Virus record (IMG/VR): IMGVR_UViG_3300029984_000001 | Coordinates: 186,001 to 250,000 of that record | Direction: 5' to 3' (one strand) | DNA length: 64,000 nucleotides | From: a virus | In this document: in pieces, positions 1 to 64,000 of the stretch | Position numbering within the stretch: the stretch's first letter is position 1 | Layout: every line of letters begins with the position of its first letter | Program-made: the position numbers and the translations under genes | Notes under the pieces: model-generated | Seen by the model: the letters and a program-made list of their open reading frames with translations, nothing else | Told to the model about the DNA's origin: nothing | Database searches by the model: none

Positions 1-674
1 GGTTTATACATCTTACGACCTCCAGTTCTTAGATCTTCAAATATTTCTTTTTCAAATATTGCTAAATGTTTTAAAAGAGTAATTTGATCGAAGTTCTCTG
101 TGTTTAAGACATCTTCATACATAATTTGTTTTAATCTTTTTTGGGTAAATTTATTAGTGATAGATTTTTGCATTGCTAATCCCTTAATATCGAAATAACC
201 ACCCTTTATTAAATTTCCTTCTTGTATTTCTTGTATAGAAGCATAATTTTTTTTAACACCAGATAACAATATGGTCTTAAATAAGAATTCATTCTTCATA
301 ACAATAAGACATTCTTTTCCTTCTGCCCATGAGTGAGTATTCTTAGTGTATCTTTCCATATAATCATTAACAAAGTGTGTCAAGCAATAAGACATTATAT
401 TTATTATAGAATATCTAACCCCTTCTTGTGGAATAACCTTTAAAGGGTTTATCATCTTCTTCATTTGTATTACTTCATCATCATAGAATGAATAATCCAA
501 TTCATCTTCTACTCTTTCCATAAATTTAATAGGTTTAATAACATCACCAAATTCATCTTCTTTTAGTCTTTCCATGAAATCTATTGGAGTGTGTTTAATC
601 TTTAAATCCAAATCTTTTATCTTTGTAAGAGAGTATTGATAGAATGGATCTAAGCTCAATATTGAACTATCTGT
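1..674 (-). CDS. Family B DNA polymerase, C-terminal exon (exon 2, runs off the window edge)
   Basis: This is the 3' exon of the replicative DNA polymerase. Reading leftward from 674 the codons give T-D-S-S-I-L, which completes the catalytic motif C (I-T-D|T-D-S) when joined to the upstream exon ending at 1403. The frame stays open to the window edge and contains LLSGVKKNYAS, resembling the K-K-x-Y-A motif after motif C in family B polymerases. Just after motif C are two copies of an F-M-E-R block (FMERLKED and FMERVEDE), similar to the FMxRD terminal peptide found elsewhere in this window. The thumb domain and stop codon lie beyond the edge. The family assignment is secure from the motifs; exact spliced borders are inferred from motif continuity and group I intron rules. 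Confidence 0.88.
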
Positions 675-1402
675 CGATTTTAGACTATATCATTTACCTA
701 TAACGAAATATATAGGCAACCTTCCACTTCCATTTAAAAAACTCTTATATCCTTATCACGGAACGGTTTTACTTATATAAAATATATAAGCTGTACTCTA
801 CTTGCTTCGTGTATTATTTCTAATACCTTATTTTCAACTAAAGAATTTCGACTTTAGTATATAGCTTTCGATAGTCGTTGAACAAAAATAAAATAACAAT
901 TTTAAAATTTATAATTTTTAGATACATCAATCCATAATATTCTATATTTAATTTTATATAGTAATTGTTTATACTTATTTCTATATCAAACCATTCTTTT
1001 ATTTTTTCTACTAAGATATGTATCTTTATTCATTATATCTCCCGAATTACTTACGAAATAATAATCTTTTACTATTGGTAAATATAATGATATTTGTCTC
1101 CATTCTTCTTGTAAATGTATTTGATCTCTTACCATGAATTGTTTATTCATATTTTCACCTCCTTCTTTGTAAGCTATCTAAAAATAAATTAATTGTTATT
1201 TTATTTCTGATGCTGATTATCCCTTGTTAATAACACTTAGCACCTTTACAGGCTTTTATTTCAGCTTATGTCAGGTTCATATATTGTTTTTACTTTCGTA
1301 ACCATTTCTCTTATAATTATGGTTTATGAACATTTGGGGAACTTCCAGCAATTCAAAAGGTTATTCGACTCTATATTACTATAGAGAAGGGACACAGAGT
1401 TT
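675..1402 (-). mobile_element. Group I intron in the DNA polymerase gene
   Basis: The 728-nt insertion separates I-T-D from T-D-S of polymerase motif C. The upstream exon ends in U (codon GAT) and the intron ends in G, as group I splicing requires. A short P1 can form between exon GGAU and intron GUCC with a U-G wobble at the splice site. The segment GTTCAACGACTATC (complement near 868-881) and the later GATATAGTC (near 683-692) can pair as P7 (GACTAT with ATAGTC). The same two core segments occur in the second intron at 36435-37665. It carries only a remnant endonuclease ORF. Excision is inferred, not shown. Confidence 0.85.
986..1150 (-). pseudogene. Remnant of intron homing endonuclease (NUMOD4-like), 54 aa
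   Basis: A strong ribosome site (AAGGAGGTG) precedes an ATG at 1150. The protein starts MNKQFMVRDQ and then has W-R-Q-I followed by Y-F-V-S-N-S-G-D-I, the usual look of a NUMOD4 motif as in the complete HNH protein of the other intron. It stops after 54 codons with no HNH motif. I read it as a truncated homing endonuclease whose catalytic part was lost. The FMVRD peptide at its N-terminus matches the recurring terminal motif of this phage. Confidence 0.7.
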
Positions 1403-2464
1403 ATCCGTTATACACACGACACTTCTAATCATATTATTGTACTTCTCGAGCCTGTTGAAATATTGAAACTTATAATATACATATTCTTCTAATAAATCTT
1501 TAAAGTATTCTAGTTCTTTTGAACCTAGACCACCATCAGGAAATTTTTTCTTATCAAATCCTGGTAATACATTAGGGTCCATATAAGGAGTATTCAGTTT
1601 TTGTAATATATCCATAAAAGCTTTATTTACATGAGGATTCTCTAAGAAATCATATAGATTATTCTTATAGTAAATTCTATTTACATTCTCTTGATTTAAA
1701 CCACATATAATATTGTATATAATATCACAATCTTTTTTAGATGGCACATAATTAAATCCACAAGTTCCTATTATTTTAGCGAAACAAGAATCTGCTGATA
1801 TATTTTCTGATAATATTATTTCATCCTTTAATTTTCTATCTACACTTTCACAAATAATATTATCTATAAATGTAATCACTTCATTTAAGCATTCAAACTT
1901 AACGTTGTTCGCTAAGAAAGCTTCAAAGAATAATCCTGCTGAGGATATACAACTCTTCGCTTGAGTAGTTATTGAAGAAGCAACATGTAAATCATATAAA
2001 ATGCAACTATATTGACCCAAGCATCCGTATAACGAATTCGTATCAATTTTAAATAGTAATTGAAGAAGATTATACTTTTCAAATTCTTCTGAACCCTTAG
2101 GGAATTTGAACATTGTGTTCTTAGCTTTCTTTCTATTATCAAGATAAGAAGAAATTAGTGGTATTAAAGGATTTCTACAATCTGCGTGCCGTTTAAAAAG
2201 CACTCCAGAAGCACACATTATAGGTTCTCTTGCTATTATATATTCTATTACATCTAGTAATGTACTATTAACAGTTTTTTCTGTATAACTATTATACAGT
2301 TTAGCTGTAGGGTTATTAAATCTTTTTCCTATAGAACTATCTACAGCACTTTCTAAATCATTCTTACTTAATCCTGGAAAATTTAAAGGTAACATTCTTA
2401 GTGCTACCTCTTTATATTTCTTAATAATCTGCTTATTGTCTAATTCTAAAGCACCACAAGCCAA
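1403..2464 (-). CDS. Family B DNA polymerase, palm/fingers exon (exon 1)
   Basis: The encoded 354 residues contain K-I-D-T-N-S-L-Y-G around residue 140, the Kx3NSxYG motif B of family B DNA polymerases. It is preceded by CASGVLFKRH and an NPLIPLISSYLDNRKKAK segment typical of the region between motifs A and B. The exon ends in V-C-I-T-D at 1403, and splicing to exon 2 restores I-T-D-T-D-S (motif C). The reading frame would otherwise run into the intron and stop at 1379. The start is a TTG at 2464 behind AAAAAGGAG; no ATG is suitably placed. The exonuclease domain and motif A (DxxSLYPS) are absent and the neighbouring upstream gene points the other way, so the polymerase appears to be split over two genes, with the N-terminal part outside this window. 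Confidence 0.88.
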
Positions 2465-2500
2465 TTTTAACCAACTCCTTTTTTGTATTATAATATGAAG

Positions 2501-2529
2501 TTGACTTATAATTCATTTTCAATTATACC
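2501..2529 (+). promoter_or_regulatory. Possible host-type promoter before the 2606 gene
   Basis: TTGACT and TATACC are separated by 17 bases in the divergent intergenic region, with the AAGGAGG ribosome site and ATG of the next gene about 75 bases on. The -10 match is weak, and AT-rich DNA gives such matches by chance. Confidence 0.25.
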
Positions 2530-2605
2530 TTAAAATAGGTAACATTATAATAAATTGTATTAAATACAAGTAAATATTATATATAATAACAAGGAGGAAT
2601 TTCTC

Positions 2606-3082
2606 ATGGGAAGATACACAGCTGACAATATGTATACATCAAACCAACAATCATTAGAAGAAAGTTTTCAATTGGAAGCCATTGATGAATCAATGACTCT
2701 TAGTCCAGAAGGTGTTAGAGAGTTTAATGAAAGTTATTTATGTTATGAATTATCATGTCTATCTGAGGCAAAGATTCAACAATTCTTAGAATCTGCTGAA
2801 TGTATGGCAATGCTTGAAAAAGGATTAATTGGTAAAAAGACAATGGTTAGACTTTCTAAAGTAGATGACTTAGAAAGAAGAACATCAATGGCTTGTATCC
2901 AATTAGCAAAAGAAAAGAATGATCCTTTATTTGATAAGTTGGCTCTTAATAGAGTTAAAGAAAGACAGCTATTATCAGCTATTGAAACAAGATATGCCAA
3001 TCCTGCTAAGAGAGCTGCAACTATTCAACAAAAAGAACACATCCAAAATTCTAGACTTCCAATTGGATATGCTAGAAAATAA
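2606..3082 (+). CDS. Hypothetical protein, 158 aa
   Basis: A clear AAGGAGGAATT ribosome site precedes the ATG. The protein is mostly helical by composition (SLEESFQLEAIDESM, then KVDDLERRTSMACIQLAKEKND) and ends in a basic stretch (NSRLPIGYARK). I recognise no family. It is the first plus-strand gene after the divergent polymerase gene and is followed by its own hairpin terminator, so it is probably a single-gene transcript. Confidence 0.75.
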   Translation: MGRYTADNMYTSNQQSLEESFQLEAIDESMTLSPEGVREFNESYLCYELSCLSEAKIQQFLESAECMAMLEKGLIGKKTMVRLSKVDDLERRTSMACIQLAKEKNDPLFDKLALNRVKERQLLSAIETRYANPAKRAATIQQKEHIQNSRLPIGYARK

Positions 3083-3097
3083 TATAATTAATAAATT

Positions 3098-3127
3098 GGA
3101 TAGTGGTAAAACACTATCCATATTTTA
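3098..3127 (+). terminator. Rho-independent terminator after 2606 gene
   Basis: GGATAGTG and CACTATCC form an 8-bp stem with a short loop, followed by ATATTTTAT. Confidence 0.75.
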
Positions 3128-3141
3128 TGACCAATATATAA

Positions 3142-3166
3142 TATAATTATATATTATACATATGAG
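3142..3166 (+). promoter_or_regulatory. Candidate phage promoter (TATAATTATATATTATA element)
   Basis: The 17-bp element is followed by CATATGAG and lies about 60 bases before the 3224 start. It is one of about a dozen near-identical copies found in front of genes in this window. Confidence 0.6.
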
Positions 3167-3223
3167 AACAAAGTAATAGAATACATTAGAAGAAGTATTT
3201 ATTTTAATGAAGGAGAGATTATT

Positions 3224-3709
3224 ATGAAAACAGTGCTAACAACACTCAAATTTCCAGAAGGAGAATTTTATTCAAATGTTATATTAACAGAATATGAAGA
3301 TATCTTTAGACTAAGAGAAATATACACATCATGGAGAGAACTATGTAACATGTCGATTAACTTAGGTTTTAGAGCTAATAATATTCCAGATATATTAGGT
3401 ATATCTTTATTTTGTATACAAAATAATGCTTTAAGAATCCCTAATAAAAATAAAAGAGTATCATATACATTTAATTGTTATAAAAATGAAAAATGTATTC
3501 AGGTTAGATCGTGTGCGACTAAAACTGATTTAACCTCTTTTGGTAAAAATGATGTATATGATATATTTGTTTTTATAGACTTTTATAGAAAAGGAGAATG
3601 GGATGGAAGTTTTGATATTTATGAAATTCCAGCTTATGTCTTATATGAGGCTAAGGTTAATTCTACAAAATCATTAGCAGAACAACAACAAGAGGGGAAA
3701 ACGATCTAG
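3224..3709 (+). CDS. Hypothetical protein, 161 aa
   Basis: The start is supported by GAAGGAGAG eight bases upstream. No known domain is recognised. A segment near residue 120 (FYRKGEWDGSFDIYEIPAYVLYE) resembles a segment near the C-terminus of the next gene's product (IKEEWDGNIDSLKYIYEV), so the two may share a small domain. It follows a candidate phage promoter, which suggests it is the first gene of the 3224-5896 operon. Confidence 0.7.
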   Translation: MKTVLTTLKFPEGEFYSNVILTEYEDIFRLREIYTSWRELCNMSINLGFRANNIPDILGISLFCIQNNALRIPNKNKRVSYTFNCYKNEKCIQVRSCATKTDLTSFGKNDVYDIFVFIDFYRKGEWDGSFDIYEIPAYVLYEAKVNSTKSLAEQQQEGKTI

Positions 3710-3799
3710 ATTTAGTATAAAAGAAAAAATAATAGAAAAAGGTTTATATCTAAATAGATCAACTTATAATTTATTTTAATGAAGGAGTGTGTAAAATAT

Positions 3800-5203
3800 A
3801 TGAGTTTATTGTCTGATAAATTCAAAGAACATCAAATGAAAATAAATAAAGATAAAGAGAATTGTGAAGTAAAATATTCAGAGAGTGATCGTATTAATGA
3901 TATTCTGGATAAATTATATTTTGGTAAAGAAGAGTGTAAAGATATGGGTTTAATAAGAGATACATTTTTAAGAAAAAGTTTAACAAGAGGAGGTTCATGT
4001 AATGTGAATCACTTTTTTATGGAGAATACTATAGATGAAACTATTGAAAGATTATTTGGAATATTTGTAAATAGCGATAATAATGATAATATAATAACAT
4101 CTACAAACGAAAATATACCAGAACCAATAAATGTAGGAGTAGCAGGATATATTTCTGATAATAGTATTAAAAATATGATAGATAATTGGCTTAATGAAGT
4201 GAAATATAGTAAAAAAGAAAATATGGTGCAAACTATTATGGAAATTGCAAATAAAACTTTATTAGATGAATTTATATTAGACACAATTCCTAATCTAAAT
4301 AAATATTTGATTTATGATAAAAGTAGAATCATTATACATGATGATATTGAATCATGTAGTATGTCTAAATTAAAAATGAAAGATGAATTCGCATTTAAAG
4401 GAAAATTAATTAATGATAAAAAGAAAACATATGATTTATTCGCATCTTATCATATATCTCCAAATTCAATATATGATTATGATAAAAGTTCAATATATTG
4501 GAAAGATTCAGAAGGATCTAGATTGGTATCAGATAATTTTAATATTAAATTAAAAAAGGATCAACTTGTTTATATAATATGGGATAAATCAGTTTATGTA
4601 GCATCAGGAGATGGTTTTCCAAAATTTAAATATTGTTGCGAATCTGGGAATCTTAATATAAATATAGACGCATTTATGAATGATCGTTCATATAATAGAA
4701 ATGGACATTACTATGGTACTGGAAGTAATTCTTCAAAAGATATAGTTATCATTGAACTTGAACAATTTGATTCAATGTCTATTAAAGAAAAGAAAAACTT
4801 ATTTCCTAACTCAGCAGAAGAATTTGTCAGTGAATGTAATAATAGTTTTACTAAGAGAATAAATGATAACTTATCTTGTATATATTCTAATAAAGGTTGG
4901 TATAATAATGTATATGTATATGTGGATAATTGTGTTATAAAAGAAGAATGGGATGGAAATATAGATTCTCTAAAATATATATATGAAGTGTGTAGATATA
5001 ATAGGAACCCTACATTACATCACACTGATTACATAAATCCTTTTAAAATTACAAGTAATGGGTATAAAGTTAAATCACCTTCAGAAGCATTTTTCGAGAT
5101 GTACCCAAATAATATATTACCAGATAATAATAAACCTAAATCATTATCTGAAATAATAGAAAGAAAAACCAAGAAACCTATATATTCAAAAAGGAGAGGA
5201 TAA
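3800..5203 (+). CDS. Hypothetical protein, 467 aa
   Basis: The frame is open from 3779, but the ATG at 3800 is preferred because GAAGGAGTGTG lies just upstream of it and overlaps the earlier ATG. The protein is rich in Asn, Asp and Lys, with no signal peptide or membrane segment visible. The E-W-D-G segment near residue 385 recalls the preceding gene. Function is unknown. It is followed after three bases by the 5207 gene. Confidence 0.7.
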   Translation: MSLLSDKFKEHQMKINKDKENCEVKYSESDRINDILDKLYFGKEECKDMGLIRDTFLRKSLTRGGSCNVNHFFMENTIDETIERLFGIFVNSDNNDNIITSTNENIPEPINVGVAGYISDNSIKNMIDNWLNEVKYSKKENMVQTIMEIANKTLLDEFILDTIPNLNKYLIYDKSRIIIHDDIESCSMSKLKMKDEFAFKGKLINDKKKTYDLFASYHISPNSIYDYDKSSIYWKDSEGSRLVSDNFNIKLKKDQLVYIIWDKSVYVASGDGFPKFKYCCESGNLNINIDAFMNDRSYNRNGHYYGTGSNSSKDIVIIELEQFDSMSIKEKKNLFPNSAEEFVSECNNSFTKRINDNLSCIYSNKGWYNNVYVYVDNCVIKEEWDGNIDSLKYIYEVCRYNRNPTLHHTDYINPFKITSNGYKVKSPSEAFFEMYPNNILPDNNKPKSLSEIIERKTKKPIYSKRRG

Positions 5204-5206
5204 AAT

Positions 5207-5689
5207 ATGAAAGACAATAATGATATTACATTAAAATACTATAGTATAAAAGCACCAGAGGATGTGCATAAAAAGATATTAGAAATGACCAATGATGATA
5301 ATTCTACGTGGATTGCACCTATATTTTCATATACAGATAGTATTAGGGATAAAGATATTCTTAGAAATTTGTATGCTTCATGTGTACAAGAAGATTGCCA
5401 AGAAGATTATGGTTGTGGAACAGAAGAACAAGAATTTGAAAATTATGATAATATCTGTGATACTTTATGTAATTTAGAACCATCATTTGGATATAGATGG
5501 TATGATAATTGTATAGATGAAGAATCTAAAGATACTAATATTAAAAATGGTAAAAAGGTATGGTCATTTGTTCATGATCTTATTAATAGAGACGATATCA
5601 ATGGTGAACAAACATTAAAAATTAAAGTTGGAAATTTTGAAAAGTCAGTAGAAAATATAATAGCAGGTTTATGTATAATACTAAAATAA
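5207..5689 (+). CDS. Hypothetical acidic protein, 160 aa
   Basis: An AAAAGGAGAGG ribosome site sits at the end of the upstream gene, three bases separate the genes, and translation is probably coupled. The middle of the protein is Cys- and Asp/Glu-rich (CVQEDCQEDYGCGTEEQE, and later CDTLC), which might bind a metal. No family is recognised. Confidence 0.68.
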   Translation: MKDNNDITLKYYSIKAPEDVHKKILEMTNDDNSTWIAPIFSYTDSIRDKDILRNLYASCVQEDCQEDYGCGTEEQEFENYDNICDTLCNLEPSFGYRWYDNCIDEESKDTNIKNGKKVWSFVHDLINRDDINGEQTLKIKVGNFEKSVENIIAGLCIILK

Positions 5690-5710
5690 ATAATTTTAAG
5701 GGGGATAAAA

Positions 5711-5896
5711 ATGTCAAAATTAGAAATACAAAAATATGGTGATAAAGATGGAGATATCCTATTATTTTATCAACTTGCAGAACAAAGAACAATTTTAAAC
5801 AATAGTCTTATTAAAGTTGGTAAAGATAAAAAGATTATAATAAATAACGGAGTAAATAACTTTGATCTAACAATAGAAATTCAAGATAATTTATAA
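5711..5896 (+). CDS. Hypothetical small protein, 61 aa
   Basis: An AAGGGGGAT ribosome site precedes the ATG. The sequence alternates polar and hydrophobic residues (LEIQKYGDKDGDILLFYQLAEQ), which suggests a small beta-rich fold. It is the last gene before a candidate phage promoter that drives the RNA polymerase gene. Function is unknown. Confidence 0.6.
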   Translation: MSKLEIQKYGDKDGDILLFYQLAEQRTILNNSLIKVGKDKKIIINNGVNNFDLTIEIQDNL

Positions 5897-5916
5897 TTGT
5901 ATATTATACTTATGAG
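5892..5916 (+). promoter_or_regulatory. Candidate phage promoter before RNA polymerase beta' C-terminal gene
   Basis: TATAATTGTATATTATA is followed by CTTATGAG, which runs straight into the GAGGTGA ribosome site of the 5925 gene. If transcription starts near the TGA, the leader is only about ten bases long. Confidence 0.62.
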
Positions 5917-5924
5917 GTGATAGG

Positions 5925-8045
5925 ATGAAAAGCGAATTTATTGATGACATTATACAAGACTTGAATGACATAGTTTTATACTATGATAACTATTATGTAT
6001 TTGCAGATTTTGCAAAAAATAAACAAATGATATTTGATGTAAGAACACTAAATATCAATAATTATGATGCTCATTATACTGGTATATTGAATCTGATGAA
6101 AGATACAATAGAAACAGAATATATGACAGATTACATGATTACATTAAAATTCGATGAAGATAAGTACTGTAAAATGAGTATACCTGATTTATGGATGAAT
6201 CTTATAATGTGGTATATCATAGTAAAGACAAATAGAGTAATTAAACCTAAATACATATTCTTTGAAGATTGTATCACAAAGAAAAACATTAAAGAGTACA
6301 TAGACAATTATCTTATAGATGAGTATACTACATCTATTGATATTATTGATTTAAATAATATTATTGATGATTGTCTTCATAAACTGTTAGATATTAATGA
6401 ATTTAGTATGTTCCTAGCTAATACTATCAACTTGGAAGACTTCGTAATACTAATGAATGAAGATCCAAGATTTAATGAATGTATACATGCCAATATAGGA
6501 AAAGACGTTCCTTTAGATGAAATAAAGAATGTAGGAATGGATTATACTATGGAAGCTGTAGAAAGAATTAAACAATCTAAACATGGATTGGCTAGTTTCT
6601 TTAGGGCACAAGAAGGAATTAATACGAAACAGTTTAAAGAGTTTGGTATCAATATTGGTACTAAACCAGACGGTATGGGTGGGATATTTCCTACAGTAGT
6701 AAATACAAACTTCTTAATTGGAGGTGTAAATGATTTACTATCATACCACATAGAATCCCATAGTGGGCGTCTTGCTCAAATAATAGTCGAAGATAACGTA
6801 TCCGATTCAGGATATTTTGCTAGACTATTGGGTATCAATAATATAGATTCTTTTAACCACGAAGATCCAAATTATGATTGTGGAACTAGAAATTTCGTAC
6901 CAGTTACTATAACTAGAAAGAATATAAGATTATACAATTCAAGGTTTTATAGAATGACTCCCAATGGTATGGAATATCTATTAAAAGAAACTGATACACA
7001 TTTATTTGACAAGACAATATTTTTACGTTCTCCAATGACATGTCGTTCTCATGTAGAAGGACATGGCATTTGTTATAAGTGTTATGGTCATCTAGCTTAT
7101 ATAGTTAGATTAATCAATGCAGGAAAAATAGCAGCAGAATTAATGTCATCTGAATTAACTCAAAAAATGCTATCTGCTAAGCATTTATTGGAAGCCGCAG
7201 TAAGAGCACTAATATGGAGTACAGGATTTGTTGACTATTTTATAGTCGATTGGAATAATTTGAAATTGAAACCTGATGTTGATTTTACTAATTGTAAACT
7301 TGTTATTGCAGCTAATACTATATGGATAGATTCTGAAGAAGAAGATGAAATGAGTGGGGAAATGAGAGAATATATTCCTAATTTCCATATTCAACTATCA
7401 GATGGTAATAGAATACAAATAAAAACTGCTGATTGTAATGACTTGTTTTTAACAGCTGATTTAAATAACTCTATAAGAGAATATGGAATACCTGGAGATA
7501 ATCATGAAATATTGATAGATCTAGATAAACTTAAAGGTTTACCTTTGTTCTCTGTAGATAATATTAATAACGATCTAAATGATACGTTAAATAAAATCAG
7601 AAAAACTATCAACCATAAAGATACAACAGAAGGTTTCAATATGCAACAAATTCTGGAAACATTACTGCATAATTTAGGAGAAGGAGGAATGCATTTATCA
7701 TCCGTACATGCAGAAACAATTATATCTAATCAAATCAGAAGTACAGATTTTATATTAGATAGACCCGATTGGAGTGTTCCTAATCAGAAATATAGAATAC
7801 TTGCACTTAAAACAGCTTTAACAAACCATCCTTCAATTAGTGTTACTATGGCATTTGAAGGTATTAAGGCTGCATTATACAATCCATTAACTTTTAAGAA
7901 GAATAAACCTAGTTTCTTAGATTTATTCTTTGTAGTAAAACCACAAGAATACCTTTCAGATAAAACAAAAGTTACTAAAACAACTTTTGGTGATAAAGAT
8001 TCGACTGGGAAAACGATATTTATGAAACGTGATAAATTAGAATAA
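5925..8045 (+). CDS. DNA-directed RNA polymerase beta' subunit, C-terminal half (phage multisubunit type)
   Basis: The 706-aa protein carries the second half of a bacterial-type beta' subunit. Around residues 222-275 is the bridge helix/trigger loop region: GTKPDGMGGIFPT, then NTNFLIGGVNDLLSYHIESH and NVSDSGYFARLL, aligning with AKPDG, [21 protein letters not shown] and TANSGYLTRRL of bacterial beta'. Around residues 372-424 is a second zinc-binding region (CRSHVEGHGICYKCYGHL) followed by AAELMSSELTQKMLSAKH, the counterpart of the conserved GEPGTQLTMRTFH region. The matching N-terminal half is on the minus strand at 36228-39093. The protein ends in IFMKRDKLE, the recurring FMxRD terminal peptide. 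Whether it is a virion or non-virion enzyme cannot be told from sequence. Confidence 0.92.
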   Translation: MKSEFIDDIIQDLNDIVLYYDNYYVFADFAKNKQMIFDVRTLNINNYDAHYTGILNLMKDTIETEYMTDYMITLKFDEDKYCKMSIPDLWMNLIMWYIIVKTNRVIKPKYIFFEDCITKKNIKEYIDNYLIDEYTTSIDIIDLNNIIDDCLHKLLDINEFSMFLANTINLEDFVILMNEDPRFNECIHANIGKDVPLDEIKNVGMDYTMEAVERIKQSKHGLASFFRAQEGINTKQFKEFGINIGTKPDGMGGIFPTVVNTNFLIGGVNDLLSYHIESHSGRLAQIIVEDNVSDSGYFARLLGINNIDSFNHEDPNYDCGTRNFVPVTITRKNIRLYNSRFYRMTPNGMEYLLKETDTHLFDKTIFLRSPMTCRSHVEGHGICYKCYGHLAYIVRLINAGKIAAELMSSELTQKMLSAKHLLEAAVRALIWSTGFVDYFIVDWNNLKLKPDVDFTNCKLVIAANTIWIDSEEEDEMSGEMREYIPNFHIQLSDGNRIQIKTADCNDLFLTADLNNSIREYGIPGDNHEILIDLDKLKGLPLFSVDNINNDLNDTLNKIRKTINHKDTTEGFNMQQILETLLHNLGEGGMHLSSVHAETIISNQIRSTDFILDRPDWSVPNQKYRILALKTALTNHPSISVTMAFEGIKAALYNPLTFKKNKPSFLDLFFVVKPQEYLSDKTKVTKTTFGDKDSTGKTIFMKRDKLE

Positions 8046-8100
8046 ACGTTGCATAAAATATAAACTTAAGAAAGTTAACAAAGATGGGAGTATATAAAAA

Positions 8101-8364
8101 ATGAGTAAACTTAAGAATCAAACTGCATTGAAAAAACAATACGAAAGAAGAGAAATATTTTCTAGTTTTAAATATTCAATTATGAATATTTTCGTAGGAG
8201 ATAAAATAGAAGTAACGCTTAAACTTGGAGAAAATAAAATCCTTAGTACATTATCAGGACAAGTATCAAAGATCTTTAAAGATTCTTTAGAACTTACTGA
8301 TACAAGATTAAATAAAGTTGAAATTTATATAAACCAAGTACATAAAATCAAAAAACTCAGATAG
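8101..8364 (+). CDS. Small basic protein, possible Sm-like fold, 87 aa
   Basis: A GGGAGTATATAAAA region precedes the ATG. After a basic N-terminal helix, residues 34-85 read VGDKIEVTLKLGENKILSTL, a turn, then KDSLELTD and KVEIYINQVHKIKKL. This pattern of five beta strands resembles Sm/Hfq-like RNA-binding barrels. The resemblance is of pattern only and the classical Sm signature residues are not convincing. It lies directly behind the RNA polymerase gene and may be co-transcribed. Confidence 0.6.
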   Translation: MSKLKNQTALKKQYERREIFSSFKYSIMNIFVGDKIEVTLKLGENKILSTLSGQVSKIFKDSLELTDTRLNKVEIYINQVHKIKKLR

Positions 8365-8451
8365 TTTAAAATGTGGGTGGGGTAATTCCCACACCACATA
8401 TCTTATGATTACATTACATAGGATTATCCTATTTTTGTAAATATAAAAAAT

Positions 8452-8479
8452 TATAATTGTATATTATAATAGTGAATGA
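8452..8479 (+). promoter_or_regulatory. Candidate phage promoter (TATAATTGTATATTATA element)
   Basis: A perfect copy of the 17-bp element followed by ATAGTGAATGA. The gene at 8513 starts about 45 bases downstream. Confidence 0.6.
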
Positions 8480-8512
8480 ATATATAATATTAATTATAAA
8501 GGAGAGATTAAT

Positions 8513-8689
8513 ATGATTAAAACTTTAGTAAAAAAGTTATGTGTAAAACTATTAAACGAAATGGAAGGAGATTACACATATAATAATGAAAAAAATATTA
8601 ATTATACTAACCCTTTACAAGATAGAGAAAGGAGAAGAAAAGAATTAGCTCAAACTATATCAAAACATATTGTACTTAAAAAATGTTAA
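8513..8689 (+). CDS. Hypothetical small basic protein, 58 aa
   Basis: An AAAGGAGAG ribosome site lies eight bases before the ATG, and a candidate phage promoter is just upstream. The protein is Lys/Arg-rich, begins MIKTLVKKLCVKLLNEM and ends HIVLKKC, with a likely charged helix DRERRRKELAQTI. No family is recognised. Promoter, ribosome site and open frame together make it a likely real gene. Confidence 0.6.
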   Translation: MIKTLVKKLCVKLLNEMEGDYTYNNEKNINYTNPLQDRERRRKELAQTISKHIVLKKC

Positions 8690-8723
8690 TTTAAAATAAT
8701 TAAAAATGAGGGAGCGATTACAT

Positions 8724-10829
8724 ATGAATATTAATGTAAATGAATTAGGAACTAATAAGGAATTTATCACAGAGGTAAGAGAGATATTAAATGGAAAAGG
8801 TCTTATAGTAGATTATAAAATTACGACTAAAATTATTAACACTTTTTTCGAAGTATTAGATTTAAAAAATAAATATATAAAAGATAAAGAAGTTTTAGGA
8901 TTAAACGTGAAAGAATATGGAGGGATATTAGCTGAAAGAGATGGTATACTTTTGGATAATCATACGATTATTACTATGATACTACCAGCAATATCATCTG
9001 TGATGAATAAATATGAAGAAGAAAAAATAAAAGAAAAAGAAGATGAATTAAAGGAGAAAAAATTTATGAAAGACTATTTAAAGAACAATGATAAGCTTTT
9101 AAAATCTGTTTACAAAGATACATGTATATCAAGTTCAATATATAGTAGTAATGTTCTTGGAAGTATTCTTAATATAATAATAGATGTTTTTGATGATGAA
9201 AAATTTAAAGAAAACCCTTTTGAATATGCATCTGAAAAATTAATAAGATATAATATAAAAGTTGTAGATGATAAACAATTTGAATTTGTTATAAGAGTAA
9301 TGATTGATAATATAAATGTATTTATAAAGAACAAAGAATATATTACAAAATTAGAAGAAGATTTGACTGAAGAAGAATTAGAATTTATTAATCGTAACCC
9401 TGATATAAATAGGGAGTTATATTTATTAGATAAAAAAGGTTCTAAATTAATACCAAAAATAATAGGAGGAAATACTACAAAAGAAGAATTCGAGGAATTC
9501 AATAAGATATCAAATTCTATTTTAGATAAATTCGATCTTATTCCATACTATAAATCATTTGCAAGAATCCTATCTCTTCATAAGATGGAAGAAAATAAAT
9601 TGCCAAATATTATAATTGATGATATGAGAGAGATGTTAAATAGTGTTAAACATTTAGAACCAATAAAAACAAATATAAAAGATATTCCAACTTATAGAGG
9701 AGGGTTTGGTTTACGAAGAAAAGTAGAACCTAAAGATAGATATACTAATTGTAAATTAAGTTCTAAAGAAATGAAAGAAATGTTTAGTATAAGAGATGTT
9801 GTTAAAGAAAATATGGCTAAAAATGATGAAATGAAAAAAGAAATAGAAGATTTTATTAGTAAAATGGATACATATAAATTAATGGAATTTAGAAAAATAA
9901 GTAAAAAGGAATTAAATAAAAGATATAGTAAGGATAAAGAAATCTTTAAAAACTTAAATAATTTAGATATCAAACTACCATATAATACTATAAATCCAAT
10001 TAATACTACTATGCGTGAAGATTTTAGAAGAAAAAGGGAACAATTAATGAAAGATTTTCATAAAGATACTAATGAAATTTGTAATCTTATTAAAGACTTT
10101 GAAGCTTCATCTATAGATAGAAAAAACTCTTTCTTAGATTCATTATTTAATCCAAAAGATGATAAAATTAAATGTACAGAATCATGTAATTCTTCAACAA
10201 CAGCTAAAGAACAAATTAAAGAGAAGAATATTATGATAGGAGACCAAGTTCAATTTGTTACTAAAGATGAAAAATTTTATTATAAATGTATAGTGAATAA
10301 TCTTAGTGAAAGAAATATAGAATTTTGTTGTTTAAATGGAAATGATACCTCATATCAACATCCTATATTTAATCTTGATGATATTTTAATAATATCTAAA
10401 GTTCCTAGATTTCAAAAAAATTTTTCAACTAGACCTATTAATTTAGATATACCTGAATATTTCATAAAAAGAATAAATGATTTACAATCAGGTAAATATG
10501 AAAATTCATTTCTTGAAAGATATACATGTAAATGTGGAAAAATAACAGGAAAAATGAAAGAGAATATTACTTGCGGATTATGTAGTACTAAAGTAAAATA
10601 TGTAGATGATACATCTATATATACAACACTTAATATTAAAGGAATTAATATAGGAGATAAAATTAAGATTTTTACTGAATTAAAAGTTTATGATAATTGT
10701 ACTCTTGAAGGAGTATTTGTTGATGATGATGTAATTGTAGTAACAGATAATACTTTACCAAATACTTGTTATTATGGAACTATGCAAATAGGTATTAAAG
10801 GAATCAAAAATTTAATAAAATTAAGTTAA
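8724..10829 (+). CDS. Large protein with C-terminal zinc ribbon resembling the RNA polymerase beta' N-terminal zinc finger, 701 aa
   Basis: The ATG at 8724 is chosen over the ATG at 8706 because GAGGGAG lies between them. The first two thirds are Lys/Glu-rich and helical with no recognised domain. Near residue 605 is TCKCGKITGKMKENITCGLCSTKV, with C-x-C-G-K and C-x-x-C spaced as in the first zinc finger of bacterial beta'. The beta' N-terminal gene of this phage lacks that finger, so this protein might supply it or act as a transcription cofactor; this is inference. A beta-rich region (IGDQVQFVTKDEKFYYK) precedes the finger. It ends at a strong terminator. Confidence 0.72.
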   Translation: MNINVNELGTNKEFITEVREILNGKGLIVDYKITTKIINTFFEVLDLKNKYIKDKEVLGLNVKEYGGILAERDGILLDNHTIITMILPAISSVMNKYEEEKIKEKEDELKEKKFMKDYLKNNDKLLKSVYKDTCISSSIYSSNVLGSILNIIIDVFDDEKFKENPFEYASEKLIRYNIKVVDDKQFEFVIRVMIDNINVFIKNKEYITKLEEDLTEEELEFINRNPDINRELYLLDKKGSKLIPKIIGGNTTKEEFEEFNKISNSILDKFDLIPYYKSFARILSLHKMEENKLPNIIIDDMREMLNSVKHLEPIKTNIKDIPTYRGGFGLRRKVEPKDRYTNCKLSSKEMKEMFSIRDVVKENMAKNDEMKKEIEDFISKMDTYKLMEFRKISKKELNKRYSKDKEIFKNLNNLDIKLPYNTINPINTTMREDFRRKREQLMKDFHKDTNEICNLIKDFEASSIDRKNSFLDSLFNPKDDKIKCTESCNSSTTAKEQIKEKNIMIGDQVQFVTKDEKFYYKCIVNNLSERNIEFCCLNGNDTSYQHPIFNLDDILIISKVPRFQKNFSTRPINLDIPEYFIKRINDLQSGKYENSFLERYTCKCGKITGKMKENITCGLCSTKVKYVDDTSIYTTLNIKGINIGDKIKIFTELKVYDNCTLEGVFVDDDVIVVTDNTLPNTCYYGTMQIGIKGIKNLIKLS

Positions 10830-10834
10830 ACTTT

Positions 10835-10868
10835 AAAGGGTGATTTGTTTCACCCTTTATTTTTTATT
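10835..10868 (+). terminator. Rho-independent terminator
   Basis: AAAGGGTG and CACCCTTT pair around an ATTTGTTT loop, followed by a T-rich run. Confidence 0.85.
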
Positions 10869-10906
10869 CTTACAACATCTAAAACTTATTATTGAGGTGA
10901 TTAGAA

Positions 10907-12517
10907 GTGATTAAGATTGTTGTGGAACATAGTAAAATTATTATAAATGATTACGATTTAGGTGATTGTGAATCTTTAGAGAATTTCTTTAGTATATTTG
11001 ATCCTAGTACACACACAAGATTTCCATTTGGAATGTATTATAAACAAGAAGAAAGACAATTAGTTATACCAAGAGGAGTAGATATTTCTTATATAAAGAA
11101 TAAATTTAATTGTATACCACAATTAAATAAAAGACACGATCCTATGGACAAGATAGAACCAATAAAATTAAGACACCCACCAAGAGATAATAATCAAAGA
11201 GAAACATTAAGATTTATGTTAGGAAAAAGTGAATATTATTATACAACAACAAAATCTATGTTAGCAGTAAATTTAGCTCCAGGAGTTGGAAAAACATATT
11301 GTTCTATAGCAACTTCAGCTTTCATTGGATATAGAAGTATAATGTTAACCTCATCATTATCATGGATAGAACAATGGAAACAAGAAATATTAAAATATAC
11401 AGATATTAAACCTAGAGAGATATTCATTATTGCAGGCACTCCATCTATTCATTCTATATTAAAACAAGGTGTACATAAATTTAAATTCATATTAGCTAGT
11501 ATGGATACAATTATATCATATGGTCAAAAATACGGGTTTGATAAAATATCTGAACTATTTGTAAAATTAAGAGTAGGAATTAAATATATAGATGAAGCTC
11601 ATTTAAATTTTAAAGCCATGATGTTGATAGATTTCTATACAAATACATATAAGAATTATTATTTAACAGGTTCCCCTTGTCGTTCTAGTGAAGACCAAGA
11701 TAGAATATATAAGATATATTTTAAAAATGTCCCTTCTATAGATTTATTTGATGAGACTAAAGATCCTCATACTGATTATTTAGGTATGAGATACAATTCT
11801 CATCCGACTGCGGCTGATATATCTTATTGTAAGAATAAATATGGATTAGATAGAAATAAATATACAGGGGATTATATTATAAGACGTCCTAATTTTTATA
11901 ATATCTTAAGAGTAATAATAGATAGAACTCTTGCTAAGAATGGTAAGATTTTATTTTATATAGGAGTAAATCGTTCAATAGAAGTAGTAAAAGCATGGAT
12001 GGAAATGTATTATCCTTTTTTAATTGGACATATAGGAATATACACAAGCACTACTTCAAAGGATATCAAAAGATCACAATTAGATAAAAAATATATACTA
12101 TCTACAACTAAATCTTGTGGAGCTGCTATGGATATAAAAGGTCTAGCTACTACTGTTATACTGGCTGAACCATTCAAATCGGAACCCTTAGCAATACAAA
12201 CTTTGGGTAGAACAAGAGATGACGATACTGAGTGTATAGAGGCTGTTGATGAAGGATTTAACGCCATAATGAGATTTTACTACCAAAAGCAACCTATTAT
12301 GAAAAAATATGCTTTGTCAGTAAATGATGTTAGATATAAAGATGAAACTCTAGAAGATAAGATAAATGAAATATTTGATAGATATTATGGTGATGGTGAA
12401 TTCCCTGTAATCTATATAGATAACAAAAAGATATTTATGCTAAGACAAGAATTAAGACCTATAAATGAATATGATTCTAAAGGAAGAAAAGTATTTATGA
12501 AAAGAGATAAATTTTAG
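10907..12517 (+). CDS. Superfamily 2 DNA helicase (UvsW/DEAH type)
   Basis: The start is a GTG behind TTGAGGTGATTAG. The 536-aa protein has motif I APGVGKT at about residues 125-131, motif II YIDEAH near 228, motif III-like YYLTGSP near 246 and motif VI QTLGRTRDDD near 431, the order expected for SF2 helicases such as phage UvsW. Such proteins act in branch migration, recombination-dependent replication or origin control; the exact role here is inferred. The last residues are VFMKRDKF, almost identical to the C-terminus of the RNA polymerase subunit at 5925-8045 although the proteins are unrelated. Confidence 0.88.
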   Translation: MIKIVVEHSKIIINDYDLGDCESLENFFSIFDPSTHTRFPFGMYYKQEERQLVIPRGVDISYIKNKFNCIPQLNKRHDPMDKIEPIKLRHPPRDNNQRETLRFMLGKSEYYYTTTKSMLAVNLAPGVGKTYCSIATSAFIGYRSIMLTSSLSWIEQWKQEILKYTDIKPREIFIIAGTPSIHSILKQGVHKFKFILASMDTIISYGQKYGFDKISELFVKLRVGIKYIDEAHLNFKAMMLIDFYTNTYKNYYLTGSPCRSSEDQDRIYKIYFKNVPSIDLFDETKDPHTDYLGMRYNSHPTAADISYCKNKYGLDRNKYTGDYIIRRPNFYNILRVIIDRTLAKNGKILFYIGVNRSIEVVKAWMEMYYPFLIGHIGIYTSTTSKDIKRSQLDKKYILSTTKSCGAAMDIKGLATTVILAEPFKSEPLAIQTLGRTRDDDTECIEAVDEGFNAIMRFYYQKQPIMKKYALSVNDVRYKDETLEDKINEIFDRYYGDGEFPVIYIDNKKIFMLRQELRPINEYDSKGRKVFMKRDKF

Positions 12518-12545
12518 AAGGAGAATTATTCTCCTTCTGTTTTAT
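12516..12545 (+). terminator. Rho-independent terminator after helicase
   Basis: AGAAGGAGAA and TTCTCCTTCT form a 10-bp stem that overlaps the stop codon, followed by GTTTTAT. Confidence 0.85.
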
Positions 12546-12560
12546 GTAAAAGTCATATAT

Positions 12561-12588
12561 TATAATTGTATATTATATACTTGAATAA
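12561..12588 (+). promoter_or_regulatory. Candidate phage promoter (TATAATTGTATATTATA element)
   Basis: A perfect 17-bp element followed by TACTTGAATAA, lying between a terminator and the 12625 gene. Confidence 0.62.
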
Positions 12589-12624
12589 ATATAATAATAT
12601 TTAAATTTAAAGGAGTGTATTAAT

Positions 12625-13971
12625 ATGGAAATACTAATAAACGAAAAAGACTTAATAAACGTTGATACTAAATTTGAAATTGTAAGAAAGACTAGATCAG
12701 TTATAGTAAACAGAGGAAAAGAAAATTATAATAAAGATATGAATAATTTTCAAGATTTATTAGATTTAAAATTAGGAAAGATTCAATCCGAATTAAATCA
12801 TGCTAAAGAAATCAAAGAAGGGTTCTCTATTATTATGCAAGCAATGTATCACAATAGAATGAATATAGGATATCAAATTATATTAGCATCTAACATGGAA
12901 AAACTATTTGCTGATTACTTAGCTTGGATTAAATCATTAGAACCATCAGATAAATTCTATGATACTATGGTTAAAGGATTAAATGAATTTACTAATGGTT
13001 TATCATCTGATGGAAAGAAATTAGAAGATTATTTTGATTTATCTAAAACTGTTAAAGTTAAAGAACAAAAATCTATTAAAGGTCAAATAGATATGGAAGT
13101 TCCTAAAGAAGAAAAAGAAGTTAAAATGGAGAATAATGTAATTGATATTAATTTTGAAAATAATAAACCAATAGATGTTGAAGTTAATAAAAAAGATATC
13201 GAAGAAGAAATTACTAAAGAACAAATTAAAGAATTTGTAATTGATACTAAATCTAAATTTAATAGTTTATCTGAAGATTTATTAAATAAATACAATTCAT
13301 TAAAATTAAAGCAATGGCAAATGGTTGCTGTCATGGGAAATGCTTTTAAGATGATTAATAATACTAAATCATCATTATATACAACATTAAATGAATTAAT
13401 AGGATTATTACTTGAAGGGTTAGAAACTAAAAAAGACTTAGTTTATGATTCTTTAATTGCATTAGTTAATGAAGATTTAGAATTAGTTGATTTTGTTGTG
13501 GGTTTACAAACACAATTTGATAAATCTGAATATCTAATTATGACTGGTAATTTAATAAAGAATTTTGATAAAATTAAATCAACTATAGCTACACAAATAC
13601 CAGTTTTATTAGAAGAATTATTAGCTGATATAGTTGATGAAGATAAGAAGATAGAAATATATCTAATACTTTCAGGTATATTTGAAAGTGATTTGTTTGC
13701 TAAAGATAATATCTTAAAATTGATATCAGAAGATGTTCAAAAATCTTCAGATAATCCAGAAGCAGATTTACAAATACTTAAACAAATAACAGAAGAAAAA
13801 GAAGTAGCTCAATCTATTGATGTTTCTAATAGTATTGTAAATCAACAAATAGAATTACCTTTAACATTCCAAACACTCACAGAATCGAGTGTTGATAATG
13901 ATACTGAGGGTGAGAGTGGTTATGTTGTAGGTGGAAATATTCCTATTATAATACAAGAAGAAACTAAATAA
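12625..13971 (+). CDS. Hypothetical protein, 448 aa
   Basis: AAAGGAGTGT precedes the ATG and a candidate phage promoter lies upstream. The protein is helical, with a charged linker at about residues 145-200 (KEEKEVKMENN, VEVNKKDIEEEITKEQ) dividing an N-terminal helical part from a C-terminal helical part. The tail is acidic. No known domain is recognised. It has its own promoter and terminator, so it is probably expressed alone and perhaps abundantly. Confidence 0.75.
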   Translation: MEILINEKDLINVDTKFEIVRKTRSVIVNRGKENYNKDMNNFQDLLDLKLGKIQSELNHAKEIKEGFSIIMQAMYHNRMNIGYQIILASNMEKLFADYLAWIKSLEPSDKFYDTMVKGLNEFTNGLSSDGKKLEDYFDLSKTVKVKEQKSIKGQIDMEVPKEEKEVKMENNVIDINFENNKPIDVEVNKKDIEEEITKEQIKEFVIDTKSKFNSLSEDLLNKYNSLKLKQWQMVAVMGNAFKMINNTKSSLYTTLNELIGLLLEGLETKKDLVYDSLIALVNEDLELVDFVVGLQTQFDKSEYLIMTGNLIKNFDKIKSTIATQIPVLLEELLADIVDEDKKIEIYLILSGIFESDLFAKDNILKLISEDVQKSSDNPEADLQILKQITEEKEVAQSIDVSNSIVNQQIELPLTFQTLTESSVDNDTEGESGYVVGGNIPIIIQEETK

Positions 13972-13975
13972 AATA

Positions 13976-14008
13976 AAGGGAACAATTGTTCCCTTTTCTT
14001 TTTTATTT
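13976..14008 (+). terminator. Rho-independent terminator
   Basis: AAAGGGAACAATTGTTCCCTTT is a perfect inverted repeat followed by a long T run. Confidence 0.88.
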
Positions 14009-14056
14009 TTTATATAGAGTTTAACCTTTAAGTATATAAGAGAGGTGTTAATATAG

Positions 14057-14794
14057 ATGAATTATATGGACTATGAAAAAATTTCAGATAGAGTAATGGA
14101 TTTGGGATATAATACTGTTTTAAAAATGAATGTTACTTTAGCAAAGAAAAATAAGGGTGGATATAGAAATCATTACTATAAAGAATATTCTTATAAAACT
14201 AATAAGTATATAGATAAAAGTACATTATGTAATATAAGTAGAAACTTCGATTATTTTTTATCTATTGAAAGATATAGCGAAGAAAAAGATTTCTTAATGA
14301 TAAGAGATGAAAATATGTTGGGATTAAGATTTGCATTAAAATCTTTGATGGATAATTGGTTTATAGAAAAACAAATATTTGCATCAAAGGATAATAGATT
14401 AATCATTATGCAAGGGTGGGAACCAATAGTAGCTATTATTTCAATGAATAAAAATTTAGTATTCACTCCAATAATAATACATAATGTAGATGATACATAC
14501 AGTCCAGCTGTTAGAATGTCTTATGGTTCAGATTATAGTTATACAGATATATCTTATACAAGACTTAATGCCTTTGTATATAATATAAATTCAATGTATT
14601 TATTCCAATTAGCACAAAATATGCTGAACTTTTTTCAACGTCCAGAATTAGGAACAAATTTAACATCTTATAATTATAATTCAGAGAGAGAAAATATGGA
14701 AGATGTTTCAGATGGAGGAGTTTCAGTTAAGGGAGGAAGTGATTTAGTATTGAAAAGAAAAAGAGATATATTTGATACTATAGACCAAATGTAA
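14057..14794 (+). CDS. Hypothetical protein, 245 aa
   Basis: AAGAGAGGTG lies upstream of the ATG. The protein has a compact mixed N-terminal part, a central beta-rich part (LIIMQGWEPIVAIISMNKNLVFTPII) and a low-complexity acidic then basic tail. No family is recognised. It is followed closely by the Spo0A-like gene at 14826 and probably forms an operon with it. Confidence 0.7.
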   Translation: MNYMDYEKISDRVMDLGYNTVLKMNVTLAKKNKGGYRNHYYKEYSYKTNKYIDKSTLCNISRNFDYFLSIERYSEEKDFLMIRDENMLGLRFALKSLMDNWFIEKQIFASKDNRLIIMQGWEPIVAIISMNKNLVFTPIIIHNVDDTYSPAVRMSYGSDYSYTDISYTRLNAFVYNINSMYLFQLAQNMLNFFQRPELGTNLTSYNYNSERENMEDVSDGGVSVKGGSDLVLKRKRDIFDTIDQM

Positions 14795-14825
14795 ACAAAT
14801 AAATTGTGAGAGAGGGTTATTGTTT

Positions 14826-15146
14826 ATGGAAATAGTAAAATTTACACAAAAAGATTTAAGAGAATTCTTGTCGAGTTTAAAATTGGAAAAATTAACCACT
14901 GATTTTATAATAAAAGGGGTTAAATATTGTATAGATAAAAAGATATTACATATAGATATAGTTACAACACATATTTACAATTATTTATTTGATATTACTG
15001 GAACTGAACCTAAGATTGTAAAAAGAGATATATACAAGGCAGTAAAAGGTGTAACAGCTGAAGATAAGATCATTAAGTTTGGTTATGAAGGTAATCTTAC
15101 TAATAGAAAACTATTCATAATATTATTAGAAAGATACGGATATTAA
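14826..15146 (+). CDS. Small protein resembling the Spo0A C-terminal DNA-binding domain, 106 aa
   Basis: The ATG at 14826 behind GAGAGAGGG is preferred to the TTG at 14820. The pattern II-KGVKYCID near residue 30, then HIDIVTTHIYNYLFDITGTEPKIV, KRDIYKAVKG and NRKLFIILLERY, follows the order of the Spo0A effector domain: helix, G-S-I-T-K-x-L-Y-P-x-I-A, V-E-R-x-I-R-H-A-I, then N-S-E-F-I-A. The receiver domain is absent. If correct, it is a phage regulator acting on host sporulation or stationary-phase genes, or on phage genes. The match is by pattern from memory and is moderate only. Confidence 0.5.
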   Translation: MEIVKFTQKDLREFLSSLKLEKLTTDFIIKGVKYCIDKKILHIDIVTTHIYNYLFDITGTEPKIVKRDIYKAVKGVTAEDKIIKFGYEGNLTNRKLFIILLERYGY

Positions 15147-15158
15147 TACATAAAATAT

Positions 15159-15190
15159 ACAGAGTGGTACAAGCCACTCTGTATTTTACG
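15159..15190. terminator. Bidirectional terminator between convergent genes
   Basis: TACAGAGTGG and CCACTCTGTA pair across a short loop, with A/T runs on both sides. It serves the plus gene ending at 15146 and the minus gene ending at 15191. Confidence 0.8.
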
Positions 15191-15985
15191 TCAATTCATT
15201 GTATACATAATTGGTTGGTTATAGTTATCAGCTCCAACAAAAGAATCTTTAAATTCTTGAATTAAATCTGGTCTTCTTTGAGCAACAGTTTGTAAATCAT
15301 CTATTCTAAGATTTGTATTCACAAATACTGTTTCTAAACCATCAAAATATTTTAAATAGTTGTATAAAAAAGTAGCTATATCAACTATAGCAAACTCTTC
15401 AAAACTTTCCATTTTAGTTGGCTCTATTGTCAATAAATTATCTGAATGTTTTATCATTAAATTAACCTTAAATGTTTTTATATTTGTTTTATTCATATAT
15501 TCTCCAGATACAGTTTGTAATTTAATCTTATTAGGTGGTTTGAAATCGATATATATTCCACTACTAAATAAAGATTGTCTATCAGCAGAACCTTGAATAG
15601 CTGCAATTTGATCAAAAGAATAATTTAAATTATTATTAAAAAATCCATAAGGAGATGATCCTACATCATACCATCCTGGATTTTCTACACCAAATGCATA
15701 AGGATCATCCCAAGGGATATCTTGTACACCAAGTATTTCTATATTACCTGGAACTATATTCTCATCTATAAGATAAAAACCTTCTCTATCTTGGCTCATT
15801 CTAGAAGTATCAAAAGTATAAGGGATTCTATTACCAAAGAATCTTGAAAATGATCTTAACGTATAATTACTTATCCATTCCCCCCATTTATTTTTTGCTA
15901 TTTCTTCTGGTAAATTCAAGGGTTCAGTTCCTAATCTTAACTCTATTAAATTAATAAGATTAGTCATATTATTTGACATTGCCAT
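15191..15985 (-). CDS. Probable virion structural protein (neck or head-completion type), 264 aa
   Basis: The start is the ATG at 15985 behind AGAGGTGAT, within an open frame that begins further upstream. The protein has YIDFKPPNKIKLQTVSGEY near the middle and a C-terminal part reading SFEEFAIVDIATFLYNYLKYFDGLETVF. I associate this layout with conserved structural proteins of large myoviruses but cannot name a T4 counterpart. It lies 14 bases downstream of the prohead protease in the same transcript, which supports a head morphogenesis role. Confidence 0.62.
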   Translation of the reverse strand: MAMSNNMTNLINLIELRLGTEPLNLPEEIAKNKWGEWISNYTLRSFSRFFGNRIPYTFDTSRMSQDREGFYLIDENIVPGNIEILGVQDIPWDDPYAFGVENPGWYDVGSSPYGFFNNNLNYSFDQIAAIQGSADRQSLFSSGIYIDFKPPNKIKLQTVSGEYMNKTNIKTFKVNLMIKHSDNLLTIEPTKMESFEEFAIVDIATFLYNYLKYFDGLETVFVNTNLRIDDLQTVAQRRPDLIQEFKDSFVGADNYNQPIMYTMN

Positions 15986-15999
15986 AAGTATCACCTCTT

Positions 16000-16869
16000 C
16001 TACCCTAAATATATTTTTTCAGAATAATTCATTAATTGATTTTGAATGTGTTGTTCAATATTTACTATGAATGTATCTCCATCTTTACTACAAACTTGTA
16101 TTTGTCTGCCACCTTCTAACATTGTATAAGAATTATTTAATAAATCAAATGATTCTTTGAAGAAATAAAGATTAGCAGATTCTTGTTTTATATATTCTAT
16201 TATTTGATTATTTGTAACTGGAATTAATATACCAGCATCATTTTCTTGTACTACAAATTTATTTCCAATATTCTCTTTACCATGAGCCAATAAAGCATTT
16301 TCTGTTACACCAACAATAGAGGTGGTATAGGCTCTCTTATGTGAAGGGTATATAACTCTATCCCAAGTAATAATAGTTATATTTTCTACTTCAGCCCCTC
16401 TTGAAGTTTGATTGACAGTACCTAATGCTCTTAACGAAAAAGATGGTTTATCTCCATCCATTAAATCTAAATTAAATGCTTCACCGTAAGAATTATTCGA
16501 ACCTTTTATATGAGCTTTGATATCATTACCGTCCACCCAAAACTTAACTATTTTATTACATCTTAAAGATGGTTCTATAATTTGCTGTCTAGAAATTTCT
16601 TTAGACATTGGATGACCTTCTTCTCCATATAAGTTTCCAGTTGCTACTAATTCAGTCAATCTATCAGCTTTTAAAGCTGGTTTCATTTCCTTATCTGAAT
16701 AGAATCTTTTGTTTCTATTTTGTATATTCATATCTTGTAATATAACTTCAGCAGTTACTCTTCTACCATCATTATCAACTATCTTCATTTCTGTCTCATG
16801 CATACATGTAGCAGTTTCTATAATAACATACCCTATTTTCTTATCATAATTATTATAAGTCATACCCAT
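16000..16869 (-). CDS. Prohead core protease (T4 gp21-like serine protease)
   Basis: AAAGGAGGATT precedes the ATG at 16869. The 289-aa protein has NIQNRNKRFYSDKEMKPA near residue 50, GNLYGEEGHPMSKEISRQQI with His86, then KIVKFWVDGNDIKAHI and KPSFSLRALGTV with a candidate nucleophile Ser145. This is the order seen in phage prohead proteases of the gp21/herpesvirus assemblin group (N-x-R-x-Y, G-x-x-x-H-P, V-x-x-x-W-x-x-G, S-x-R). These enzymes mature the scaffold and capsid proteins during head assembly. The capsid gene lies about 3 kb away on the other strand, so head genes are divergently arranged here. Confidence 0.85.
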   Translation of the reverse strand: MGMTYNNYDKKIGYVIIETATCMHETEMKIVDNDGRRVTAEVILQDMNIQNRNKRFYSDKEMKPALKADRLTELVATGNLYGEEGHPMSKEISRQQIIEPSLRCNKIVKFWVDGNDIKAHIKGSNNSYGEAFNLDLMDGDKPSFSLRALGTVNQTSRGAEVENITIITWDRVIYPSHKRAYTTSIVGVTENALLAHGKENIGNKFVVQENDAGILIPVTNNQIIEYIKQESANLYFFKESFDLLNNSYTMLEGGRQIQVCSKDGDTFIVNIEQHIQNQLMNYSEKIYLG

Positions 16870-16981
16870 AAATAATAATCCTCCTTTATATATTCTTATT
16901 ATTATAGTTCAATATCTAAAATCGTTAGGTATCTATATAGGGAACTATATAATAATATAAACTTTGAAAGGGGATGATTTA

Positions 16982-19000
16982 ATGGCTAAATATGATGATA
17001 TACAAAGCCGAATATATAACCTAAAAACTAAATCTATTATCAATGAAGAGATGGATATGTCAATGATAAATTATAATCTATATAATAATTCTAATCTAGG
17101 AAAGACAATATCAAAAATAACAACCGATCAAATCAATTCTAATAATTTATTAGAAAGTATATGTAATATAATTATAAAGTCTCAAATTTCAATACAAGAA
17201 CAAAAAGAGATAGGAGATTCTTTAATAAGGACATTACCTAATATACAAAAAATAAAGAAGTATAAAAATTCATTTTACGAGGTTGCAAATAAAATTAATA
17301 ATCCTTTAATAAAGGATAAAGTTAATCTTCTTATAGAATGCGATCGTATAATAAATAATCAAGAAAAATTAGTAGAATATTCTAAATTCGACTTTATATT
17401 TGAAAACTATTTTTTAAATAATGATTTGGAAACAATAGTTGTTGAATCTTGTGATGTAATCGATTCTTATAAAATGAAATATGAAACTAAACTAAGTGTT
17501 GCATTAGAAAATATAATATATAATATGGATGCTTTAAAAAAAGAATATGATAAAAAAGAATTAGTTGAATTGGTATATGAATACTTCATTTCTTCTAAAG
17601 AATATAAAAAAGAGAATGTAGATAAAGTATTAAGGGAAGCTTCTATTGAATTAGATAATATTTTAATTGATTCTATACTAGAAGGAAAAAATATTAATAA
17701 AATAAAACAAAAATTTAAAGACATGAGACATGATGGTCCTATTACTAAAGAGGCTTTAGAAAAAACAATACATAAAGCTTATATAGATTCTGGTCAAAAT
17801 ATAATTGAAGACTTACCTAATCTTTTGGGTTGTGTAAGATTGGCTTTAGTATTAATAATAGCTTCATATAGTCTACCTTTAGGGATTATAGTAGGAATTG
17901 CTGATCATATAATAAGTTTAAAATTAAATAGAGTTGATATAGAAAAGAGTATAAAGTATTATAAAAGAGAAAAAACCAAAATAGAAAGTAAAAAATACTC
18001 TGTTAGTAATGCTGCAACTGTTAAAAAGTATGATCAATTAGATAAAGAGTATGATAATAGTATAGAAAAACTAGAGATATATAGAGATACATTATATACA
18101 GATAAAGAAAATGAATATAGAATGATGAGTGAATCTGCTGAAAATGATCCTATTAGATTACAAGCAGAATTTATTACATTGTGCGAGACAGTAGAATCTT
18201 ATTGTAAAAATTCTGATATACAAGATAAACTATATAATTATATTTATAAAATAGATGACTCTAGGGATATAAATATATTATTTAATTCATTATCTGAATC
18301 GGCTGTTGCAAGTTCTAGTCTTTTTGATTTCGATACAATCTTTAGAAATTTACAGAATCCAAATATATCTGGGTCATTAATAAATAATATATCTAAATAT
18401 AAAAGAAAGCCTAAACTAGATGTAAATAAAGATGATGTTGATATCCTAGAAGAGATGATCTATTATAACAATATTTATGATATATTATCTGAAAATACTA
18501 TAACAGCAAAGGCTAAATTATTAGCTATAAATGCTAAGAATAAAGTTCAAAGTCTGACTGATAAAGAAAAAATGATATCAAATAGAATAGATACCACTTT
18601 TGATAAAATGAAATCTGATTTAGAGAATAAGAATACTAATCAAAATAGAGAGGCTGTAATTAAGGGTACAATACTACCTTCATTATCATCTCTACTTAAA
18701 TTAGTATTGGGTTCATATTTAGTTGCAATTGCTGTTACTCCATTATTAGGAATAATAGGATTTGTAGGGGGTATAGCGTTATCTAAATCTGCTACAGATA
18801 AAGAACGTAGAAATATATTGGAAGAAATAGATGTCCAATTGGAATTGGTTGAAAAGAAAATATCATTAGCAGAAAATTCTAATGATATGAAATCTCTAGA
18901 GCAATTATTAAGAATACAAAAAAGATTAAAACAAGAAAGACAAAGAATTGTTTATCATGGTTCTGCAAAAAATTATTATGTAGCTAAACACAAAGATTAA
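16982..19000 (+). CDS. Large membrane-associated protein, 672 aa
   Basis: The ATG at 16982 behind GAAAGGGGATG is preferred to the upstream TTG. The protein is mostly charged helix but has two long hydrophobic segments, near residues 280-305 (RLALVLIIASYSLPLGIIVGIA) and near 570-600 (LVLGSYLVAIAVTPLLGIIGFVGGIA). Both are Gly-rich, and each is followed by KSATDKERRNI-like charged helices or a coiled coil. The repeat of this layout suggests an internal duplication. It lies between the prohead protease and the capsid genes, so a role in head assembly at the membrane or a virion-internal role is possible. Confidence 0.72.
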   Translation: MAKYDDIQSRIYNLKTKSIINEEMDMSMINYNLYNNSNLGKTISKITTDQINSNNLLESICNIIIKSQISIQEQKEIGDSLIRTLPNIQKIKKYKNSFYEVANKINNPLIKDKVNLLIECDRIINNQEKLVEYSKFDFIFENYFLNNDLETIVVESCDVIDSYKMKYETKLSVALENIIYNMDALKKEYDKKELVELVYEYFISSKEYKKENVDKVLREASIELDNILIDSILEGKNINKIKQKFKDMRHDGPITKEALEKTIHKAYIDSGQNIIEDLPNLLGCVRLALVLIIASYSLPLGIIVGIADHIISLKLNRVDIEKSIKYYKREKTKIESKKYSVSNAATVKKYDQLDKEYDNSIEKLEIYRDTLYTDKENEYRMMSESAENDPIRLQAEFITLCETVESYCKNSDIQDKLYNYIYKIDDSRDINILFNSLSESAVASSSLFDFDTIFRNLQNPNISGSLINNISKYKRKPKLDVNKDDVDILEEMIYYNNIYDILSENTITAKAKLLAINAKNKVQSLTDKEKMISNRIDTTFDKMKSDLENKNTNQNREAVIKGTILPSLSSLLKLVLGSYLVAIAVTPLLGIIGFVGGIALSKSATDKERRNILEEIDVQLELVEKKISLAENSNDMKSLEQLLRIQKRLKQERQRIVYHGSAKNYYVAKHKD

Positions 19001-19019
19001 TGAAAGGAGATTAAAATAA

Positions 19020-19865
19020 ATGGGATATCTTATGAATCTATTAGAAGTAAAGAGAACAACAGGAAATGGTGAAGATGAAGATTTAAATGATGGTCAATCA
19101 AATAATGATGATGATAGTAATTATAATCTAGATGATGAAACTAATAATGATCCTGAAGGGCAACATGATATAGCCGACGGTTCAAATAATTATAACTTAG
19201 AAGATGAAACCAATACAAATCCAGAAGATGATAATGGGGGTAATCCTCCTATTGATGATAATAATGTTCCAGCTTCAGATAATGATCCCGAACACGATAC
19301 AGTAGATGGTACTAACAACTATAATTTAGAAGATGAAACTAATAAAGATCCAACTCCAGAAGATGATAACGAAATAGATGATACAAATGCTCCTGATAAT
19401 AATGATACTAATAACTATAACTTAGAAGATGAAACAAATGGTGAAGACAATACATCATCTGATACAGGTAATTTAGATGGAACAGATGGGCAACCTGTAG
19501 ATCCAGATGCTAAAATAAAAGAAATTGAACAATCTATAGGAACTCTCAATCCAGAGCAATTAAAAGTACAAAATGTGAATTTGAAGAAGCAATATATAGA
19601 ACTATATAATAATTGTAGTAATATAATAATGAGATTGAATGATGTTAATAAAAAGAGTGAAACTGAAGAAGGTTTAGCTTTCGCAATACAAAGTGTTCAA
19701 GATCTTAAAAGTATTATATATGATTATCTTATTCATACATATGATACAAAAACATTTGTACAAAATTCTGTTAATTACACCGAGTATTTAGTTACTCTTA
19801 ATTCGGTAAATAAATTATTAAATAATCTTAATACTAACAAAAATGTAAATAATGTTAAAAAGTAA
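19020..19865 (+). CDS. Acidic repeat protein upstream of the capsid gene (possible scaffold or head core protein), 281 aa
   Basis: AAAGGAGATT precedes the ATG. Residues 35-150 are extremely acidic and contain four copies of N-Y-N-L-[D/E]-D-E-T-N at roughly 15-45 residue intervals, separated by Pro/Asp/Asn-rich spacers. The C-terminal 110 residues are an ordered helical domain (EIEQSIGTLNPEQLKVQNVN, then FVQNSVNYTEYLVTLNSVNKLLNNLN). Position just before the capsid gene and the acidic, repetitive composition fit a scaffold or prohead core protein cut by the prohead protease. No homologue is recognised, so the function is inferred from context. Confidence 0.72.
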   Translation: MGYLMNLLEVKRTTGNGEDEDLNDGQSNNDDDSNYNLDDETNNDPEGQHDIADGSNNYNLEDETNTNPEDDNGGNPPIDDNNVPASDNDPEHDTVDGTNNYNLEDETNKDPTPEDDNEIDDTNAPDNNDTNNYNLEDETNGEDNTSSDTGNLDGTDGQPVDPDAKIKEIEQSIGTLNPEQLKVQNVNLKKQYIELYNNCSNIIMRLNDVNKKSETEEGLAFAIQSVQDLKSIIYDYLIHTYDTKTFVQNSVNYTEYLVTLNSVNKLLNNLNTNKNVNNVKK

Positions 19866-19939
19866 GTATTTTTTAATTTTTAATTATCGAGTTATTGAAC
19901 AATATAGTAAATTATTAAAGAATATAAGGAGGAATTACA

Positions 19940-21700
19940 ATGGCTACAGGAGGAACAAGAAAAAAGAAAATAGTATCTGATGGTTATAGCAATAGTCCGT
20001 TTGCAGGAATTTCAGGACAATTTAGTAAAGTTGCTAAGGAAATTCAAATACAAGAAGGTGTCGATTTATTTGGGCAACCTGCATTAGCATTAAATAATCC
20101 TAAAGTAGTAAATACTTTAGAAAGTTTCTTTATAGAAGGTACTTATGATCAAAAATTATATGATGGTACTACTAGAGGATATAATGCAAGAGCTTTACAA
20201 GAATATAAAAATGATATGAAAGAGTTATTTAAAAATGACGTTGAAGCTATTACTGAGTATACAGCAATGAATTCAGTGAACCCTATTGTTACAACAGGAT
20301 TAGCAATGCATAAATTAATTGCATTAAGAAATATATTTAGACAAGGTGTAATTCAAACTAACGTTGCAGTTGAACCTAGATTTACAATCAAGATGCAACA
20401 TAGATATTTAATAACTCCAGATGGTAAAGAATTAGATTTAGTATTAGACCAAAATAAATTATCTGATGCTTTCAATTCAATTAACCCTAAGAGAGTTGTA
20501 ACTTTAGAATTTACTGGAAATACTTGTAATACTGCTACTTTTGTTCCTGGTAAAAGATTAGTGGAATTATGTGGTGGTGTATTAGGTAGAGACAATCTAA
20601 ATACAGATACCGAAATTCATGCTATTTACATAGAAGTACCAGATGAAGCTGCTATTAAAGCAGGTACTCTTGGAGCTACTAAAATAGAAAAGATTAAAAA
20701 GAGAATTCAATTTACTCCTCAATATGGTCCTAATAATATTACAGGGTTTAATCAACCTTTAGATTTAACTAAATTCGTTGAAGGTGCAACCGATTTATTT
20801 TCAGGTACATTAACTAATAATGAAATGATGTTAATAAGTGGATTAGGAATTATAAAGAAAGTAGATATTAGAATTCAATTAGATCCTTCTAATGGTTTAC
20901 TATCAACATGTAGAGCAGGTTGGAGACATGATGAAACATTGGTCACTATTCCAAATGCTAACCCAATGAATATTCCAATATCTCCTGAAGAAATTAAGGA
21001 TATCCAAGCTATGTATGGAATAGATCAACTATCTATGTATATGTCTATAATTAATGATGTATTAGGAAATGTTAAGGATGATAGTATCAGAAAAGATTTA
21101 TATGCTTCTTTTGATAATATGAATGCGTCTGAAAGAAAAGTTAGTTGGTTTGATTTCGAACCAAGAGAAGGATATAATAGAGATCATGTAAGTTGGAGAT
21201 ATTCTTCATTCATGGATATATTTGATACATTTGTAACAGATTTATTATATATCTTGAATGATGAAGACGTTACAGTATCTATATTTGGTAGACCAGATGT
21301 AATTAGAAAGATTACTCCTACTGATTACAGCTACCAAGCACCATCTAGTATAGGACCAGTAAGTCTTGAATATACTAGAACTATTGCTACATCTGACAAC
21401 AGAGTATACAACTTTGTATCTTCTCAAAAGTTAGGAGCTAGTAATGACTTAACAGTTATTCTAAATCCAAATAATACAGATAGAATTATATATAGAGTTT
21501 ACGATTATCAATTCTACGTTTCAAATGAAATCAAGAATGCTGATAATCATGTATTACCAGGTGTTCATGCATTTGAAAGATTCAAATTCTTAGAATATCA
21601 ACCAGTACAAGGTAAGTTCAGAGTATTTAATCCATCTGGTAGAAATGATGATAATACAAAATATCAAGATCAACTTAAAGATTTAAGAGATATAGCATAA
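19940..21700 (+). CDS. Major capsid protein (probable)
   Basis: AAGGAGGAATTAC precedes the ATG. The 586-aa protein has a conserved-looking core near residue 110-150 (AMNSVNPIVTTGLAMHKLIALRNIFRQGVIQTNVAVEPRF) followed by KMQHRYLITPDGKELDL. This layout I associate with capsid proteins of large myoviruses, where an N-terminal arm precedes a helix and a beta-rich HK97-type domain. It is flanked by the acidic scaffold-like gene and a strong terminator, and the prohead protease is nearby. It is well expressed by ribosome-site strength. A sheath protein is the main alternative, but the gene order favours capsid. Confidence 0.72.
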   Translation: MATGGTRKKKIVSDGYSNSPFAGISGQFSKVAKEIQIQEGVDLFGQPALALNNPKVVNTLESFFIEGTYDQKLYDGTTRGYNARALQEYKNDMKELFKNDVEAITEYTAMNSVNPIVTTGLAMHKLIALRNIFRQGVIQTNVAVEPRFTIKMQHRYLITPDGKELDLVLDQNKLSDAFNSINPKRVVTLEFTGNTCNTATFVPGKRLVELCGGVLGRDNLNTDTEIHAIYIEVPDEAAIKAGTLGATKIEKIKKRIQFTPQYGPNNITGFNQPLDLTKFVEGATDLFSGTLTNNEMMLISGLGIIKKVDIRIQLDPSNGLLSTCRAGWRHDETLVTIPNANPMNIPISPEEIKDIQAMYGIDQLSMYMSIINDVLGNVKDDSIRKDLYASFDNMNASERKVSWFDFEPREGYNRDHVSWRYSSFMDIFDTFVTDLLYILNDEDVTVSIFGRPDVIRKITPTDYSYQAPSSIGPVSLEYTRTIATSDNRVYNFVSSQKLGASNDLTVILNPNNTDRIIYRVYDYQFYVSNEIKNADNHVLPGVHAFERFKFLEYQPVQGKFRVFNPSGRNDDNTKYQDQLKDLRDIA

Positions 21701-21708
21701 TATATAAT

Positions 21709-21738
21709 ACACAGCAACTTAATTGTTGCTGTGTTTTT
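21709..21738 (+). terminator. Rho-independent terminator after capsid gene
   Basis: ACACAGCAAC and GTTGCTGTGT form a 10-bp stem followed by a run of T; the AAGGAGG of the next gene follows at once. Confidence 0.88.
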
Positions 21739-21753
21739 TAAGGAGGAATTATA

Positions 21754-22911
21754 ATGAATACTAAACCTAAATATTTTACTTACGACTTTAGTAACTTTGA
21801 TTCTTTAATGTTAAAATTAAAAGATGATCATTCTAATGATACTTTGAATGGAATCAGGGATGAACTAAATAGATTCTTTAACGATGCAAAATGTGTAAAT
21901 ATACTATACAATATTAATACAGATAAAGTGTTTTTTGGTATGTGTGTTATGCCGTCATTATTAGATAGTGATATAGATAATATGATTAAAGGAACAGATG
22001 TAAAAGTAAGAGTACAAAAGTATTATGTTGAAATAGATTCTAAGTTACTACAATTAAATATGTCTGCCAGAGAACTTACTGCATGTTTATTGCATGAAGT
22101 AGGGCATGTTATCAATGATACTTCTGGTACAGAGAAAATAAAAGATGCTGTAGCAGCCTACGTATCTAATAAAAATGAAGTCCTAGATCAATCTAATATG
22201 AATAATGATAGAGAAATATATAGACTTGGGGTTGCTTTGGGTTTATCTAAATTAAACAGTTTATTCAATAGAGATGATGATGAATTAATAGCAGATTCAT
22301 TTGTAGTTGCTTGTGGTTATGGTGATGAATTAAGTAGTGCTTATAAAAAGATAATAAACTCTACTGGTAAACTAAATAAAGGTGTTAAGAATAAATTAAT
22401 TACACTACAATGGACTCTATCTTTAATGCTTAATATGAAAGCGAGTAGAATACCTGCATTACATTCTTTAAAGGTATCTAAAAAAGTAGAACCATCTGAA
22501 TTAATAAAAAACAACATTTCTCATACTATAGACGCATTATATAAATATGATATTAAATCTATTCATGAAAATTTGGTGGATAAGATCTCCGATTACTTTG
22601 ATAATGTCTCGTACTCTGATATACGAGATATTGAGGACGAATTGTATGAATATAACATAAGAGTCAAGAATTGTGAAATAGAAGATGATGCATTAATTAT
22701 TACAAGAGAACTAAATACAAGATTATCCATATTAGATGATTTAATGATGAGTAAAAAATTAAACGATTCTAATTTTAAAAAATGTTCTGATTTAAAAAAT
22801 AGATACTTATTCATAAGAAAACAACTTACCGATAAGAAATTATATGCGGGTCGAACTCTCAGCTTGTTTGTAGATACACCTTATATTAAAGGACGTCCAG
22901 ATTTAATGTAA
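21754..22911 (+). CDS. Putative zinc metalloprotease-like protein, 385 aa
   Basis: AAGGAGGAATTAT precedes the ATG. Around residues 108-120 the sequence reads LTACLLHEVGHVINDTSG, an H-E-x-x-H zinc-binding helix with typical flanking hydrophobics. A later acidic segment (RDDDELIADSFVVACGYGDEL near residue 190) could supply the third ligand, as in gluzincin-type E-x-x-A-D-x-F. Other parts are helical. The gene follows the capsid gene, so a head maturation or virion role is possible. The substrate is unknown. Confidence 0.72.
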   Translation: MNTKPKYFTYDFSNFDSLMLKLKDDHSNDTLNGIRDELNRFFNDAKCVNILYNINTDKVFFGMCVMPSLLDSDIDNMIKGTDVKVRVQKYYVEIDSKLLQLNMSARELTACLLHEVGHVINDTSGTEKIKDAVAAYVSNKNEVLDQSNMNNDREIYRLGVALGLSKLNSLFNRDDDELIADSFVVACGYGDELSSAYKKIINSTGKLNKGVKNKLITLQWTLSLMLNMKASRIPALHSLKVSKKVEPSELIKNNISHTIDALYKYDIKSIHENLVDKISDYFDNVSYSDIRDIEDELYEYNIRVKNCEIEDDALIITRELNTRLSILDDLMMSKKLNDSNFKKCSDLKNRYLFIRKQLTDKKLYAGRTLSLFVDTPYIKGRPDLM

Positions 22912-22950
22912 TATAACAATATTTATAACTTTAAAGTATATACTTGTGAT

Positions 22951-22985
22951 AGATAACAGGTAAATTCTGTTATCTATATTTTATA
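22951..22985 (+). terminator. Rho-independent terminator
   Basis: AGATAACAG and CTGTTATCT form a 9-bp stem, followed by ATATTTTAT. Confidence 0.75.
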
Positions 22986-23009
22986 AGATAAAAAAGGAGG
23001 TGAAATTTA

Positions 23010-23069
23010 ATGCAATCATTTATGTCAAGAGATCCAATTCCTATAAAAAATCACGATAAAATAGGATAA
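23010..23069 (+). CDS. Micro-ORF of 19 codons consisting largely of the FMSRD motif
   Basis: A near-perfect ribosome site (AAAAAGGAGGTGA) stands before an ATG encoding MQSFMSRDPIPIKNHDKIG and a TAA. The N-terminus matches the recurring M-x-x-F-M-x-R-[D/E] of unrelated proteins here and is closest to MKKFMTREPIKKF at 27996. It may be a functional micropeptide or the surviving 5' end of a gene truncated when the adjacent homing endonuclease inserted. Confidence 0.5.
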   Translation: MQSFMSRDPIPIKNHDKIG

Positions 23070-23096
23070 GTAAGTTACAATAATAATCAAACTTAC

Positions 23097-23682
23097 ATGG
23101 AAATAATTGATTATAAATCATATGGAAATATTGATATCATGTTGATTAACATATTATCTGATGGGACTATATATTACACAAAAAGAGAAAATAAAAGTAC
23201 TTGGGCTTTTCATAATGGAGGTATTAGTTGTATATTTGACAAAACAATATATAATGTAGGTTATATCGGAGGATATAAGTACTCATTAAACTCTAACTGT
23301 GCAACTAAATGGAGGGATATGTTGAGAAGGTCATATGATATATGGACCTAATACATGTTGTTTTTTACCAAATGATCTAAATATATTATTTAAAAAAGAA
23401 ACAAAAGAAACAGACCTACCAATAGGTGTATTTTTCATAAAAAGAGGAAAAGAAAAACCATATGGTGCAAGTATTAGTATTAATAATAAAACAAAGACTA
23501 TTGGGGTGTTTTCAACTTCAACTCCAGAAGAAGCTTTCTATGCTTATAAAGAAGCTAAAGAAGATTATATAAAAGAAATAGCAAATCATTATATGTATGA
23601 AAAAGGTGGACAATATATACCACAATATAGAGATGTCGTATATCCAGCTTTATTAAATTACAAAATAGAAATAGACGATTAA
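23097..23682 (+). pseudogene. Degenerate free-standing HNH homing endonuclease (core deleted, frame broken)
   Basis: Two overlapping frames (23097-23351 and 23335-23682) read as one decayed gene. The first has the usual beginning of a phage HNH protein, including VGYIGGYKYSLNS, and the phrase TKWRDMLRRSYD; the second continues with IYGPNTCCFLPNDLNILF, LPIGVFFIKR and a TPEEAFYAYKEAKEDYIKEIANHY tail. In intact relatives the HNH catalytic block lies between R-x-Y and the G-P-x-T-C-C-F-x-P stretch. That block is missing here and the join changes frame, so nuclease activity should be lost. Confidence 0.72.
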
Positions 23683-23752
23683 GTTAAAAAATACCAATAT
23701 TATAACTATAAAGTATATATAAAAATAATAAAATTTTAGGAGGATACATAAA

Positions 23753-24535
23753 ATGAGCTTTGGAGACGTAGGGAATTATAATAACAACAATAAAAAAGAG
23801 GATTACAGAGTTACGACTTATTCAATGAATACATTTAGTAATTTAAATAGTGAGGTTGAAAAGTCTAAATTATCATTTACTTTTTGGAAAGGAATGTTAA
23901 AGATATCTATAGCACCACTTTTACCATCTAATGATGATAGTGTTAAATTTAACTATGACGATGAATCATCGATTTATTTATCACCATCTTTAGCGTATCA
24001 ATTAGATAAACAAATAGAAGTATTTATGAAAGATCCGACACAATTTGAAAGTAAAGGTATTAAGACTAGAAGTTTAGGTGTAATTAAAATAATTAGAGGA
24101 ACTAAGTTTGGGATTGAAGCTCCTTTATTATTAATTGAAAAATTAGATGAAAACAGAAATGTGGTAGGCGGTCATCTATATGAATTTAATACTAAAGAAT
24201 ATTATGGAATTGATAACTTTGACGAAGATGAATTTACATTTGAAAAGACTTACTTCGAACAATTAGAAATTGATTTCTTAAAGATAACTCTTAAAGGATT
24301 CTATGAAAGTTCAACTGGAGCACAAGCATATTTTAATATGGATTATTCAAGATTCGATCAAAATAGAGTTATGGGTAAATTAAACGGTATATCATCTGCT
24401 CTTGGTATTGAGAATAAGAAAGGATATAACAAGAATTATGGTGGAGGTGTAAAGAATGATCCATTTAATTCTAATTCATCTAAGTCGAATGATAATGAAT
24501 TTAACTATGATGATATAGAAAATCAATTTGAATAA
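23753..24535 (+). CDS. Putative single-stranded DNA-binding protein, 260 aa
   Basis: TAGGAGGATACATAAA precedes the ATG. The protein has RVTTYSMNTFSNLNSEVEKSKLSFTFWKGMLKISIAPLLP at the start, a beta-rich core, and a flexible tail with Gly/Asn-rich then acidic residues ending DDIENQFE. Acidic C-terminal tails are characteristic of bacterial and phage SSB proteins, and the N-terminal pattern resembles proteins annotated as SSB-like in large gut phages, as far as I recall. Location upstream of chaperonin and primase genes fits replication. The assignment is tentative. Confidence 0.5.
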   Translation: MSFGDVGNYNNNNKKEDYRVTTYSMNTFSNLNSEVEKSKLSFTFWKGMLKISIAPLLPSNDDSVKFNYDDESSIYLSPSLAYQLDKQIEVFMKDPTQFESKGIKTRSLGVIKIIRGTKFGIEAPLLLIEKLDENRNVVGGHLYEFNTKEYYGIDNFDEDEFTFEKTYFEQLEIDFLKITLKGFYESSTGAQAYFNMDYSRFDQNRVMGKLNGISSALGIENKKGYNKNYGGGVKNDPFNSNSSKSNDNEFNYDDIENQFE

Positions 24536-24544
24536 AAATATTTT

Positions 24545-24574
24545 AAATGGGACTAATAATCCCATTTATTTTTA
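24545..24574 (+). terminator. Rho-independent terminator
   Basis: AAATGGGA and TCCCATTT form an 8-bp stem followed by ATTTTTAT. Confidence 0.8.
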
Positions 24575-24587
24575 TCGAGGTGAAATA

Positions 24588-25166
24588 ATGCAAGATTTAT
24601 TATTTTCTTTTAATTCAATATTTGATATTGAATTTGGTTTATATAAATTAATAATGAAAGAATATGATGAAGATTACTTTAAATTTATATTACAAGATGA
24701 TGAATATTTAAAGACTATAATTGTATTTAGAGATAATCCTAACCCATTATCGAAAATTGTAACTTCTAATACTAAAGATAAGATGAATGAATTGTTTGAA
24801 GAATTTATGAAAACTCAATATGATAAAATATTGGATAATGTCTGTACAACAGATTTGTTTATACTTTTGAATTCGTTAAAGAATACCAATAGATTTAATC
24901 CTATAATACTATGTAAAAATAAAAAAGAAGAACAATTATGTATAGAGAAAAACCTAAATCCTGTATTATATGAAAATACAATAAATTGGACTGAACTATC
25001 AGAAAGATATGATACGATGTATTTTAGATATTTTGAGGAATTAGATTTATTACAAATACAAGGAAAAAATATATACTTCTCTAATACAATATTTAATATA
25101 ATTAACAAGGACAAGCTATTATCTATAAATAACACGATAAGGTTTATAGATTTGTATAGGTTATAA
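24588..25166 (+). CDS. Hypothetical protein, 192 aa
   Basis: The open frame begins inside the previous gene, but the ATG at 24588 behind CGAGGTGAAATA, after a terminator, is the sensible start. The protein starts MQDLLFSFNSIFDIEFGLYKLIM and is mixed alpha/beta without recognised motifs. It lies just before the chaperonin gene and may be its operon partner. Confidence 0.68.
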   Translation: MQDLLFSFNSIFDIEFGLYKLIMKEYDEDYFKFILQDDEYLKTIIVFRDNPNPLSKIVTSNTKDKMNELFEEFMKTQYDKILDNVCTTDLFILLNSLKNTNRFNPIILCKNKKEEQLCIEKNLNPVLYENTINWTELSERYDTMYFRYFEELDLLQIQGKNIYFSNTIFNIINKDKLLSINNTIRFIDLYRL

Positions 25167-25187
25167 AATTTTAGGAGGAATAATAAT

Positions 25188-27107
25188 ATGAAAATCGTAA
25201 AGAATAATGTAATTAATAAGGAAGCAACGAGATTATTTCAATCAGAGACATTAAAAGGATTAGCAGAATCAATAATAACTTCAGCAGGACCACAAGGATC
25301 AGGTACTAAAATAATATTACATTTAGCAAACGATCCAGAGAGTCCTAATAGAAATGTACCTATAGTTAAATATAGTAAAGATGGTCATAGTATCTTAAGT
25401 TATATATCTCATTGTGATAATGGAATGCTTTGCAACTCTGTATGTAACGATGTTTATGAAATGACTACTTATGTAAAGAAGAAAATTGGAGATAATTCAA
25501 CCGCTACTGTATGTATGGCTTCACGAATATTTGATAATCTTGTTAAAGTAGAAACCGATACAAAACTTCCTCCAAGAGAAATAATCAAACAATTTAAAAA
25601 AGCTGTTGAAATGATTACAGTTAGAGTAAAAGAAAAAACACAAGAATTTACTCCTGAAGAAGCTTATAATATTGCATACATATCTTCTAATGGTGATGAA
25701 GAAGTTGCAAATAACATAAAACAAATTTACGAAGAATTTGGTAAAGAAGTATATATAGATATTGGAATTTCGAATGATGAACAACATAAAATGAAAATAA
25801 TGGATGGTATGAGTATTAGTACTGGATACAATAGTCCTGCTTATCGAAATGATTTGCAAAAGAATATTGCATCTATTCCAAAACCAAGAATATACTATTT
25901 CCAAAATATGATTGATACTCCTGCTCAAATTGCATTATTAGCAGCAATTGTTGTAAAAAATATAACAGATCCTTACAGAACTAATAAATTAGAAAATGTA
26001 ATTCCTACAGTAATATTAGCACCACAATTAGCTAATGATGCTATCGTTGAATTAAATGAAGTTATTAGACTTATGCAAATGTATGATAAACCTGAACATA
26101 TTAAGAACAAACCACCGTTATTAATTGTTACTGGGATATTTGAAGATGAGGCCACAGATGATATTGCTAGATTGTGTGGATGTCCTCCTATTAGAAAATA
26201 TCAAAGTTTAGAACAACTAGAAAAAGATAAAGAATCAGGTAAAGCTCCTACTACTGAAACTATTGTAGATAATTGGTATGGAAGTGCTGATGTAGTTGTA
26301 GCTGATGCTGTTAGTACTAAATTTATTAATCCATTATTAAAATATACAACTAAAGGTGAAGAGAGAAAAAGAGTATGTGAACAAAATAAAGAGAAATTTG
26401 TTCCTGCTGAAGATGATAATGAAGAAATCTTCAGTGCTCATTATAATTCATTAGTTACTGCATTAGAAGCTCAATTGGAATTAGAAATAAATAATAATGC
26501 TACTATGGATATTACAGGTTCATTAACTAGAAGAATCAATTCATTAAAAGCTAAAGTCGTAGAATATCAAGTTGGTGGTATTGCAATAGCTGATAGAGAT
26601 TCTTTAAAAGATTCAGTTTGGGATGCTATAAGAAATTGTAGATCAGCGGCTAAATCTGGTGTTGGATTAGCATGTAATATGGAAGGTTATTTTGCTTGTC
26701 TAGAAATATTGAACAATACAAAAGCAGATGATGATTCTACAGTTATCAAATTTGTAGAAATGATTCATGATTCTTATGTAGAATATATATCTTCATTATA
26801 TGAATTTACATTTGGTATTGATAAAGATGAATGTTTAAGATTATTAGAAACTAATTCTAGAACAAATGGAATAGTAGATTTATCTCAAGGATATGATAAA
26901 GAAACTGTAGATAAGGTGATATACAATACAAAAATTAAATCATCTATAAATGCAGATATAGTTACATTAGAAGCTTTATCTAAAATATTATCTTTAATGA
27001 TGACATGTGCTCAAACTCTTATACCAGAACCATTATTAGATTCATATACAGCATTTGTAGATAATAGAAAAATTCAAGATAAATTAGTTAAAACATGTAG
27101 ACTATAA
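25188..27107 (+). CDS. GroEL-type chaperonin (phage-encoded), 639 aa
   Basis: TTAGGAGGAATAAT precedes the ATG. The sequence follows group I chaperonin order: an N-terminal helix with LKGLAESIITSAGPQGSGTK, GDNSTATVCMASRI at residue 101 (GroEL GDGTTTATVLA), AYISSNGDEEVANNIKQIYEEFGKE near 166, then KIMDGMSISTGYNSPAY near 204 (GroEL EGMQFDRGYLSPYF), and an apical region. At 639 residues it is about 90 longer than GroEL. A few jumbo phages encode such chaperonins, known or proposed to fold phage proteins without a co-chaperonin. No GroES gene is visible in this window. Confidence 0.87.
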   Translation: MKIVKNNVINKEATRLFQSETLKGLAESIITSAGPQGSGTKIILHLANDPESPNRNVPIVKYSKDGHSILSYISHCDNGMLCNSVCNDVYEMTTYVKKKIGDNSTATVCMASRIFDNLVKVETDTKLPPREIIKQFKKAVEMITVRVKEKTQEFTPEEAYNIAYISSNGDEEVANNIKQIYEEFGKEVYIDIGISNDEQHKMKIMDGMSISTGYNSPAYRNDLQKNIASIPKPRIYYFQNMIDTPAQIALLAAIVVKNITDPYRTNKLENVIPTVILAPQLANDAIVELNEVIRLMQMYDKPEHIKNKPPLLIVTGIFEDEATDDIARLCGCPPIRKYQSLEQLEKDKESGKAPTTETIVDNWYGSADVVVADAVSTKFINPLLKYTTKGEERKRVCEQNKEKFVPAEDDNEEIFSAHYNSLVTALEAQLELEINNNATMDITGSLTRRINSLKAKVVEYQVGGIAIADRDSLKDSVWDAIRNCRSAAKSGVGLACNMEGYFACLEILNNTKADDDSTVIKFVEMIHDSYVEYISSLYEFTFGIDKDECLRLLETNSRTNGIVDLSQGYDKETVDKVIYNTKIKSSINADIVTLEALSKILSLMMTCAQTLIPEPLLDSYTAFVDNRKIQDKLVKTCRL

Positions 27108-27120
27108 TAATTAAAGTATT

Positions 27121-27151
27121 ACCGATGGATTAGTTTCCATCGGTTATTTTT
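27121..27151 (+). terminator. Rho-independent terminator after chaperonin gene
   Basis: ACCGATGGA and TCCATCGGT form a 9-bp stem followed by TATTTTT. Confidence 0.85.
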
Positions 27152-27168
27152 ACGGAGGTGTTGTGTTA

Positions 27169-27960
27169 ATGGAAATGTCGTTCCCCGATTATATTGATAA
27201 TCCTTCAGGAAGTAAAAATGGTGTATGGACTCATAGAACAATGTATAAAGATATGTATAATCAAAAACTTACTAAGATATTAGTAAGAGAAACTGGTAAG
27301 ATTAAATATCAACAATATGTATATAAAGACAATTACATTGTTCATTTTAAAATACCATCAGAAGTGATACCTGATTTCTATTATGATACTGTAATAGAGT
27401 TTTCTCCTGTAGATCAAATGATGATCAATAGTAACAATCTTAAAAGATATAATGTTAAATTTTATTCTAACGATCCTGCTTTTGTATTCACATTCGCTTA
27501 TTCGTTTTTACAGAATGATATGTTTATAAGAGACCTAGTTCCAAGAATGAGTAAAGAGGCTGTTAAAAAAGCTGCTGTACAAACTAACCCTAAGAATGAA
27601 GTTGGTTATGTAAAGTCTATTTATTTTACTTATATACTAATGGATAAATATAATCTATGGAATGCACAGGATTATAAACAATATGGTAAAATATATTCAA
27701 AATCATCATTCTTAAAAGAAATTACTCATGCAGATGAAAAAGTAAAAGATAGAACTGATCAACAAGAAAAAATTAATAAAGAGAAAAAAATAGACAAAGA
27801 GAAATTAAAGAATAGATCTAAATCAAATCCTAAAAATGTAACGAGTAGTAATAATGTTACAACTTCAAATAATATAAAGAATAATTCTAAATCTAAAAAT
27901 GTTAGTACAATTAAAAACATAGGAAAAAGTAAAGGTAATGTCAATTTTAATAAGTTTTAG
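27169..27960 (+). CDS. Hypothetical protein, probable virion structural, 263 aa
   Basis: The ATG at 27169, eight bases after GGAGGTG, is preferred to the GTG at 27163. The first 190 residues look folded (YYDTVIEFSPVDQMM, NLKRYNVKFYSNDPAFVFTFAYSF). The C-terminal 80 residues are a Lys/Asn/Ser-rich disordered tail, beginning with a KINKEKKIDKEKLKNR-type charged helix. Such basic tails can bind DNA. Function is not recognised. Confidence 0.68.
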   Translation: MEMSFPDYIDNPSGSKNGVWTHRTMYKDMYNQKLTKILVRETGKIKYQQYVYKDNYIVHFKIPSEVIPDFYYDTVIEFSPVDQMMINSNNLKRYNVKFYSNDPAFVFTFAYSFLQNDMFIRDLVPRMSKEAVKKAAVQTNPKNEVGYVKSIYFTYILMDKYNLWNAQDYKQYGKIYSKSSFLKEITHADEKVKDRTDQQEKINKEKKIDKEKLKNRSKSNPKNVTSSNNVTTSNNIKNNSKSKNVSTIKNIGKSKGNVNFNKF

Positions 27961-27983
27961 AATTATATATTATACTATTGAGG
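27959..27983 (+). promoter_or_regulatory. Candidate phage promoter (partial element AATTATATATTATA)
   Basis: The right 14 bases of the 17-bp element are present, followed by CTATTGAGG. It overlaps the stop of the previous gene and merges into the GAGGAGGG ribosome site of the 27996 gene. Confidence 0.5.
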
Positions 27984-27995
27984 AGGGATTATATT

Positions 27996-29510
27996 ATGAA
28001 AAAATTTATGACTAGAGAACCTATTAAAAAATTCATTAATGTTTCAGATTGGGAACCTGAACCAGAAGACATAATAATAAATCAGATAAACGATTATGTA
28101 TTAATTCCTGTATCTAAATACTTTAATGCAGATCAAACAATGGATTATTTTTCAGTAAGATCAAAGAAAGTTTATAATAAAATTAAAGTAAGAGCTTTAA
28201 TAGTACATAAACTTAATTATTTCGAAAAGTTCTATGATACTGATAGAGAGTTATTAACTGTTTATGCTAATATTAAATACCTTATTGATTGTGAACCGAA
28301 TTATAGTAAAGATGCATTGTTCTATGATCTCAAAAGATACATAATAAATGGACCATCCATATCATTAAAAATGGATTATATGAATAAGGATAATTATAGA
28401 CCAGCTAAAATTAAATTTAGTGGTACAGATAGGTTATTATATTATGATAATACTCATATAGCTATAATGATGAGGATATCATTAACAATGACATTAATTA
28501 TTCCTTTATTAACACACTTCGCTAATAAAAGGAAAGTTCAAATAATAGATGAATTTCTATTAGAAATATACAGTTACATAATAAAGGAGTATGAAGATTT
28601 TGTAGATTTATTTGAAAAATTTACAGCAACTTGTTCTACTAATATAGCTAAGAATAAAAGAAACAATGCTATATGGAATAACCAAGACATAAGAGCTATT
28701 AATCAATCAACACATGCAATATATTCTGTCAATAATATTATACTTAATCTTATGCCTAAGTATATATATAATGATAGTCCAGTTACGCTTAATTATGCTA
28801 GTATAGGACAGGTAATAAAATATAAGGTAACCGACGCAGGATATGATTTTGCATATACTTCTTTATCATCTTCAGATAGGGATTTAGATGAAAATTCGTC
28901 TCTAGACAAATATGAGGCAATTCTTGTAAAAAGTGACGAATCACTATTCATTCAGAATAAGGTTAATGGTGCTACTACAATGTCTAGAATAAGAATGTAT
29001 TTTGGTCCTTTCGATCAAAATGAAATTGAGTTCTATAGAAAAAGACTTTTATTAGATGATAAGAGTGTTATACATGCTTTACAAAAAGAATTAATTTTTA
29101 ATATGTTCTATAAATACTTTGGTGATACTTCCTCTAGTAATACTATAACAGAAGATGATTATATAGTATTATTATTAACAGCTAAGAAGATTTGTTTACA
29201 ATCAGACTTACTTGTTTTACCTTGTGTGTTTAGTAGTAAGATAATCAAATATACAAAGAAAACAAAGTTAAATAAAAAAGAAAAAGATAGGATGATTGCT
29301 TCTCCTATTTATAAAATGATTATGGAGAAATATAATAATAATAAAAAGGTAGAAGCTCAAATAGAAGAATGGGCAGCCACTATATTATCATGTGAATTTG
29401 AAATTATAGATAGTAATAGAGAATCAAATAGTACTGATTATGTTGTACTACCTAAGTTTCCTGATTATGTAGTAAATGAGGTATTGAAATTTGCTTCTTG
29501 GGTATCATAA
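27996..29510 (+). CDS. Conserved-looking phage protein beside primase, 504 aa
   Basis: The ATG at 27996 behind GAGGAGGGATT is chosen over the upstream TTG. The protein begins MKKFMTREPIKKF, an N-terminal copy of the recurring FMxR[D/E] motif. The rest is mostly helical, with IMMRISLTMTLIIPLLTHFANKR as one hydrophobic helix near residue 160 and a NAIWNNQDIRAIN stretch near 230. The stop codon overlaps the primase start region (one base apart), so the two are translated together, which suggests a replication or transcription role. I recognise no domain. Confidence 0.72.
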   Translation: MKKFMTREPIKKFINVSDWEPEPEDIIINQINDYVLIPVSKYFNADQTMDYFSVRSKKVYNKIKVRALIVHKLNYFEKFYDTDRELLTVYANIKYLIDCEPNYSKDALFYDLKRYIINGPSISLKMDYMNKDNYRPAKIKFSGTDRLLYYDNTHIAIMMRISLTMTLIIPLLTHFANKRKVQIIDEFLLEIYSYIIKEYEDFVDLFEKFTATCSTNIAKNKRNNAIWNNQDIRAINQSTHAIYSVNNIILNLMPKYIYNDSPVTLNYASIGQVIKYKVTDAGYDFAYTSLSSSDRDLDENSSLDKYEAILVKSDESLFIQNKVNGATTMSRIRMYFGPFDQNEIEFYRKRLLLDDKSVIHALQKELIFNMFYKYFGDTSSSNTITEDDYIVLLLTAKKICLQSDLLVLPCVFSSKIIKYTKKTKLNKKEKDRMIASPIYKMIMEKYNNNKKVEAQIEEWAATILSCEFEIIDSNRESNSTDYVVLPKFPDYVVNEVLKFASWVS

Positions 29511-30557
29511 ATGGATAACAATACAATTGATAGGATAAATGAACAATTATTACGTTTACCGTCTGCTGAATACGCTCAGGGGAATTCGTGGATAATTGCA
29601 AGATGTAAAAATTGTCAAGATTCATTAAATCCTAATCATAAACATTTCGGTATTCATATACCCCAACACGAGAATGATGTTTATTACTACAATTGTTTTA
29701 AATGTCATGATGCTGGACAACTTTCAACTGACAATCTTATAGCATGGGGAATTTATGATTTAGATGTTATAGAAGGATTATCTAAATGGAATAAAAGGGT
29801 ATTATCAAGACCAGAGAATAGAATGTATAAAGATCAAACTTATATAGTTAAAAATAATCATATAACTCAAAGTAGATTGACTGATGCTAAGTTGAATTAT
29901 ATTAATAATAGGCTCGGTATCAATATGACATATCAAGATATATTAGATAAGAAGATTATACTTAATCTTCATGATTTCTTAATAGAAAATCATATAACAA
30001 GATTCTCTAGAAATCCTAATGTTGTAGATCAATTAGACAAAGCATTCTTGGGATTCTTATCCCAAGATAATGCTTTTATTAATATGAGAAGATTAATAAA
30101 TGAAGATAAGCTTATGAAACCATTACATAAAAGATATGTCAATTATAATATATTTGGCAAGTTTGATAATTCTCAAAGATACTATACAATACCAACTATA
30201 ATAAGATTAGATAATCCAAAGAGAATTAAATTAAAAATTGCAGAAGGACCTTTTGATTTATTATCTATATTTTATAATATGTGTGACCAAGAAATAGATA
30301 ATTGTATTTACTCTGCAATTACAGGTAGTAGTTATTTAAAAGTATTAGAATACTTTATAATAAAGAAAAAGTTAATAAATATAGAAGCAGATATATATAC
30401 TGATAAAGATATATCTGATGCAAAGATGTATGACATTAAACAAATACTAAACGTATTTGGTATACCTTTAACTGTGCATCGTAATATAGCTCCAAATCAA
30501 AAAGACTTTGGTGTTAAGTCATCACAGATACAAGATAAGATAATATATTTAGGATAG
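29511..30557 (+). CDS. DNA primase (DnaG type, zinc finger plus TOPRIM)
   Basis: The gene abuts the previous stop. The 348-aa protein has an N-terminal zinc ribbon, C-K-N-C near residue 32 and C-F-K-C near 62, followed by LSTDNLIAWG. Near residue 243 is IAEGPFDLLSIFY, the E-G-x-x-D core of a TOPRIM domain, and later IYTDKDISDAKMYDIK supplies a second acidic cluster. It is shorter than bacterial DnaG and has no helicase domain, so the helicase is presumably separate. It should make primers for phage DNA synthesis. Confidence 0.8.
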   Translation: MDNNTIDRINEQLLRLPSAEYAQGNSWIIARCKNCQDSLNPNHKHFGIHIPQHENDVYYYNCFKCHDAGQLSTDNLIAWGIYDLDVIEGLSKWNKRVLSRPENRMYKDQTYIVKNNHITQSRLTDAKLNYINNRLGINMTYQDILDKKIILNLHDFLIENHITRFSRNPNVVDQLDKAFLGFLSQDNAFINMRRLINEDKLMKPLHKRYVNYNIFGKFDNSQRYYTIPTIIRLDNPKRIKLKIAEGPFDLLSIFYNMCDQEIDNCIYSAITGSSYLKVLEYFIIKKKLINIEADIYTDKDISDAKMYDIKQILNVFGIPLTVHRNIAPNQKDFGVKSSQIQDKIIYLG

Positions 30558-30580
30558 GGTTCGTCTCTATCCTTATTTTA
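30551..30580 (+). terminator. Rho-independent terminator after primase
   Basis: AGGATAG and CTATCCT pair around a loop, followed by TATTTTA. Confidence 0.72.
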
Positions 30581-30593
30581 AGGAGGAAAAATA

Positions 30594-30915
30594 ATGGTAT
30601 ACATAATTAATGATAATAATGTGAAAGAATTATTAGAAAGCAATGATATTAAATTTAAATCTTTTGAAACGGTAATTAGATGCATTTTGTGATGAAGAAG
30701 CTACATATAGAATTGATCAATTTGAAGATGATTTTAAAGAAAAATTTACAGAAGAAGCCAAAGATAAATTACAGTGTAATTTATCTAATATATATAATGA
30801 TAATAATGAAAGTTTTATAAATTCAGATGAATTATATAATCTATCATGTAATGAGATAGATGATTTTATAGAAAGTCATAGAGGCAAAATGCAAATATTT
30901 ATGACTAGAGAATAA
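30594..30915 (+). pseudogene. Frame-disrupted small acidic protein with C-terminal FMTRE
   Basis: TTAAGGAGGAAAA precedes an ATG whose frame stops after 32 codons at a TGA near 30690. Dropping one base near 30676-30680 joins it to a long open frame (LDAFCDEEATYRIDQFEDDF and onward) that ends IFMTRE and TAA at 30915. The combined protein would be about 106 residues. The C-terminus again carries the FMxR[D/E] motif. The shift could be a real mutation, recoding, or a sequencing or assembly indel. Confidence 0.6.
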
Positions 30916-30940
30916 GTATTTATTATAGGGGGATTATAAA

Positions 30941-31420
30941 ATGATAGAGAATGCAAATATGAAATGTTTTGGAAAATGGTCTTTTGAAGATATGGGATGT
31001 ATGCAATGTACTCACGAATCTGATTGTTCTGCTAATAAAAGAGAAAATGAATTAGCTTATAAAAGAACTATAAAAGATTTTAGATGTTGGAATTGTTCTG
31101 ATATAATAAAATGTAACCAAACAATTAAAAATTGTTTTGGTTTTATTAATAGAACATGTGATAATAGATGTAAATGTTGGTATGAATGTCAACGTAACCA
31201 ATATTTAATATCAATAAAGGTTGAATGTATAAAACCAATCATAATGAAGACTGAGCATTATGAACCTTATAATTTTATTGAAGGGAATACTTATATATTT
31301 AGTATTACAAAAGATGGTATGTTATTATCAGGTGGAACTTATTATGATATAATATTAGGTAGAAAGAAACCTTATAATAAATTAAACATCTTTGATAAAT
31401 ATTTTAAAATAATTGAATAA
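30941..31420 (+). CDS. Cysteine-rich putative metal-binding protein, 159 aa
   Basis: A GGGGGATTATAAA site precedes the ATG. Thirteen cysteines fall in the first 95 residues, many as C-x-x-C, C-x-C or C-x3-C pairs (CMQC, CWNC, CDNRCKC), so several zinc or Fe-S sites are likely. The C-terminal 60 residues are Cys-free and beta-rich (NTYIFSITKDGMLLSGGTYYDII). No known family is recognised. It has its own terminator. Confidence 0.7.
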   Translation: MIENANMKCFGKWSFEDMGCMQCTHESDCSANKRENELAYKRTIKDFRCWNCSDIIKCNQTIKNCFGFINRTCDNRCKCWYECQRNQYLISIKVECIKPIIMKTEHYEPYNFIEGNTYIFSITKDGMLLSGGTYYDIILGRKKPYNKLNIFDKYFKIIE

Positions 31421-31424
31421 TTAA

Positions 31425-31453
31425 TAAGAGGGATTTATCCCTCTTATATTTTA
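31425..31453 (+). terminator. Rho-independent terminator
   Basis: TAAGAGGGA and TCCCTCTTA form a 9-bp stem followed by TATTTTAT. Confidence 0.85.
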
Positions 31454-31482
31454 TGTCAAAATAATTTGTAAGAGTTCGATCC

Positions 31483-31510
31483 TATAGTTGTATATTATAC
31501 TAATGAATAA
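31483..31510 (+). promoter_or_regulatory. Candidate phage promoter (TATAGTTGTATATTATA element)
   Basis: One mismatch to the 17-bp consensus, followed by CTAATGAATAA. It starts the 31570-34031 block of small genes. Confidence 0.6.
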
Positions 31511-31569
31511 TAAAAGAAATTATCAAAAATTAATATAGAATTATATAATCGAAAGGAAAGAATGTAAAA

Positions 31570-31821
31570 ATGCACAAATATTATAGTGTAGAACAATTTT
31601 TAGAAATGCAAGATAAATGTAAAGAAAAGGTAAAGAAAATAGTAGAGGAAATACTAATAGAGAAAAAAGGTTTAGTTAATATAGACTTTGAAAAAGATGT
31701 ATACAGAAGAATTGGTGTGATTTATAGATCGTCAACTGAAGATGAAAAAATACTTATTGATGATGTAATTAAAGAAGTAAGATGTATGATAGTTAAATTA
31801 AGAGAAGGTAGGGTGTTTTAA
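31570..31821 (+). CDS. Hypothetical small protein, 83 aa
   Basis: GAAAGGAAAG lies before the ATG. The protein is charged and helical (MQDKCKEKVKKIVEEILIEKKG), with no recognised motif. It is the first gene of a run of small, closely packed genes behind a candidate phage promoter. Confidence 0.62.
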   Translation: MHKYYSVEQFLEMQDKCKEKVKKIVEEILIEKKGLVNIDFEKDVYRRIGVIYRSSTEDEKILIDDVIKEVRCMIVKLREGRVF

Positions 31822-31822
31822 T

Positions 31823-32191
31823 ATGAATAAAGAAATAGTAATAATTAAATTGGTAGAAAAATATAGTAAGGATGATTGCTTATTAAGTACTATAGCAGAT
31901 ACATTAAAATCTTGTAGTAGGTATGTTGATTTAATAACACAACAAGAAGTATTAGTTACAGTAGAAAAATACAATATGTCTAAAGATGATTTATTAGAAA
32001 AAATTACATCTTTAGATAAACAAAGAAGAACTACACATAATGTTATTATAAGTGGGATTAAATTGATTAATAGATTATGTGTACTAAATAAGTTGGATAA
32101 ATTCTATCAAGGAGACGAAAGTGATAGATATGAAATAGCAGATTTTGCAATGGAATTGGTAACGTCTAATTTTACAAATAGAAAAAAATAA
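31823..32191 (+). CDS. Hypothetical small protein, 122 aa
   Basis: The ATG follows the previous stop by one base, with AGGTAGGGTG as a weak ribosome site, so translation is probably coupled. The protein is helical (LVEKYSKDDCLLSTIADTLKSC), with no recognised domain. Confidence 0.62.
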   Translation: MNKEIVIIKLVEKYSKDDCLLSTIADTLKSCSRYVDLITQQEVLVTVEKYNMSKDDLLEKITSLDKQRRTTHNVIISGIKLINRLCVLNKLDKFYQGDESDRYEIADFAMELVTSNFTNRKK

Positions 32192-32212
32192 TAAGAAGGA
32201 GTACAAAATAAT

Positions 32213-32491
32213 ATGAAAAAAGAAATAGTAATAATGATAGAGAATATAGAAGAGGAATATAAAATAAGAATGGTAGATCTTTTTCTAGAGATTGAAGATA
32301 TGGGATTTGAATGTAAAAAGATTATTTTATCACGTATTGATATTAATATATGGATAGGTAAAAAAGATTCTATATCTATATTATGTAATTATTTAAAAGA
32401 TCATGGATGTAATATTATTCAGATCAAAAATATATTAAACGAATGGGGATTAGACGTATTAGAAAAAATACTAAAATCTAAGGAGAATTAA
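32213..32491 (+). CDS. Small paralog family member A, 92 aa
   Basis: AAGAAGGAG precedes the ATG. The C-terminal half reads SILCNYLKDHGCNIIQIKNILNEWGLDVLEK, which shares the pattern [hydrophobic]-x-x-[FY]-[LI]-[RK], an N/C-rich turn, I-x-x-[IY]-L-x-x-W-[KG] with the next three genes. I regard these as tandem paralogs of an unknown family. Confidence 0.62.
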   Translation: MKKEIVIMIENIEEEYKIRMVDLFLEIEDMGFECKKIILSRIDINIWIGKKDSISILCNYLKDHGCNIIQIKNILNEWGLDVLEKILKSKEN

Positions 32492-32492
32492 C

Positions 32493-32756
32493 ATGGGAGG
32501 AAAACGAATAGATGAAAAAAAGAATGATATCGAATTAGAGTTTTCTGATAGATTAGATTCTTTATATTTAAATTTAGGACAGGTAGCTAGAATGTGTAGG
32601 TTAGCTGCATTAAATAATAACAAAGAAAATATATTTATAGGAGAAGGTAATTTTACTAACTTCTGTAAACAATTAAGAGAAGCAGGATATAATTATATAG
32701 AGATTAATAAATATTTAGTTAAATGGAAAAATCAACTTTTTACAAAAATAAAATAA
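32493..32756 (+). CDS. Small paralog family member B, 87 aa
   Basis: The gene follows one base after the previous stop, with TAAGGAGAATT in the end of the upstream gene. The C-terminal part FTNFCKQLREAGYNYIEINKYLVKWKNQL shows the family pattern. Function is unknown. Confidence 0.62.
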   Translation: MGGKRIDEKKNDIELEFSDRLDSLYLNLGQVARMCRLAALNNNKENIFIGEGNFTNFCKQLREAGYNYIEINKYLVKWKNQLFTKIK

Positions 32757-32769
32757 AGGAAAGGATAAT

Positions 32770-33105
32770 ATGAAATATAATAAGTATGAGGATAAGGATA
32801 TTGATGCTAAGATATTAACGAAAAAGACTATGATATTGTTTGAGTATTTGTCAAATGGAAATGATTTAAAGGAGGTATTACCAGTCGTTAATAATTTTAT
32901 ATCTTTATGTAATGTAGTCTCTACATCTCAACGTTTTGATGAATTTTGTAGAAATGTAGATGAATCTGTGATATCAGATGATTCTATATTAAATCTTTGT
33001 TTATACTTGAGAAGAAATTGTTATACTCATGATACAATAAAAATAATATTAGAACAATGGAAAAATGAAATTAATGAAATAAAATATAGGAGTGAATTAT
33101 TATGA
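32770..33105 (+). CDS. Small paralog family member C, 111 aa
   Basis: AAAGGAAAGG precedes the ATG. The C-terminal part NLCLYLRRNCYTHDTIKIILEQWKNEI matches the family pattern. Its stop overlaps the start of the next gene as ATGA, so the two are translationally coupled. Confidence 0.62.
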   Translation: MKYNKYEDKDIDAKILTKKTMILFEYLSNGNDLKEVLPVVNNFISLCNVVSTSQRFDEFCRNVDESVISDDSILNLCLYLRRNCYTHDTIKIILEQWKNEINEIKYRSELL

Positions 33106-34031
33106 AAAAAGAATTAACAATCGAGGATAAAAAAATATTAAAGAAAGAAGTTGAAATAGAGGTTAAATATAAATATGTTTTTGATTCTTTTAAAAATATT
33201 ATATATAATCTTATAAACTCGCCATATTTAAACGATAAAGATTTTTCAATAAATACTTTTACAAATGATATAAGAAATAGAAATCATAGAGACAAAGAAT
33301 TAATAGAATTTATTAAATTTTTAAGCAGTATAAATAAAAAACAAAAAGAAATAAAAGAAATTTTAATAGATTGGAAAGATAGAGTAGATAGTTATGAAAA
33401 TGAATATACATGTGATCATCTTCCTTCTGATAGTTTAATCGAAATAAAAGATAATATATTTTTCTGTGAAAGATGTGGTAAAGTATTTGATATAATTCCA
33501 CAATTACCTAATGAAGATATTAATAATTTCGTTGACAAGTTTAGTTCATTAATAAATGATATGAAGGGACAAGGTTATTATGATCCAGAAATAGGATTAA
33601 TTTCAAATAGATATGGTGGTAAAGGAGTTATTTCTAGTATAACAGAAGATTCTATATTATCTCCTCATACAAATGATGGTACTCCAGTTGAAATAAACAT
33701 GTCACTAAAACAAATTATGAACAGAATGACAGATGAAGAGTTTATAAAATTTACTGAAAATCTTTTCTTAAAAAATATAGAGGTTCGTAAATCTAGAATA
33801 TTAAAAGAAAATTTACCAAGTTTTGAAATTGGTGAGAATAAAAATACAGAATATATACATGATCCTAATTCTCTAATAGCAAAATGTCTTCATGTTGAAT
33901 TTCATAAAGATGGAAATAAAATGAATATGACCAAAATAAATGAAGATACATATAAATGTAATATATGTACAGAAGAGATATCTAGAGATATGTATAAATT
34001 ATTAAAACTACGTTTTGAAACTAAAAGATAA
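33102..34031 (+). CDS. Paralog family member D fused to a two-zinc-knuckle domain, 309 aa
   Basis: The start overlaps the previous stop (ATGA). Residues 55-95 show the family pattern (ELIEFIKFLSSIN, then KEIKEILIDWKDRV). After that come two treble-clef-like cysteine/histidine clusters, CDHLPSDSLIEI with FFCERCGKVF near 103-130, and CLHVEFHKDG with KCNICTEEIS near the C-terminus. The zinc knuckles suggest nucleic acid or protein binding; the middle (PHTNDGTPVEINMSLKQIM) is not recognised. A T4-like regulator or virion-associated role is possible but unsupported. Confidence 0.66.
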   Translation: MKKELTIEDKKILKKEVEIEVKYKYVFDSFKNIIYNLINSPYLNDKDFSINTFTNDIRNRNHRDKELIEFIKFLSSINKKQKEIKEILIDWKDRVDSYENEYTCDHLPSDSLIEIKDNIFFCERCGKVFDIIPQLPNEDINNFVDKFSSLINDMKGQGYYDPEIGLISNRYGGKGVISSITEDSILSPHTNDGTPVEINMSLKQIMNRMTDEEFIKFTENLFLKNIEVRKSRILKENLPSFEIGENKNTEYIHDPNSLIAKCLHVEFHKDGNKMNMTKINEDTYKCNICTEEISRDMYKLLKLRFETKR

Positions 34032-34037
34032 ATGATT

Positions 34038-34066
34038 GGGTGTATAAACACCCTTTTATTTTTTTA
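34038..34066 (+). terminator. Rho-independent terminator
   Basis: GGGTGT and ACACCC form a short GC-rich stem, followed by a long T run. Confidence 0.82.
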
Positions 34067-34117
34067 TCTTTTTCTTCAGTTGAACATTTAGATAATTATG
34101 GGAAAGGAGGTTTTATA

Positions 34118-35317
34118 ATGGGTAGTAAATTTATTAATAAAAAATATAATGATACAGTTACTAATTTAGTAGAAGGTATAAATAATAGATTAAAAAATCC
34201 CTATTATATATTTAATGATAGACAACCTACTATTACAGATTATTATAATCAATCAGAATTAGAAACATCATTAGATGAACATCTACAACAAGAGTTTGAA
34301 GATTTAGGGGATGAATCTCCTATAAGATTCAATAAAATAGAAGACTTAGTATTATATGGAATGCCAAAGTTAGAAGCTAATTATAATATAACAGAGAATG
34401 GTTTTGAATCAGATCAACTTCAAGGAGAAGCTATATTCCTACCTAATACTATAATACCAAAAAAAGGAGATTTCTTTAGAATAAAATATTTAAACCAACC
34501 TTTATTATTTAAAGTAATCAGTTCTACAATAGATACAATAGATAATCTTAGTAATATATATAAAATTCAATGGGTATATGAAAGACCAGATTGTGACGAA
34601 ATAGAAAAACAAGTTGTTGACAACTTTACTTCTATAACAGAAAACTCGGGTACAGAATATAAATCTGTTATAAAGAATTCAGAATATAAATTTATAGAAA
34701 AGATAGATGAAGTATTAACAACTTTAAAAGAGTACTATAAAGTATTATTTTATTCTGATAGAGTACAGGCTTTTATTTTTTCATTTAAACATGATTTTTT
34801 CTATGATCCTTATGCAGTAGAATTCATAATTAAACATGATTTAATTAGTACATTAGACGATTATTTATACATTACACAACAATGTAGTTTGCATGAAACT
34901 TTTGTATTTGAATATGTAAAATCTATATTTACAGCTTTAGAAAAGAAAGATAAGAACCTTGGTAAATATAAAACGTTTTCTCAGGCTGAATTTATCCAAG
35001 ATGTATTCGGAGTATTCTCTTTTAGATCAGAACCTTATTATAAAATTCTATATAGAGATTATATGTTTCCAAATAAGGAGATAATAAATTTCTTAGATGA
35101 AGATTTGATCGGTAGAATATCATCAAATACTTTATATAGCGAAGATGAATTAAATTATAGAAATATTATAATAAAACATTTTAATAATACTGATATAAAG
35201 TTAAATGATGTAGAATGTATCTCAAGTATGCAATATAATACAAGTGTTAATCTATTTTATGAGATAATATTTGTGATATATATATTAGAAAAGAATGTCA
35301 AAATATTATTAAAATAA
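34118..35317 (+). CDS. Probable virion structural protein, 399 aa
   Basis: The frame opens at 34040 through the terminator, but GGAAAGGAGG before the ATG at 34118 decides the start. The protein has PTITDYYNQSELETSLDEHLQQEFEDLG, ESPIRFNKIEDLVLYGMPKLE, then EGEAIFLPNTIIPKKGDFFRI-like and VVDNFTSITENSGTEYKSVI segments. I associate this order with a conserved structural protein of large Firmicutes and gut myoviruses, but I cannot name its T4 counterpart. The C-terminal half is helical. Confidence 0.62.
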   Translation: MGSKFINKKYNDTVTNLVEGINNRLKNPYYIFNDRQPTITDYYNQSELETSLDEHLQQEFEDLGDESPIRFNKIEDLVLYGMPKLEANYNITENGFESDQLQGEAIFLPNTIIPKKGDFFRIKYLNQPLLFKVISSTIDTIDNLSNIYKIQWVYERPDCDEIEKQVVDNFTSITENSGTEYKSVIKNSEYKFIEKIDEVLTTLKEYYKVLFYSDRVQAFIFSFKHDFFYDPYAVEFIIKHDLISTLDDYLYITQQCSLHETFVFEYVKSIFTALEKKDKNLGKYKTFSQAEFIQDVFGVFSFRSEPYYKILYRDYMFPNKEIINFLDEDLIGRISSNTLYSEDELNYRNIIIKHFNNTDIKLNDVECISSMQYNTSVNLFYEIIFVIYILEKNVKILLK

Positions 35318-35356
35318 CATTGAAATAATACTATAAAATATAAGGAGGAATATTGT

Positions 35357-35494
35357 ATGGATTTAGAAAGTATACTATGTTTAGAAGTAGCTGCTGATAT
35401 ATGTACAGAATCTATTGAGATGGATTTTAGTGTCTACGATTTTCAAATGCAAGAAAGAATGGATGATTTAGAAAGAAAAGGAGTGACATATTAA
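35357..35494 (+). CDS. Hypothetical small acidic protein, 45 aa
   Basis: ATAAGGAGGAATATT is a strong ribosome site before this ATG, and the stop overlaps the next start (TAATG), both good signs of a real gene. The product begins MDLESILCLEVAADICTES and ends DDLERKGVTY. No family is recognised. Confidence 0.6.
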   Translation: MDLESILCLEVAADICTESIEMDFSVYDFQMQERMDDLERKGVTY

Positions 35495-36000
35495 TGAGTA
35501 ATTCAGTAACAATAAAAAATGTAAATATATATCCGATAAAAGGACAAAAGGTTTATGAAATTAGCCCACCGTTAATTGGTATTTGTACAGACGTAGATTT
35601 AAATACTTTAATTATAAGAAGAATAATTAAATCTGGTCATAAGGTTGAGGAAAATTTACCAGATGGTAGAAAAATTGTTCTAAATCTTGAAAACTTTGAA
35701 TGTGATAATACCGTAGAAAGACCAATTATGACTACTATCGTGTCATCTAATACAAATTCAGAATTAGTTGATAAATTGGTTAAATCTGAATCAACAATAA
35801 AAGAACTTAATGAAAAGATTGATAATCAAGAAGGTAATTATAGAGAGGCTGTAGCTTCTTATACATCATTACTAAATGCAGCTAAAAGTGAAAGTTTAGA
35901 AAAAGATAAAAAAATAAAAGAGTTAACAGAAGAGAATGTAAAATTAAAAGAAGAAGTTAACACTTATGAAGAATTATCAAAAGAAGAACCAATTAAATAA
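35494..36000 (+). CDS. Hypothetical protein with C-terminal coiled coil, 168 aa
   Basis: The start overlaps the upstream stop. The N-terminal 85 residues look beta-rich and resemble a small all-beta domain (VTIKNVNIYPIKGQKVYEI). Residues 90-165 form a long charged heptad region (STIKELNEKIDNQEG, then KIKELTEENVKLKEEVNTYEEL) that should be coiled coil. A structural or assembly role is possible. Confidence 0.68.
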   Translation: MSNSVTIKNVNIYPIKGQKVYEISPPLIGICTDVDLNTLIIRRIIKSGHKVEENLPDGRKIVLNLENFECDNTVERPIMTTIVSSNTNSELVDKLVKSESTIKELNEKIDNQEGNYREAVASYTSLLNAAKSESLEKDKKIKELTEENVKLKEEVNTYEELSKEEPIK

Positions 36001-36006
36001 AAAATA

Positions 36007-36034
36007 TAGAGCACATTAGTGCTCTATTATTTTA
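36007..36034. terminator. Bidirectional terminator
   Basis: TAGAGCAC and GTGCTCTA form an 8-bp stem with T-rich sequence to the right and A-rich sequence to the left. It ends both the plus gene at 36000 and the minus micro-transcript from 36181-36210. Confidence 0.78.
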
Positions 36035-36036
36035 TC

Positions 36037-36063
36037 TTATAAATGTGTATTGTCATCGTACAT
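36037..36063 (-). CDS. Micro-ORF of 8 codons (MYDDNTHL)
   Basis: GAAAGGGGG stands ten bases before the ATG, a strong Gram-positive ribosome site, and the frame ends in TAA after eight codons. It is the last ORF in a short promoter-to-terminator unit with no longer ORF. It could be a micropeptide, or the unit may act as a small RNA. Confidence 0.35.
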   Translation of the reverse strand: MYDDNTHL

Positions 36064-36084
36064 TAATAGTTATCCCCCTTTCGT

Positions 36085-36119
36085 TTATTTGGATAACATT
36101 AATGTTTAGTGTTTACCAT
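36085..36119 (-). CDS. Two overlapping micro-ORFs (MVNTKH and MLSK)
   Basis: AAAGGAG precedes ATG-GTA-AAC-ACT-AAA-CAT-TAA (36099-36119), and its stop overlaps a second ATG giving MLSK (36085-36099) in a TAATG arrangement. The set-up looks like real translation initiation signals on tiny products. Whether they are expressed is unknown. Confidence 0.3.
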
Positions 36120-36180
36120 ATACTTCAACTCCTTTATAATATAATCATTTAGTGTTAAATTAAGATGATTATTATTGTTT

Positions 36181-36210
36181 ATTCATAATTATAATATATA
36201 ATTATAAATC
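36181..36210 (-). promoter_or_regulatory. Candidate phage promoter on the minus strand (TATAATTATATATTATA)
   Basis: A perfect 17-bp element at 36190-36206 read on the minus strand, followed by ATTATGAAT. It is the only perfect minus-strand copy I found and reads into the micro-ORF unit that ends at the 36007-36034 terminator. Confidence 0.6.
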
Positions 36211-36227
36211 GGGAGTTTTACAAAATC

Positions 36228-36434
36228 TTAATAAAATTCTATAGGAGTTAATTTCTTTTGTGTTTGTGGGAGTATTAAAGTAAAATTATATAATGCTTGT
36301 ACTGTTTCATTACTAGATACATGAACATTCTTTCCACCTAAATCTATATAGTATCTTTTAGAATTTATATATTCATCTAATTCTTTATTAGATTCAATTG
36401 TATAAGCTACTTTAGCGGTTAACTGATCACCATC
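36228..36434 (-). CDS. RNA polymerase beta' N-terminal half, exon 2 (catalytic DGD exon)
   Basis: The first codons are GAT-GGT-GAT-CAG-TTA (D-G-D-Q-L), which join to G-D-Y at the end of exon 1 to give G-D-Y-D-G-D-Q, the phage version of the invariant N-A-D-F-D-G-D-Q catalytic Mg-binding motif of beta'. The remaining residues (LTAKVAYTIESNKELDE, then SSNETVQALYNFTLILP) fit the stretch after that motif. The exon is 68 codons plus stop. The subunit then continues as a separate polypeptide encoded at 5925-8045. Confidence 0.88.
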   Translation of the reverse strand, partial: DGDQLTAKVAYTIESNKELDEYINSKRYYIDLGGKNVHVSSNETVQALYNFTLILPQTQKKLTPIEFY

Positions 36435-37665
36435 CACACATTAACCTATTGTGAACGCAACTTCACCAGAAGATTTTCATCTTCCCAGACTATATCATCC
36501 CTTATGGGCTACCTCTTTCGAATCTATCATAAGCTTATAGATCCTACTCTACTCAATATTAAAGTTATATTTATTTGATATTTCGGTATGAGATTCTTTT
36601 CTTTTTATCCTACCAATTATACTTCTTTGTTGTTGAAATTCCCCTGGTAGTTTCAATTCATCTATAATTGCTCTAGTTGAATATCCTTTAGATAATAATT
36701 TACAAATGTTTTCTACATATGGAAAGAAATCTATTTGAGGTTTCTTCTCTTTAAATTTATATAATGTGGATATATGTTTCCATCTTTTACCTTTAATAAT
36801 ATGACTTACATTAAATCTATTATTTTCAGTATTTTCCATATTAGATTTTATTAAAGCATTTCCATATGAATCTCCATCTTGAACATATTTGCAAATACTA
36901 TGTACTTGTTCTTCTGTCCATTTACTCATACCATTATTTTCTCCATAAGTATTTTCTCCAGTACCCCAACCTCCATCTTCCTTGACAAATCTTGATTCAA
37001 CATGTTTAGAAAATTCTCTATCTGTATCTTTATTTTGAAACTCATGTTCAAGATTTTCTAGTTGAGTACACCATTCTAAATTACCATAGAATGCATCTGA
37101 TCTACATAAATTTTTATGGTTTACTTGAGTTTTATTTATTGGGTCTGGATTAAATACATACATGGTAGCAACCAAAATATGTACAAAGAAAGATTTTCTA
37201 GTAGAATCATTTAATTGTAAAGATACTGATAAATATCCATTAGATAGTGCTACCGATAATAAATTACCTTCTATATTTAAAAATCTACCATAATTACTTA
37301 TCTTATAACCTGTTCTGATATTATAACATTGTAAATCTACCCATTGTTCTATAGGATTAGGATATTCTATTAATGGGTTTATACCTTGTGAGAAATCGTC
37401 TCTTATCATAAAACTTTTCATTTATTCTCATCTCCTTTCGTGTATATAATATATAACTTTAATATCTTTTGATAGTCGTTGAACGTTCCCTATACATCAT
37501 CATATAAGGCTTCGATGCTGATTACCCAATTATTAATCATTCTCAAGCATTCACGCTTATAGTTTCCCATTACGTTGTAGCTGATTAACTTACAAGGGCG
37601 TTCCAGCAGTTAAGGTAGTTTTTGTTTCGACGCACATCGTCAAGAAGACTACAATGGTGAGGTTT
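36435..37665 (-). mobile_element. Group I intron in the RNA polymerase beta' gene
   Basis: This 1231-nt insertion lies exactly between G-D-Y and D-G-D-Q of the beta' catalytic motif. Exon 1 ends in U and the intron ends in G. P1 is well supported: exon AGACUAU pairs over seven positions with intron GUAGUCU, with the U-G wobble at the splice site. P7 can form between GACTAT (complement of 37471-37480) and ATAGTC (complement of 36487-36496). The core segments GTTCAACGACTATC and GATATAGTCT match the first intron. It carries a full HNH endonuclease ORF. Splicing is inferred from sequence only. Confidence 0.9.
36549..37421 (-). CDS. Intron-encoded HNH homing endonuclease (NUMOD4-HNH)
   Basis: GAAAGGAGATGAGAATAA precedes the ATG at 37421. 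The 290-aa protein has a NUMOD4-like start (IEQWVDLQCYNIRTGYKISNYGRFLN), a typical HNH block (FVHILVATMYV, QVNHKN, NLEWCTQLENLEHEF) and C-terminal DNA-binding repeats (GMSKWTEEQVHSICKYV, HIIKGKRWKHIS, and GYSTRAIIDEL). It should cleave intronless beta' alleles and so spread the intron. It begins MKSFMIRDDFSQG, an N-terminal FMxRD motif shared with unrelated phage proteins and with the remnant ORF of the other intron. Confidence 0.9.
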   Translation of the reverse strand: MKSFMIRDDFSQGINPLIEYPNPIEQWVDLQCYNIRTGYKISNYGRFLNIEGNLLSVALSNGYLSVSLQLNDSTRKSFFVHILVATMYVFNPDPINKTQVNHKNLCRSDAFYGNLEWCTQLENLEHEFQNKDTDREFSKHVESRFVKEDGGWGTGENTYGENNGMSKWTEEQVHSICKYVQDGDSYGNALIKSNMENTENNRFNVSHIIKGKRWKHISTLYKFKEKKPQIDFFPYVENICKLLSKGYSTRAIIDELKLPGEFQQQRSIIGRIKRKESHTEISNKYNFNIE

Positions 37666-39093
37666 ATAGTCTCCTTCTACTTTTTTGAGATGCAAATTAC
37701 TGATGTTTAAAGTATCTCTAAATCTAGATGATGTATTAGTACCTATATCTTCCTCTCTTATTTTTGGATAATAAGGATAGAATTCATTATTTATATAAAT
37801 ACCTTCTGTTTCTACTGTAGATGAAATTCTAATTTTATTTGGGAATTGACCGAAATAAGTATTCATAGGATATCTTGTTAATAATACATGTTTATCTTTA
37901 GACATTTCTACAGCAGCCATATAAAAAATATCACACCAACATAATCTTCTATGATAAATAGATGATACATCTTCTTTATCCATTTCATCTTTAGTATCTG
38001 TATGAGGAGCATTGTTACCTTTAAAGTACATATATCTCATTTCACCTGTAGTTAATTCTACTTCTATAGGAATGAATCTATTTGAATATCCATGTATAAA
38101 TCTTTTCATTTGTTTTTTAATTACATCATCTGAAAATTGCACATAAGGATTCTTTACTTGTACTACTTTAGGATTACCCTTATCATCATATAATACTTTT
38201 TCATTAGTACCACCGAATTCATTTTCAAAGAATCTTCTACACCAGAATAATATATACGGATATAGATTTGCTAAGGCTGATGCTAACGGTAAAGCACAAT
38301 GTCTTAAATCAACCATTAAATCATCTACTGATTCTACATTTAATTCAGGAGCCGATATAACTAATCTAGAAGAATAATCTGAAGTCTTTGCCATAACTGT
38401 TCTTTTTATGATTCCATATTTCTTTCCTAGATTTGGTTCTTGAGTAAACCAATCATATACTCTAACTAATAATTCCTGTATTCTTCCTATAGTAGCAGAT
38501 GTCATTGAAAATCCAAAATCATCGGATTCTCTTAATGCAGCTGAGGCTATAATTAAAGAATTATATATCTTATTAATTTCTCCTACTCCTAAAGTTTTAT
38601 TTCCAGTATTTACATCTCTATAGTATGCAGGTATTACTATATACTTATCTAAAAATAATGTATTATTCTTTTTATTTCTATTTATAAAATCTATATTTAT
38701 ATCTCTTTTGAGAGAGTCTGTAGATTTTATTTTTATCTTATCTATATTATTTTTTAAGAAGTCTACCCCATTTTCTCCATTCTCATCTTCTTCTAATTGT
38801 CCTTGAGAATTAATCTTAAAATTCTTAGTCCCATGAACACATTCTTTTATTTTTCTATCCATTCTACACCATATTTTATATGATAATGGATCTATGAAAT
38901 TTTTGTGTAGGTCAATATAGGCAAATATATTGGCTCTTTGATCTTTAGATAAACCAAAAACTTCATTAGATAATAAACCGTCTGATGTAGGTACTCCATT
39001 ACTAAAAAAATATATAGGATTGGTAATCTGTTTTAAATTATTCTCTTTAATTAATCGACTAGGACTTAATGTCTCTAACTCTAAATGTTTCAT
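37666..39093 (-). CDS. RNA polymerase beta' N-terminal half, exon 1
   Basis: AAAGGAG precedes the ATG at 39093. The 476 codons encode PTSDGLLSNEVFG near residue 35 (beta' clamp start GLFSERIFGP), YIVIPAYYRDV near 150, KRTVMAKTSDYSSRLVISAPELN near 240 (beta' GKRVDYSGRSVIVVGPELK) and LLTRYPMNTYFGQFPN near 400 (beta' RAPTLHRLGIQAF region). It ends in KKVEGDY, to which exon 2 adds DGDQ. The usual first zinc finger of beta' is absent. Spliced, the protein is 544 residues. Without splicing the frame runs into the intron and stops at 37585, giving a polymerase without its catalytic aspartates. Confidence 0.9.
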
Positions 39094-39135
39094 ATTAAAA
39101 CTCCTTTCTCATTTTGATATAAAAAAGGGATCAGG

Positions 39136-39429
39136 TTATACACCTGATACCTCTTTCATTGTTATTCCTATAGTATCATTATTAATGTTAAATTCTACCT
39201 GATATTTTTTATCATATACAGATGATGCATTGATTACAGGTATTGATTTGGTCTTCTTTTTTAATTCAAAATATATAGAATCATCAACTATATTTATGTT
39301 TTTCATATTAAAGTCATTAAATAAAGAACAGACTCCATATGATGTCATAATAGCTTCATAATTATTAGCGAAATATTCACAATCGTTAATATTATTAGAT
39401 TCTATGAATTTCATTCTATCCATTACCAT
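39136..39429 (-). CDS. Hypothetical protein, 97 aa
   Basis: AAAGGAGATGA precedes the ATG at 39429. The product is small and mixed alpha/beta (NDFNMKNINIVDDSIYFELKKK, then EFNINNDTIGITMKEV), perhaps a virion or baseplate accessory. It lies between baseplate-type genes and RNA polymerase beta' on the same strand. Confidence 0.62.
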   Translation of the reverse strand: MVMDRMKFIESNNINDCEYFANNYEAIMTSYGVCSLFNDFNMKNINIVDDSIYFELKKKTKSIPVINASSVYDKKYQVEFNINNDTIGITMKEVSGV

Positions 39430-39437
39430 GTCTCAGA

Positions 39438-39668
39438 TCATCTCCTTTTATTTTTAGATTGCTTTCCCTTAGGGGTAGAGGTATTACCAGCAGCAGATCC
39501 CATAGCTGCTAATAATGATGCTGTACATCCCATAGCTTCAGCTTCTAATTGTTTTTGTCCTTCACCAGTTAGCATCTTTTCATAAATATCCATATAGATT
39601 TTATGAAATAACTTATTTCTCATGTTTTCTAGTTCTGTAAAAGAAATCTTCTTATAATGATTGATCAT
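39438..39668 (-). CDS. Hypothetical small protein with basic tail, 76 aa
   Basis: The ATG at 39668 has no strong ribosome site and lies just after the stop of the upstream gene, so translation may be coupled. The protein has a helical front (LENMRNKLFHKIYMDIYEKML), a small-residue middle and a KGKQSKNKRR tail. Function is unknown. Confidence 0.58.
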   Translation of the reverse strand: MINHYKKISFTELENMRNKLFHKIYMDIYEKMLTGEGQKQLEAEAMGCTASLLAAMGSAAGNTSTPKGKQSKNKRR

Positions 39669-39679
39669 TATAATCTTAT

Positions 39680-41395
39680 CTATATACTTCCTAGTTGAGC
39701 CACCTGATGTTGCGTAAAAAGGAGATCTTCTGCCGACATTTGATGTTCTGGTTCTATATAATTACATTTAGGACATTTACTTTCAGGTATTTTATATGTA
39801 ATACCTTGTTCTTCTTCACTTGCTTCTTTATATATGTAAGATAATAAAGTTTGAAATTGTGCAGTATTTAATTCTTTAGTTATAATCAAACCGTATTTTC
39901 TTATCTTGTTTTTAAGAACTTTTCTTGCTTTTTCCCTATCATCTTTTTCAACGTCAATTGTCAAATCTATAGGTCTGAATTGTTCATTTTGTCTATCTAT
40001 AAGATATATAGTATCTACATAAGTTAATATATTTATTATACTACTATATTTCTTTCTAAATTCAGGTTCTAGTAAATAAGGCTCAATATTATTTTTCCAA
40101 ATAGAAGGTTTCTTTAATTTAAATAAATAATCATCTGATATTTGATAACCTTTACCCTCTATTTTGTATGGAGAATCATCTGGATTATTTAATATATCAT
40201 AATATTTAGCTTCTGCTTCTGGAGAATCAAATTTCATCATATTCTTAATAGGAATATATTTATTTAAATAAGGTGCTTTACAATGATCACATTGAGCTGC
40301 TAATATATTACTATCTTTAAATGAACTTATAAATCCACCCATATAAATATGATTCAAATCCACAGATAAAGTATTCTTTAACCATGTAAATACATCAACA
40401 GGTTTAGTTCCTCTTAAATGATCATATAATATTTTAAATTTCTTAATCAATTGTCCATACTCTCCACCAGTCTCTAATTCAGCTACTAGCTCATTTACTT
40501 CGAAACCTTCTAATTCTTCCATAGCAAATATTCTTTTTGAGTTCCATAAAACATGTTCCTCAATATCTTTATGTCTTGTAGAAGAAGCATTGTTAATATT
40601 AACAGGTTTTCCAAATCCAAATTTACTTATATCTATCGGATTCTTAATAGGTTTCAATGATGCTTTTATATCAGCTCTCATTGCTTCAAACATTTTATCT
40701 AATTCTTCTGTAGTAAATTTTAGATCTTTTTCTATTTGAGCTTCTTCATCTTCATCATCTATTTTAATATAATCAATATCTTTTGGAATTTCTTTTTCAT
40801 CGAAATCGTTTTTATCAAACATTTCAGAATTTATTTTAGAAGCATCTTCTAACGATAAATTGGCACCACTTTTCATAACTGTATTACTATTAGATTCAAT
40901 CATTTTTATAGGACTTACAAACTCTTTTTCATTAGGGTCTGGTATAACACCATGTTCATTATATATAACTAATTTTTCTTCTACTACATCATCTATAACT
41001 ATAGATGATTTTATTTCAACTGATTCTTTTTCTTGATGTATTATTAGTTTTTCTTCCATATCATCATCTCCATATTCCATTGATAATTCGGGTATATCTA
41101 AATCGTTATCATTATAAGTATTTTTTAATACACCACTTTCTTCCATTTGTCTTCTTTCTATTTCTTCTTGTTTCAATTTATTGAATACAATCTTTTCTTC
41201 TTTAAGTGCATTTATTCTATTATCTATCAAACTCATAATATTATTTTCAGATTCTATATTTTTCTCTTTTGCTTCTTTGGATTGCTCTTCCCTTTTGCTC
41301 CCCTCTACTATTTTTTTGATTTTTGTCATATCCACTTCTTCATATTTAGTATCTTTTTTTCTCATTTGATTAAGTGTACTTGGTTTTTCATTCAT
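39680..41395 (-). CDS. Zinc-binding virion or baseplate-hub-associated protein, 571 aa
   Basis: AGGAGGTAATATAA precedes the ATG at 41395. The first 230 residues are acidic and disordered with coiled-coil stretches. The folded C-terminal part has two cysteine pairs, CDHC near residue 367 and CPKC near 545, and ends EDLLFTQHQVAQLGSI. A C-terminal zinc pair followed by a short hydrophobic tail occurs in T4 gp26-like hub assembly proteins, but that link is loose. It lies directly behind the gp25-like gene, which supports a baseplate context. Confidence 0.6.
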   Translation of the reverse strand: MNEKPSTLNQMRKKDTKYEEVDMTKIKKIVEGSKREEQSKEAKEKNIESENNIMSLIDNRINALKEEKIVFNKLKQEEIERRQMEESGVLKNTYNDNDLDIPELSMEYGDDDMEEKLIIHQEKESVEIKSSIVIDDVVEEKLVIYNEHGVIPDPNEKEFVSPIKMIESNSNTVMKSGANLSLEDASKINSEMFDKNDFDEKEIPKDIDYIKIDDEDEEAQIEKDLKFTTEELDKMFEAMRADIKASLKPIKNPIDISKFGFGKPVNINNASSTRHKDIEEHVLWNSKRIFAMEELEGFEVNELVAELETGGEYGQLIKKFKILYDHLRGTKPVDVFTWLKNTLSVDLNHIYMGGFISSFKDSNILAAQCDHCKAPYLNKYIPIKNMMKFDSPEAEAKYYDILNNPDDSPYKIEGKGYQISDDYLFKLKKPSIWKNNIEPYLLEPEFRKKYSSIINILTYVDTIYLIDRQNEQFRPIDLTIDVEKDDREKARKVLKNKIRKYGLIITKELNTAQFQTLLSYIYKEASEEEQGITYKIPESKCPKCNYIEPEHQMSAEDLLFTQHQVAQLGSI

Positions 41396-41407
41396 TTATA
41401 TTACCTC

Positions 41408-41788
41408 CTATTTAATCATTTCATCTAATGATAATGTTTTGCTTGTATTATCTGATATTAAAGAATAGATAGTATTTTCTACTTGTATATCTATAAGTAT
41501 TATTTTTGATTTCTTTTCTTTCTGGGTTATATTTATACTTACATTTTGTAACATAGGTAAATATTGTGCTATTTGTTTTTCAGCATTTAATTGTAACGCA
41601 GGTATATCATCCATCCACATATTTCTGTAGTTTTTGTATAATCCTATACCCATATTAGGGTGAGTTTCTATATCTCCAGGGTTCATTAAAAATAATCTAA
41701 TTAATAATATAGCAATAGCATTTTCACCTTCAAATACTTTAGGGTTTTTGTAATCATCTAATGATAAGACATATTCTCTTATAGCCAC
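41408..41788 (-). CDS. Baseplate wedge protein, T4 gp25-like
   Basis: The start is a GTG at 41788 behind AGAGGTGATTA. The 126-aa protein has GENAIAILLIRLFLMNPGDIETHPNMGIGL, then NAEKQIAQYLPMLQNVSINITQ, matching the gp25/gpW pattern of [L-F]-x-x-P-G-[E/D]-x-x-x-x-P-x-x-G-x-x-L followed by an amphipathic helix and a V-x-V strand. gp25 sits in the inner baseplate and starts sheath polymerisation, so the phage has a contractile tail. Confidence 0.8.
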   Translation of the reverse strand: MAIREYVLSLDDYKNPKVFEGENAIAILLIRLFLMNPGDIETHPNMGIGLYKNYRNMWMDDIPALQLNAEKQIAQYLPMLQNVSINITQKEKKSKIILIDIQVENTIYSLISDNTSKTLSLDEMIK

Positions 41789-41865
41789 ATATAATCACCT
41801 CTGATATATTAAATTTAATTATAAGTTTAACTTATAAAAAGATACATAATGTAAATATAAAGATT

Positions 41866-41893
41866 TATAATTATATATTATACTTATGAATAC
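41866..41893 (+). promoter_or_regulatory. Candidate phage promoter (TATAATTATATATTATA element)
   Basis: A perfect 17-bp element followed by CTTATGAATA. It starts the plus-strand block at 41930. Confidence 0.62.
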
Positions 41894-41929
41894 ATAATAA
41901 AATATTTTAATTAAGAGGAGAGATTTAAA

Positions 41930-42374
41930 ATGATTGCATGATGAAATTCAAAAAGTGATAGCTAATTCATATTCAAATTATTTAGGAGGAAATTTATATT
42001 TATTTGGTTTATTTACAAAAATAGATAATCTATATGTAGAAATGTTTGAATTATTCTATGATACTAACATAACAAACCATATTGATAATTGTTTGGATAA
42101 TAATTTATCTCAAAAACAATCAATAGAATCTATGGTAGATGGTGTCATTAATAATGAATTATTTGAGAATAAACTGAAAGGCTTTAAATTAGATCATATT
42201 AAAATAAATAATATAATAAATGTGTATAATGATGTGCTTATTAATTTACCAGAAGAAAAGTGTTTAATAGAAAGGAAAGATATTAAATTATTAAACGACT
42301 ATTATTATGTCAAAACAGTCTATTCAAAATTGATAGAATCTTTGAATAAAATAAAAGGAGGAGAAAAACAATGA
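41930..42374 (+). CDS. Hypothetical protein with an out-of-frame or TTG start, about 146 aa
   Basis: AAGAGGAGAG is followed by ATG at 41930, but that frame stops after three codons (M-I-A). The long frame starts one base later, at TTG 41934 (HDEIQKVIANSYSNYLGGNLYLFG). Either TTG is the real start, about twelve bases from the ribosome site, or one base has been gained near the start. The protein is helical with no recognised domain. Its stop overlaps the next ATG. Confidence 0.6.
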
Positions 42375-42715
42375 GTCAAACAATAGTCATTGTTAAAGGT
42401 GGAGAAAAAGTCAATGATCTTTATTGTGAAAATAGAAGAGAATTTGTAGATGAAATTTATTTTACTACATCTGTTACAGATATTATTTGGTATCAAATAA
42501 AAGGGGTCGTAATAAATATTGATACATATGATAATGATGAAGATTTAACTGATTCTTGTTTACAAATAATAGATCTAGATAAGAAAGATGAATTATTACA
42601 ATTGATAAAAGATTATGATAAATCTAAATTAACAGAAGCAGATTTATTTTGGTTATTGGAATTAGAAACAGTATTAAAATCTAATGACTATGATTATTTA
42701 CAAATAAGTATTTAG
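42371..42715 (+). CDS. Hypothetical small acidic protein, 114 aa
   Basis: AAAGGAGGAGAAA in the end of the upstream gene supports the ATG at 42371, which overlaps the previous stop (ATGA). The protein starts with a beta-rich part (SQTIVIVKGGEKVNDLY) and has an acidic C-terminal half. No family is recognised. Confidence 0.62.
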   Translation: MSQTIVIVKGGEKVNDLYCENRREFVDEIYFTTSVTDIIWYQIKGVVINIDTYDNDEDLTDSCLQIIDLDKKDELLQLIKDYDKSKLTEADLFWLLELETVLKSNDYDYLQISI

Positions 42716-42727
42716 GAGAGGATTAAA

Positions 42728-44461
42728 ATGAAATTAAAAGATATGAAATTTGGTATTAAGGTAGATAATGATTGGATTGAATGTGTAATTGGAAATAGTA
42801 TTTATTATTCAAATAAATTAAGTATAAAATTTGATATTGAGGAAATTCTTGATATTCTTAATATTATAAGTAATTATTATAAATATACTAAAATAAGTTT
42901 TCATGTAGATGAAAACTGCCTTGGATATAAAATAACACATGATACTATTAGTTTATTGGCTGTAGAAATAAAGCCAGATGAAGAAATGATAAGTTGGATA
43001 ATTAAAAATAAATCTAATGAATCTTATAATATAGAGATTCTATATAGAGAGCCAACTGTAATGGGGTTTCCCAATTTTATAAAAGAAAAGAAGAATACAG
43101 ATAAGATTAAAGAGGAGACGATTAAAATGAAATTAAAAGAAATAATGTTTGGTATTAGATTTAGATCTATAAAGAGTGAATGTAACTGGCTTAAACGTTT
43201 TGATAAAGATGAAGTACTTCCATTGATGTTTGATATTCATATGACATTATACTCTTATAATGAAATAAAAGTATTTTTATCATTATATAATGAAGATGAT
43301 ATTGATATATGTTATGATGAAGATTGTGTTGGATACAAAATGACCCATAAAGATAGTAATTCAATAACACAATTAAGTACTAGAGAATTAAAAGATCTAT
43401 TTGATTTAGAATATGAAAATAATATACTTGAACCCATATACAATAATGAAGAGATGAAAAGTGATAATAAAATGAAATTAAAAGACATGAAATTCTGTAT
43501 TAAAAATATAAAAATAGATAAATGGGTTGGGAAGATAAAATATCACGAAACCATAGATCATGTAATAGAATCAATAACATATGTCGATGATTATGAACAT
43601 GAATATAATATTGATGAAATATTTGAAATATTTGATACTCAATCAGATATATCAGATTTTGAATTATATTGTGGTGAAAAATGTATTGGATATAGAATTA
43701 CCTACGATAATAGTACACATAAATTTACACCTAGCAATTTAGTAGAGTTAGTCAGAATAAGTAAAGAACAAATATTAAATTCAACCTATAAAGTTGAAAT
43801 TGAAGTATTATATAAATGTGATATTATTTATGAAAATAAAGAAATAGAAGGAGATAATATTATAGACGAAATTAAATATATTATTATGATAAAAACATGT
43901 TGCGATGATTGGGAATTTATTGGATATGAAGGGCAATATTCTTATTATCCAAGGAAAAAAGATATTATTAATGCTAGAAAATTTAATAAAGATGATATTG
44001 ATGTTCATCTAGGGAGAATATTATCATATTGTATGAATTTAGAACCTATAGAAATAAAAATACTAAAATATGAAAATAATGGTAATTTAATAGCAAAACA
44101 ATATAAAGAATTTAAAATTGATGAAGAAGAATTTGTATATAAGAATGATCCTATTATAAAACATATTGTAGATTATTATCAAATAGTGCATAAAATAAAA
44201 GATTATTCGAAAATAGGTATGTTCCTAGATAGTATATATAATATAGCAATTGATGATAAAAACTATTTTTCAACATTTATAATAGCTTTATTTGAAGGTT
44301 TTCATCCTAAAATAACTCAATATCAAACAGATAAAGATTGTGTTTATAGAAAAATAAAAAATATGGATTTTGATATAGATGATATAAATAAATTATTTGA
44401 ACAATCTCCATTAGAATTAAAATTACTAACAGAAATGTACAATTATCAAAATCAAGAATAA
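42728..44461 (+). CDS. Four-module tandem repeat protein made of fused paralogs, 577 aa
   Basis: GGAGAGG precedes the ATG. Three internal modules start almost identically: MKLKDMKFGIKVDNDW at residue 1, MKLKEIMFGIRFRS at 134 and MKLKDMKFCIKNIKIDKW at 249. A fourth diverged module starts near 378 (EIKYIIMIKTCCDDWEF). Each module has a C-x-G-[Y]-[KR]-[IM]-T-[HY]-[DK] signature (LGYKITHDT, VGYKMTHKD, IGYRITYDN). Module 2 keeps a ribosome site (AGAGGAGAC) eight bases before its ATG at 43127. The ORF therefore looks like several formerly separate genes joined in frame. Function is unknown. Confidence 0.72.
   Translation: MKLKDMKFGIKVDNDWIECVIGNSIYYSNKLSIKFDIEEILDILNIISNYYKYTKISFHVDENCLGYKITHDTISLLAVEIKPDEEMISWIIKNKSNESYNIEILYREPTVMGFPNFIKEKKNTDKIKEETIKMKLKEIMFGIRFRSIKSECNWLKRFDKDEVLPLMFDIHMTLYSYNEIKVFLSLYNEDDIDICYDEDCVGYKMTHKDSNSITQLSTRELKDLFDLEYENNILEPIYNNEEMKSDNKMKLKDMKFCIKNIKIDKWVGKIKYHETIDHVIESITYVDDYEHEYNIDEIFEIFDTQSDISDFELYCGEKCIGYRITYDNSTHKFTPSNLVELVRISKEQILNSTYKVEIEVLYKCDIIYENKEIEGDNIIDEIKYIIMIKTCCDDWEFIGYEGQYSYYPRKKDIINARKFNKDDIDVHLGRILSYCMNLEPIEIKILKYENNGNLIAKQYKEFKIDEEEFVYKNDPIIKHIVDYYQIVHKIKDYSKIGMFLDSIYNIAIDDKNYFSTFIIALFEGFHPKITQYQTDKDCVYRKIKNMDFDIDDINKLFEQSPLELKLLTEMYNYQNQE
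43111..43129 (+). promoter_or_regulatory. Internal ribosome-binding site and ATG inside the 42728 ORF
   Basis: AGAGGAGAC followed eight bases later by an in-frame ATG (43127) at the border of modules 1 and 2. It may allow independent translation of modules 2-4. Confidence 0.5.
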
Positions 44462-44468
44462 TAAAATT

Positions 44469-44500
44469 AAAGAGGGTGTTTTGCATCCTCTTTCTTTTTT
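44469..44500 (+). terminator. Rho-independent terminator
   Basis: AAAGAGG and CCTCTTT pair across a short loop, followed by a T run. Confidence 0.82.
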
Positions 44501-44526
44501 GAACTTTAGAATAAGAGGTGATTAAT

Positions 44527-47145
44527 ATGCCAAGATATAACGCTAATGAAATTGTAAATGAATCAAGTAAATCAAATGAAAAACATTTATATTTTCTATC
44601 TAAAGATAATATGGATAATAAAACATTATATCCTAGAGTACCTGAGAATTATTTCACTAAGAATGGTCATGAAGATAATGAAACTAAAAGAGTTTGTTTT
44701 GCTACTTCTATACATAAAGCATTGATGGCTATTTCTATGAGAATGAAAGATATGATATTATATGTACATGTCCCTAAAACTATGAATATAGAGACATATA
44801 AACCTACAACAAAACAAGTTCCTGATTGTAAGATAACTGGAGAAACATGGGTTACTCATCCTATAGGACTAAAATGTATAGGGAAAATAAAAGTAATAGA
44901 TGATTCTGGAAAAGATGGTCATAAATTTAAATACGGGGATAAAGAAGCTGAATTGTATGATTGGGACTGGGAATGGATTGAGAAGGATAAAGATATTATA
45001 AAGGAAAGATCTATAGTGAAAGAAAATCTATTAATTTCCGATAAAGATTTTTCAAATAATTTAGAGAAATGGGAGGATAGTAATTATCCAGTTTTATTAA
45101 TCACAGGTCTATCGGGCGGTGGAAAGTCTACATTAGCTAATCAATTAGCTAAAGAATATAAAGCTGATGTAGTAGAATTAGATCAATTAGAATATAATCA
45201 TAATAATTCAAAAAATAACTTTCTTAAAAAATTTATGGAAAGCGACTCAAAATATAATCAATATAATCATATAAGTGAATATTGGAAAGACAAGAATGAT
45301 AATACAGATAAAGATAAATTAATAAAAACAGTAAAAGAATATATTCATTTCTGTGTATCTTATGCTTTAAAGAACAATATTAAAACTATAATAGAAGGTA
45401 TACAAATATATCAATTAATGTATACTAAAGAGGATTTGATTTATATGACTGATAAACCTATAATAATTATGGGGTCATCTCCTCTAATATCAAAATTAAG
45501 ACAATTTAAAAGAATAATAAGTGGAGGTAACGGTGGACAAACATTAAAAACACTTATTCAAGATAATAATTATTTAAGTGATTTTAGAAATGACATAAAA
45601 TCTACAATAAAAGAAACAAAGGAGGATGATGAAATGGGTATTAGATTTAATTTAAATGAAAATAAAGAAATTATAGTAAGACCACAATATGAATTATGTT
45701 TATTAGAATCAGGAGTATCTTATCAAAAGAAATATAAATGTCCTTATTGTGAAACTAGATTAGATAGACAAAAACTTATAACTCATATTTTAGATGAGCA
45801 TGAAGATTTCATACCAGAAAATTATACTGCTACTAGAATTGTATTTAATATAATAAATAAAAAAGAAAAAGGTAGTTGTGTTATATGTGGTAAAGAAACT
45901 TTATGGGATGAGAATAAAGCTAAGTATGATAGATTCTGTTGTGAGAAATGTGTACAAGATTATAGAAAACAAAGAGATGAAGCTATGATACGAACAAAAG
46001 GTAAATTATATGTAACAGATGATCCAGAATTTCAAAAGAAGATGTTAGCTAATAGAGGAATATCTGGAGAATATATATGGTCAGATGGAATAAAGAGAAC
46101 TTATACTGGTAGTTATGAAAAGAAATTATTAGAGTTCTTGGATGAAGTAATGGGATTTAAATCATTGGATGTTATTACACCAGGTGATACAGTTTTATAC
46201 GAAGATAATGAAGGTAAAGAACGTGCTTGGATATTGGATGTAACGATTATTCCTTATAATTTACAAATAGATGCTAAAGATGGAGGGGATAATCCTAATA
46301 ATAGAGAGATGCCTGAATATAGGGCTAAACAAACATCAAAAGAGAAAGCCATATTTGAACAAGGTAAATATAATTATCTAAGACTTACTAATAATAACTT
46401 TGGGCAATTAATAAATACTCTGGCTCAAATTAAATTAAATCTATTAGATAATAAACAAGATAAAATATGGCACGTAAATGAATATATGGCTATGAGTGGA
46501 GTTAATCCTGTGGTTACTAAAACAGCAGATTCTAAACCAGTATCTTACATAGTTCCTTGTATGATTCAAAATTCATTTGTAGAGCCATTATATTCTAGAG
46601 ATCAATATTTAGAAAAATTATATAGAATTGTAGATGGTAAATTAATATTAACTAATAGATCTGAAGTTAAGAAACAATTCGATGTATCTACTAAACTATT
46701 AAAATCTAGTGTAGCTGATAAAGTAAAAATCGGTATAGATGAATTAATTACTAAAGAACAATATGTAGATCATAACATGATGTTTGAAATGTTAACAGGT
46801 CATCAATTATTAGATAAGAATCAATATTTCTTTGACGAGAATTTAGAGGTGGAATTGGAGGGTTTTTATAAATCTAAAATAAGAAGGGATATTATAGAAG
46901 CTACTTTTTCAAATCTTCTAAATCAATATAAAGTATCTATTTGTGAGAATGCTCATAATATTAAATATAAAAATTTGACAATATTAAGAGATAATAAAGG
47001 ATTCTATGCTTATAATGAAGAAACGAATAAAAGAACTGGAAGTTATGAATTAATAAACGAGATACCAGATGAAGTATTGGATTTATTGAATGATGATGAT
47101 TTCTTAGATACAGATGATGATTTTAACTTTGAAGAAATCAGTTAG
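44527..47145 (+). CDS. Three-part protein: N-terminal phage domain, P-loop kinase-like domain, and zinc-finger nuclease-like domain, 872 aa
   Basis: The start is the ATG at 44527 behind AAGAGGTGATTAAT. Residues 1-150 (LYPRVPENYFTKNG, VCFATSIHKALMAISMRMK, ILYVHVPKTMN, GETWVTHPIGLKCIGKI) form a conserved-looking domain I cannot name. Residues about 185-350 hold a P-loop GLSGGGKS with DVVELDQLEY, typical of small nucleotide or nucleoside kinases. From residue 370 come a C2H2-like finger (CPYCETRLDRQ then HILDEH), a second zinc pair (CVICGKETLW, FCCEKC) and ERAWILDVTIIPYNLQIDAKDG, resembling a PD-(D/E)xK or Vsr-like nuclease core. A perfect internal ribosome site at 45621 suggests the nuclease part is also made separately. 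Confidence 0.72.
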   Translation: MPRYNANEIVNESSKSNEKHLYFLSKDNMDNKTLYPRVPENYFTKNGHEDNETKRVCFATSIHKALMAISMRMKDMILYVHVPKTMNIETYKPTTKQVPDCKITGETWVTHPIGLKCIGKIKVIDDSGKDGHKFKYGDKEAELYDWDWEWIEKDKDIIKERSIVKENLLISDKDFSNNLEKWEDSNYPVLLITGLSGGGKSTLANQLAKEYKADVVELDQLEYNHNNSKNNFLKKFMESDSKYNQYNHISEYWKDKNDNTDKDKLIKTVKEYIHFCVSYALKNNIKTIIEGIQIYQLMYTKEDLIYMTDKPIIIMGSSPLISKLRQFKRIISGGNGGQTLKTLIQDNNYLSDFRNDIKSTIKETKEDDEMGIRFNLNENKEIIVRPQYELCLLESGVSYQKKYKCPYCETRLDRQKLITHILDEHEDFIPENYTATRIVFNIINKKEKGSCVICGKETLWDENKAKYDRFCCEKCVQDYRKQRDEAMIRTKGKLYVTDDPEFQKKMLANRGISGEYIWSDGIKRTYTGSYEKKLLEFLDEVMGFKSLDVITPGDTVLYEDNEGKERAWILDVTIIPYNLQIDAKDGGDNPNNREMPEYRAKQTSKEKAIFEQGKYNYLRLTNNNFGQLINTLAQIKLNLLDNKQDKIWHVNEYMAMSGVNPVVTKTADSKPVSYIVPCMIQNSFVEPLYSRDQYLEKLYRIVDGKLILTNRSEVKKQFDVSTKLLKSSVADKVKIGIDELITKEQYVDHNMMFEMLTGHQLLDKNQYFFDENLEVELEGFYKSKIRRDIIEATFSNLLNQYKVSICENAHNIKYKNLTILRDNKGFYAYNEETNKRTGSYELINEIPDEVLDLLNDDDFLDTDDDFNFEEIS
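45621..45636 (+). promoter_or_regulatory. Internal ribosome-binding site for the nuclease-like part (ATG 45634)
   Basis: AAAGGAGGATGATGAAATG gives a GGAGG eight bases before an in-frame ATG at 45634. The product would be a 503-residue protein (45634-47145) starting MGIRFNLNENKEI. The site falls exactly between the kinase-like and zinc-finger/nuclease-like domains. Confidence 0.6.
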
Positions 47146-47169
47146 AATATATTTGTAAATAATTGGATT

Positions 47170-47197
47170 TATAACCATATATTATATACTTGAGAGA
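47170..47197 (+). promoter_or_regulatory. Candidate phage promoter (TATAACCATATATTATA element)
   Basis: Differs from the 17-bp consensus in the centre (CCA for TTR) but keeps the right arm, followed by TACTTGAGAGA and a ribosome site. Confidence 0.52.
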
Positions 47198-47211
47198 GAA
47201 GGGGATATAAT

Positions 47212-47379
47212 ATGGATATTTATATTGGTCAAAGGGTTATAAATCCAGTATACAAACCATCAGATATTATACATAATAGAAAACGAATTTTAACAAAACA
47301 TAAAAAGAAAGAGGAAGAGATACAAACAAATTTTCAAAGTATTTTAGATGAATATAAAAAACGGGGGAGTGTAAAATGA
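47212..47379 (+). CDS. Hypothetical small basic protein, 55 aa
   Basis: GAAGGGGATAT lies before the ATG. The protein starts MDIYIGQRVINPVYKPSDI and is Lys/Arg-rich after residue 22 (RKRILTKHKKKEEEI). Its stop overlaps the next start (ATGA), which supports a real gene. Function is unknown. Confidence 0.6.
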   Translation: MDIYIGQRVINPVYKPSDIIHNRKRILTKHKKKEEEIQTNFQSILDEYKKRGSVK

Positions 47380-48602
47380 AAGAAAAGAAAGATAAGTATT
47401 TCGATTTAAAGATTCATTTAAACAATTTTAAAGGAAATAGTGGAATAGATATCGTAAATAAGATTCAACAAATTTTAAAAGATAATGGTATAAATCCAAA
47501 TTCTATATTAATACAAGATACAGAAAATTATAAACATCAAAAGTTAACATTATCAAATATGTGTAAATTCTTTGGTTTATCTAAATCGGAAATTTTAGAA
47601 TCTAGAAAAATAAATTGGTTTAAGATATCTGAACATGCTCAATTATCTGAAGGATTTATTAGATTTGCAGATGATAAATTAGATTGGGATTGGATTTGTT
47701 ATAGGGTTAATAAAGATGAATTAAAAGTAGGGAAAGAATTTAAAGACATATATCAATATAATTTTGAAGAATATGAATATTCTTATGACGACGAAATTCC
47801 AGATAGTGGTGAGACTAGATTAAGTGGTGATATAAATAAAATGAATAAGAAAAAAGATGATTGTAAACCTGATATATCTAATCATCACAATAGAGGAATG
47901 AGATCACCTTATGATAGTGGTCTTCCTTTTATACCACCCGATAAACCATATTTTAAAGATGTACCAGAATTTAAATTGCCACCATTAACATTCTTTGAAA
48001 ATAAACCAGAATTTCAAGGTTCTTATATAGGAGATCCAATGGGAATACCATCCTTTATTCATCCTATGGATGGTAATGTACCTTTGGATATAGAAAATAT
48101 GTCGGAAGATGAATTAAATGATCTTAAAGAAGATCTAGCAAAACAATATGGAATTCCTCCAGAAGCAGTTGTAATAAATTATATTGATCCTAATACAGGA
48201 ATAAATCATGAGAATATAACTAATAATCCCTATTACAATAATCCAGAACTAGCTAAAGAAGAAAATAAAAAACAATTAATGAAAACTTATATAACCATGG
48301 ATAATTATAAAAAAGAATTATTAGATATGAATCATTATGATTCTAATATGTGGTCAATGATATCTAGAAAACTTTGGTTATCTCCAGAATTTGTAGATCA
48401 TTTTAAAGATAAAATATACTTTGCAGGATTAGTAAATGAAAATCCTCATTTTGTAGAGCTAATGAAGTGTGACTGGTTCTTCGATAAATATATAGATACT
48501 TTTAAAGAATTAAAAGTTGTACAAAATGTTATGACAAGACATTTAAAACCTGAATTTACTGTAATAGAAGGTGGATTAAAGTTACCAAAAAGTGAAATGT
48601 AA
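47376..48602 (+). CDS. Hypothetical protein with Pro-rich linker, 408 aa
   Basis: ACGGGGGAGTG in the previous gene precedes the ATG. The N-terminal part contains NMCKFFGLSKSEILESRKINWFKISEHAQLSEGFIRFA, which may be a helix-turn-helix-like helical domain. Residues about 185-235 are Pro/Asp-rich (FIPPDKPYFKDVPEF, FKLPPLTFFENKPEF). The C-terminal third is helical. No family is recognised. Confidence 0.68.
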   Translation: MKEKKDKYFDLKIHLNNFKGNSGIDIVNKIQQILKDNGINPNSILIQDTENYKHQKLTLSNMCKFFGLSKSEILESRKINWFKISEHAQLSEGFIRFADDKLDWDWICYRVNKDELKVGKEFKDIYQYNFEEYEYSYDDEIPDSGETRLSGDINKMNKKKDDCKPDISNHHNRGMRSPYDSGLPFIPPDKPYFKDVPEFKLPPLTFFENKPEFQGSYIGDPMGIPSFIHPMDGNVPLDIENMSEDELNDLKEDLAKQYGIPPEAVVINYIDPNTGINHENITNNPYYNNPELAKEENKKQLMKTYITMDNYKKELLDMNHYDSNMWSMISRKLWLSPEFVDHFKDKIYFAGLVNENPHFVELMKCDWFFDKYIDTFKELKVVQNVMTRHLKPEFTVIEGGLKLPKSEM

Positions 48603-48616
48603 AGGGGGTGTCGTAA

Positions 48617-48853
48617 ATGAAGAAGATTGTAAAAAGTAAAGATGATGTTATAGAAGGATTGGGTTATATAATTAAAAGATACAATCAATTAAAAATCAAA
48701 ATTAATAAAAGTTCTGCTTACACAAAAGAAGAGACAGAAGAAAGACTTAAATTGTTACATGAAAGAGATATCTTAAGTAATATATTATATGAACATTTTG
48801 ATTTACAAGATCATGAATTAGATGATGAAGATAATGAAATAATTATAGAATGA
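48617..48853 (+). CDS. Hypothetical small coiled-coil protein, 78 aa
   Basis: AAAGGGGGTGTCGTAA precedes the ATG. The product is a charged helix (DDVIEGLGYIIKRYNQLKI, then KEETEERLKLLHERD) with an acidic tail. It is followed by a strong terminator. Confidence 0.62.
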   Translation: MKKIVKSKDDVIEGLGYIIKRYNQLKIKINKSSAYTKEETEERLKLLHERDILSNILYEHFDLQDHELDDEDNEIIIE

Positions 48854-48864
48854 TTATTATAAAT

Positions 48865-48895
48865 AAAAGGGATTTAGTTCCCTTTTATTTTTTAT
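48865..48895 (+). terminator. Rho-independent terminator
   Basis: AAAAGGGA and TCCCTTTT form an 8-bp stem followed by ATTTTTTAT. Confidence 0.86.
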
Positions 48896-48930
48896 CGAAA
48901 AACATTAGACTAATAAAAGGAGGGGTTTAG

Positions 48931-50496
48931 ATGATGATACCTGAAATATTAACATTAGAAATTTTAGAAGAAGCTATAAATAATCCATCAGAAGATAATA
49001 TAAGTGATAATGGAACTATTGATGTATTCTCTACAATAGAAGATCTACCGTATTATGATGCAAGTGCTCTTATAGATATGGGAGTGTACAATATTACAAG
49101 TTCTAGTAATTATTTTGATTGTCCACCAGATAATTATATTATAGGAGAAGATATAAGGACAAGCCAATGGTTCGAACAATATAAAATGTTATGCAATGGA
49201 ATTATAACTCAAGAGTATTTAGATTTGTCTATAGATAGATTAAGAAAATTACAAGAGTTGTATTTAGATTATGACAGTATAATCAAAGAGGGTTCTATAT
49301 CTCGAATTAATGCTAGAAAACAATCAATATTAGAATTAGGACATAATCCTGAAATATCATTTAATTTGAAGATTAGAACTAGAATCAATGAAATGAGAAG
49401 AGTAGAGTTATCTTCTAAATTAGAATCATTTGAAGAAGTAATTGCTGAAGATATAAATTGTAGAGATTATTTAACAGAATCAGTACATAAAATAAAAGAT
49501 AGTGTTGTATATGTTGTCTTAACATATACTGGAACTACATTTGGTAAGATAATATCTAAAGTTACAAACTGTAAGTACTCTCACGCTGGTATATCTTTTA
49601 ACAGTGATTTATCAGAGGTTTATTCATTTAATGGTTCAACTAATGGGTTTAGTCATGAATCTATCAAAAAATATATGAGTGAGAGTAAAGAAGCTAGAAT
49701 AGTTGTTTATGGGATTGTATTACCTAAATTTAAATTAGACACAATGAAGACCACTGTTGAGACTATTAAAAAAAGTGATTATAGTTATAGTTTCTTAACT
49801 GGTTTAACTGCTGTATTAAATAAACCAATGAAACGAAATAATGCTATGATTTGTTCTCAATTTGTAGATTCAATACTTAAGTCTGGTAAAATAAATATAT
49901 TAAAAAGAGATAGTTCTGTAGTTTTACCATCACATTTCTATGGTACTAAGAGTAAAAGAATGATTAAATTATTTGAAGGTCCAATGATTGATTATAATAG
50001 TATAAAGGCTGCTTCTTTAATAGGTAATTATATAGAAAAAAATCCTGTAGAAGAATCTGTAGTATTAGAAGTAAAAGAGTTTCCTGCTGGATTTGATGAA
50101 GATGGTAATCTGTTAATAAAGAATATGAAGAAACTAGATTATAATTTAGAATATTCCAAATCCCATAAACTATTAAAGAGTTATGAAAAATCTGAGAACT
50201 ATTATCCTATGGCATATGAATTAAGCAAGTTGTGGTTTATGAATAGTTTATTAGAGGAGAAGATTTATAATGGTAAGATTAAACCAGAAGAAAAGAAAGA
50301 TTTATTCACTATACGATCTAAAATACTTAATGATTTTAATAGATATTTACCTATATTATGTGAGCATGAGAAAGGGTTTAATTTTACTCATTATTATAAT
50401 GATACTCCTTTCTCGGATTCGGTATATAAAATAAATCATAGCACTATAAAATATAGTATAGATTTGTTAAAGAATATAAAACTATTAATGTTGTAA
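48931..50496 (+). CDS. Permuted NlpC/P60 (YiiX-like) cysteine hydrolase domain protein, 521 aa
   Basis: AAAGGAGGGGTTTAG precedes the ATG. Near residue 190 begins YVVLTYTGTTFGKIISKVTNCKYSHAGISF, and near residue 304 comes AMICSQFVDSILKSG. The His of Y-S-H-A-G and the Cys of I-C-S-Q-F are the expected catalytic pair, in the circularly permuted papain-like order seen in YiiX-type proteins. Substrates in this group include peptides, amide bonds and lipids; here a cell-wall or virion role is only inferred. The N- and C-terminal parts are helical and unrecognised. Confidence 0.72.
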   Translation: MMIPEILTLEILEEAINNPSEDNISDNGTIDVFSTIEDLPYYDASALIDMGVYNITSSSNYFDCPPDNYIIGEDIRTSQWFEQYKMLCNGIITQEYLDLSIDRLRKLQELYLDYDSIIKEGSISRINARKQSILELGHNPEISFNLKIRTRINEMRRVELSSKLESFEEVIAEDINCRDYLTESVHKIKDSVVYVVLTYTGTTFGKIISKVTNCKYSHAGISFNSDLSEVYSFNGSTNGFSHESIKKYMSESKEARIVVYGIVLPKFKLDTMKTTVETIKKSDYSYSFLTGLTAVLNKPMKRNNAMICSQFVDSILKSGKINILKRDSSVVLPSHFYGTKSKRMIKLFEGPMIDYNSIKAASLIGNYIEKNPVEESVVLEVKEFPAGFDEDGNLLIKNMKKLDYNLEYSKSHKLLKSYEKSENYYPMAYELSKLWFMNSLLEEKIYNGKIKPEEKKDLFTIRSKILNDFNRYLPILCEHEKGFNFTHYYNDTPFSDSVYKINHSTIKYSIDLLKNIKLLML

Positions 50497-50507
50497 AAGT
50501 TCAATTA

Positions 50508-50535
50508 TTTGATTATATATTATAAGTATGAATAA
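50508..50535 (+). promoter_or_regulatory. Candidate phage promoter (GATTATATATTATA element)
   Basis: The right part of the element is present, followed by AGTATGAATAA. It lies about 70 bases before the small gene at 50601. Confidence 0.5.
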
Positions 50536-50600
50536 CATATTGAAGTTGATTAATTTCAACTTCATATTTTATATTAAATTACATAGAGGAGAGAAATAAA

Positions 50601-50756
50601 ATGGATAATAAAATTGAACAAGAGGTAATTTTAATGGAAAATGAAATGGAAAACAATAGAGTCTTAAATGAAAACCTAATAGAAATAGACAGAGCATTTC
50701 AACAACAACAAATAATGGATATGCAAATTAATTTAGGATTTGGAATGGTATTTTAA
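50601..50756 (+). CDS. Hypothetical small acidic protein, 51 aa
   Basis: ATAGAGGAGAG precedes the ATG. The product is an acidic helix (MDNKIEQEVILMENEMENN) followed by a Gln-rich stretch (RAFQQQQIMDMQI) and GFGMVF. No family is recognised. Confidence 0.55.
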   Translation: MDNKIEQEVILMENEMENNRVLNENLIEIDRAFQQQQIMDMQINLGFGMVF

Positions 50757-50781
50757 TAATAATAAAGAGGAGCGAAATAAT

Positions 50782-51261
50782 ATGAAATTAAGTATAGAAG
50801 CACAACAAAAAATAATGAATATCATGAGTATAAAATATAGTATATGTAGTTTAGAAGACTATAGAATCGTTAATATAGAAATATTTACAGAAGATGATAA
50901 ATCTATGGTAGACTTAAATTTTGATACTTCTTTGATTACAAAAGATAATATTGAATTTATTAAACTTATATTAAATAATATAGAAAATAATATGGATACT
51001 TGGGAAAAATTATATGATACTAAGAAAATTAAAAACTATTCTATAAATTTTGAAAAAAGATGTTTCGGAGTTGTATCTAATAATGAAGAAAATTTATCCA
51101 TCAATGATAATGATAAAATTTTAGAAAGATACATAACTGATAATGAAAATGAAATTATATTAGAAGAGACTTTATCGTTAAATTATCTTAGAGAAGGTAT
51201 GAAAGAATATATCAATGGAATACTATTAGAAATAGTTGCGGTTGTAGAATCAGAATTATAA
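50782..51261 (+). CDS. Hypothetical protein, 159 aa
   Basis: The frame opens at 50740, but AAAGAGGAGCG before the ATG at 50782 decides the start. The protein has a beta-rich start (IVNIEIFTEDDKSMVDLNFD) then helices. Its layout resembles the next two genes in size and in the order of acidic beta and helical parts, so they may be distant paralogs. Function is unknown. Confidence 0.64.
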   Translation: MKLSIEAQQKIMNIMSIKYSICSLEDYRIVNIEIFTEDDKSMVDLNFDTSLITKDNIEFIKLILNNIENNMDTWEKLYDTKKIKNYSINFEKRCFGVVSNNEENLSINDNDKILERYITDNENEIILEETLSLNYLREGMKEYINGILLEIVAVVESEL

Positions 51262-51268
51262 AATGAGT

Positions 51269-51298
51269 AGAACTGGATTTTTCCAGTTCTATATTTTA
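51269..51298 (+). terminator. Rho-independent terminator
   Basis: AGAACTGGA and TCCAGTTCT form a 9-bp stem followed by ATATTTT. Confidence 0.85.
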
Positions 51299-51327
51299 CG
51301 ATAAATAATATAAAGGTGGTAATACTA

Positions 51328-51792
51328 ATGAATACAAATATTGTAAAAGTAACAAATAATATATTAACAACAATGGGGTTAATGAATAAGAGTAAATACT
51401 CTTTATTTAAAGAAGAAAATGACATGGTATTAGAATTAGAACCAATTATAGATTGTCATATAGGAATTAACTTAGAAAGTATTAATAATGAAGCTAAAGC
51501 TTTTATTAAACTTCTTACAGATTCTATATCATTTGATGATGATAATTCATTATTTGAATTATATATAGATAATAAAATTAAGAATTTCTTCGTTGATTAT
51601 AATATAGGATTAATATATATAATTAATAAAGAGAACACAATTCATTGTGCATATGAATACGGTATTGAAGGTAAAGATTATATTACATTTGTAGATGAAT
51701 CAAATGATTCAATATTATATTTTGAAATAGCTAGTCATTTAAGTAAAGATATAATAATACAATCAGCAAGACAAATAATAAATTTAATTTAA
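51328..51792 (+). CDS. Hypothetical protein, 154 aa
   Basis: AAAGGTGGT before the ATG at 51328 is the start; an in-frame GTG at 51316 overlaps the ribosome site. Mixed alpha/beta with an acidic middle (DSISFDDDNSLFELYIDN). No domain is recognised. Probably in an operon with 51807. Confidence 0.62.
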   Translation: MNTNIVKVTNNILTTMGLMNKSKYSLFKEENDMVLELEPIIDCHIGINLESINNEAKAFIKLLTDSISFDDDNSLFELYIDNKIKNFFVDYNIGLIYIINKENTIHCAYEYGIEGKDYITFVDESNDSILYFEIASHLSKDIIIQSARQIINLI

Positions 51793-51806
51793 AGGAGAGA
51801 ATAATA

Positions 51807-52241
51807 ATGGTAAATATATTTACACTAAACTATGCTAATGATTGGATAATTGAAGAGGAACATGATATGATTAAAATTAAACCTAAGGATTTTAATCCTA
51901 TAAAAGCTGACTTTATAATTTCTAAAGAATATAAATTAATACCAATTCATATGAGAGAGATTGTAGAGATTCTGTATAATTTTTGTAATATACAAAGATT
52001 AAATAAAATGATGACTAAGGATTATCTTAAAAATATAAAATTAGTATCAGACACATTAATATTCTCATCAGAAAATATTATATTTACAATTATAAATAAA
52101 GAAAAAGGAGTTGAGATTCTTGTATTAGATAAAGATGAAAATTTGATACTAAATATATTATGTCATGAGTCTTATATAACGGAAGAAGATTATGATGTTA
52201 TATATGAAACTTGTAAAGAGATATTAAAGAAATTATTATAG
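51807..52241 (+). CDS. Hypothetical protein, 144 aa
   Basis: AAAGGAGAGAATAATA precedes the ATG. It contains IPIHMREIVEILYNFCNIQRLNKM and a beta-rich part (DTLIFSSENIIFTIINKEKGVEILVLD) similar in order to the previous gene. Function is unknown. The stop lies at a terminator. Confidence 0.62.
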   Translation: MVNIFTLNYANDWIIEEEHDMIKIKPKDFNPIKADFIISKEYKLIPIHMREIVEILYNFCNIQRLNKMMTKDYLKNIKLVSDTLIFSSENIIFTIINKEKGVEILVLDKDENLILNILCHESYITEEDYDVIYETCKEILKKLL

Positions 52242-52244
52242 ATG

Positions 52245-52272
52245 GGTTGTATAAAACAACCTTTTCTTTTTT
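52245..52272 (+). terminator. Rho-independent terminator
   Basis: GGTTGT and ACAACC form a short stem followed by a T-rich run. Confidence 0.75.
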
Positions 52273-52285
52273 ATATAAAAAATAT

Positions 52286-52313
52286 TATAATTATATATTA
52301 TAGTATTGGTAAA
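52286..52313 (+). promoter_or_regulatory. Candidate phage promoter (TATAATTATATATTATA element)
   Basis: A perfect 17-bp element followed by GTATTGGTAAA, between a terminator and the 52344 gene. Confidence 0.6.
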
Positions 52314-52343
52314 CAGAATAAATATATTAAGGAGATTGATAAA

Positions 52344-53146
52344 ATGAAACAATTTATGAAAAGAGATAAAGAATTAAATAATGAAGTAATGGATGAAATA
52401 CATAATAATTTTATAGCATATGATTTTACAAGACCACAAATAATTCAACCACAAAATATTAGTAATGGATATGAAATGTGTCTGAATAATAGTTTCATTA
52501 ATCTAGAAGTTACAGAAGAAGATATATTAGACAATAAAGAGATAAGAAAGAATATGTTAGATAGAACTTCTGTTCTCGATAAAATTAAAGGTTTAGTTTT
52601 AATATCTAAATTAAATTATTGTACACTAAGAATGGTGTCAGAGTATTTTGAGATAGACTATCACACATTAGATAAATGTATTCAAAGAAATGAGGATGAA
52701 TTTGATAATGGTTTGATTAAAAAGACTGGTAGAGAGATTATAGAATTGATAAATAATTCTGTTTCATCGGACATTAAGTCCGTTCAAAAATCTAATAATG
52801 ATATAAATACACATAGAGGTGTTTTACTTACGATAATGAAAATTTTAATAACAAATCCAACACCTTATTAAATAAAAGAGTTATATTAAATATTGCTATG
52901 TTATTAAGAGATTCTGGAGTAGCTAAATATATAAGAAAAATGTTATTAGATAATACAGAAAATTGTCAATATAATAATTTATTACCTCAGGAATATTCTA
53001 ATGAATTGATAGAAAGTATACAAATAATTAAAGCTGGATTAAGAATGAATAGAACTTTATCTGATATTGAAATTGCTTATAAAAATGGTATAATAGATCA
53101 AAAAGAATATGTTTTATTAAAACAAGATCAAAATACTATTATTTAA
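52344..53146 (+). pseudogene. Antirepressor-like DNA-binding protein with a frame change
   Basis: AAGGAGATTG precedes the ATG at 52344. The first frame (to 52871) gives MKQFMKRDKELNN, then GLVLISKLNYCTLRMVSEYFEID and a region ending THRGVLL. The second frame, open from about 52817, continues NKRVILNIAMLLRDSGVAKYIRKMLLDN to 53146. Together they have the order of phage antirepressor-type proteins: helix-turn-helix, then [R]-A-I-L-x-x-x-M-L-L-R-D-S-x-V-A-K. A shift within about 52815-52835 would rejoin them. The N-terminus again has the FMKRD motif. Confidence 0.62.
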
Positions 53147-53247
53147 ATAAAAATAATAAGAGAGATTAATTTATCTTTCTTTTAATATATTACTTTTAAA
53201 TTAACTTAAATATTGTATATAAAATAAAAGAACGGGGGATATTAAAA

Positions 53248-54639
53248 ATGGGAATTTTATGTGATCAAGAAATAATAAAAGCTGTGGAAAAAGGATATAT
53301 ATATATTGAAGGGTTCAATCCAAACAGAGAATATGATGGTAAAGGAGGATATAACGGTAGACTTGGACCTAATAGCTATGATTTAAGTTTAAATGAAAAA
53401 ATATTAATATATACAGATATTCCATTAGATATGAAAAAGAAAAATGAAACTAAAGAATTATTTATTCCAAAGGAAGGTCTAATATTATATCCAGGTAAAT
53501 TATATTTAGCTATGACAAATGAATATACAAAGACTGATAATTATGTACCTATAATAGAGGGTAGGTCATCTGGTGCAAGACTAGGTATTCAAGTACATTC
53601 AGCTGGATTTGGAGATAATGGCTTCAGTGGCAGATGGACATTAGAGATAACTGTGGCTCACCCAGTAAGAATATATGCAGGTGTCAATATATGTCAAATA
53701 TATTTTCAAACACTTAAAGGAAAATCTAACAATAAGTATAATGGAAAGTATAATGACTCTAAAGATGTATTGGCTACTAAAATGTATGATGATGAGATAT
53801 TTCAAACTGTTAAAGATCTAAATAGAGTATCAGTATCAGATAAAAGCATTTCATCTATGTTACGAAAAGATGATTGTCCTAAAAAATTTGATACAACAGA
53901 TAATGATAATTTTTCTATAGACTTTAGTATAAAAGGTGAGGGTGCAATATCCAAATTCATGGAACAATATAAATCCGAAATGATACAAGGATTTATAGAT
54001 AATGAAAAACATAATAAATTATTAAAAGACCAAAAGAAAAAAGAACCTATTAAGTCAAATCCTTTAGGTTTCGAAACATTCTTTTATGGTGTAACACAAA
54101 AACCTAAATGGTTTAAAGCTGTTACAAATGTTAAAACTACAAAAGAAATAGAAGATGAATGGGTTGATAAAAGTGATAAACCTTTTGCAAATATTAGTAA
54201 AAGACTTAGTGATATAATTTCAAATCTAGAGACATCGATTAATGAATCTAATGCTCCTGTATCTTATAGATTACAAGATCATGATACATCTATAATGGAA
54301 TTTGTAGAACCAACAGGTGATATATTACCATTCATACTTGAAGCTGCTGGAGTGAATCGATTATTTATACAAGAGTTAGCCCAACAAGATGATAAAAAAC
54401 AAATAAAAGAAATCAAAGATATGATACATGAAAATATAGAAAGATATAAAGCTTATGGTACAACTAAATTTGATGTAAAAGATTTGTTAACAGGGAAAGA
54501 CATAGTTCTTGATATTTCCAATATTACATATAAAGATATAACTATATTATTGACAAACAATCAAACATTTGTAATTCAATTTACTGATGATAATATAACT
54601 GTAAGTCTAAAAGATTTTCTATTATCAATAGTTGGTTGA
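53248..54639 (+). CDS. dCTP deaminase/dUTPase family protein with long C-terminal extension, 463 aa
   Basis: AACGGGGGAT precedes the ATG. Residues 1-175 match the Dcd fold: NGRLGPNSYDLSLN near 36-48, PGKLYLAMTNEY near 86, EGRSSGARLGIQVHSAGFGDNG near 104, and SGRWTLEITVAHPVRIYAG with the expected catalytic Glu near 133. These enzymes deaminate dCTP or hydrolyse dUTP to supply dTTP and limit uracil in DNA. The usual length is near 180 residues; the further 280 residues, including NPLGFETFFYGVTQKPKWFK and an acidic helical end, are unlike any family I know. Confidence 0.82.
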   Translation: MGILCDQEIIKAVEKGYIYIEGFNPNREYDGKGGYNGRLGPNSYDLSLNEKILIYTDIPLDMKKKNETKELFIPKEGLILYPGKLYLAMTNEYTKTDNYVPIIEGRSSGARLGIQVHSAGFGDNGFSGRWTLEITVAHPVRIYAGVNICQIYFQTLKGKSNNKYNGKYNDSKDVLATKMYDDEIFQTVKDLNRVSVSDKSISSMLRKDDCPKKFDTTDNDNFSIDFSIKGEGAISKFMEQYKSEMIQGFIDNEKHNKLLKDQKKKEPIKSNPLGFETFFYGVTQKPKWFKAVTNVKTTKEIEDEWVDKSDKPFANISKRLSDIISNLETSINESNAPVSYRLQDHDTSIMEFVEPTGDILPFILEAAGVNRLFIQELAQQDDKKQIKEIKDMIHENIERYKAYGTTKFDVKDLLTGKDIVLDISNITYKDITILLTNNQTFVIQFTDDNITVSLKDFLLSIVG

Positions 54640-54661
54640 ATTAAAAGGGGGATAAACATAA

Positions 54662-55609
54662 ATGCAAATTTATAATGGAGATAAATTCTATTACAAGCAT
54701 TCTAATAAAGATGAATTAAATTTTAGAGTAGTTAGAATTAAAAATGAAAATACTTTTAATTGTCTAAGAAATGATGGTAATTTAATAAAGATAAGTAGAC
54801 AAGATTTAGAAGATAATTATATCAGAATAACACCACATGGTACTTTATTTATATCTATTGTAGATATGGGAGATAGACTACAAGATGTTATTCTATCTTT
54901 ATTTAGAATGCAAGACTTTAAAGAAAAAGCAAATACAGAACCTTGGTGTGTGTGTAGACAACATATATCTGACATATTCTCTGAGACTATGAATAACAAT
55001 CCTTATCTTAAATATTCAGGAGTTTCTTTATCTCATAATACAATACCAGAAGGTCAAGAATTTCAAGAAGTATTAGCATGTAATGGTATTTTGGATACTA
55101 AAAAATATAGTGTATACTTAGATGATACTATGGAAGATATCTTATATCTAGTGGATAAAAAATATAGAGTAAGATTAGATGATGTATTAGGAAATCTATA
55201 TTCTAAAATGAATGATGATTTTCATACTGGGTATAATGAAACTTTAGTAGACTTGATTGATAATAATGATTTTGTGTTTGATTATCTAGAAGCATGGGGA
55301 ATTCAAAGAGTTTCATTTAAGGTTACTGAATTTCCAACTGAAGAATTATTACCTAATCATAGATTTGAGGTTGAAGGTATTACTTCTTGTGAAATGTTAA
55401 AAACATATGTAGTACCTTTTGATTATAAAATAAATATAAGTCAAATAAAAAGAAGTCACCAATTTATATGTGATGTAGAAAATAAGATATATATAATTGC
55501 ATATGATAAAGGAGAACATCTAACAGAGTCCTTTAAATCTGCTATAAAAAGAAACAATGATATTTATAGTGTATTAAAGAAGGTTAAAGAAAATAATAAA
55601 AAACAATAG
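54662..55609 (+). CDS. Hypothetical protein, 315 aa
   Basis: AAAGGGGGATAAACATAA precedes the ATG. The N-terminal 60 residues look like a small beta barrel (GDKFYYKHSNKDELNFRVVRI, then DLEDNYIRITPHGTLFIS). The rest is mixed, with CVCRQHISDIFSE near 100 and a basic tail. The N-terminal pattern resembles part of the 8724-10829 product (GDQVQFVTKDEKFYYK). Function is unknown. Confidence 0.66.
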   Translation: MQIYNGDKFYYKHSNKDELNFRVVRIKNENTFNCLRNDGNLIKISRQDLEDNYIRITPHGTLFISIVDMGDRLQDVILSLFRMQDFKEKANTEPWCVCRQHISDIFSETMNNNPYLKYSGVSLSHNTIPEGQEFQEVLACNGILDTKKYSVYLDDTMEDILYLVDKKYRVRLDDVLGNLYSKMNDDFHTGYNETLVDLIDNNDFVFDYLEAWGIQRVSFKVTEFPTEELLPNHRFEVEGITSCEMLKTYVVPFDYKINISQIKRSHQFICDVENKIYIIAYDKGEHLTESFKSAIKRNNDIYSVLKKVKENNKKQ

Positions 55610-55621
55610 ACCAAACTATAA

Positions 55622-55650
55622 TATAATTGTATATTATATACATGAAACAA
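55622..55650 (+). promoter_or_regulatory. Candidate phage promoter (TATAATTGTATATTATA element)
   Basis: A perfect 17-bp element followed by TACATGAAACA, about 75 bases before the 55715 gene. Confidence 0.62.
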
Positions 55651-55714
55651 AATAAAAATATATGTGATTATTTTATATTAGTTGATAATATAAAATAAGG
55701 AAGGAGTTATTAAA

Positions 55715-56581
55715 ATGGATGGATTTACAGGTGTACAAGGAATGCAATCAGCAAAGTCAATGATCGAAAATTATGAAAACACAAAGTTGGGGTTTGCTCC
55801 TAAAGGTGGAACTCAAGCAGGTCAAGGACAACAATCAAGTAGAGATAAATTTAGCTTTACTTTTGAAAAGGAAGAATTTATCGGTACTCAAGAAACTTCT
55901 ATTACAACTACAATTGCTTTAGGTCAAAAGATTAGTAACTATTTAGGAAAAGTATTTTCAGATTTAGCAGGTGCTATAATTGTTCCAGATCAACATGGTT
56001 TACCAGAATTAGTATTATACTTTAGAGATGTTCCTGCAAGAGAAGGTAGAAAGAAAGGTATTATACTATTAAAAGATAAATTAAATGAAGGAGCTAATAA
56101 CAATTATTCAGCAGGTGCTCAACAATTAATGACAATGAGTACACTTTATAAAACTAATAGAGTTTACGATCTAACAGAAGATGCTAGAGATGGATTAACT
56201 AGATTCATGTTTAAAGATGGAAATAACAACATCAACTGGAATCAAAGAATCACTGAACAATATGCAAATGGTGTTAATGGTGAAATATTAGTTAAACTAA
56301 GAGGTTTAAACTTGGTAGAGTTTGCTAAAGCGATATTCGGATATAAATACCAAACAGAACTTAATGGTGAAAAAATTATGAATTACTATGATTATGCAAT
56401 CAATCTTATTTCACCAATATCAACACCTTATACAATGAATGTCTATAATAATGGAAGTAGCTTAACTGATTATGCTATATCTATTGCAAGGATAGATAAA
56501 ACTGAATTAGATAAGGTAGCTAAGATATTTGGACAACCAACAACATATGGTACTACACCAATGTGTGCACCACAAGACTAA
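55715..56581 (+). CDS. Hypothetical protein, probably abundant, 288 aa
   Basis: AAGGAAGGAG precedes the ATG, with a perfect candidate phage promoter upstream and a strong terminator downstream. A Gly/Gln/Ser-rich N-terminal tail (GGTQAGQGQQSSRD) precedes KFSFTFEKEEFIGTQETSITTTIALGQKISNYLG and a mixed alpha/beta body (LPELVLYFRDVP). The codons are relatively G/C-ending compared with neighbours, as in highly expressed genes here such as capsid. The adjacent PC4-like gene suggests a DNA- or RNA-related role. No family is recognised. Confidence 0.68.
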   Translation: MDGFTGVQGMQSAKSMIENYENTKLGFAPKGGTQAGQGQQSSRDKFSFTFEKEEFIGTQETSITTTIALGQKISNYLGKVFSDLAGAIIVPDQHGLPELVLYFRDVPAREGRKKGIILLKDKLNEGANNNYSAGAQQLMTMSTLYKTNRVYDLTEDARDGLTRFMFKDGNNNINWNQRITEQYANGVNGEILVKLRGLNLVEFAKAIFGYKYQTELNGEKIMNYYDYAINLISPISTPYTMNVYNNGSSLTDYAISIARIDKTELDKVAKIFGQPTTYGTTPMCAPQD

Positions 56582-56612
56582 ATATAATAATTTAAAATAA
56601 TATATAACTACA

Positions 56613-56643
56613 TAAGGGGGATTAGGTTCTCCCTTATTTTTTA
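56613..56643 (+). terminator. Rho-independent terminator
   Basis: TAAGGGGGA and TCTCCCTTA pair with one G-T step, followed by ATTTTTTAT. Confidence 0.83.
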
Positions 56644-56667
56644 TATTAAAATTAGGAGGAAATTAAT

Positions 56668-57075
56668 ATGGCTTTTAAAGGTGATTATAGTTTTAAACTA
56701 GGACAATTAAACGAGGTATTGGAAGAAAAGAATAATACATTCAAAGCATTAAGAACAATATCACATAATGGGAAAGCAGAGGTTCTTGATATTAGAACAT
56801 GGTATATAAATGGAGAGGGACAAGAAATAATGGGTAAAGGTATTTCATTATCAGATGAAGGTGCTGATAATCTTGCAGTATTCATGGTAAGAGAAAAATA
56901 TGGTGATACTAAAGAAATAATAGAAGGATTAAAAACTAGAGAAGATTTTATTCCATCATTAACTGCTGTACTTACTCATCAAGAATTAGAATCAGTAGGA
57001 GTAGATATATCTAAAGTAGATCCATCAGAGTTCTATGATCCTATAACTGATTTCGATTTAGAGGAGGCTGTATAA
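56668..57075 (+). CDS. PC4/YdbC-like single-stranded DNA-binding protein, 135 aa
   Basis: TTAGGAGGAAATTAAT precedes the ATG. Residues 10-60 read LNEVLEEKNNTFKALRTISHNGKAEVLDIRTW, then GQEIMGKGISLSDEGADNL. This matches the PC4/YdbC pattern of K-E-L-x-x-[IV]-S-W-N-G-x-x-x-x-[D]-I-R-x-W, a loop, M-G-K-G-I-x-L-[ST]. Such proteins bind ssDNA as dimers and act in transcription or replication. The tail is acidic (ITDFDLEEAV), as in SSB-type proteins. It is longer than YdbC by about 60 residues. Confidence 0.72.
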   Translation: MAFKGDYSFKLGQLNEVLEEKNNTFKALRTISHNGKAEVLDIRTWYINGEGQEIMGKGISLSDEGADNLAVFMVREKYGDTKEIIEGLKTREDFIPSLTAVLTHQELESVGVDISKVDPSEFYDPITDFDLEEAV

Positions 57076-57077
57076 TA

Positions 57078-57446
57078 TTGATAAAATTTGAATATAATGG
57101 ATCGTTCGAAGAAGATTCAATAATTGTTAGAGATATAGAATATGATGAAAATAATAATGAAATAAAAAGAAAAAAACTATATGAGATTAAAGTGGGTAGA
57201 TTAGATATATATGGAATCTCAGTAACATGGATTCATCCAACTAGAGATAATACTTCTAGTGGATGTAATATAAACTCATATAAAGGTTATATAGATTTTG
57301 TTAGAGATATAATTATGTCTAAGGGAAATGGTATGGTAAAATTTTTATCTCACGATATTCATATGGAAATTGTGCCCGATTTATTTAAATATATCCTACA
57401 AAACTTAAATATTACAAGTTCTAATATAATAAAAGGGGATTATTAA
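57078..57446 (+). CDS. Hypothetical protein, paralog of the next gene, 122 aa
   Basis: The frame opens three bases after the PC4-like gene with a TTG start behind AGGAGGCTG. It contains YKGYIDFVRDIIMSKGNGMVKFLSHDIHMEIVPDLFKYILQNLN, clearly related to the C-terminal half of the next protein. Function is unknown. Confidence 0.64.
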   Translation: MIKFEYNGSFEEDSIIVRDIEYDENNNEIKRKKLYEIKVGRLDIYGISVTWIHPTRDNTSSGCNINSYKGYIDFVRDIIMSKGNGMVKFLSHDIHMEIVPDLFKYILQNLNITSSNIIKGDY

Positions 57447-57447
57447 T

Positions 57448-57906
57448 ATGGAAGAATTAGAATTGGATTTCGAATTTAAAGGAATAAATATGACACAATT
57501 TGAATATGACCTTAACAGAAAAAAGGATATTATAATTGCTAATTATATAGAATATAATAATGGATTATGTATAAAATACTATCAGTTATATAAAATTGTT
57601 ATTGAAAAAATAGATAAACGTATAGATATATCATACTATCATAAAGATAATAAAAAATGGAATATAAGTACAGGTGTAGGATGTATGCAAAATTATATTG
57701 ATTTTTCTAATAATATTTTAAATAATATAAATAAAGATAATAAAACTAAATTCTGTAATAGTTATGATACACTTATACATATAGAACTATTACCAGAATT
57801 ATTGAAATCTATCTTAGGAAAATTAAATGACTTATTATATTTTGATAAGGGTGATAAAAATGAGCAAAGTGTTAATGAACCAATTGATCAACTCGTATCT
57901 AATTAG
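57448..57906 (+). CDS. Hypothetical protein, paralog of the previous gene, 152 aa
   Basis: AAAAGGGGATTATTA at the end of the previous gene precedes the ATG. It has MQNYIDFSNNILNNINKDNK and THIELLPELLKSILGKLND-like segments, matching the neighbour. The ORF overlaps the next gene by 47 bases, which may be a late extension (its last 20 residues are Gln/Asn-rich and unlike the neighbour). Confidence 0.64.
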   Translation: MEELELDFEFKGINMTQFEYDLNRKKDIIIANYIEYNNGLCIKYYQLYKIVIEKIDKRIDISYYHKDNKKWNISTGVGCMQNYIDFSNNILNNINKDNKTKFCNSYDTLIHIELLPELLKSILGKLNDLLYFDKGDKNEQSVNEPIDQLVSN

Positions 57907-58921
57907 ATATGATAAATTAGTTCCGTTAGTAAGAGAAGCATTTAAATTTTGTAATAATGCAACAGAACTAAATATATACATAGACATATATTCTATAGTA
58001 AAGTCTTTATATAAAATTGATTATGAAATGAAAGAGTACTCAACTTTGTCTTCATGTGTAATAAACATGTGTGCACATTATAGAGATTTCTTTAGAAATG
58101 CTAAAATAAAAACTAATTTCTATCTCGTATACTCTAAGAATTGTCCATACATAAATAATCAGTTCTATAAAAACTATAACTTTACTTCACAAGCAAATTT
58201 TAACGCAGATAAATCTATTGATGATATGATTCAATTCAATATAGATTTAATGGAATTATTCTGCAAATACTTAGATGATATTTATTTCATCAAAGGTACA
58301 TTCGAAACAGGTGTTATAATACACGATTTAATATTAAGGAATCAAAAAGATAAAAAGAGAATTCCAAATTTAATATTAACAAAAGATATTTACAATTATC
58401 AACTAGTAACAAATAATGATACAGTAATATTCAGACCCAAGAAAACAAGTAATGGGGATGAATCATATTACGTAGATCATTATAATCTTATGAATAGATA
58501 CTTAGCAGATAGGAATACAAAGCAACAAACATTAACTCTTCTACCAGAGACATTGTCATTATTAATGACTTTATCATCTGTAAAAGAAAGAGGAATAAAA
58601 ATGTTATGCAATGTAACTACTGCTATGTCTACCATACAGAGAGCTATTGATAATTATAAAATCCTGAATGGATATAATAGTGATACAACAATCATTTGGA
58701 ATGGAATTGATAATGATAAATTAAAAATATCAGAAATTGAATTCTCCAATAGATTTAAAGCTATAGATATACCATATCAGCATCAAATATATTATAATAC
58801 ACCTGAATGTAAAAATATAGAACAATTCTTAGTAAATCTATCAGATCCTAAAACTATGAAAGCTATTAATGCAGAATACTTTATACATAATCAATTAGAC
58901 TTTGATAGACTGTCTAATTAA
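57860..58921 (+). CDS. Conserved-looking phage protein, possible PIN/FEN-like fold, 353 aa
   Basis: The ATG at 57860 behind AAGGGTGAT, inside the previous gene, is preferred to 57827. The protein has TELNIYIDIYSIVKSLYKID near residue 35, INFDLMELF-type helices, and PNLILTKDIYNYQLVTNNDTVIFRPKK near 175. The hydrophobic-D-x-Y-S and T-K-D phrases recall the first two acidic strands of PIN or flap nucleases, but the match is weak. It has a terminator directly after it. Confidence 0.6.
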   Translation: MSKVLMNQLINSYLIRYDKLVPLVREAFKFCNNATELNIYIDIYSIVKSLYKIDYEMKEYSTLSSCVINMCAHYRDFFRNAKIKTNFYLVYSKNCPYINNQFYKNYNFTSQANFNADKSIDDMIQFNIDLMELFCKYLDDIYFIKGTFETGVIIHDLILRNQKDKKRIPNLILTKDIYNYQLVTNNDTVIFRPKKTSNGDESYYVDHYNLMNRYLADRNTKQQTLTLLPETLSLLMTLSSVKERGIKMLCNVTTAMSTIQRAIDNYKILNGYNSDTTIIWNGIDNDKLKISEIEFSNRFKAIDIPYQHQIYYNTPECKNIEQFLVNLSDPKTMKAINAEYFIHNQLDFDRLSN

Positions 58922-58928
58922 AAATTAT

Positions 58929-58960
58929 AGGTAAGGAGAAATCCTTACCTATTTTATTTA
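58929..58960 (+). terminator. Rho-independent terminator (copy 1 of an exact duplicate)
   Basis: AGGTAAGGA and TCCTTACCT form a 9-bp stem followed by ATTTTATTT. The same sequence recurs at 59874. Confidence 0.84.
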
Positions 58961-58978
58961 CAAATTTAAGGAGGGAAT

Positions 58979-59053
58979 ATGTCATTATTAGAATTATTAA
59001 AAGATAGAGATAAATTCCTAAAGAAAAATATAGTAATATTATGGCAAATTTAA
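58979..59053 (+). CDS. Short leader ORF, 24 aa
   Basis: TTAAGGAGGG precedes an ATG encoding MSLLELLKDRDKFLKKNIV and a few more residues. It overlaps the start of the next ORF by 13 bases in another frame. It may be a translational leader for the 59041 gene or the broken 5' end of it. Confidence 0.4.
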   Translation: MSLLELLKDRDKFLKKNIVILWQI

Positions 59054-59625
59054 TTGATTATACGTTATATGATATAATGGAATCTATAGAATATATATTT
59101 AGAATTCCTAATAATGAAGACGAATATTTATTATTTATATTTGGAAAATCTATAAATATTCATTGGAAGGTGAATAAAGAATATATTGAACCTTATGATA
59201 AAAATAGTAAGGTGTTTCAATATATAATTTCAGATTTACAAGGGTACACCCTTTTCTATATAACTTTTTACGATAAAGCATCTATTAAATATCTTGAAGA
59301 ATCTGATATAAGATTTGGATTTGATGATATAAGAATACGTAGAGGATTTCTTTTCCATAAAGTTATTCAAGATGTGTTATTGTTATATCATGAAAATATA
59401 ATGTCTACTGGAAGATTAAGTATTAAACCTTTTAATTTCGTTTTCTATTATCCAAGATTTATGATAGACAAGTTTAATTCTCTAAATCATCGTTTTGATA
59501 AAATTTTACCTAGATATGGATTTAAAAAGAAATTCTTAATAAAAGATTTACCTAATAAAAAGATGAAAGTGAGAAAATTGTCAGACAAACAACATAGAAA
59601 TTTAATAAGTATATTATTAAGATAA
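59041..59625 (+). CDS. Hypothetical protein, 194 aa
   Basis: No ribosome site stands before the ATG at 59041; translation probably depends on the overlapping 24-codon ORF that has one. The protein contains DEYLLFIFGKSINIHWK, IRRGFLFHKVIQDVLLLYH and a basic C-terminus (KKFLIKDLPNKKMKVRKLSDKQHRN). Function is unknown. Confidence 0.6.
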   Translation: MANLIDYTLYDIMESIEYIFRIPNNEDEYLLFIFGKSINIHWKVNKEYIEPYDKNSKVFQYIISDLQGYTLFYITFYDKASIKYLEESDIRFGFDDIRIRRGFLFHKVIQDVLLLYHENIMSTGRLSIKPFNFVFYYPRFMIDKFNSLNHRFDKILPRYGFKKKFLIKDLPNKKMKVRKLSDKQHRNLISILLR

Positions 59626-59639
59626 AGGGGGTTTTTATA

Positions 59640-59866
59640 ATGGCTGTTGGAAAGATAAAGAAAGAGTTATAATAACTTTTGAAAAAGTTATAAATGAAAT
59701 AATCACATTATTTGGAGAACAAGATAATAGAGGTCGTTCTAATTATGTAAACAATCTTGTTAAAAAAGATTTAAAAAATAAAGGAATTAATTTACATAAA
59801 TTAAAAACAGATGAAAATTATAAAAATGAAATTATAGAGAAAATTTTAAATTGTGAGATAGAATAA
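59640..59866 (+). pseudogene. Small basic protein with start out of frame, about 75 aa
   Basis: AAGGGGGTTTTTATA precedes an ATG whose frame gives only MAVGKIKKEL. The long frame, offset by two bases, reads CWKDKERVIITFEKVINEI and on to NCEIE, stop at 59866. One base change in frame within the first ten codons would restore a 75-residue protein (FGEQDNRGRSNYVNNLVKK in the middle). Mutation or assembly indel cannot be separated. Confidence 0.5.
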
Positions 59867-59873
59867 AACATTA

Positions 59874-59907
59874 AGGTAAGGAGAAATCCTTACCTATTTT
59901 ATTTTTT
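59874..59907 (+). terminator. Rho-independent terminator (copy 2 of an exact duplicate)
   Basis: AGGTAAGGAGAAATCCTTACCT is identical to the hairpin at 58929, again followed by ATTTTATTTTTT. Confidence 0.85.
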
Positions 59908-59924
59908 ATAAAGGAGGATTTATA

Positions 59925-61103
59925 ATGGGTGTTTCTACAAATAAATATAGACACAAGATTAAATTTATTTATAATCAAGATGGACAAATTAAGGAATTTA
60001 ATAAAGATAGTATTACTAATCTTATCATAAATTATGATTATGATAAATATAATATGCCTATTATGTACATAAAGATATCATTAGAAAAATCATTGATAGA
60101 TTATATGATAAAAAATAAGAATGATAAATATATAGGAATATATGTAGATAGTTTTATTTATGGAGATAATCTACAGATATCTACAGGTCATATTAAAGAT
60201 CAATTCATCTATTTCATGGATGAGAATTTAAATGATGTTTCTGTATTGGATTATAATAAAGAAAATACAGACTCTACAAATCAGAAGCTTGTGACTATCG
60301 GATTGATGAAATTAAGTAATATTGATAATAATAAGAAGGTCGTCAGTGGTATACATCACAATACGTCTTTACTAGAAATTTTACTTTCTAATCTCACCCA
60401 TATGAAGCTCTTAATGGAGCCTATGTCAAATGATACCGAGATAAATAGCTTTTTTATACCAGTTTATAATAGTATAGTTAAATTTTTAGAATATGTAAAT
60501 AATCAGTACTCTATTTATAATACAGACTATAGATTCTTTATAGATTATGATAAAACTTATCTTTTAAGCAATTCAGGAATTCCTGTTCCTTCTATAGATG
60601 AGAAATATAATAGAATAATATTTGATGTAAGTGATTTGACTTCTAATAATTCTAAGATAGAAGGAATGAGTATAGATGATGATGCTCAATGTTATCTAAT
60701 TCATATAACCAATAATGATATAAGTATGTTTCAAAATAAGAGTGTAATTAAAGCTACTAATACTATTATAGGTATTGATACAGAAGGTAATACTAGCACA
60801 GTATCATTAGATAATAATAGTACAATTGATACTAAGAATAAGGTTCAAATAATAAGAACTACTAACCTTAATAATATTAATAAAATAAAAAATAATATAG
60901 AAACATCTTCTACTATAGTAAATATAATAAAATCTGAAATAGATAGTTCTATATTTACTATTAATAAAGAATATATAATAAGAAATCATTCTGATACTAG
61001 AATAAATGGGAATTATTTACTTATAAGTAGAAAAGAAATTTATACTAGAAAAGATGATGCTTTTGTAATATCATGTGTATTTTCTTTACGTAAAATATCC
61101 TAG
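59925..61103 (+). CDS. Probable virion protein, baseplate hub or tail type, 392 aa
   Basis: AAAGGAGGATTTATA precedes the ATG. The protein has INYDYDKYNMPIMYIKISLEKSLIDYMI near residue 32, TSLLEILLSNLTHMKLLMEPM near 148, FLEYVNNQYSIYNTDYRFFIDYDKTYLLS near 180, and a beta-rich second half with many Ser/Thr/Asn residues. I associate this order with hub-type (gp27-like) structural proteins of large Firmicutes phages, from memory and tentatively. It ends at a bidirectional terminator facing the minus block. Confidence 0.58.
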   Translation: MGVSTNKYRHKIKFIYNQDGQIKEFNKDSITNLIINYDYDKYNMPIMYIKISLEKSLIDYMIKNKNDKYIGIYVDSFIYGDNLQISTGHIKDQFIYFMDENLNDVSVLDYNKENTDSTNQKLVTIGLMKLSNIDNNKKVVSGIHHNTSLLEILLSNLTHMKLLMEPMSNDTEINSFFIPVYNSIVKFLEYVNNQYSIYNTDYRFFIDYDKTYLLSNSGIPVPSIDEKYNRIIFDVSDLTSNNSKIEGMSIDDDAQCYLIHITNNDISMFQNKSVIKATNTIIGIDTEGNTSTVSLDNNSTIDTKNKVQIIRTTNLNNINKIKNNIETSSTIVNIIKSEIDSSIFTINKEYIIRNHSDTRINGNYLLISRKEIYTRKDDAFVISCVFSLRKIS

Positions 61104-61130
61104 TGCATAATAGCACTAGGACTTTTTTAT
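61099..61130. terminator. Bidirectional terminator between convergent genes
   Basis: CCTAGTGC and GCACTAGG form an 8-bp stem with T run to the right and A-rich sequence to the left, ending both the 59925 gene and the minus gene at 61127. Confidence 0.83.
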
Positions 61131-62299
61131 AATCCACTTGTATCTATTTTAGAATTATCAGTCCCTTGAACTGTTGCTTTATCTTCAGGTTTAGTTGTAG
61201 AAGTATCACTCTTACCAACATGATCTTTTACATGTGATCTTATAATTTGCATATAAGCTTTATACATCTCTTCACATACTTGACATTTAGCAGTCATTAA
61301 TTCACCGACAACTTTAATGTATATTTTAATCTTATCGACAGATTTATCACTACCACCTGCATTGTCAATTTGAGTTTGATCAACCTCTTTATTTGCAGTT
61401 CCTTGTTGATTTATAACAGCTTTATTAGGATCTGAAGTATTAGATACACCAGCTTGAGATGGTGTTTGATTAACAGTTGCTTGTTCTGGTGCTTTTATAT
61501 CCACTTCATTTATTACAGTATTTTCATATAAATACGATTTATAACTCCCATAGGCAAAGAAATCAAAACTTTCTTTTGTAGCTCCTGTTGGTACTGGAGC
61601 CACTGGTTCTTGAGTTTTTGCTTCTCTGCTCATTTGTTCTATTCTTTTTTGTACATCATCAGCAGCTACTTTTATATTCTTTTTATCTGTATCAAATTTC
61701 TTAGCAATAGCTTCATAATTAACACAGAAGTTATAAGCATCTGTCATATTAAATTTAGAACTTTCTATTGCTAATTCGGAATCAGATCCTCTAAATAAAA
61801 TCTTAACAGCTTCTTCAAAATTTATATCACCATTCTTCTTTTGAATAGCTTCTACTTTTTTAAAGTATTTAGTTACAAAAATTTCTTCCGATTCTAAATC
61901 TTTTTCTAAAGAACTAAAGTTAAATGCAGGAGCATATGTACCTAATAAATCGGGCTGACCAACTTGATAGTTATACATTGTGAAAGTATAATTCTGTAAG
62001 AATGTTTTCTTTAATATAATATCTTTATATTTAATAAGATAATTCTTATCTCTCTTAATCAAAGCACTCATAGCTTCTATGAACCTTCCCCATATACGAG
62101 TTAAGGCTGCTATAATCTTAGCAATAGCTCCTTTTACCTTTTCTGCTACACCTTCTGTTACTACAAACATATTATTCAATGTATTCTTCTCTTGTGCAGT
62201 TAGAACAGATTCTTGTATAGCAGCAATTAGATTAGTTTTATTAATTGTACTCTCTGATAAATATATAACGTAATTCCATTCATCACAATAATTATCCAT
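61127..62299 (-). CDS. Tandem paralog 1: probable virion-associated protein, 390 aa
   Basis: AGAGAGGAGAGA inside the end of the upstream gene precedes the ATG at 62299. Residues 45-95 read VVTEGVAEKVKGAIAKIIAALTRIWGRFIEAMSALIKRDKNYLIKYKDIIL, matching the next gene's amphipathic block (FSDFTSKVVSIISKFLSFIKNLWDRFVRAI). A middle part (FEEAVKILFRGSDSE) and a helical AAEDVQKRIEQ-like part follow, then a Thr/Gln/Ser-rich linker and a C-terminal helix with C-x-x-C (AKCQVCEEMYKAY). The family looks like internal head or tail proteins of jumbo phages; function is inferred. Confidence 0.64.
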   Translation of the reverse strand: MDNYCDEWNYVIYLSESTINKTNLIAAIQESVLTAQEKNTLNNMFVVTEGVAEKVKGAIAKIIAALTRIWGRFIEAMSALIKRDKNYLIKYKDIILKKTFLQNYTFTMYNYQVGQPDLLGTYAPAFNFSSLEKDLESEEIFVTKYFKKVEAIQKKNGDINFEEAVKILFRGSDSELAIESSKFNMTDAYNFCVNYEAIAKKFDTDKKNIKVAADDVQKRIEQMSREAKTQEPVAPVPTGATKESFDFFAYGSYKSYLYENTVINEVDIKAPEQATVNQTPSQAGVSNTSDPNKAVINQQGTANKEVDQTQIDNAGGSDKSVDKIKIYIKVVGELMTAKCQVCEEMYKAYMQIIRSHVKDHVGKSDTSTTKPEDKATVQGTDNSKIDTSGL

Positions 62300-62300
62300 A

Positions 62301-63389
62301 TTATATCTCTCCTCTCTTTATTTTTTGTACTTGAGCAATTGCTTTATAGCAAACACTTCTAGAAGATTTATAACATTCTTTAAATGCATCTAATTTAGCA
62401 CTAAAAGATATAGAATGTATAGCACTCATTTCTGATATTTGATCTGTCTTGGCTTTTACAAATAGATTTAAATAATTTAGAGTCTCAGAATCAACACTAT
62501 AAGCTGCGACATTATTAGCACCTGATACTTTATTATCAAAGTTCACACTAACTTTATTACCACCATCTTTTTTATCAACTTTTAATAAACTAGATACATA
62601 ATTCTTTATATTAGTATATTGAATCTCAATTTGTTTCTTAGTATCTTCTACACTTTTCAAAGCAGTTTTATAATCTTTTACAAATAAATAAGCAGTATTT
62701 ACATTATCAGATTTAATTGTAATATCTTCTTTAGTGTCTTCATTATTTCTAAATACTTTAAATAAAGAATCTTTATAATCCTCTTTAGAAATTTTCTCTC
62801 CAGTTCTTCCAATTACTGAAGCTCTTAGAGAATCATAATAATCTCCATCTAATTTATTTTTAAATGTTTCATAGTTATTCTTAGCAGCATCTGATTTCTC
62901 TCTATTAGTTTTATTATCATCCCAAGTACCAGAATCTAATTCTATAAAACCTTCTTGGAAATTTGCTTGAGCATCTATAATAGGAATATTATCTTTAAAA
63001 GTATAAGTATAATCATTTATATCAAACTCACAAGAATCATCAAATTTACCTAATAGATCAGCATGTTTAATTAAATACTTATCAGATCTGATTGCACCAT
63101 TTATAGCTCTAACAAATCTATCCCATAAGTTTTTAATAAATGATAAGAATTTAGATATAATACTAACTACCTTGGAAGTAAAATCAGAGAACCCTTCATT
63201 AATAGCAACAACATCTGATCCTGATTCTAATAGAGATCTATATAATTGTTTATTTACTTCTATCATATTTCTTTCTGATTCTAATACATAATTTAATGTA
63301 GTTGCAAAGAAATTTTCTTCTATACCACTTGTAGTAGATAAATCATTAGAATTGGTTTCATTAAGACTTAAACACTTTATATCAAACAT
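62301..63389 (-). CDS. Tandem paralog 2: probable virion-associated protein, 362 aa
   Basis: AAAGGAGGAATAATTA precedes the ATG at 63389. Same layout as its neighbours: amphipathic block near residue 65-105, YDYTFKDNIP-like beta part, SLRASVIGRTGEKISKEDYKDSLFKVFR near 185, a helical region (KDYKTALKSVEDTKKQIEIQYTNIK) and a C-terminal helix (SISFSAKLDAFKECYKSS, VCYKAIAQVQKIKRGEI). Two cysteines near the C-terminus recall paralog 1. Confidence 0.64.
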   Translation of the reverse strand: MFDIKCLSLNETNSNDLSTTSGIEENFFATTLNYVLESERNMIEVNKQLYRSLLESGSDVVAINEGFSDFTSKVVSIISKFLSFIKNLWDRFVRAINGAIRSDKYLIKHADLLGKFDDSCEFDINDYTYTFKDNIPIIDAQANFQEGFIELDSGTWDDNKTNREKSDAAKNNYETFKNKLDGDYYDSLRASVIGRTGEKISKEDYKDSLFKVFRNNEDTKEDITIKSDNVNTAYLFVKDYKTALKSVEDTKKQIEIQYTNIKNYVSSLLKVDKKDGGNKVSVNFDNKVSGANNVAAYSVDSETLNYLNLFVKAKTDQISEMSAIHSISFSAKLDAFKECYKSSRSVCYKAIAQVQKIKRGEI

Positions 63390-63421
63390 TAATTATTCCT
63401 CCTTTAAAATTTATAAAAAAC

Positions 63422-63450
63422 GAAAGGGTAAATAATACCCTTTCATTAAT
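63422..63450 (-). terminator. Terminator for the minus gene at 63458
   Basis: GAAAGGGTA and TACCCTTTC form a 9-bp stem; on the minus strand it is followed by CG and a T run (plus-strand A run at 63414-63420). Confidence 0.78.
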
Positions 63451-63457
63451 TTATATA

Positions 63458-64000
63458 CTAAACAAATGATAAATCATTAGGCATTTCATAACCTTCTTTA
63501 GCAGTCTTAGTTATTAATCTAAGAGCAACACCTTTATTTTGTCTATTTCTAGCTTTAATAGCAGTCAAGTACGCTCCATTATAAGTTTGAATAGCAGATA
63601 AACAAGTCTTTAGATCTTCTACATCATATGTGCAAGCTCTTTGAGCATCCCCATTTTCAACAGATCCTGTTTCTTTACCAAGACTTTTCTTTCTACCATC
63701 TACTATACTGATTAATTTATTAATGAATGTTTTAACAGATTTATACGCTTTCATTGCATCAGTTTTATCTTGTTTAGCTGATGTAATTTCTGATACGATA
63801 TTATCTGCATTTATAGTAACATTAACTTTAGAATCTTCACCCTTTCTAAATAATTTAAATAATTCTTTAGAATATTCAGAAGATGATAATTCACTTTGAC
63901 CTAATGCAGCTCCTCTTATTTTTGCTGATATTTCTTCAGACTTAGTATCTTTATGTGAAGATAAAATTTCTGAATCACTTCTTGTAAAGTATTTAGATAA
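63458..64000 (-). CDS. Tandem paralog 3: probable virion-associated protein (partial, N-terminus beyond window)
   Basis: The frame is open to the window edge, so the ATG at 63754 is internal. The visible 180 residues include LSKYFTRSDSEIL, KIRGAALGQSELSSSEYSKELFKLFRKGED, which aligns with the ASVIGRTGEKISKEDYKDSLFKVFRNNED block of paralog 2, then DKTDAMKAYKSVKTFINKLISIV and a C-terminal helix (CLSAIQTYNGAYLTAIKAR). It is the third copy of the family in a row. Confidence 0.66.
   Translation of the reverse strand, partial: LSKYFTRSDSEILSSHKDTKSEEISAKIRGAALGQSELSSSEYSKELFKLFRKGEDSKVNVTINADNIVSEITSAKQDKTDAMKAYKSVKTFINKLISIVDGRKKSLGKETGSVENGDAQRACTYDVEDLKTCLSAIQTYNGAYLTAIKARNRQNKGVALRLITKTAKEGYEMPNDLSFV

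Follow-up and report, generated by a model that had tools for sequence, protein, structure and literature searches.

Lineage-specific terminal peptides on non-virion transcription and replication proteins of PBS1/AR9-like jumbo phages suggest a protein-targeting tag

RESULTS

Tagged genes in the window

The window (the whole 64,000-nucleotide stretch analyzed, positions 186,001 to 250,000 of IMG/VR record IMGVR_UViG_3300029984_000001) comes from a 263.6-kb genome, here called G000, that encodes a multisubunit non-virion RNA polymerase (nvRNAP) with a gp226-type specificity subunit, placing it among the PBS1/AR9-like jumbo phages. Transcription, replication, and homing endonuclease genes within it carry copies of a short peptide related to FMxR[D/E] (Table 1). 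The nvRNAP beta' part matched AR9 (28.8%), phrog_3015, and 7s00_D (E = 4.6e-60), while the gp226 homologue matched 7s01_A in profile (E = 2.7e-26) and Foldseek (E = 4e-13) searches and is syntenic with primase.

Every terminal copy listed in the initial annotation was recovered in place and in frame, and the two internal FMER copies that it had put in the polymerase exon were confirmed on the minus strand of the catalytic-half exon. The ORF at 23010 is the start of a broken HNH gene (~23010-23682, with a premature stop and frame shifts), and 986-1150 is a NUMOD4 fragment. The only basis for the label "antirepressor-like" was a weak, sub-threshold ORF6N match of a G000 paralogue (39763-40587) of the small protein concerned.

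Table 1. Tag copies and their carriers in the window
Feature	Position	Strand	Remark
FMER copy 2	513..524	-	DNA polymerase catalytic-half insertion, with copy 1; still FMER in G001
FMER copy 1	567..578	-	DNA polymerase catalytic-half insertion relative to AR9; LMER in G001 orthologue
DNA polymerase catalytic half, AR9 g152 homologue	exon 1-689	-	Holds both FMER copies
Truncated NUMOD4/HNH ORF (NUMOD4 fragment)	986-1150	-	Starts MNKQFMVRD; between DNA polymerase exons
FMVRD	1124..1138	-	Near N-terminus of truncated NUMOD4/HNH ORF
nvRNAP beta' C-part, AR9 g154 homologue	5925..8045	+	C-terminal tag carrier
FMKRD (end FMKRDKLE)	8019..8033	+	C-terminal; beta' extension past AR9-aligned core
SF2 helicase, AR9 g156 homologue	10907..12517	+	C-tail with two tags
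FMLRQ	12434..12448	+	SF2 helicase C-tail
FMKRD (end FMKRDKF)	12494..12508	+	SF2 helicase C-tail
FMSRD (start MQSFMSRD, 23010)	23019..23033	+	Opens broken HNH gene
nvRNAP promoter-specificity subunit, AR9 gp226 homologue	27996..29510	+	N-terminal tag carrier
FMTRE (MKKFMTRE)	28005..28019	+	N-terminal; gp226 homologue
FMTRE	30898..30912	+	C-terminal; final five residues of small acidic protein downstream of primase
HNH/NUMOD4 homing endonuclease, phrog_59	36549..37421	-	N-terminal tag carrier
FMIRD (MKSFMIRD)	37398..37412	-	N-terminal; HNH/NUMOD4 homing endonuclease
Small protein, paralogue of G000 39763-40587	52344..52871	+	N-terminal tag carrier
FMKRD (MKQFMKRD)	52353..52367	+	N-terminal; small protein 52344..52871

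Tag sequence and enrichment at protein termini

Across the genome, the pattern TTYATGNNNMGNGA returned 27 matches to FMxR[D/E] and its reversed control none; the matches were in frame, and most were placed at the very N- or C-terminus of a protein or in an inserted tail. The window proteome held seven FM.R[DE] matches against 0.14 in shuffles, with five terminal against 0.04, and the covered stretches of G000, which beyond the window were mostly picked around tag matches, held 20 against 0.23 (terminal, 15 against 0.03). The terminal recurrence noted in the initial annotation held against a shuffled control. One match was found in the AR9 proteome (0.29 in shuffles). A motif-blind scan of G000 termini ranked FM.RD first, and letter-permuted motifs with [DE] gave 0-1 matches.

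The FMxR core of the motif as originally written stood, but D/E at position 5 proved to be a preference (27 of 49 copies). [M/L]-K frequently immediately precedes the core, giving the consensus [M/L]KxFMxR[D/E] in G000. Tandem copies were common, with three in the nvRNAP beta tail, three in the DNA polymerase tail, and two in the helicase tail. An FMVRE in a PC4-like protein (56881) falls within the fold and was left out of the count.

Selection on the peptide and placement outside conserved folds

Codon use in the tags was that of the genome, the x residue varied freely, and orthologues in G000 and the related phage G001 retained FMKR (AAA CGT versus AAG AGA) and FMTR (ACT AGA versus ACA AGG) through synonymous codons. 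Because codons vary and orthologues keep the tag through synonymous change, selection, on this sequence evidence, is at the level of the peptide and not the DNA. A DNA motif or promoter element was rejected on the same in-frame matches and synonymous variation, together with the empty reversed control.

When carriers were aligned to AR9, the tagged tails and insertions lay beyond the AR9-aligned cores, and residues 1-11 of the gp226 homologue had pLDDT below 50 in the model; an AlphaFold model of beta' was of too low quality and was left out of the evidence. Recurrence in unrelated proteins, position on flexible tails, and conservation of peptide rather than DNA put the tag in the class of short linear motifs.

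Tagged and untagged proteins

Carriers in G000 comprised the betaN, beta, beta', and gp226 subunits of nvRNAP, the two halves of the DNA polymerase, SF2 helicase, ligase, and nearly all HNH endonucleases. Over nine genomes, beta (8/8), beta' (7/7), SF2 helicase (7/7), and the polymerase exonuclease half (5/5) were always tagged, as were eight HNH endonucleases, with three untagged; virion proteins never were (0/73, including 0/17 virion RNA polymerase [vRNAP] subunits). UvsX, gyrase, primase, RecD, and SbcC, all DNA-binding, were checked and carried no tag; the tag therefore does not mark every protein with access to DNA. Some carriers are paralogues of one another (HNH, ORF6N-like, and small acidic proteins), and most have unrelated folds.

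Other lineages carry different motifs on the same proteins

In about 10 related PBS1-like jumbo phages, the same proteins were tagged with other motifs, namely, M[CV]xxV, NPFxH, xPMxF, [S/T]PIxF, and CPIxY, a family of lineage-specific tags unseen in the first reading. All data on other lineages come from uncultured metagenomic contigs of about 100 kb each. In key tails, the motif proper to the lineage was present in 58 of 78 cases, and a motif from another lineage turned up in 4 of 234. The matrix of terminal counts by motif and genome was diagonal: observed (expected) counts were 23 (0.6) in G000 and 11 (0.3) in G001 for FM.R, 14 (1.5) in G009 and 15 (1.4) in G018 for M[CV]..V, 14 (0.1) in G013 for PF.H, and 10 (0.4) in G008 for PM.F, the non-FMxR motifs having been read from tails of genomes later counted. 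Controls for this re-use were the off-diagonal cells, proteins other than those whose tails had been read first, and foreign genomes; a whole-genome search for NPFxH found 18 matches in G013 (control 0) and 0-3 in each of 16 other genomes. HNH genes in these phages bore the tag of the resident lineage.

FMxR itself was at background level in about 40 more distant related contigs, which led to the finding of other tags there. Scanning G016, G012, and G017 blindly for gapped motifs did not bring out their tags; comparison of orthologue tails revealed those of G012 and G017. The few tails inspected from Staphylococcus, Yersinia, and Listeria phages had no repeated tag. The nvRNAP and replication proteins of AR9/PBS1 are orthologous to the carriers, but the cultured AR9 versions are untagged and stop at the fold, and inheritance from AR9-like ancestors was rejected on that ground. 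A recurring WDCGN C-terminus in AR9, probably a shared domain, was set aside.

DISCUSSION

A probable lineage-specific docking peptide

The earlier proposal of an address signal or docking peptide is strongly supported by where the tag lies (in tails), by the classes of protein that carry it, and by its replacement with other, lineage-specific motifs on these proteins. The tag is probably a lineage-specific short linear docking peptide, recognized by a putative co-evolving phage receptor that gathers machinery at the phage genome. It would act as an address label for homing endonucleases and for non-virion proteins of transcription and replication, displayed on their flexible tails and loops, and the tag of each lineage would be bound by a single phage-encoded receptor or by a small receptor family. 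Such a receptor would gather and hold the tagged enzymes (nvRNAP, DNA polymerase, helicase, ligase, and endonucleases) at the phage genome as it replicates, whether on a hub bound to DNA or through the boundary of a compartment for replication. Tag and receptor pocket would change together, so that the label of one phage would fail in another. We infer that the receptor is single, of phage origin, associated with DNA, and co-evolving. Downstream of ligase, two conserved candidates (q78 and q79) had no PHROG match and only chance-level hits in PDB profile searches, and no candidate for the receptor emerged when untagged G000 proteins were scanned against Pfam. Five Kelch paralogues were noted, but they resemble tail proteins.

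In a stricter form of the docking reading, which we entertain tentatively, the tag would be a password for entry into a closed compartment like the chimallivirus nucleus, and its divergence would bar foreign proteins, including competitors' homing endonucleases. The split between tagged and untagged proteins parallels phiKZ, in which nvRNAP lies inside the nucleus and vRNAP is kept out (PMC10612078). The HNH endonuclease gp210 likewise enters its own phage's nucleus and is excluded from that of phiKZ (PMC11620839), and the HNH genes here carry resident tags. Like the tag, chimallivirus import (PicA/Imp1) sets nvRNAP, replication proteins, and HNH enzymes apart from virion and metabolic proteins, with a specificity that varies between phage species; the tag distribution, which reads tags and not localization, follows that split (nvRNAP beta/beta' 15/15, HNH 8/11), and import into a compartment, if it occurs, would match phiKZ/phiPA3 sorting. 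However, chimallivirus import relies on folded surfaces (PMC11087766) and uses no terminal signals (PMC11087766; PMC13282480), whereas the present tag is a short terminal peptide. Chimallin (phrog_4795) was also not found in G000, G001, G016, or AR9 (positive control 201phi2-1, E = 1e-220), and the untagged state of UvsX, gyrase, and primase speaks against this reading as well.

The other form of the docking reading, to which we also give less than even odds, sees in the tag this group's counterpart of the motifs by which proteins bind a sliding clamp or SSB, tethering clients to one DNA-bound hub. The tag resembles clamp and PIP motifs in being short, in recurring among unrelated DNA enzymes on their N- or C-terminal tails and loops, and in occurring in several copies, and polymerase, ligase, helicase, and RNA polymerase make a clamp-client-like list. 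It differs in changing wholesale between lineages and in extending to nvRNAP subunits and homing endonucleases, the near-universal tagging of HNH enzymes being unexpected for clamp clients. The tags (FMxR[DE], M[CV]xxV, NPFxH, and others) match neither QL[SD]LF nor the PIP-box consensus Qxx[LIM]xxFF, and no PF00712 (beta-clamp) or PF00705 (PCNA) match was obtained in G000, G001, or AR9, a search that a diverged clamp could escape.

A degradation tag, by which a host or phage protease clears late machinery at a set time, is very improbable: degrons are likewise short and found at either terminus, but tandem copies and loop positions speak against one, wholesale lineage-specific change is unexpected with a conserved host protease, and there is no known protease partner. 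Packaging into the head and a protease site had both been suggested for the peptide. Unrelated internal proteins of phage T4 do share a short terminal peptide as a capsid targeting sequence, but the present tag occurs at either terminus and on non-virion proteins only. Head packaging fails because virion proteins, vRNAP included, lack the tag while nvRNAP beta and beta' always have it; a protease site, including one for the prohead protease, is unlikely, since the carriers are non-virion and some tags, such as FMTRE, are the last residues of a protein, leaving nothing beyond to cut. Capsid targeting or prohead processing is thus scarcely credible, and the initial interpretation is partly supported overall. 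A DNA-level signal, gene duplication, or chance has a negligible claim, since, although some carriers are paralogues, matches are in frame with varying synonymous codons and an empty control, carrier folds are mostly unrelated, and the motif is replaced on relatives' orthologues.

Implications for jumbo phage biology

Published work on nucleus-forming phages reports no conserved signal sequence on nuclear proteins, and our literature search found no description of tags like these. Our results suggest a protein-targeting system of a kind so far undescribed in phages. It is conceivable, though we would not presume it, that in jumbo phages not belonging to the nucleus-forming family, terminal "password" peptides, distinct for each lineage and read by a co-evolving receptor, admit only the phage's own late transcription/replication enzymes and endonucleases to the genome and exclude the proteins of rivals. 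Password-like in differing between phage lineages, a label of four to five residues predicts, from sequence alone, the set of proteins that a jumbo phage handles in the same way. Phage protein sorting thereby becomes testable through simple tag swaps. With the tag, dozens of uncharacterized proteins from uncultured giant phages could also be annotated. It provides a starting point in the search for the receptor and is a possible molecular basis for the endonucleases and polymerases of one phage not acting in another.

A terminal peptide on nonvirion proteins of a PBS1-like jumbo phage

G000, the uncultured virus record studied here, has 263,571 bases, of which the window is 186001-250000. Its nonvirion RNA polymerase (nvRNAP) beta' shares 28.8% identity with the counterpart in Bacillus phages AR9/PBS1. 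Both a profile search (E = 2.7e-26) and a fold search (E = 4e-13) match its gp226-like promoter-specificity subunit to 7s01, the structure of the AR9 holoenzyme. These matches identify G000 as a distant PBS1-like jumbo phage. Chimallin, the nucleus-shell protein of chimalliviruses, was not detectable in G000 by a search whose positive control worked. PBS1, PALS_2, and phiR1-37 are msRNAP phages without chimallin (PMC10299810).

The initial annotation reported FMxR[D/E] at protein ends. All of its copies proved to be present and in frame, and FM.R[DE] occurs 7 times in the window proteome versus 0.14 in shuffles (AR9, 1 versus 0.29). Across the whole G000 genome, TTYATGNNNMGNGA matched 23 times on the plus strand and 4 times on the minus strand, and the reversed control pattern 0 times. 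A motif-blind scan of G000 ranked FM.RD first among terminal motifs. The neighbor motifs [LIVYW]M.R[DE], F[LIV].R[DE], and FM.K[DE] occur 0-1 times each in G000, none terminally, so F, M, and R are the required residues; the final D/E is a preference (27 of 49 copies), and [M/L]-K frequently stands just before the tag.

The tag is a peptide signal. Its Arg and Phe codons match genome usage, residue x is unconstrained, and between G000 and its relative G001 (nvRNAP beta' 73% identical) synonymous changes kept the peptide in beta' (AAA CGT to AAG AGA) and gp226 (ACT AGA to ACA AGG). Tags lie outside the AR9-aligned core of their carriers. Three copies each are on C-terminal extensions of nvRNAP beta and the polymerase exonuclease half, two on that of the SF2 helicase, and beta' is likewise tagged on such an extension; the ligase has two copies in an N-terminal extension, and the polymerase catalytic half has two in an insertion. 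Residues 1-11 of gp226 were predicted with pLDDT <50, against a model average of 79.

Homing endonucleases carry the tag, as do nonvirion proteins of transcription and replication. The carriers comprise nvRNAP betaN (on stretch L013; E = 1e-39 to AR9 g105), beta, beta', and gp226, the two halves of the DNA polymerase, the SF2 helicase, ligase, an AT-hook protein, nearly all NUMOD4/HNH ORFs, and the phrog_953-type HNH ORFs; even broken endonuclease remnants are tagged. None of the recognized virion proteins is tagged, nor are UvsX, gyrase, primase, RecD, and SbcC; 9/16 orthologue groups were tagged versus 0/14 for virion proteins (Fisher p = 8e-4).

Features with coordinates (window positions unless labeled)
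Feature	Position	Strand	Observation
DNA polymerase gene	1-2464	minus	Intron-split; intron contains NUMOD4 fragment
Endonuclease remnant	986-1150		Tag retained
phrog_953-like HNH gene	23010-23682		Premature stop, frame shifts, tag kept; intact relatives elsewhere in G000 and in G001
Small acidic protein after primase	30600-30915		Apparently frame-split versus G001 orthologue (G001 56323-56709); real or assembly error
Gyrase gene	G000 101-106 kb		Intron-split
Adjacent families q78, q79	G000 about 123.3-124.7 kb (L034:7338-8690)		Downstream of DNA ligase
Five Kelch-repeat paralogues	G000 about 148.5-156 kb (L130:5499-13052)		Near tail-like genes

The polymerase and gyrase exon ends read through to a common ..CVPSL ending, which suggests related group I introns. 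Possible counter-defence genes in the scanned G000 stretches encode single proteins with matches to RlaP and HAD_SAK_2 (RNA repair), to an Apyc1-like/metallo-beta-lactamase fold, and to Bsp6I restriction endonuclease.

Lineage-specific replacement of the tag

FMxR[DE] is limited to G000, G001, and G002, plus small fragments of that phage; it is at background in ~40 related contigs, in AR9, phiR1-37, and 201phi2-1, and in Staphylococcus, Listeria, and Fusobacterium phages. When orthologous tails were set side by side, the same proteins proved to bear a recurrent peptide particular to each lineage, and AR9 orthologues stopped at the fold end. Swapping extends beyond the core set to HNH, AT-hook, q66-family, and zinc-ribbon proteins.

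Lineage peptides and terminal motif counts, each motif being derived from tails of the very genomes where it was counted
Genome	Peptides	Motif, observed (expected)
G000, G001	FMxR[D/E]	FM.R, 23 (0.6), 11 (0.3)
G009, G018	Helicase VMCTTVYKE or VMCMRVYKK; gp226 MIEMCKIV or MIMCHVV; beta' EMVKIV; beta KVMCKKV or LVMCKEV; pol REMCIIV or RIMC; HNH MVEMVKFV	M[CV]..V, 14 (1.5), 15 (1.4)
G013	Beta, beta', gp226, ligase, pol NPFIH/DPFIH; helicase, HNH NPFEH/NPFVH	PF.H, 14 (0.1)
G008	QPMEF, EPMEF, EPMIF, YPMEF	PM.F, 10 (0.4)
G012, G040, G017	Related P[I/M]xF or CPIxY forms	Smaller excesses

The motif-by-genome matrix was near-diagonal, with off-diagonal cells near background. Relatives were sampled at ~100 kb each, and G000 stretches beyond the window were mostly picked around tag matches; no such hit-centered selection affects the window, G001, or the whole-genome searches. 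Searched at the DNA level over whole genomes, NPFxH matched 18 times in G013, where the control matched 0 times, and 0-3 times in another 16 genomes. Across 12 lineages, 58/78 key tails carried their own motif, and foreign motifs appeared in 4/234 tests; many key tails without their own motif come from gp226 genes that are split, and represent the 3' exons. In nine genomes, tags were present on nvRNAP beta (8/8), beta' (7/7), SF2 (7/7), pol exo (5/5), and HNH proteins (8/11) versus 0/73 virion homologues, including virion RNA polymerase (vRNAP; 0/17).

In G016 the tag is possibly [DN]PLE (L153-L157; gp226 INPLEDK, AT-hook protein DPLEI). In AR9 (L079-L083), three proteins share the C terminus RIWDCGNLVFxY; one bearer is a Hef-like homing endonuclease, so this ending is probably part of a common domain and not a tag.

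A label and its proposed reader

The nearest experimental parallel is phiKZ/phiPA3, whose nucleus admits nvRNAP and shuts out vRNAP (PMC10612078); HNH gp210 is admitted to the nucleus of its own phage and kept out of that of phiKZ (PMC11620839). Import of that type is reported to work without a terminal signal (PMC11087766; PMC13282480), whereas G000 and its relatives carry a short peptide mostly on protein tails. We therefore do not class the tag system as chimallivirus import, although it may act in a similar way.

The main alternative to a closed compartment is a clamp-like hub; no clamp was detected in a search that could miss a diverged one.

The ~200 aa families q78 and q79 are no more than candidates for the receptor: they are conserved in 7/7 comparable tagged genomes, absent from AR9, and without a match in PHROG or PDB. 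In G013, q78 bears a tag of its own. The Kelch-repeat paralogues are probably tail proteins; Kelch propellers can bind short peptides. Most likely, a receptor would recognize the label and bring the late machinery for transcription and replication, together with the endonucleases, to the phage genome, or keep them there. Since the labels of many proteins are replaced wholesale at once, label and reader would change together.

Follow-up and report, generated by a model that had tools for sequence, protein, structure and literature searches.

Introns in jumbo phage RNA polymerase genes

Several described phages carry introns in or near the codons for the catalytic aspartates (DxDGD) of the multisubunit RNA polymerase (RNAP). 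In Bacillus phage AR9/PBS1 the genes for the N-terminal beta' subunits of the virion and non-virion enzymes (g145 and g270) contain, like the locus presented here, introns with homing endonuclease genes in this motif. Introns are annotated in both AR9 polymerases; by sequence they lie at DYD^GD in the virion RNAP (vRNAP) and at DYDG^D in the non-virion RNAP (nvRNAP), where the caret marks the insertion. The structure of the product corresponding to the spliced nvRNAP gene, made from synthetic genes, has been solved and shows an ordered 370-DYDGD-374 (PMC9209446). The AR9 vRNAP intron differs from ours in lying one codon downstream and in encoding a Hef-like endonuclease, and further upstream its gene, unlike ours, also contains a group II intron. 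Staphylococcus jumbo phages Madawaska and MarsHill and Serratia phage 2050HW also have a group I intron in beta', with cores that match ours at 73-79%, but the insertion is two codons downstream (DFDG^D), and the 2050HW intron, unlike ours, is without an endonuclease. The exon junction is annotated in the Madawaska and MarsHill records and was placed at DFDG^D by sequence.

The endonuclease of the PhiPA3 vRNAP beta intron, gp210, has site-specific nuclease activity by experiment and interferes with PhiKZ in competition (PMC11620839). Like ours, its group I intron encodes an HNH endonuclease and lies at conserved aspartates in the vRNAP of a jumbo phage, but it occupies the beta rather than the beta' subunit and a different site. 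I-HmuI of phage SPO1 (1u3e), to which our endonuclease aligns, is likewise an HNH nuclease with a NUMOD4-type start, but it resides in a different host gene; in SPO1 this is the DNA polymerase gene. The part of a NAR 2025 paper drawn on here pictures introns that have invaded beta' N genes and describes neither several positions within DxDGD nor micro-exons (PMC12350094). An intron at this place is not unprecedented, since AR9 and other sister phages carry introns only a few bases away; what is new is that the motif looks like an intron hotspot.

An interrupted virion-type beta' gene

The window analyzed here, a stretch of 64,000 nucleotides, comprises bases 186001-250000 of a 263,571-base virus record. 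Its features of interest are collected in Table 1. We judge, with a probability of roughly 0.93, that the virion-type beta' N gene of this uncultured jumbo phage is interrupted after the second codon of DxDGD by a mobile group I intron, which has an HNH endonuclease gene in P8; splicing, cleavage and homing would take place at this site.

Table 1. Features of the interrupted beta' N gene (positions in the window)
Feature	Position	Strand	Details
Exon 1, virion-type RNAP beta' N-terminal subunit	37666..39093	-	476 codons, MKHLELET...VEGDY
Group I intron	36435..37665	-	1231 nt; P1/P10, RF00028 core, blastn to phage introns, compensatory pairs vs L016
Internal guide sequence, P10 strand UCACCAUU	37653..37660	-	pairs with exon 2 start GAUGGUGA (36427-36434)
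Internal guide sequence, P1 strand GUAGUCUUCUU	37642..37652	-	pairs with exon 1 end AAGGAGACUAU (37666-37676), U.G at splice site
Core, P4-P6 to P7 5' strand	37473..37608	-	RF00028, 33.6 bits, model positions 60-148
Intron-encoded HNH homing endonuclease, P8 loop	36549..37421	-	290 aa; NUMOD4 + HNH_3; phrog_59, E=8e-29
P7 3' strand, UAGUC within GAUAUAGUCU	36488..36492	-	conserved in 6/6 aligned introns; pairs with GACUA
P9 (GAAGAU-GAAA-AUCUUC) and P9.1 (GUGAA/UUCAC) hairpins	36451..36484	-	two both-sided changes in L016 preserve P9.1
Exon 2	36228..36434	-	68 codons + stop, DGDQLTAK...PIEFY; holds Asp 2 and 3 of DxDGD

Residues 4-476 of exon 1 match the PHROGs family phrog_2986 (E=1e-59), and tblastn with this exon finds jumbo-phage beta' subunits (182 phage records). 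A Pfam search with exon 1 and a search of the whole genome with PF00623 gave no match. Past VEGDY the reading frame runs into intron codons (KPHHCS...) and stops after 26 residues. When the exons are joined, the product aligns over its full length with the subunits of the intronless Listeria phage LPJP1 and Bacillus phage Goe21, DYDGD being invariant, and a profile of these three proteins matches PDB beta' chains, including AR9 nvRNAP. The phrog_2986 match, the DxDGD of the joined product and the PDB profile matches place the gene in the jumbo-phage virion RNAP beta' N family. The gene for an RNA polymerase beta subunit (phrog_3015) is also found in the window, at 5925-8045.

The initial annotation had put a group I intron inside the DxDGD motif of beta', at 36435-37665. 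These coordinates proved exact, the intron reading on the minus strand, and the guide pairing, the RF00028 core matches and the alignment of the joined protein all bear out the assignment. Translation confirms that exon 1 ends in V-E-G-D-Y and exon 2 starts with D-G-D-Q, so that the intron lies between codons 2 and 3 of the motif (GDY^DGDQ). The sequence also agrees with the claim that the last two metal-binding aspartates, D477 and D479, are encoded after the intron, and D475 before it. Beyond what had been annotated, our analysis identifies the subunit as virion-type, the intron gene as an HNH/NUMOD4 endonuclease, a non-virion paralogue, and annotated precedents in AR9, MarsHill and Madawaska.

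Guide sequence and catalytic core

A P1 helix of AGACUAU with GUAGUCU, with a U.G pair at the splice site, had been proposed at the outset. This helix is real but was understated: P1 (11 bp) and P10 (8 bp) together form 19 contiguous base pairs, of AAGGAGACUAU^GAUGGUGA with UCACCAUU-GUAGUCUUCUU. Among 2000 random 60-nt segments of the window compared with the same junction, the best complementarity was 15. The last base of the intron, 36435, is G (omega-G).

The 5' half of the intron and an endonuclease-less homologue were scanned with RF00028 in place of the whole intron, whose core is split by the endonuclease gene. This homologue, in the 82% relative L016, retains the intron without the endonuclease and has no ORF as long as the 290-aa protein. 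The 5' half scored 33.6 bits (E=3e-7), short of the gathering score of 50, which is a library threshold rather than a structural feature; the L016 intron (42.9 bits, E=1e-9) is likewise below it, and an Rfam search of the whole window at the gathering cut-off found no match. The low score of our intron probably arises because the endonuclease gene splits the core. Related phage introns in L003, L021, L044, L048 and L033 exceed the gathering score, and blastn with the intron finds related cores in 211 phage records. The insert has a P1 with U.G, a terminal G with P10 and, in the part of the core traced here, conserved P4-P6 and P7. Its group I identity, the exact splice sites, the target gene and the position in DxDGD are therefore supported, and splicing is the predicted outcome.

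In the mechanism that we propose, P1 would mark the final U of the GAC-UAU codons as the 5' splice site, where a G-cofactor reaction at P7 would cut. P10 would hold exon 2, and joining of the exons would restore GDYDGDQ in a subunit of 544 aa, with GGAGACTAT/GATGGTGAT as the predicted spliced junction. From unspliced RNA only a 502-aa protein could be made, with just one of the three Mg-binding aspartates.

The intron-encoded endonuclease

Complementary P8 arms flank the HNH/NUMOD4 ORF in the sequence. The active-site H and N are in place when the protein is aligned to I-HmuI (1u3e), and the usual DGNKxNN stretch is missing. The same target site is intact in intronless relatives (L017, L028, L029, L080, L081 and others). 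With an endonuclease gene in a peripheral loop and such uninterrupted relatives, the intron is, on sequence grounds, of the mobile type. The most likely role of the endonuclease is to cut or nick alleles that lack the intron (GGNGAYTATGATGGTGAYCA), into which repair would then copy it.

The intron may serve its phage in some further way that leaves this anatomy unchanged, the endonuclease acting as a weapon against co-infecting intronless relatives or splicing timing the production of the polymerase. We regard such an added role as a minority possibility: PhiPA3 gp210 provides a precedent in its action against PhiKZ (PMC11620839) and relatives with an uncut site exist, but the L016 intron does without an endonuclease, which is therefore dispensable there.

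Covariation and occupied sites in relatives

The DY^D site is also occupied in L016, L023, L027 and L033. Where the exon sequence has changed, the guide shows a matched change: in L016 exon 2 GATGGAGA faces guide TCTCCATT, in L023 exon 1 GCGACTAT faces guide GTAGTCGT, and in L027 GACGGCG stands opposite guide TGCCGTT. That the guide tracks the exon suggests selection on splicing at exactly the DY^D junction. Because a MAFFT alignment of six cores was poor in the peripheral regions, the helix comparison was confined to the window and L016. Among 71 helix pairs, placed manually with both sequences as a partial guide, 10 are changed on both sides and 3 on one side, and none is unpaired in L016.

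Values of dN/dS against L016 are 0.12 for exon 1 and 0.17 for exon 2, which indicate that both exons are under purifying selection; the latter value implies that exon 2, although it follows the intron, remains in use. These data bear on the reading that the intron is dead and the gene decaying, its exons being pseudogene fragments or products of an assembly error from which no polymerase is made. The slightly degenerate endonuclease motif would fit such decay. A pseudogene is nevertheless rejected on covariation and dN/dS, the core and guide pairing being preserved by matched changes and both exons by selection. Moreover, the identical sequence also occurs in a second IMG/VR record, L015, L016 has the intron even in the absence of its endonuclease, and the genome yielded a single virion-type beta' N gene. 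We therefore consider a decaying gene very improbable. Both inteins and translational bypass occur in phages, and removal of the insert as an intein or its bypass in the manner of T4 gene 60 can be dismissed almost outright, since the 1231 nt contain in-frame stops, impossible for an intein, and the complete group I guide and core argue against either.

No near-identical pair of phages with and without the intron was found for exactly this site. AR9, which has an intron, and Goe21, which has none, encode almost identical proteins, and the distribution of introns on the gene tree is patchy.

The DxDGD motif as a probable recurrent insertion site

A census of 34 non-redundant virion-type genes, which includes metagenomic contigs, derives from pattern-limited scans and takes the LY01 site from its match to MarsHill, found an intron in or beside the motif in 14 and none in 20. 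A scan for non-virion beta' returned few loci, and the census was restricted to the virion-type enzyme. The introns lie at six positions, each of which follows a T. The most upstream is GG^D (L024, L033), followed by GGD^Y (tentatively, in L044), DY^D (the window, L016, L023, L027, L033), DYD^G (AR9), DYDG^D (L021, L048, L044 and the Staphylococcus phages) and DYDGD^Q (L045). Other introns in the beta' N gene are found near residues 245 and 410-418. On the gene tree at least 9 changes of intron state are required, and one tight clade contains all states: no intron (L028, L080/L081), DY^ (L023), GG^ (L024) and both (L033).

L033 appears to carry two group I introns with a 6-nt micro-exon between them. 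At 6458-6974 GATTAT, which encodes Asp-Tyr inside DxDGD, stands between two RF00028 matches, both full (95.4 and 78.9 bits), and a third match lies upstream at 5988-6216; this double arrangement was seen in one contig only. In L044 (5783-6493) a 9-nt micro-exon, TATGATGGT (YDG), may be situated between two introns. Its upstream insert has a good P1 and P10, but it has no RF00028 match and ends in A, and we thus regard this micro-exon as tentative.

It is probable, in our view, that the DxDGD codons of jumbo-phage RNAPs take up mobile introns time and again, at six points within 18 nt and always after a T, with introns repeatedly gained and lost and sometimes stacked; the two-codon micro-exon of L033, which holds a catalytic Asp, would have to be spliced on both sides. 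Active-site codons may suit such insertion on two counts: they do not vary, and GGT GAT TAT GAT GGT GAT supplies, at nearly every codon end, the U that the obligatory U.G pair requires. What is usually called the most conserved motif of multisubunit RNA polymerase would then be a repeated target of mobile introns in jumbo phages. The natural series of alleles with no intron, one at either site, or both provides a test of how endonucleases choose their sites and how ribozymes handle two-codon exons. There is a practical warning as well: gene prediction programs cut phage polymerases short immediately ahead of the catalytic aspartates.

A second beta' N gene and other interrupted genes

The initial annotation had named a second intact beta' N-terminal gene elsewhere in the genome as evidence against a split gene. 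The genome does contain a non-virion paralogue (L060, G000:C1:62800-67500; 33% to AR9 g270), itself split after NRNP by a different HNH-endonuclease intron, with an intact DFDGD downstream. As this is a different enzyme, it does not refute the splitting of the virion-type gene. The PhiKZ-like non-virion beta' gene of Pseudomonas phage 9Ps-7B (L072, 255200-258300), annotated as a truncated subunit, has an HNH-endonuclease intron at KAPN^ADFDGD.

Also in our phage, a type II topoisomerase-like gene (L062, G000:C1:103000-105000) has an HNH-endonuclease intron just before the metal-binding-like sequence ADKDGDHI, and an NrdD-like ribonucleotide reductase gene (L061, G000:C1:30000-31200) apparently has two group I introns within it. 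Elsewhere in the window, a GroEL-like chaperonin (phrog_5725) is encoded at 25188-27107, downstream of the major head protein gene (19940-21700), and an 875-aa protein with a P-loop NTPase-like region and an endonuclease-like domain (phrog_15137) at 44518-47145.
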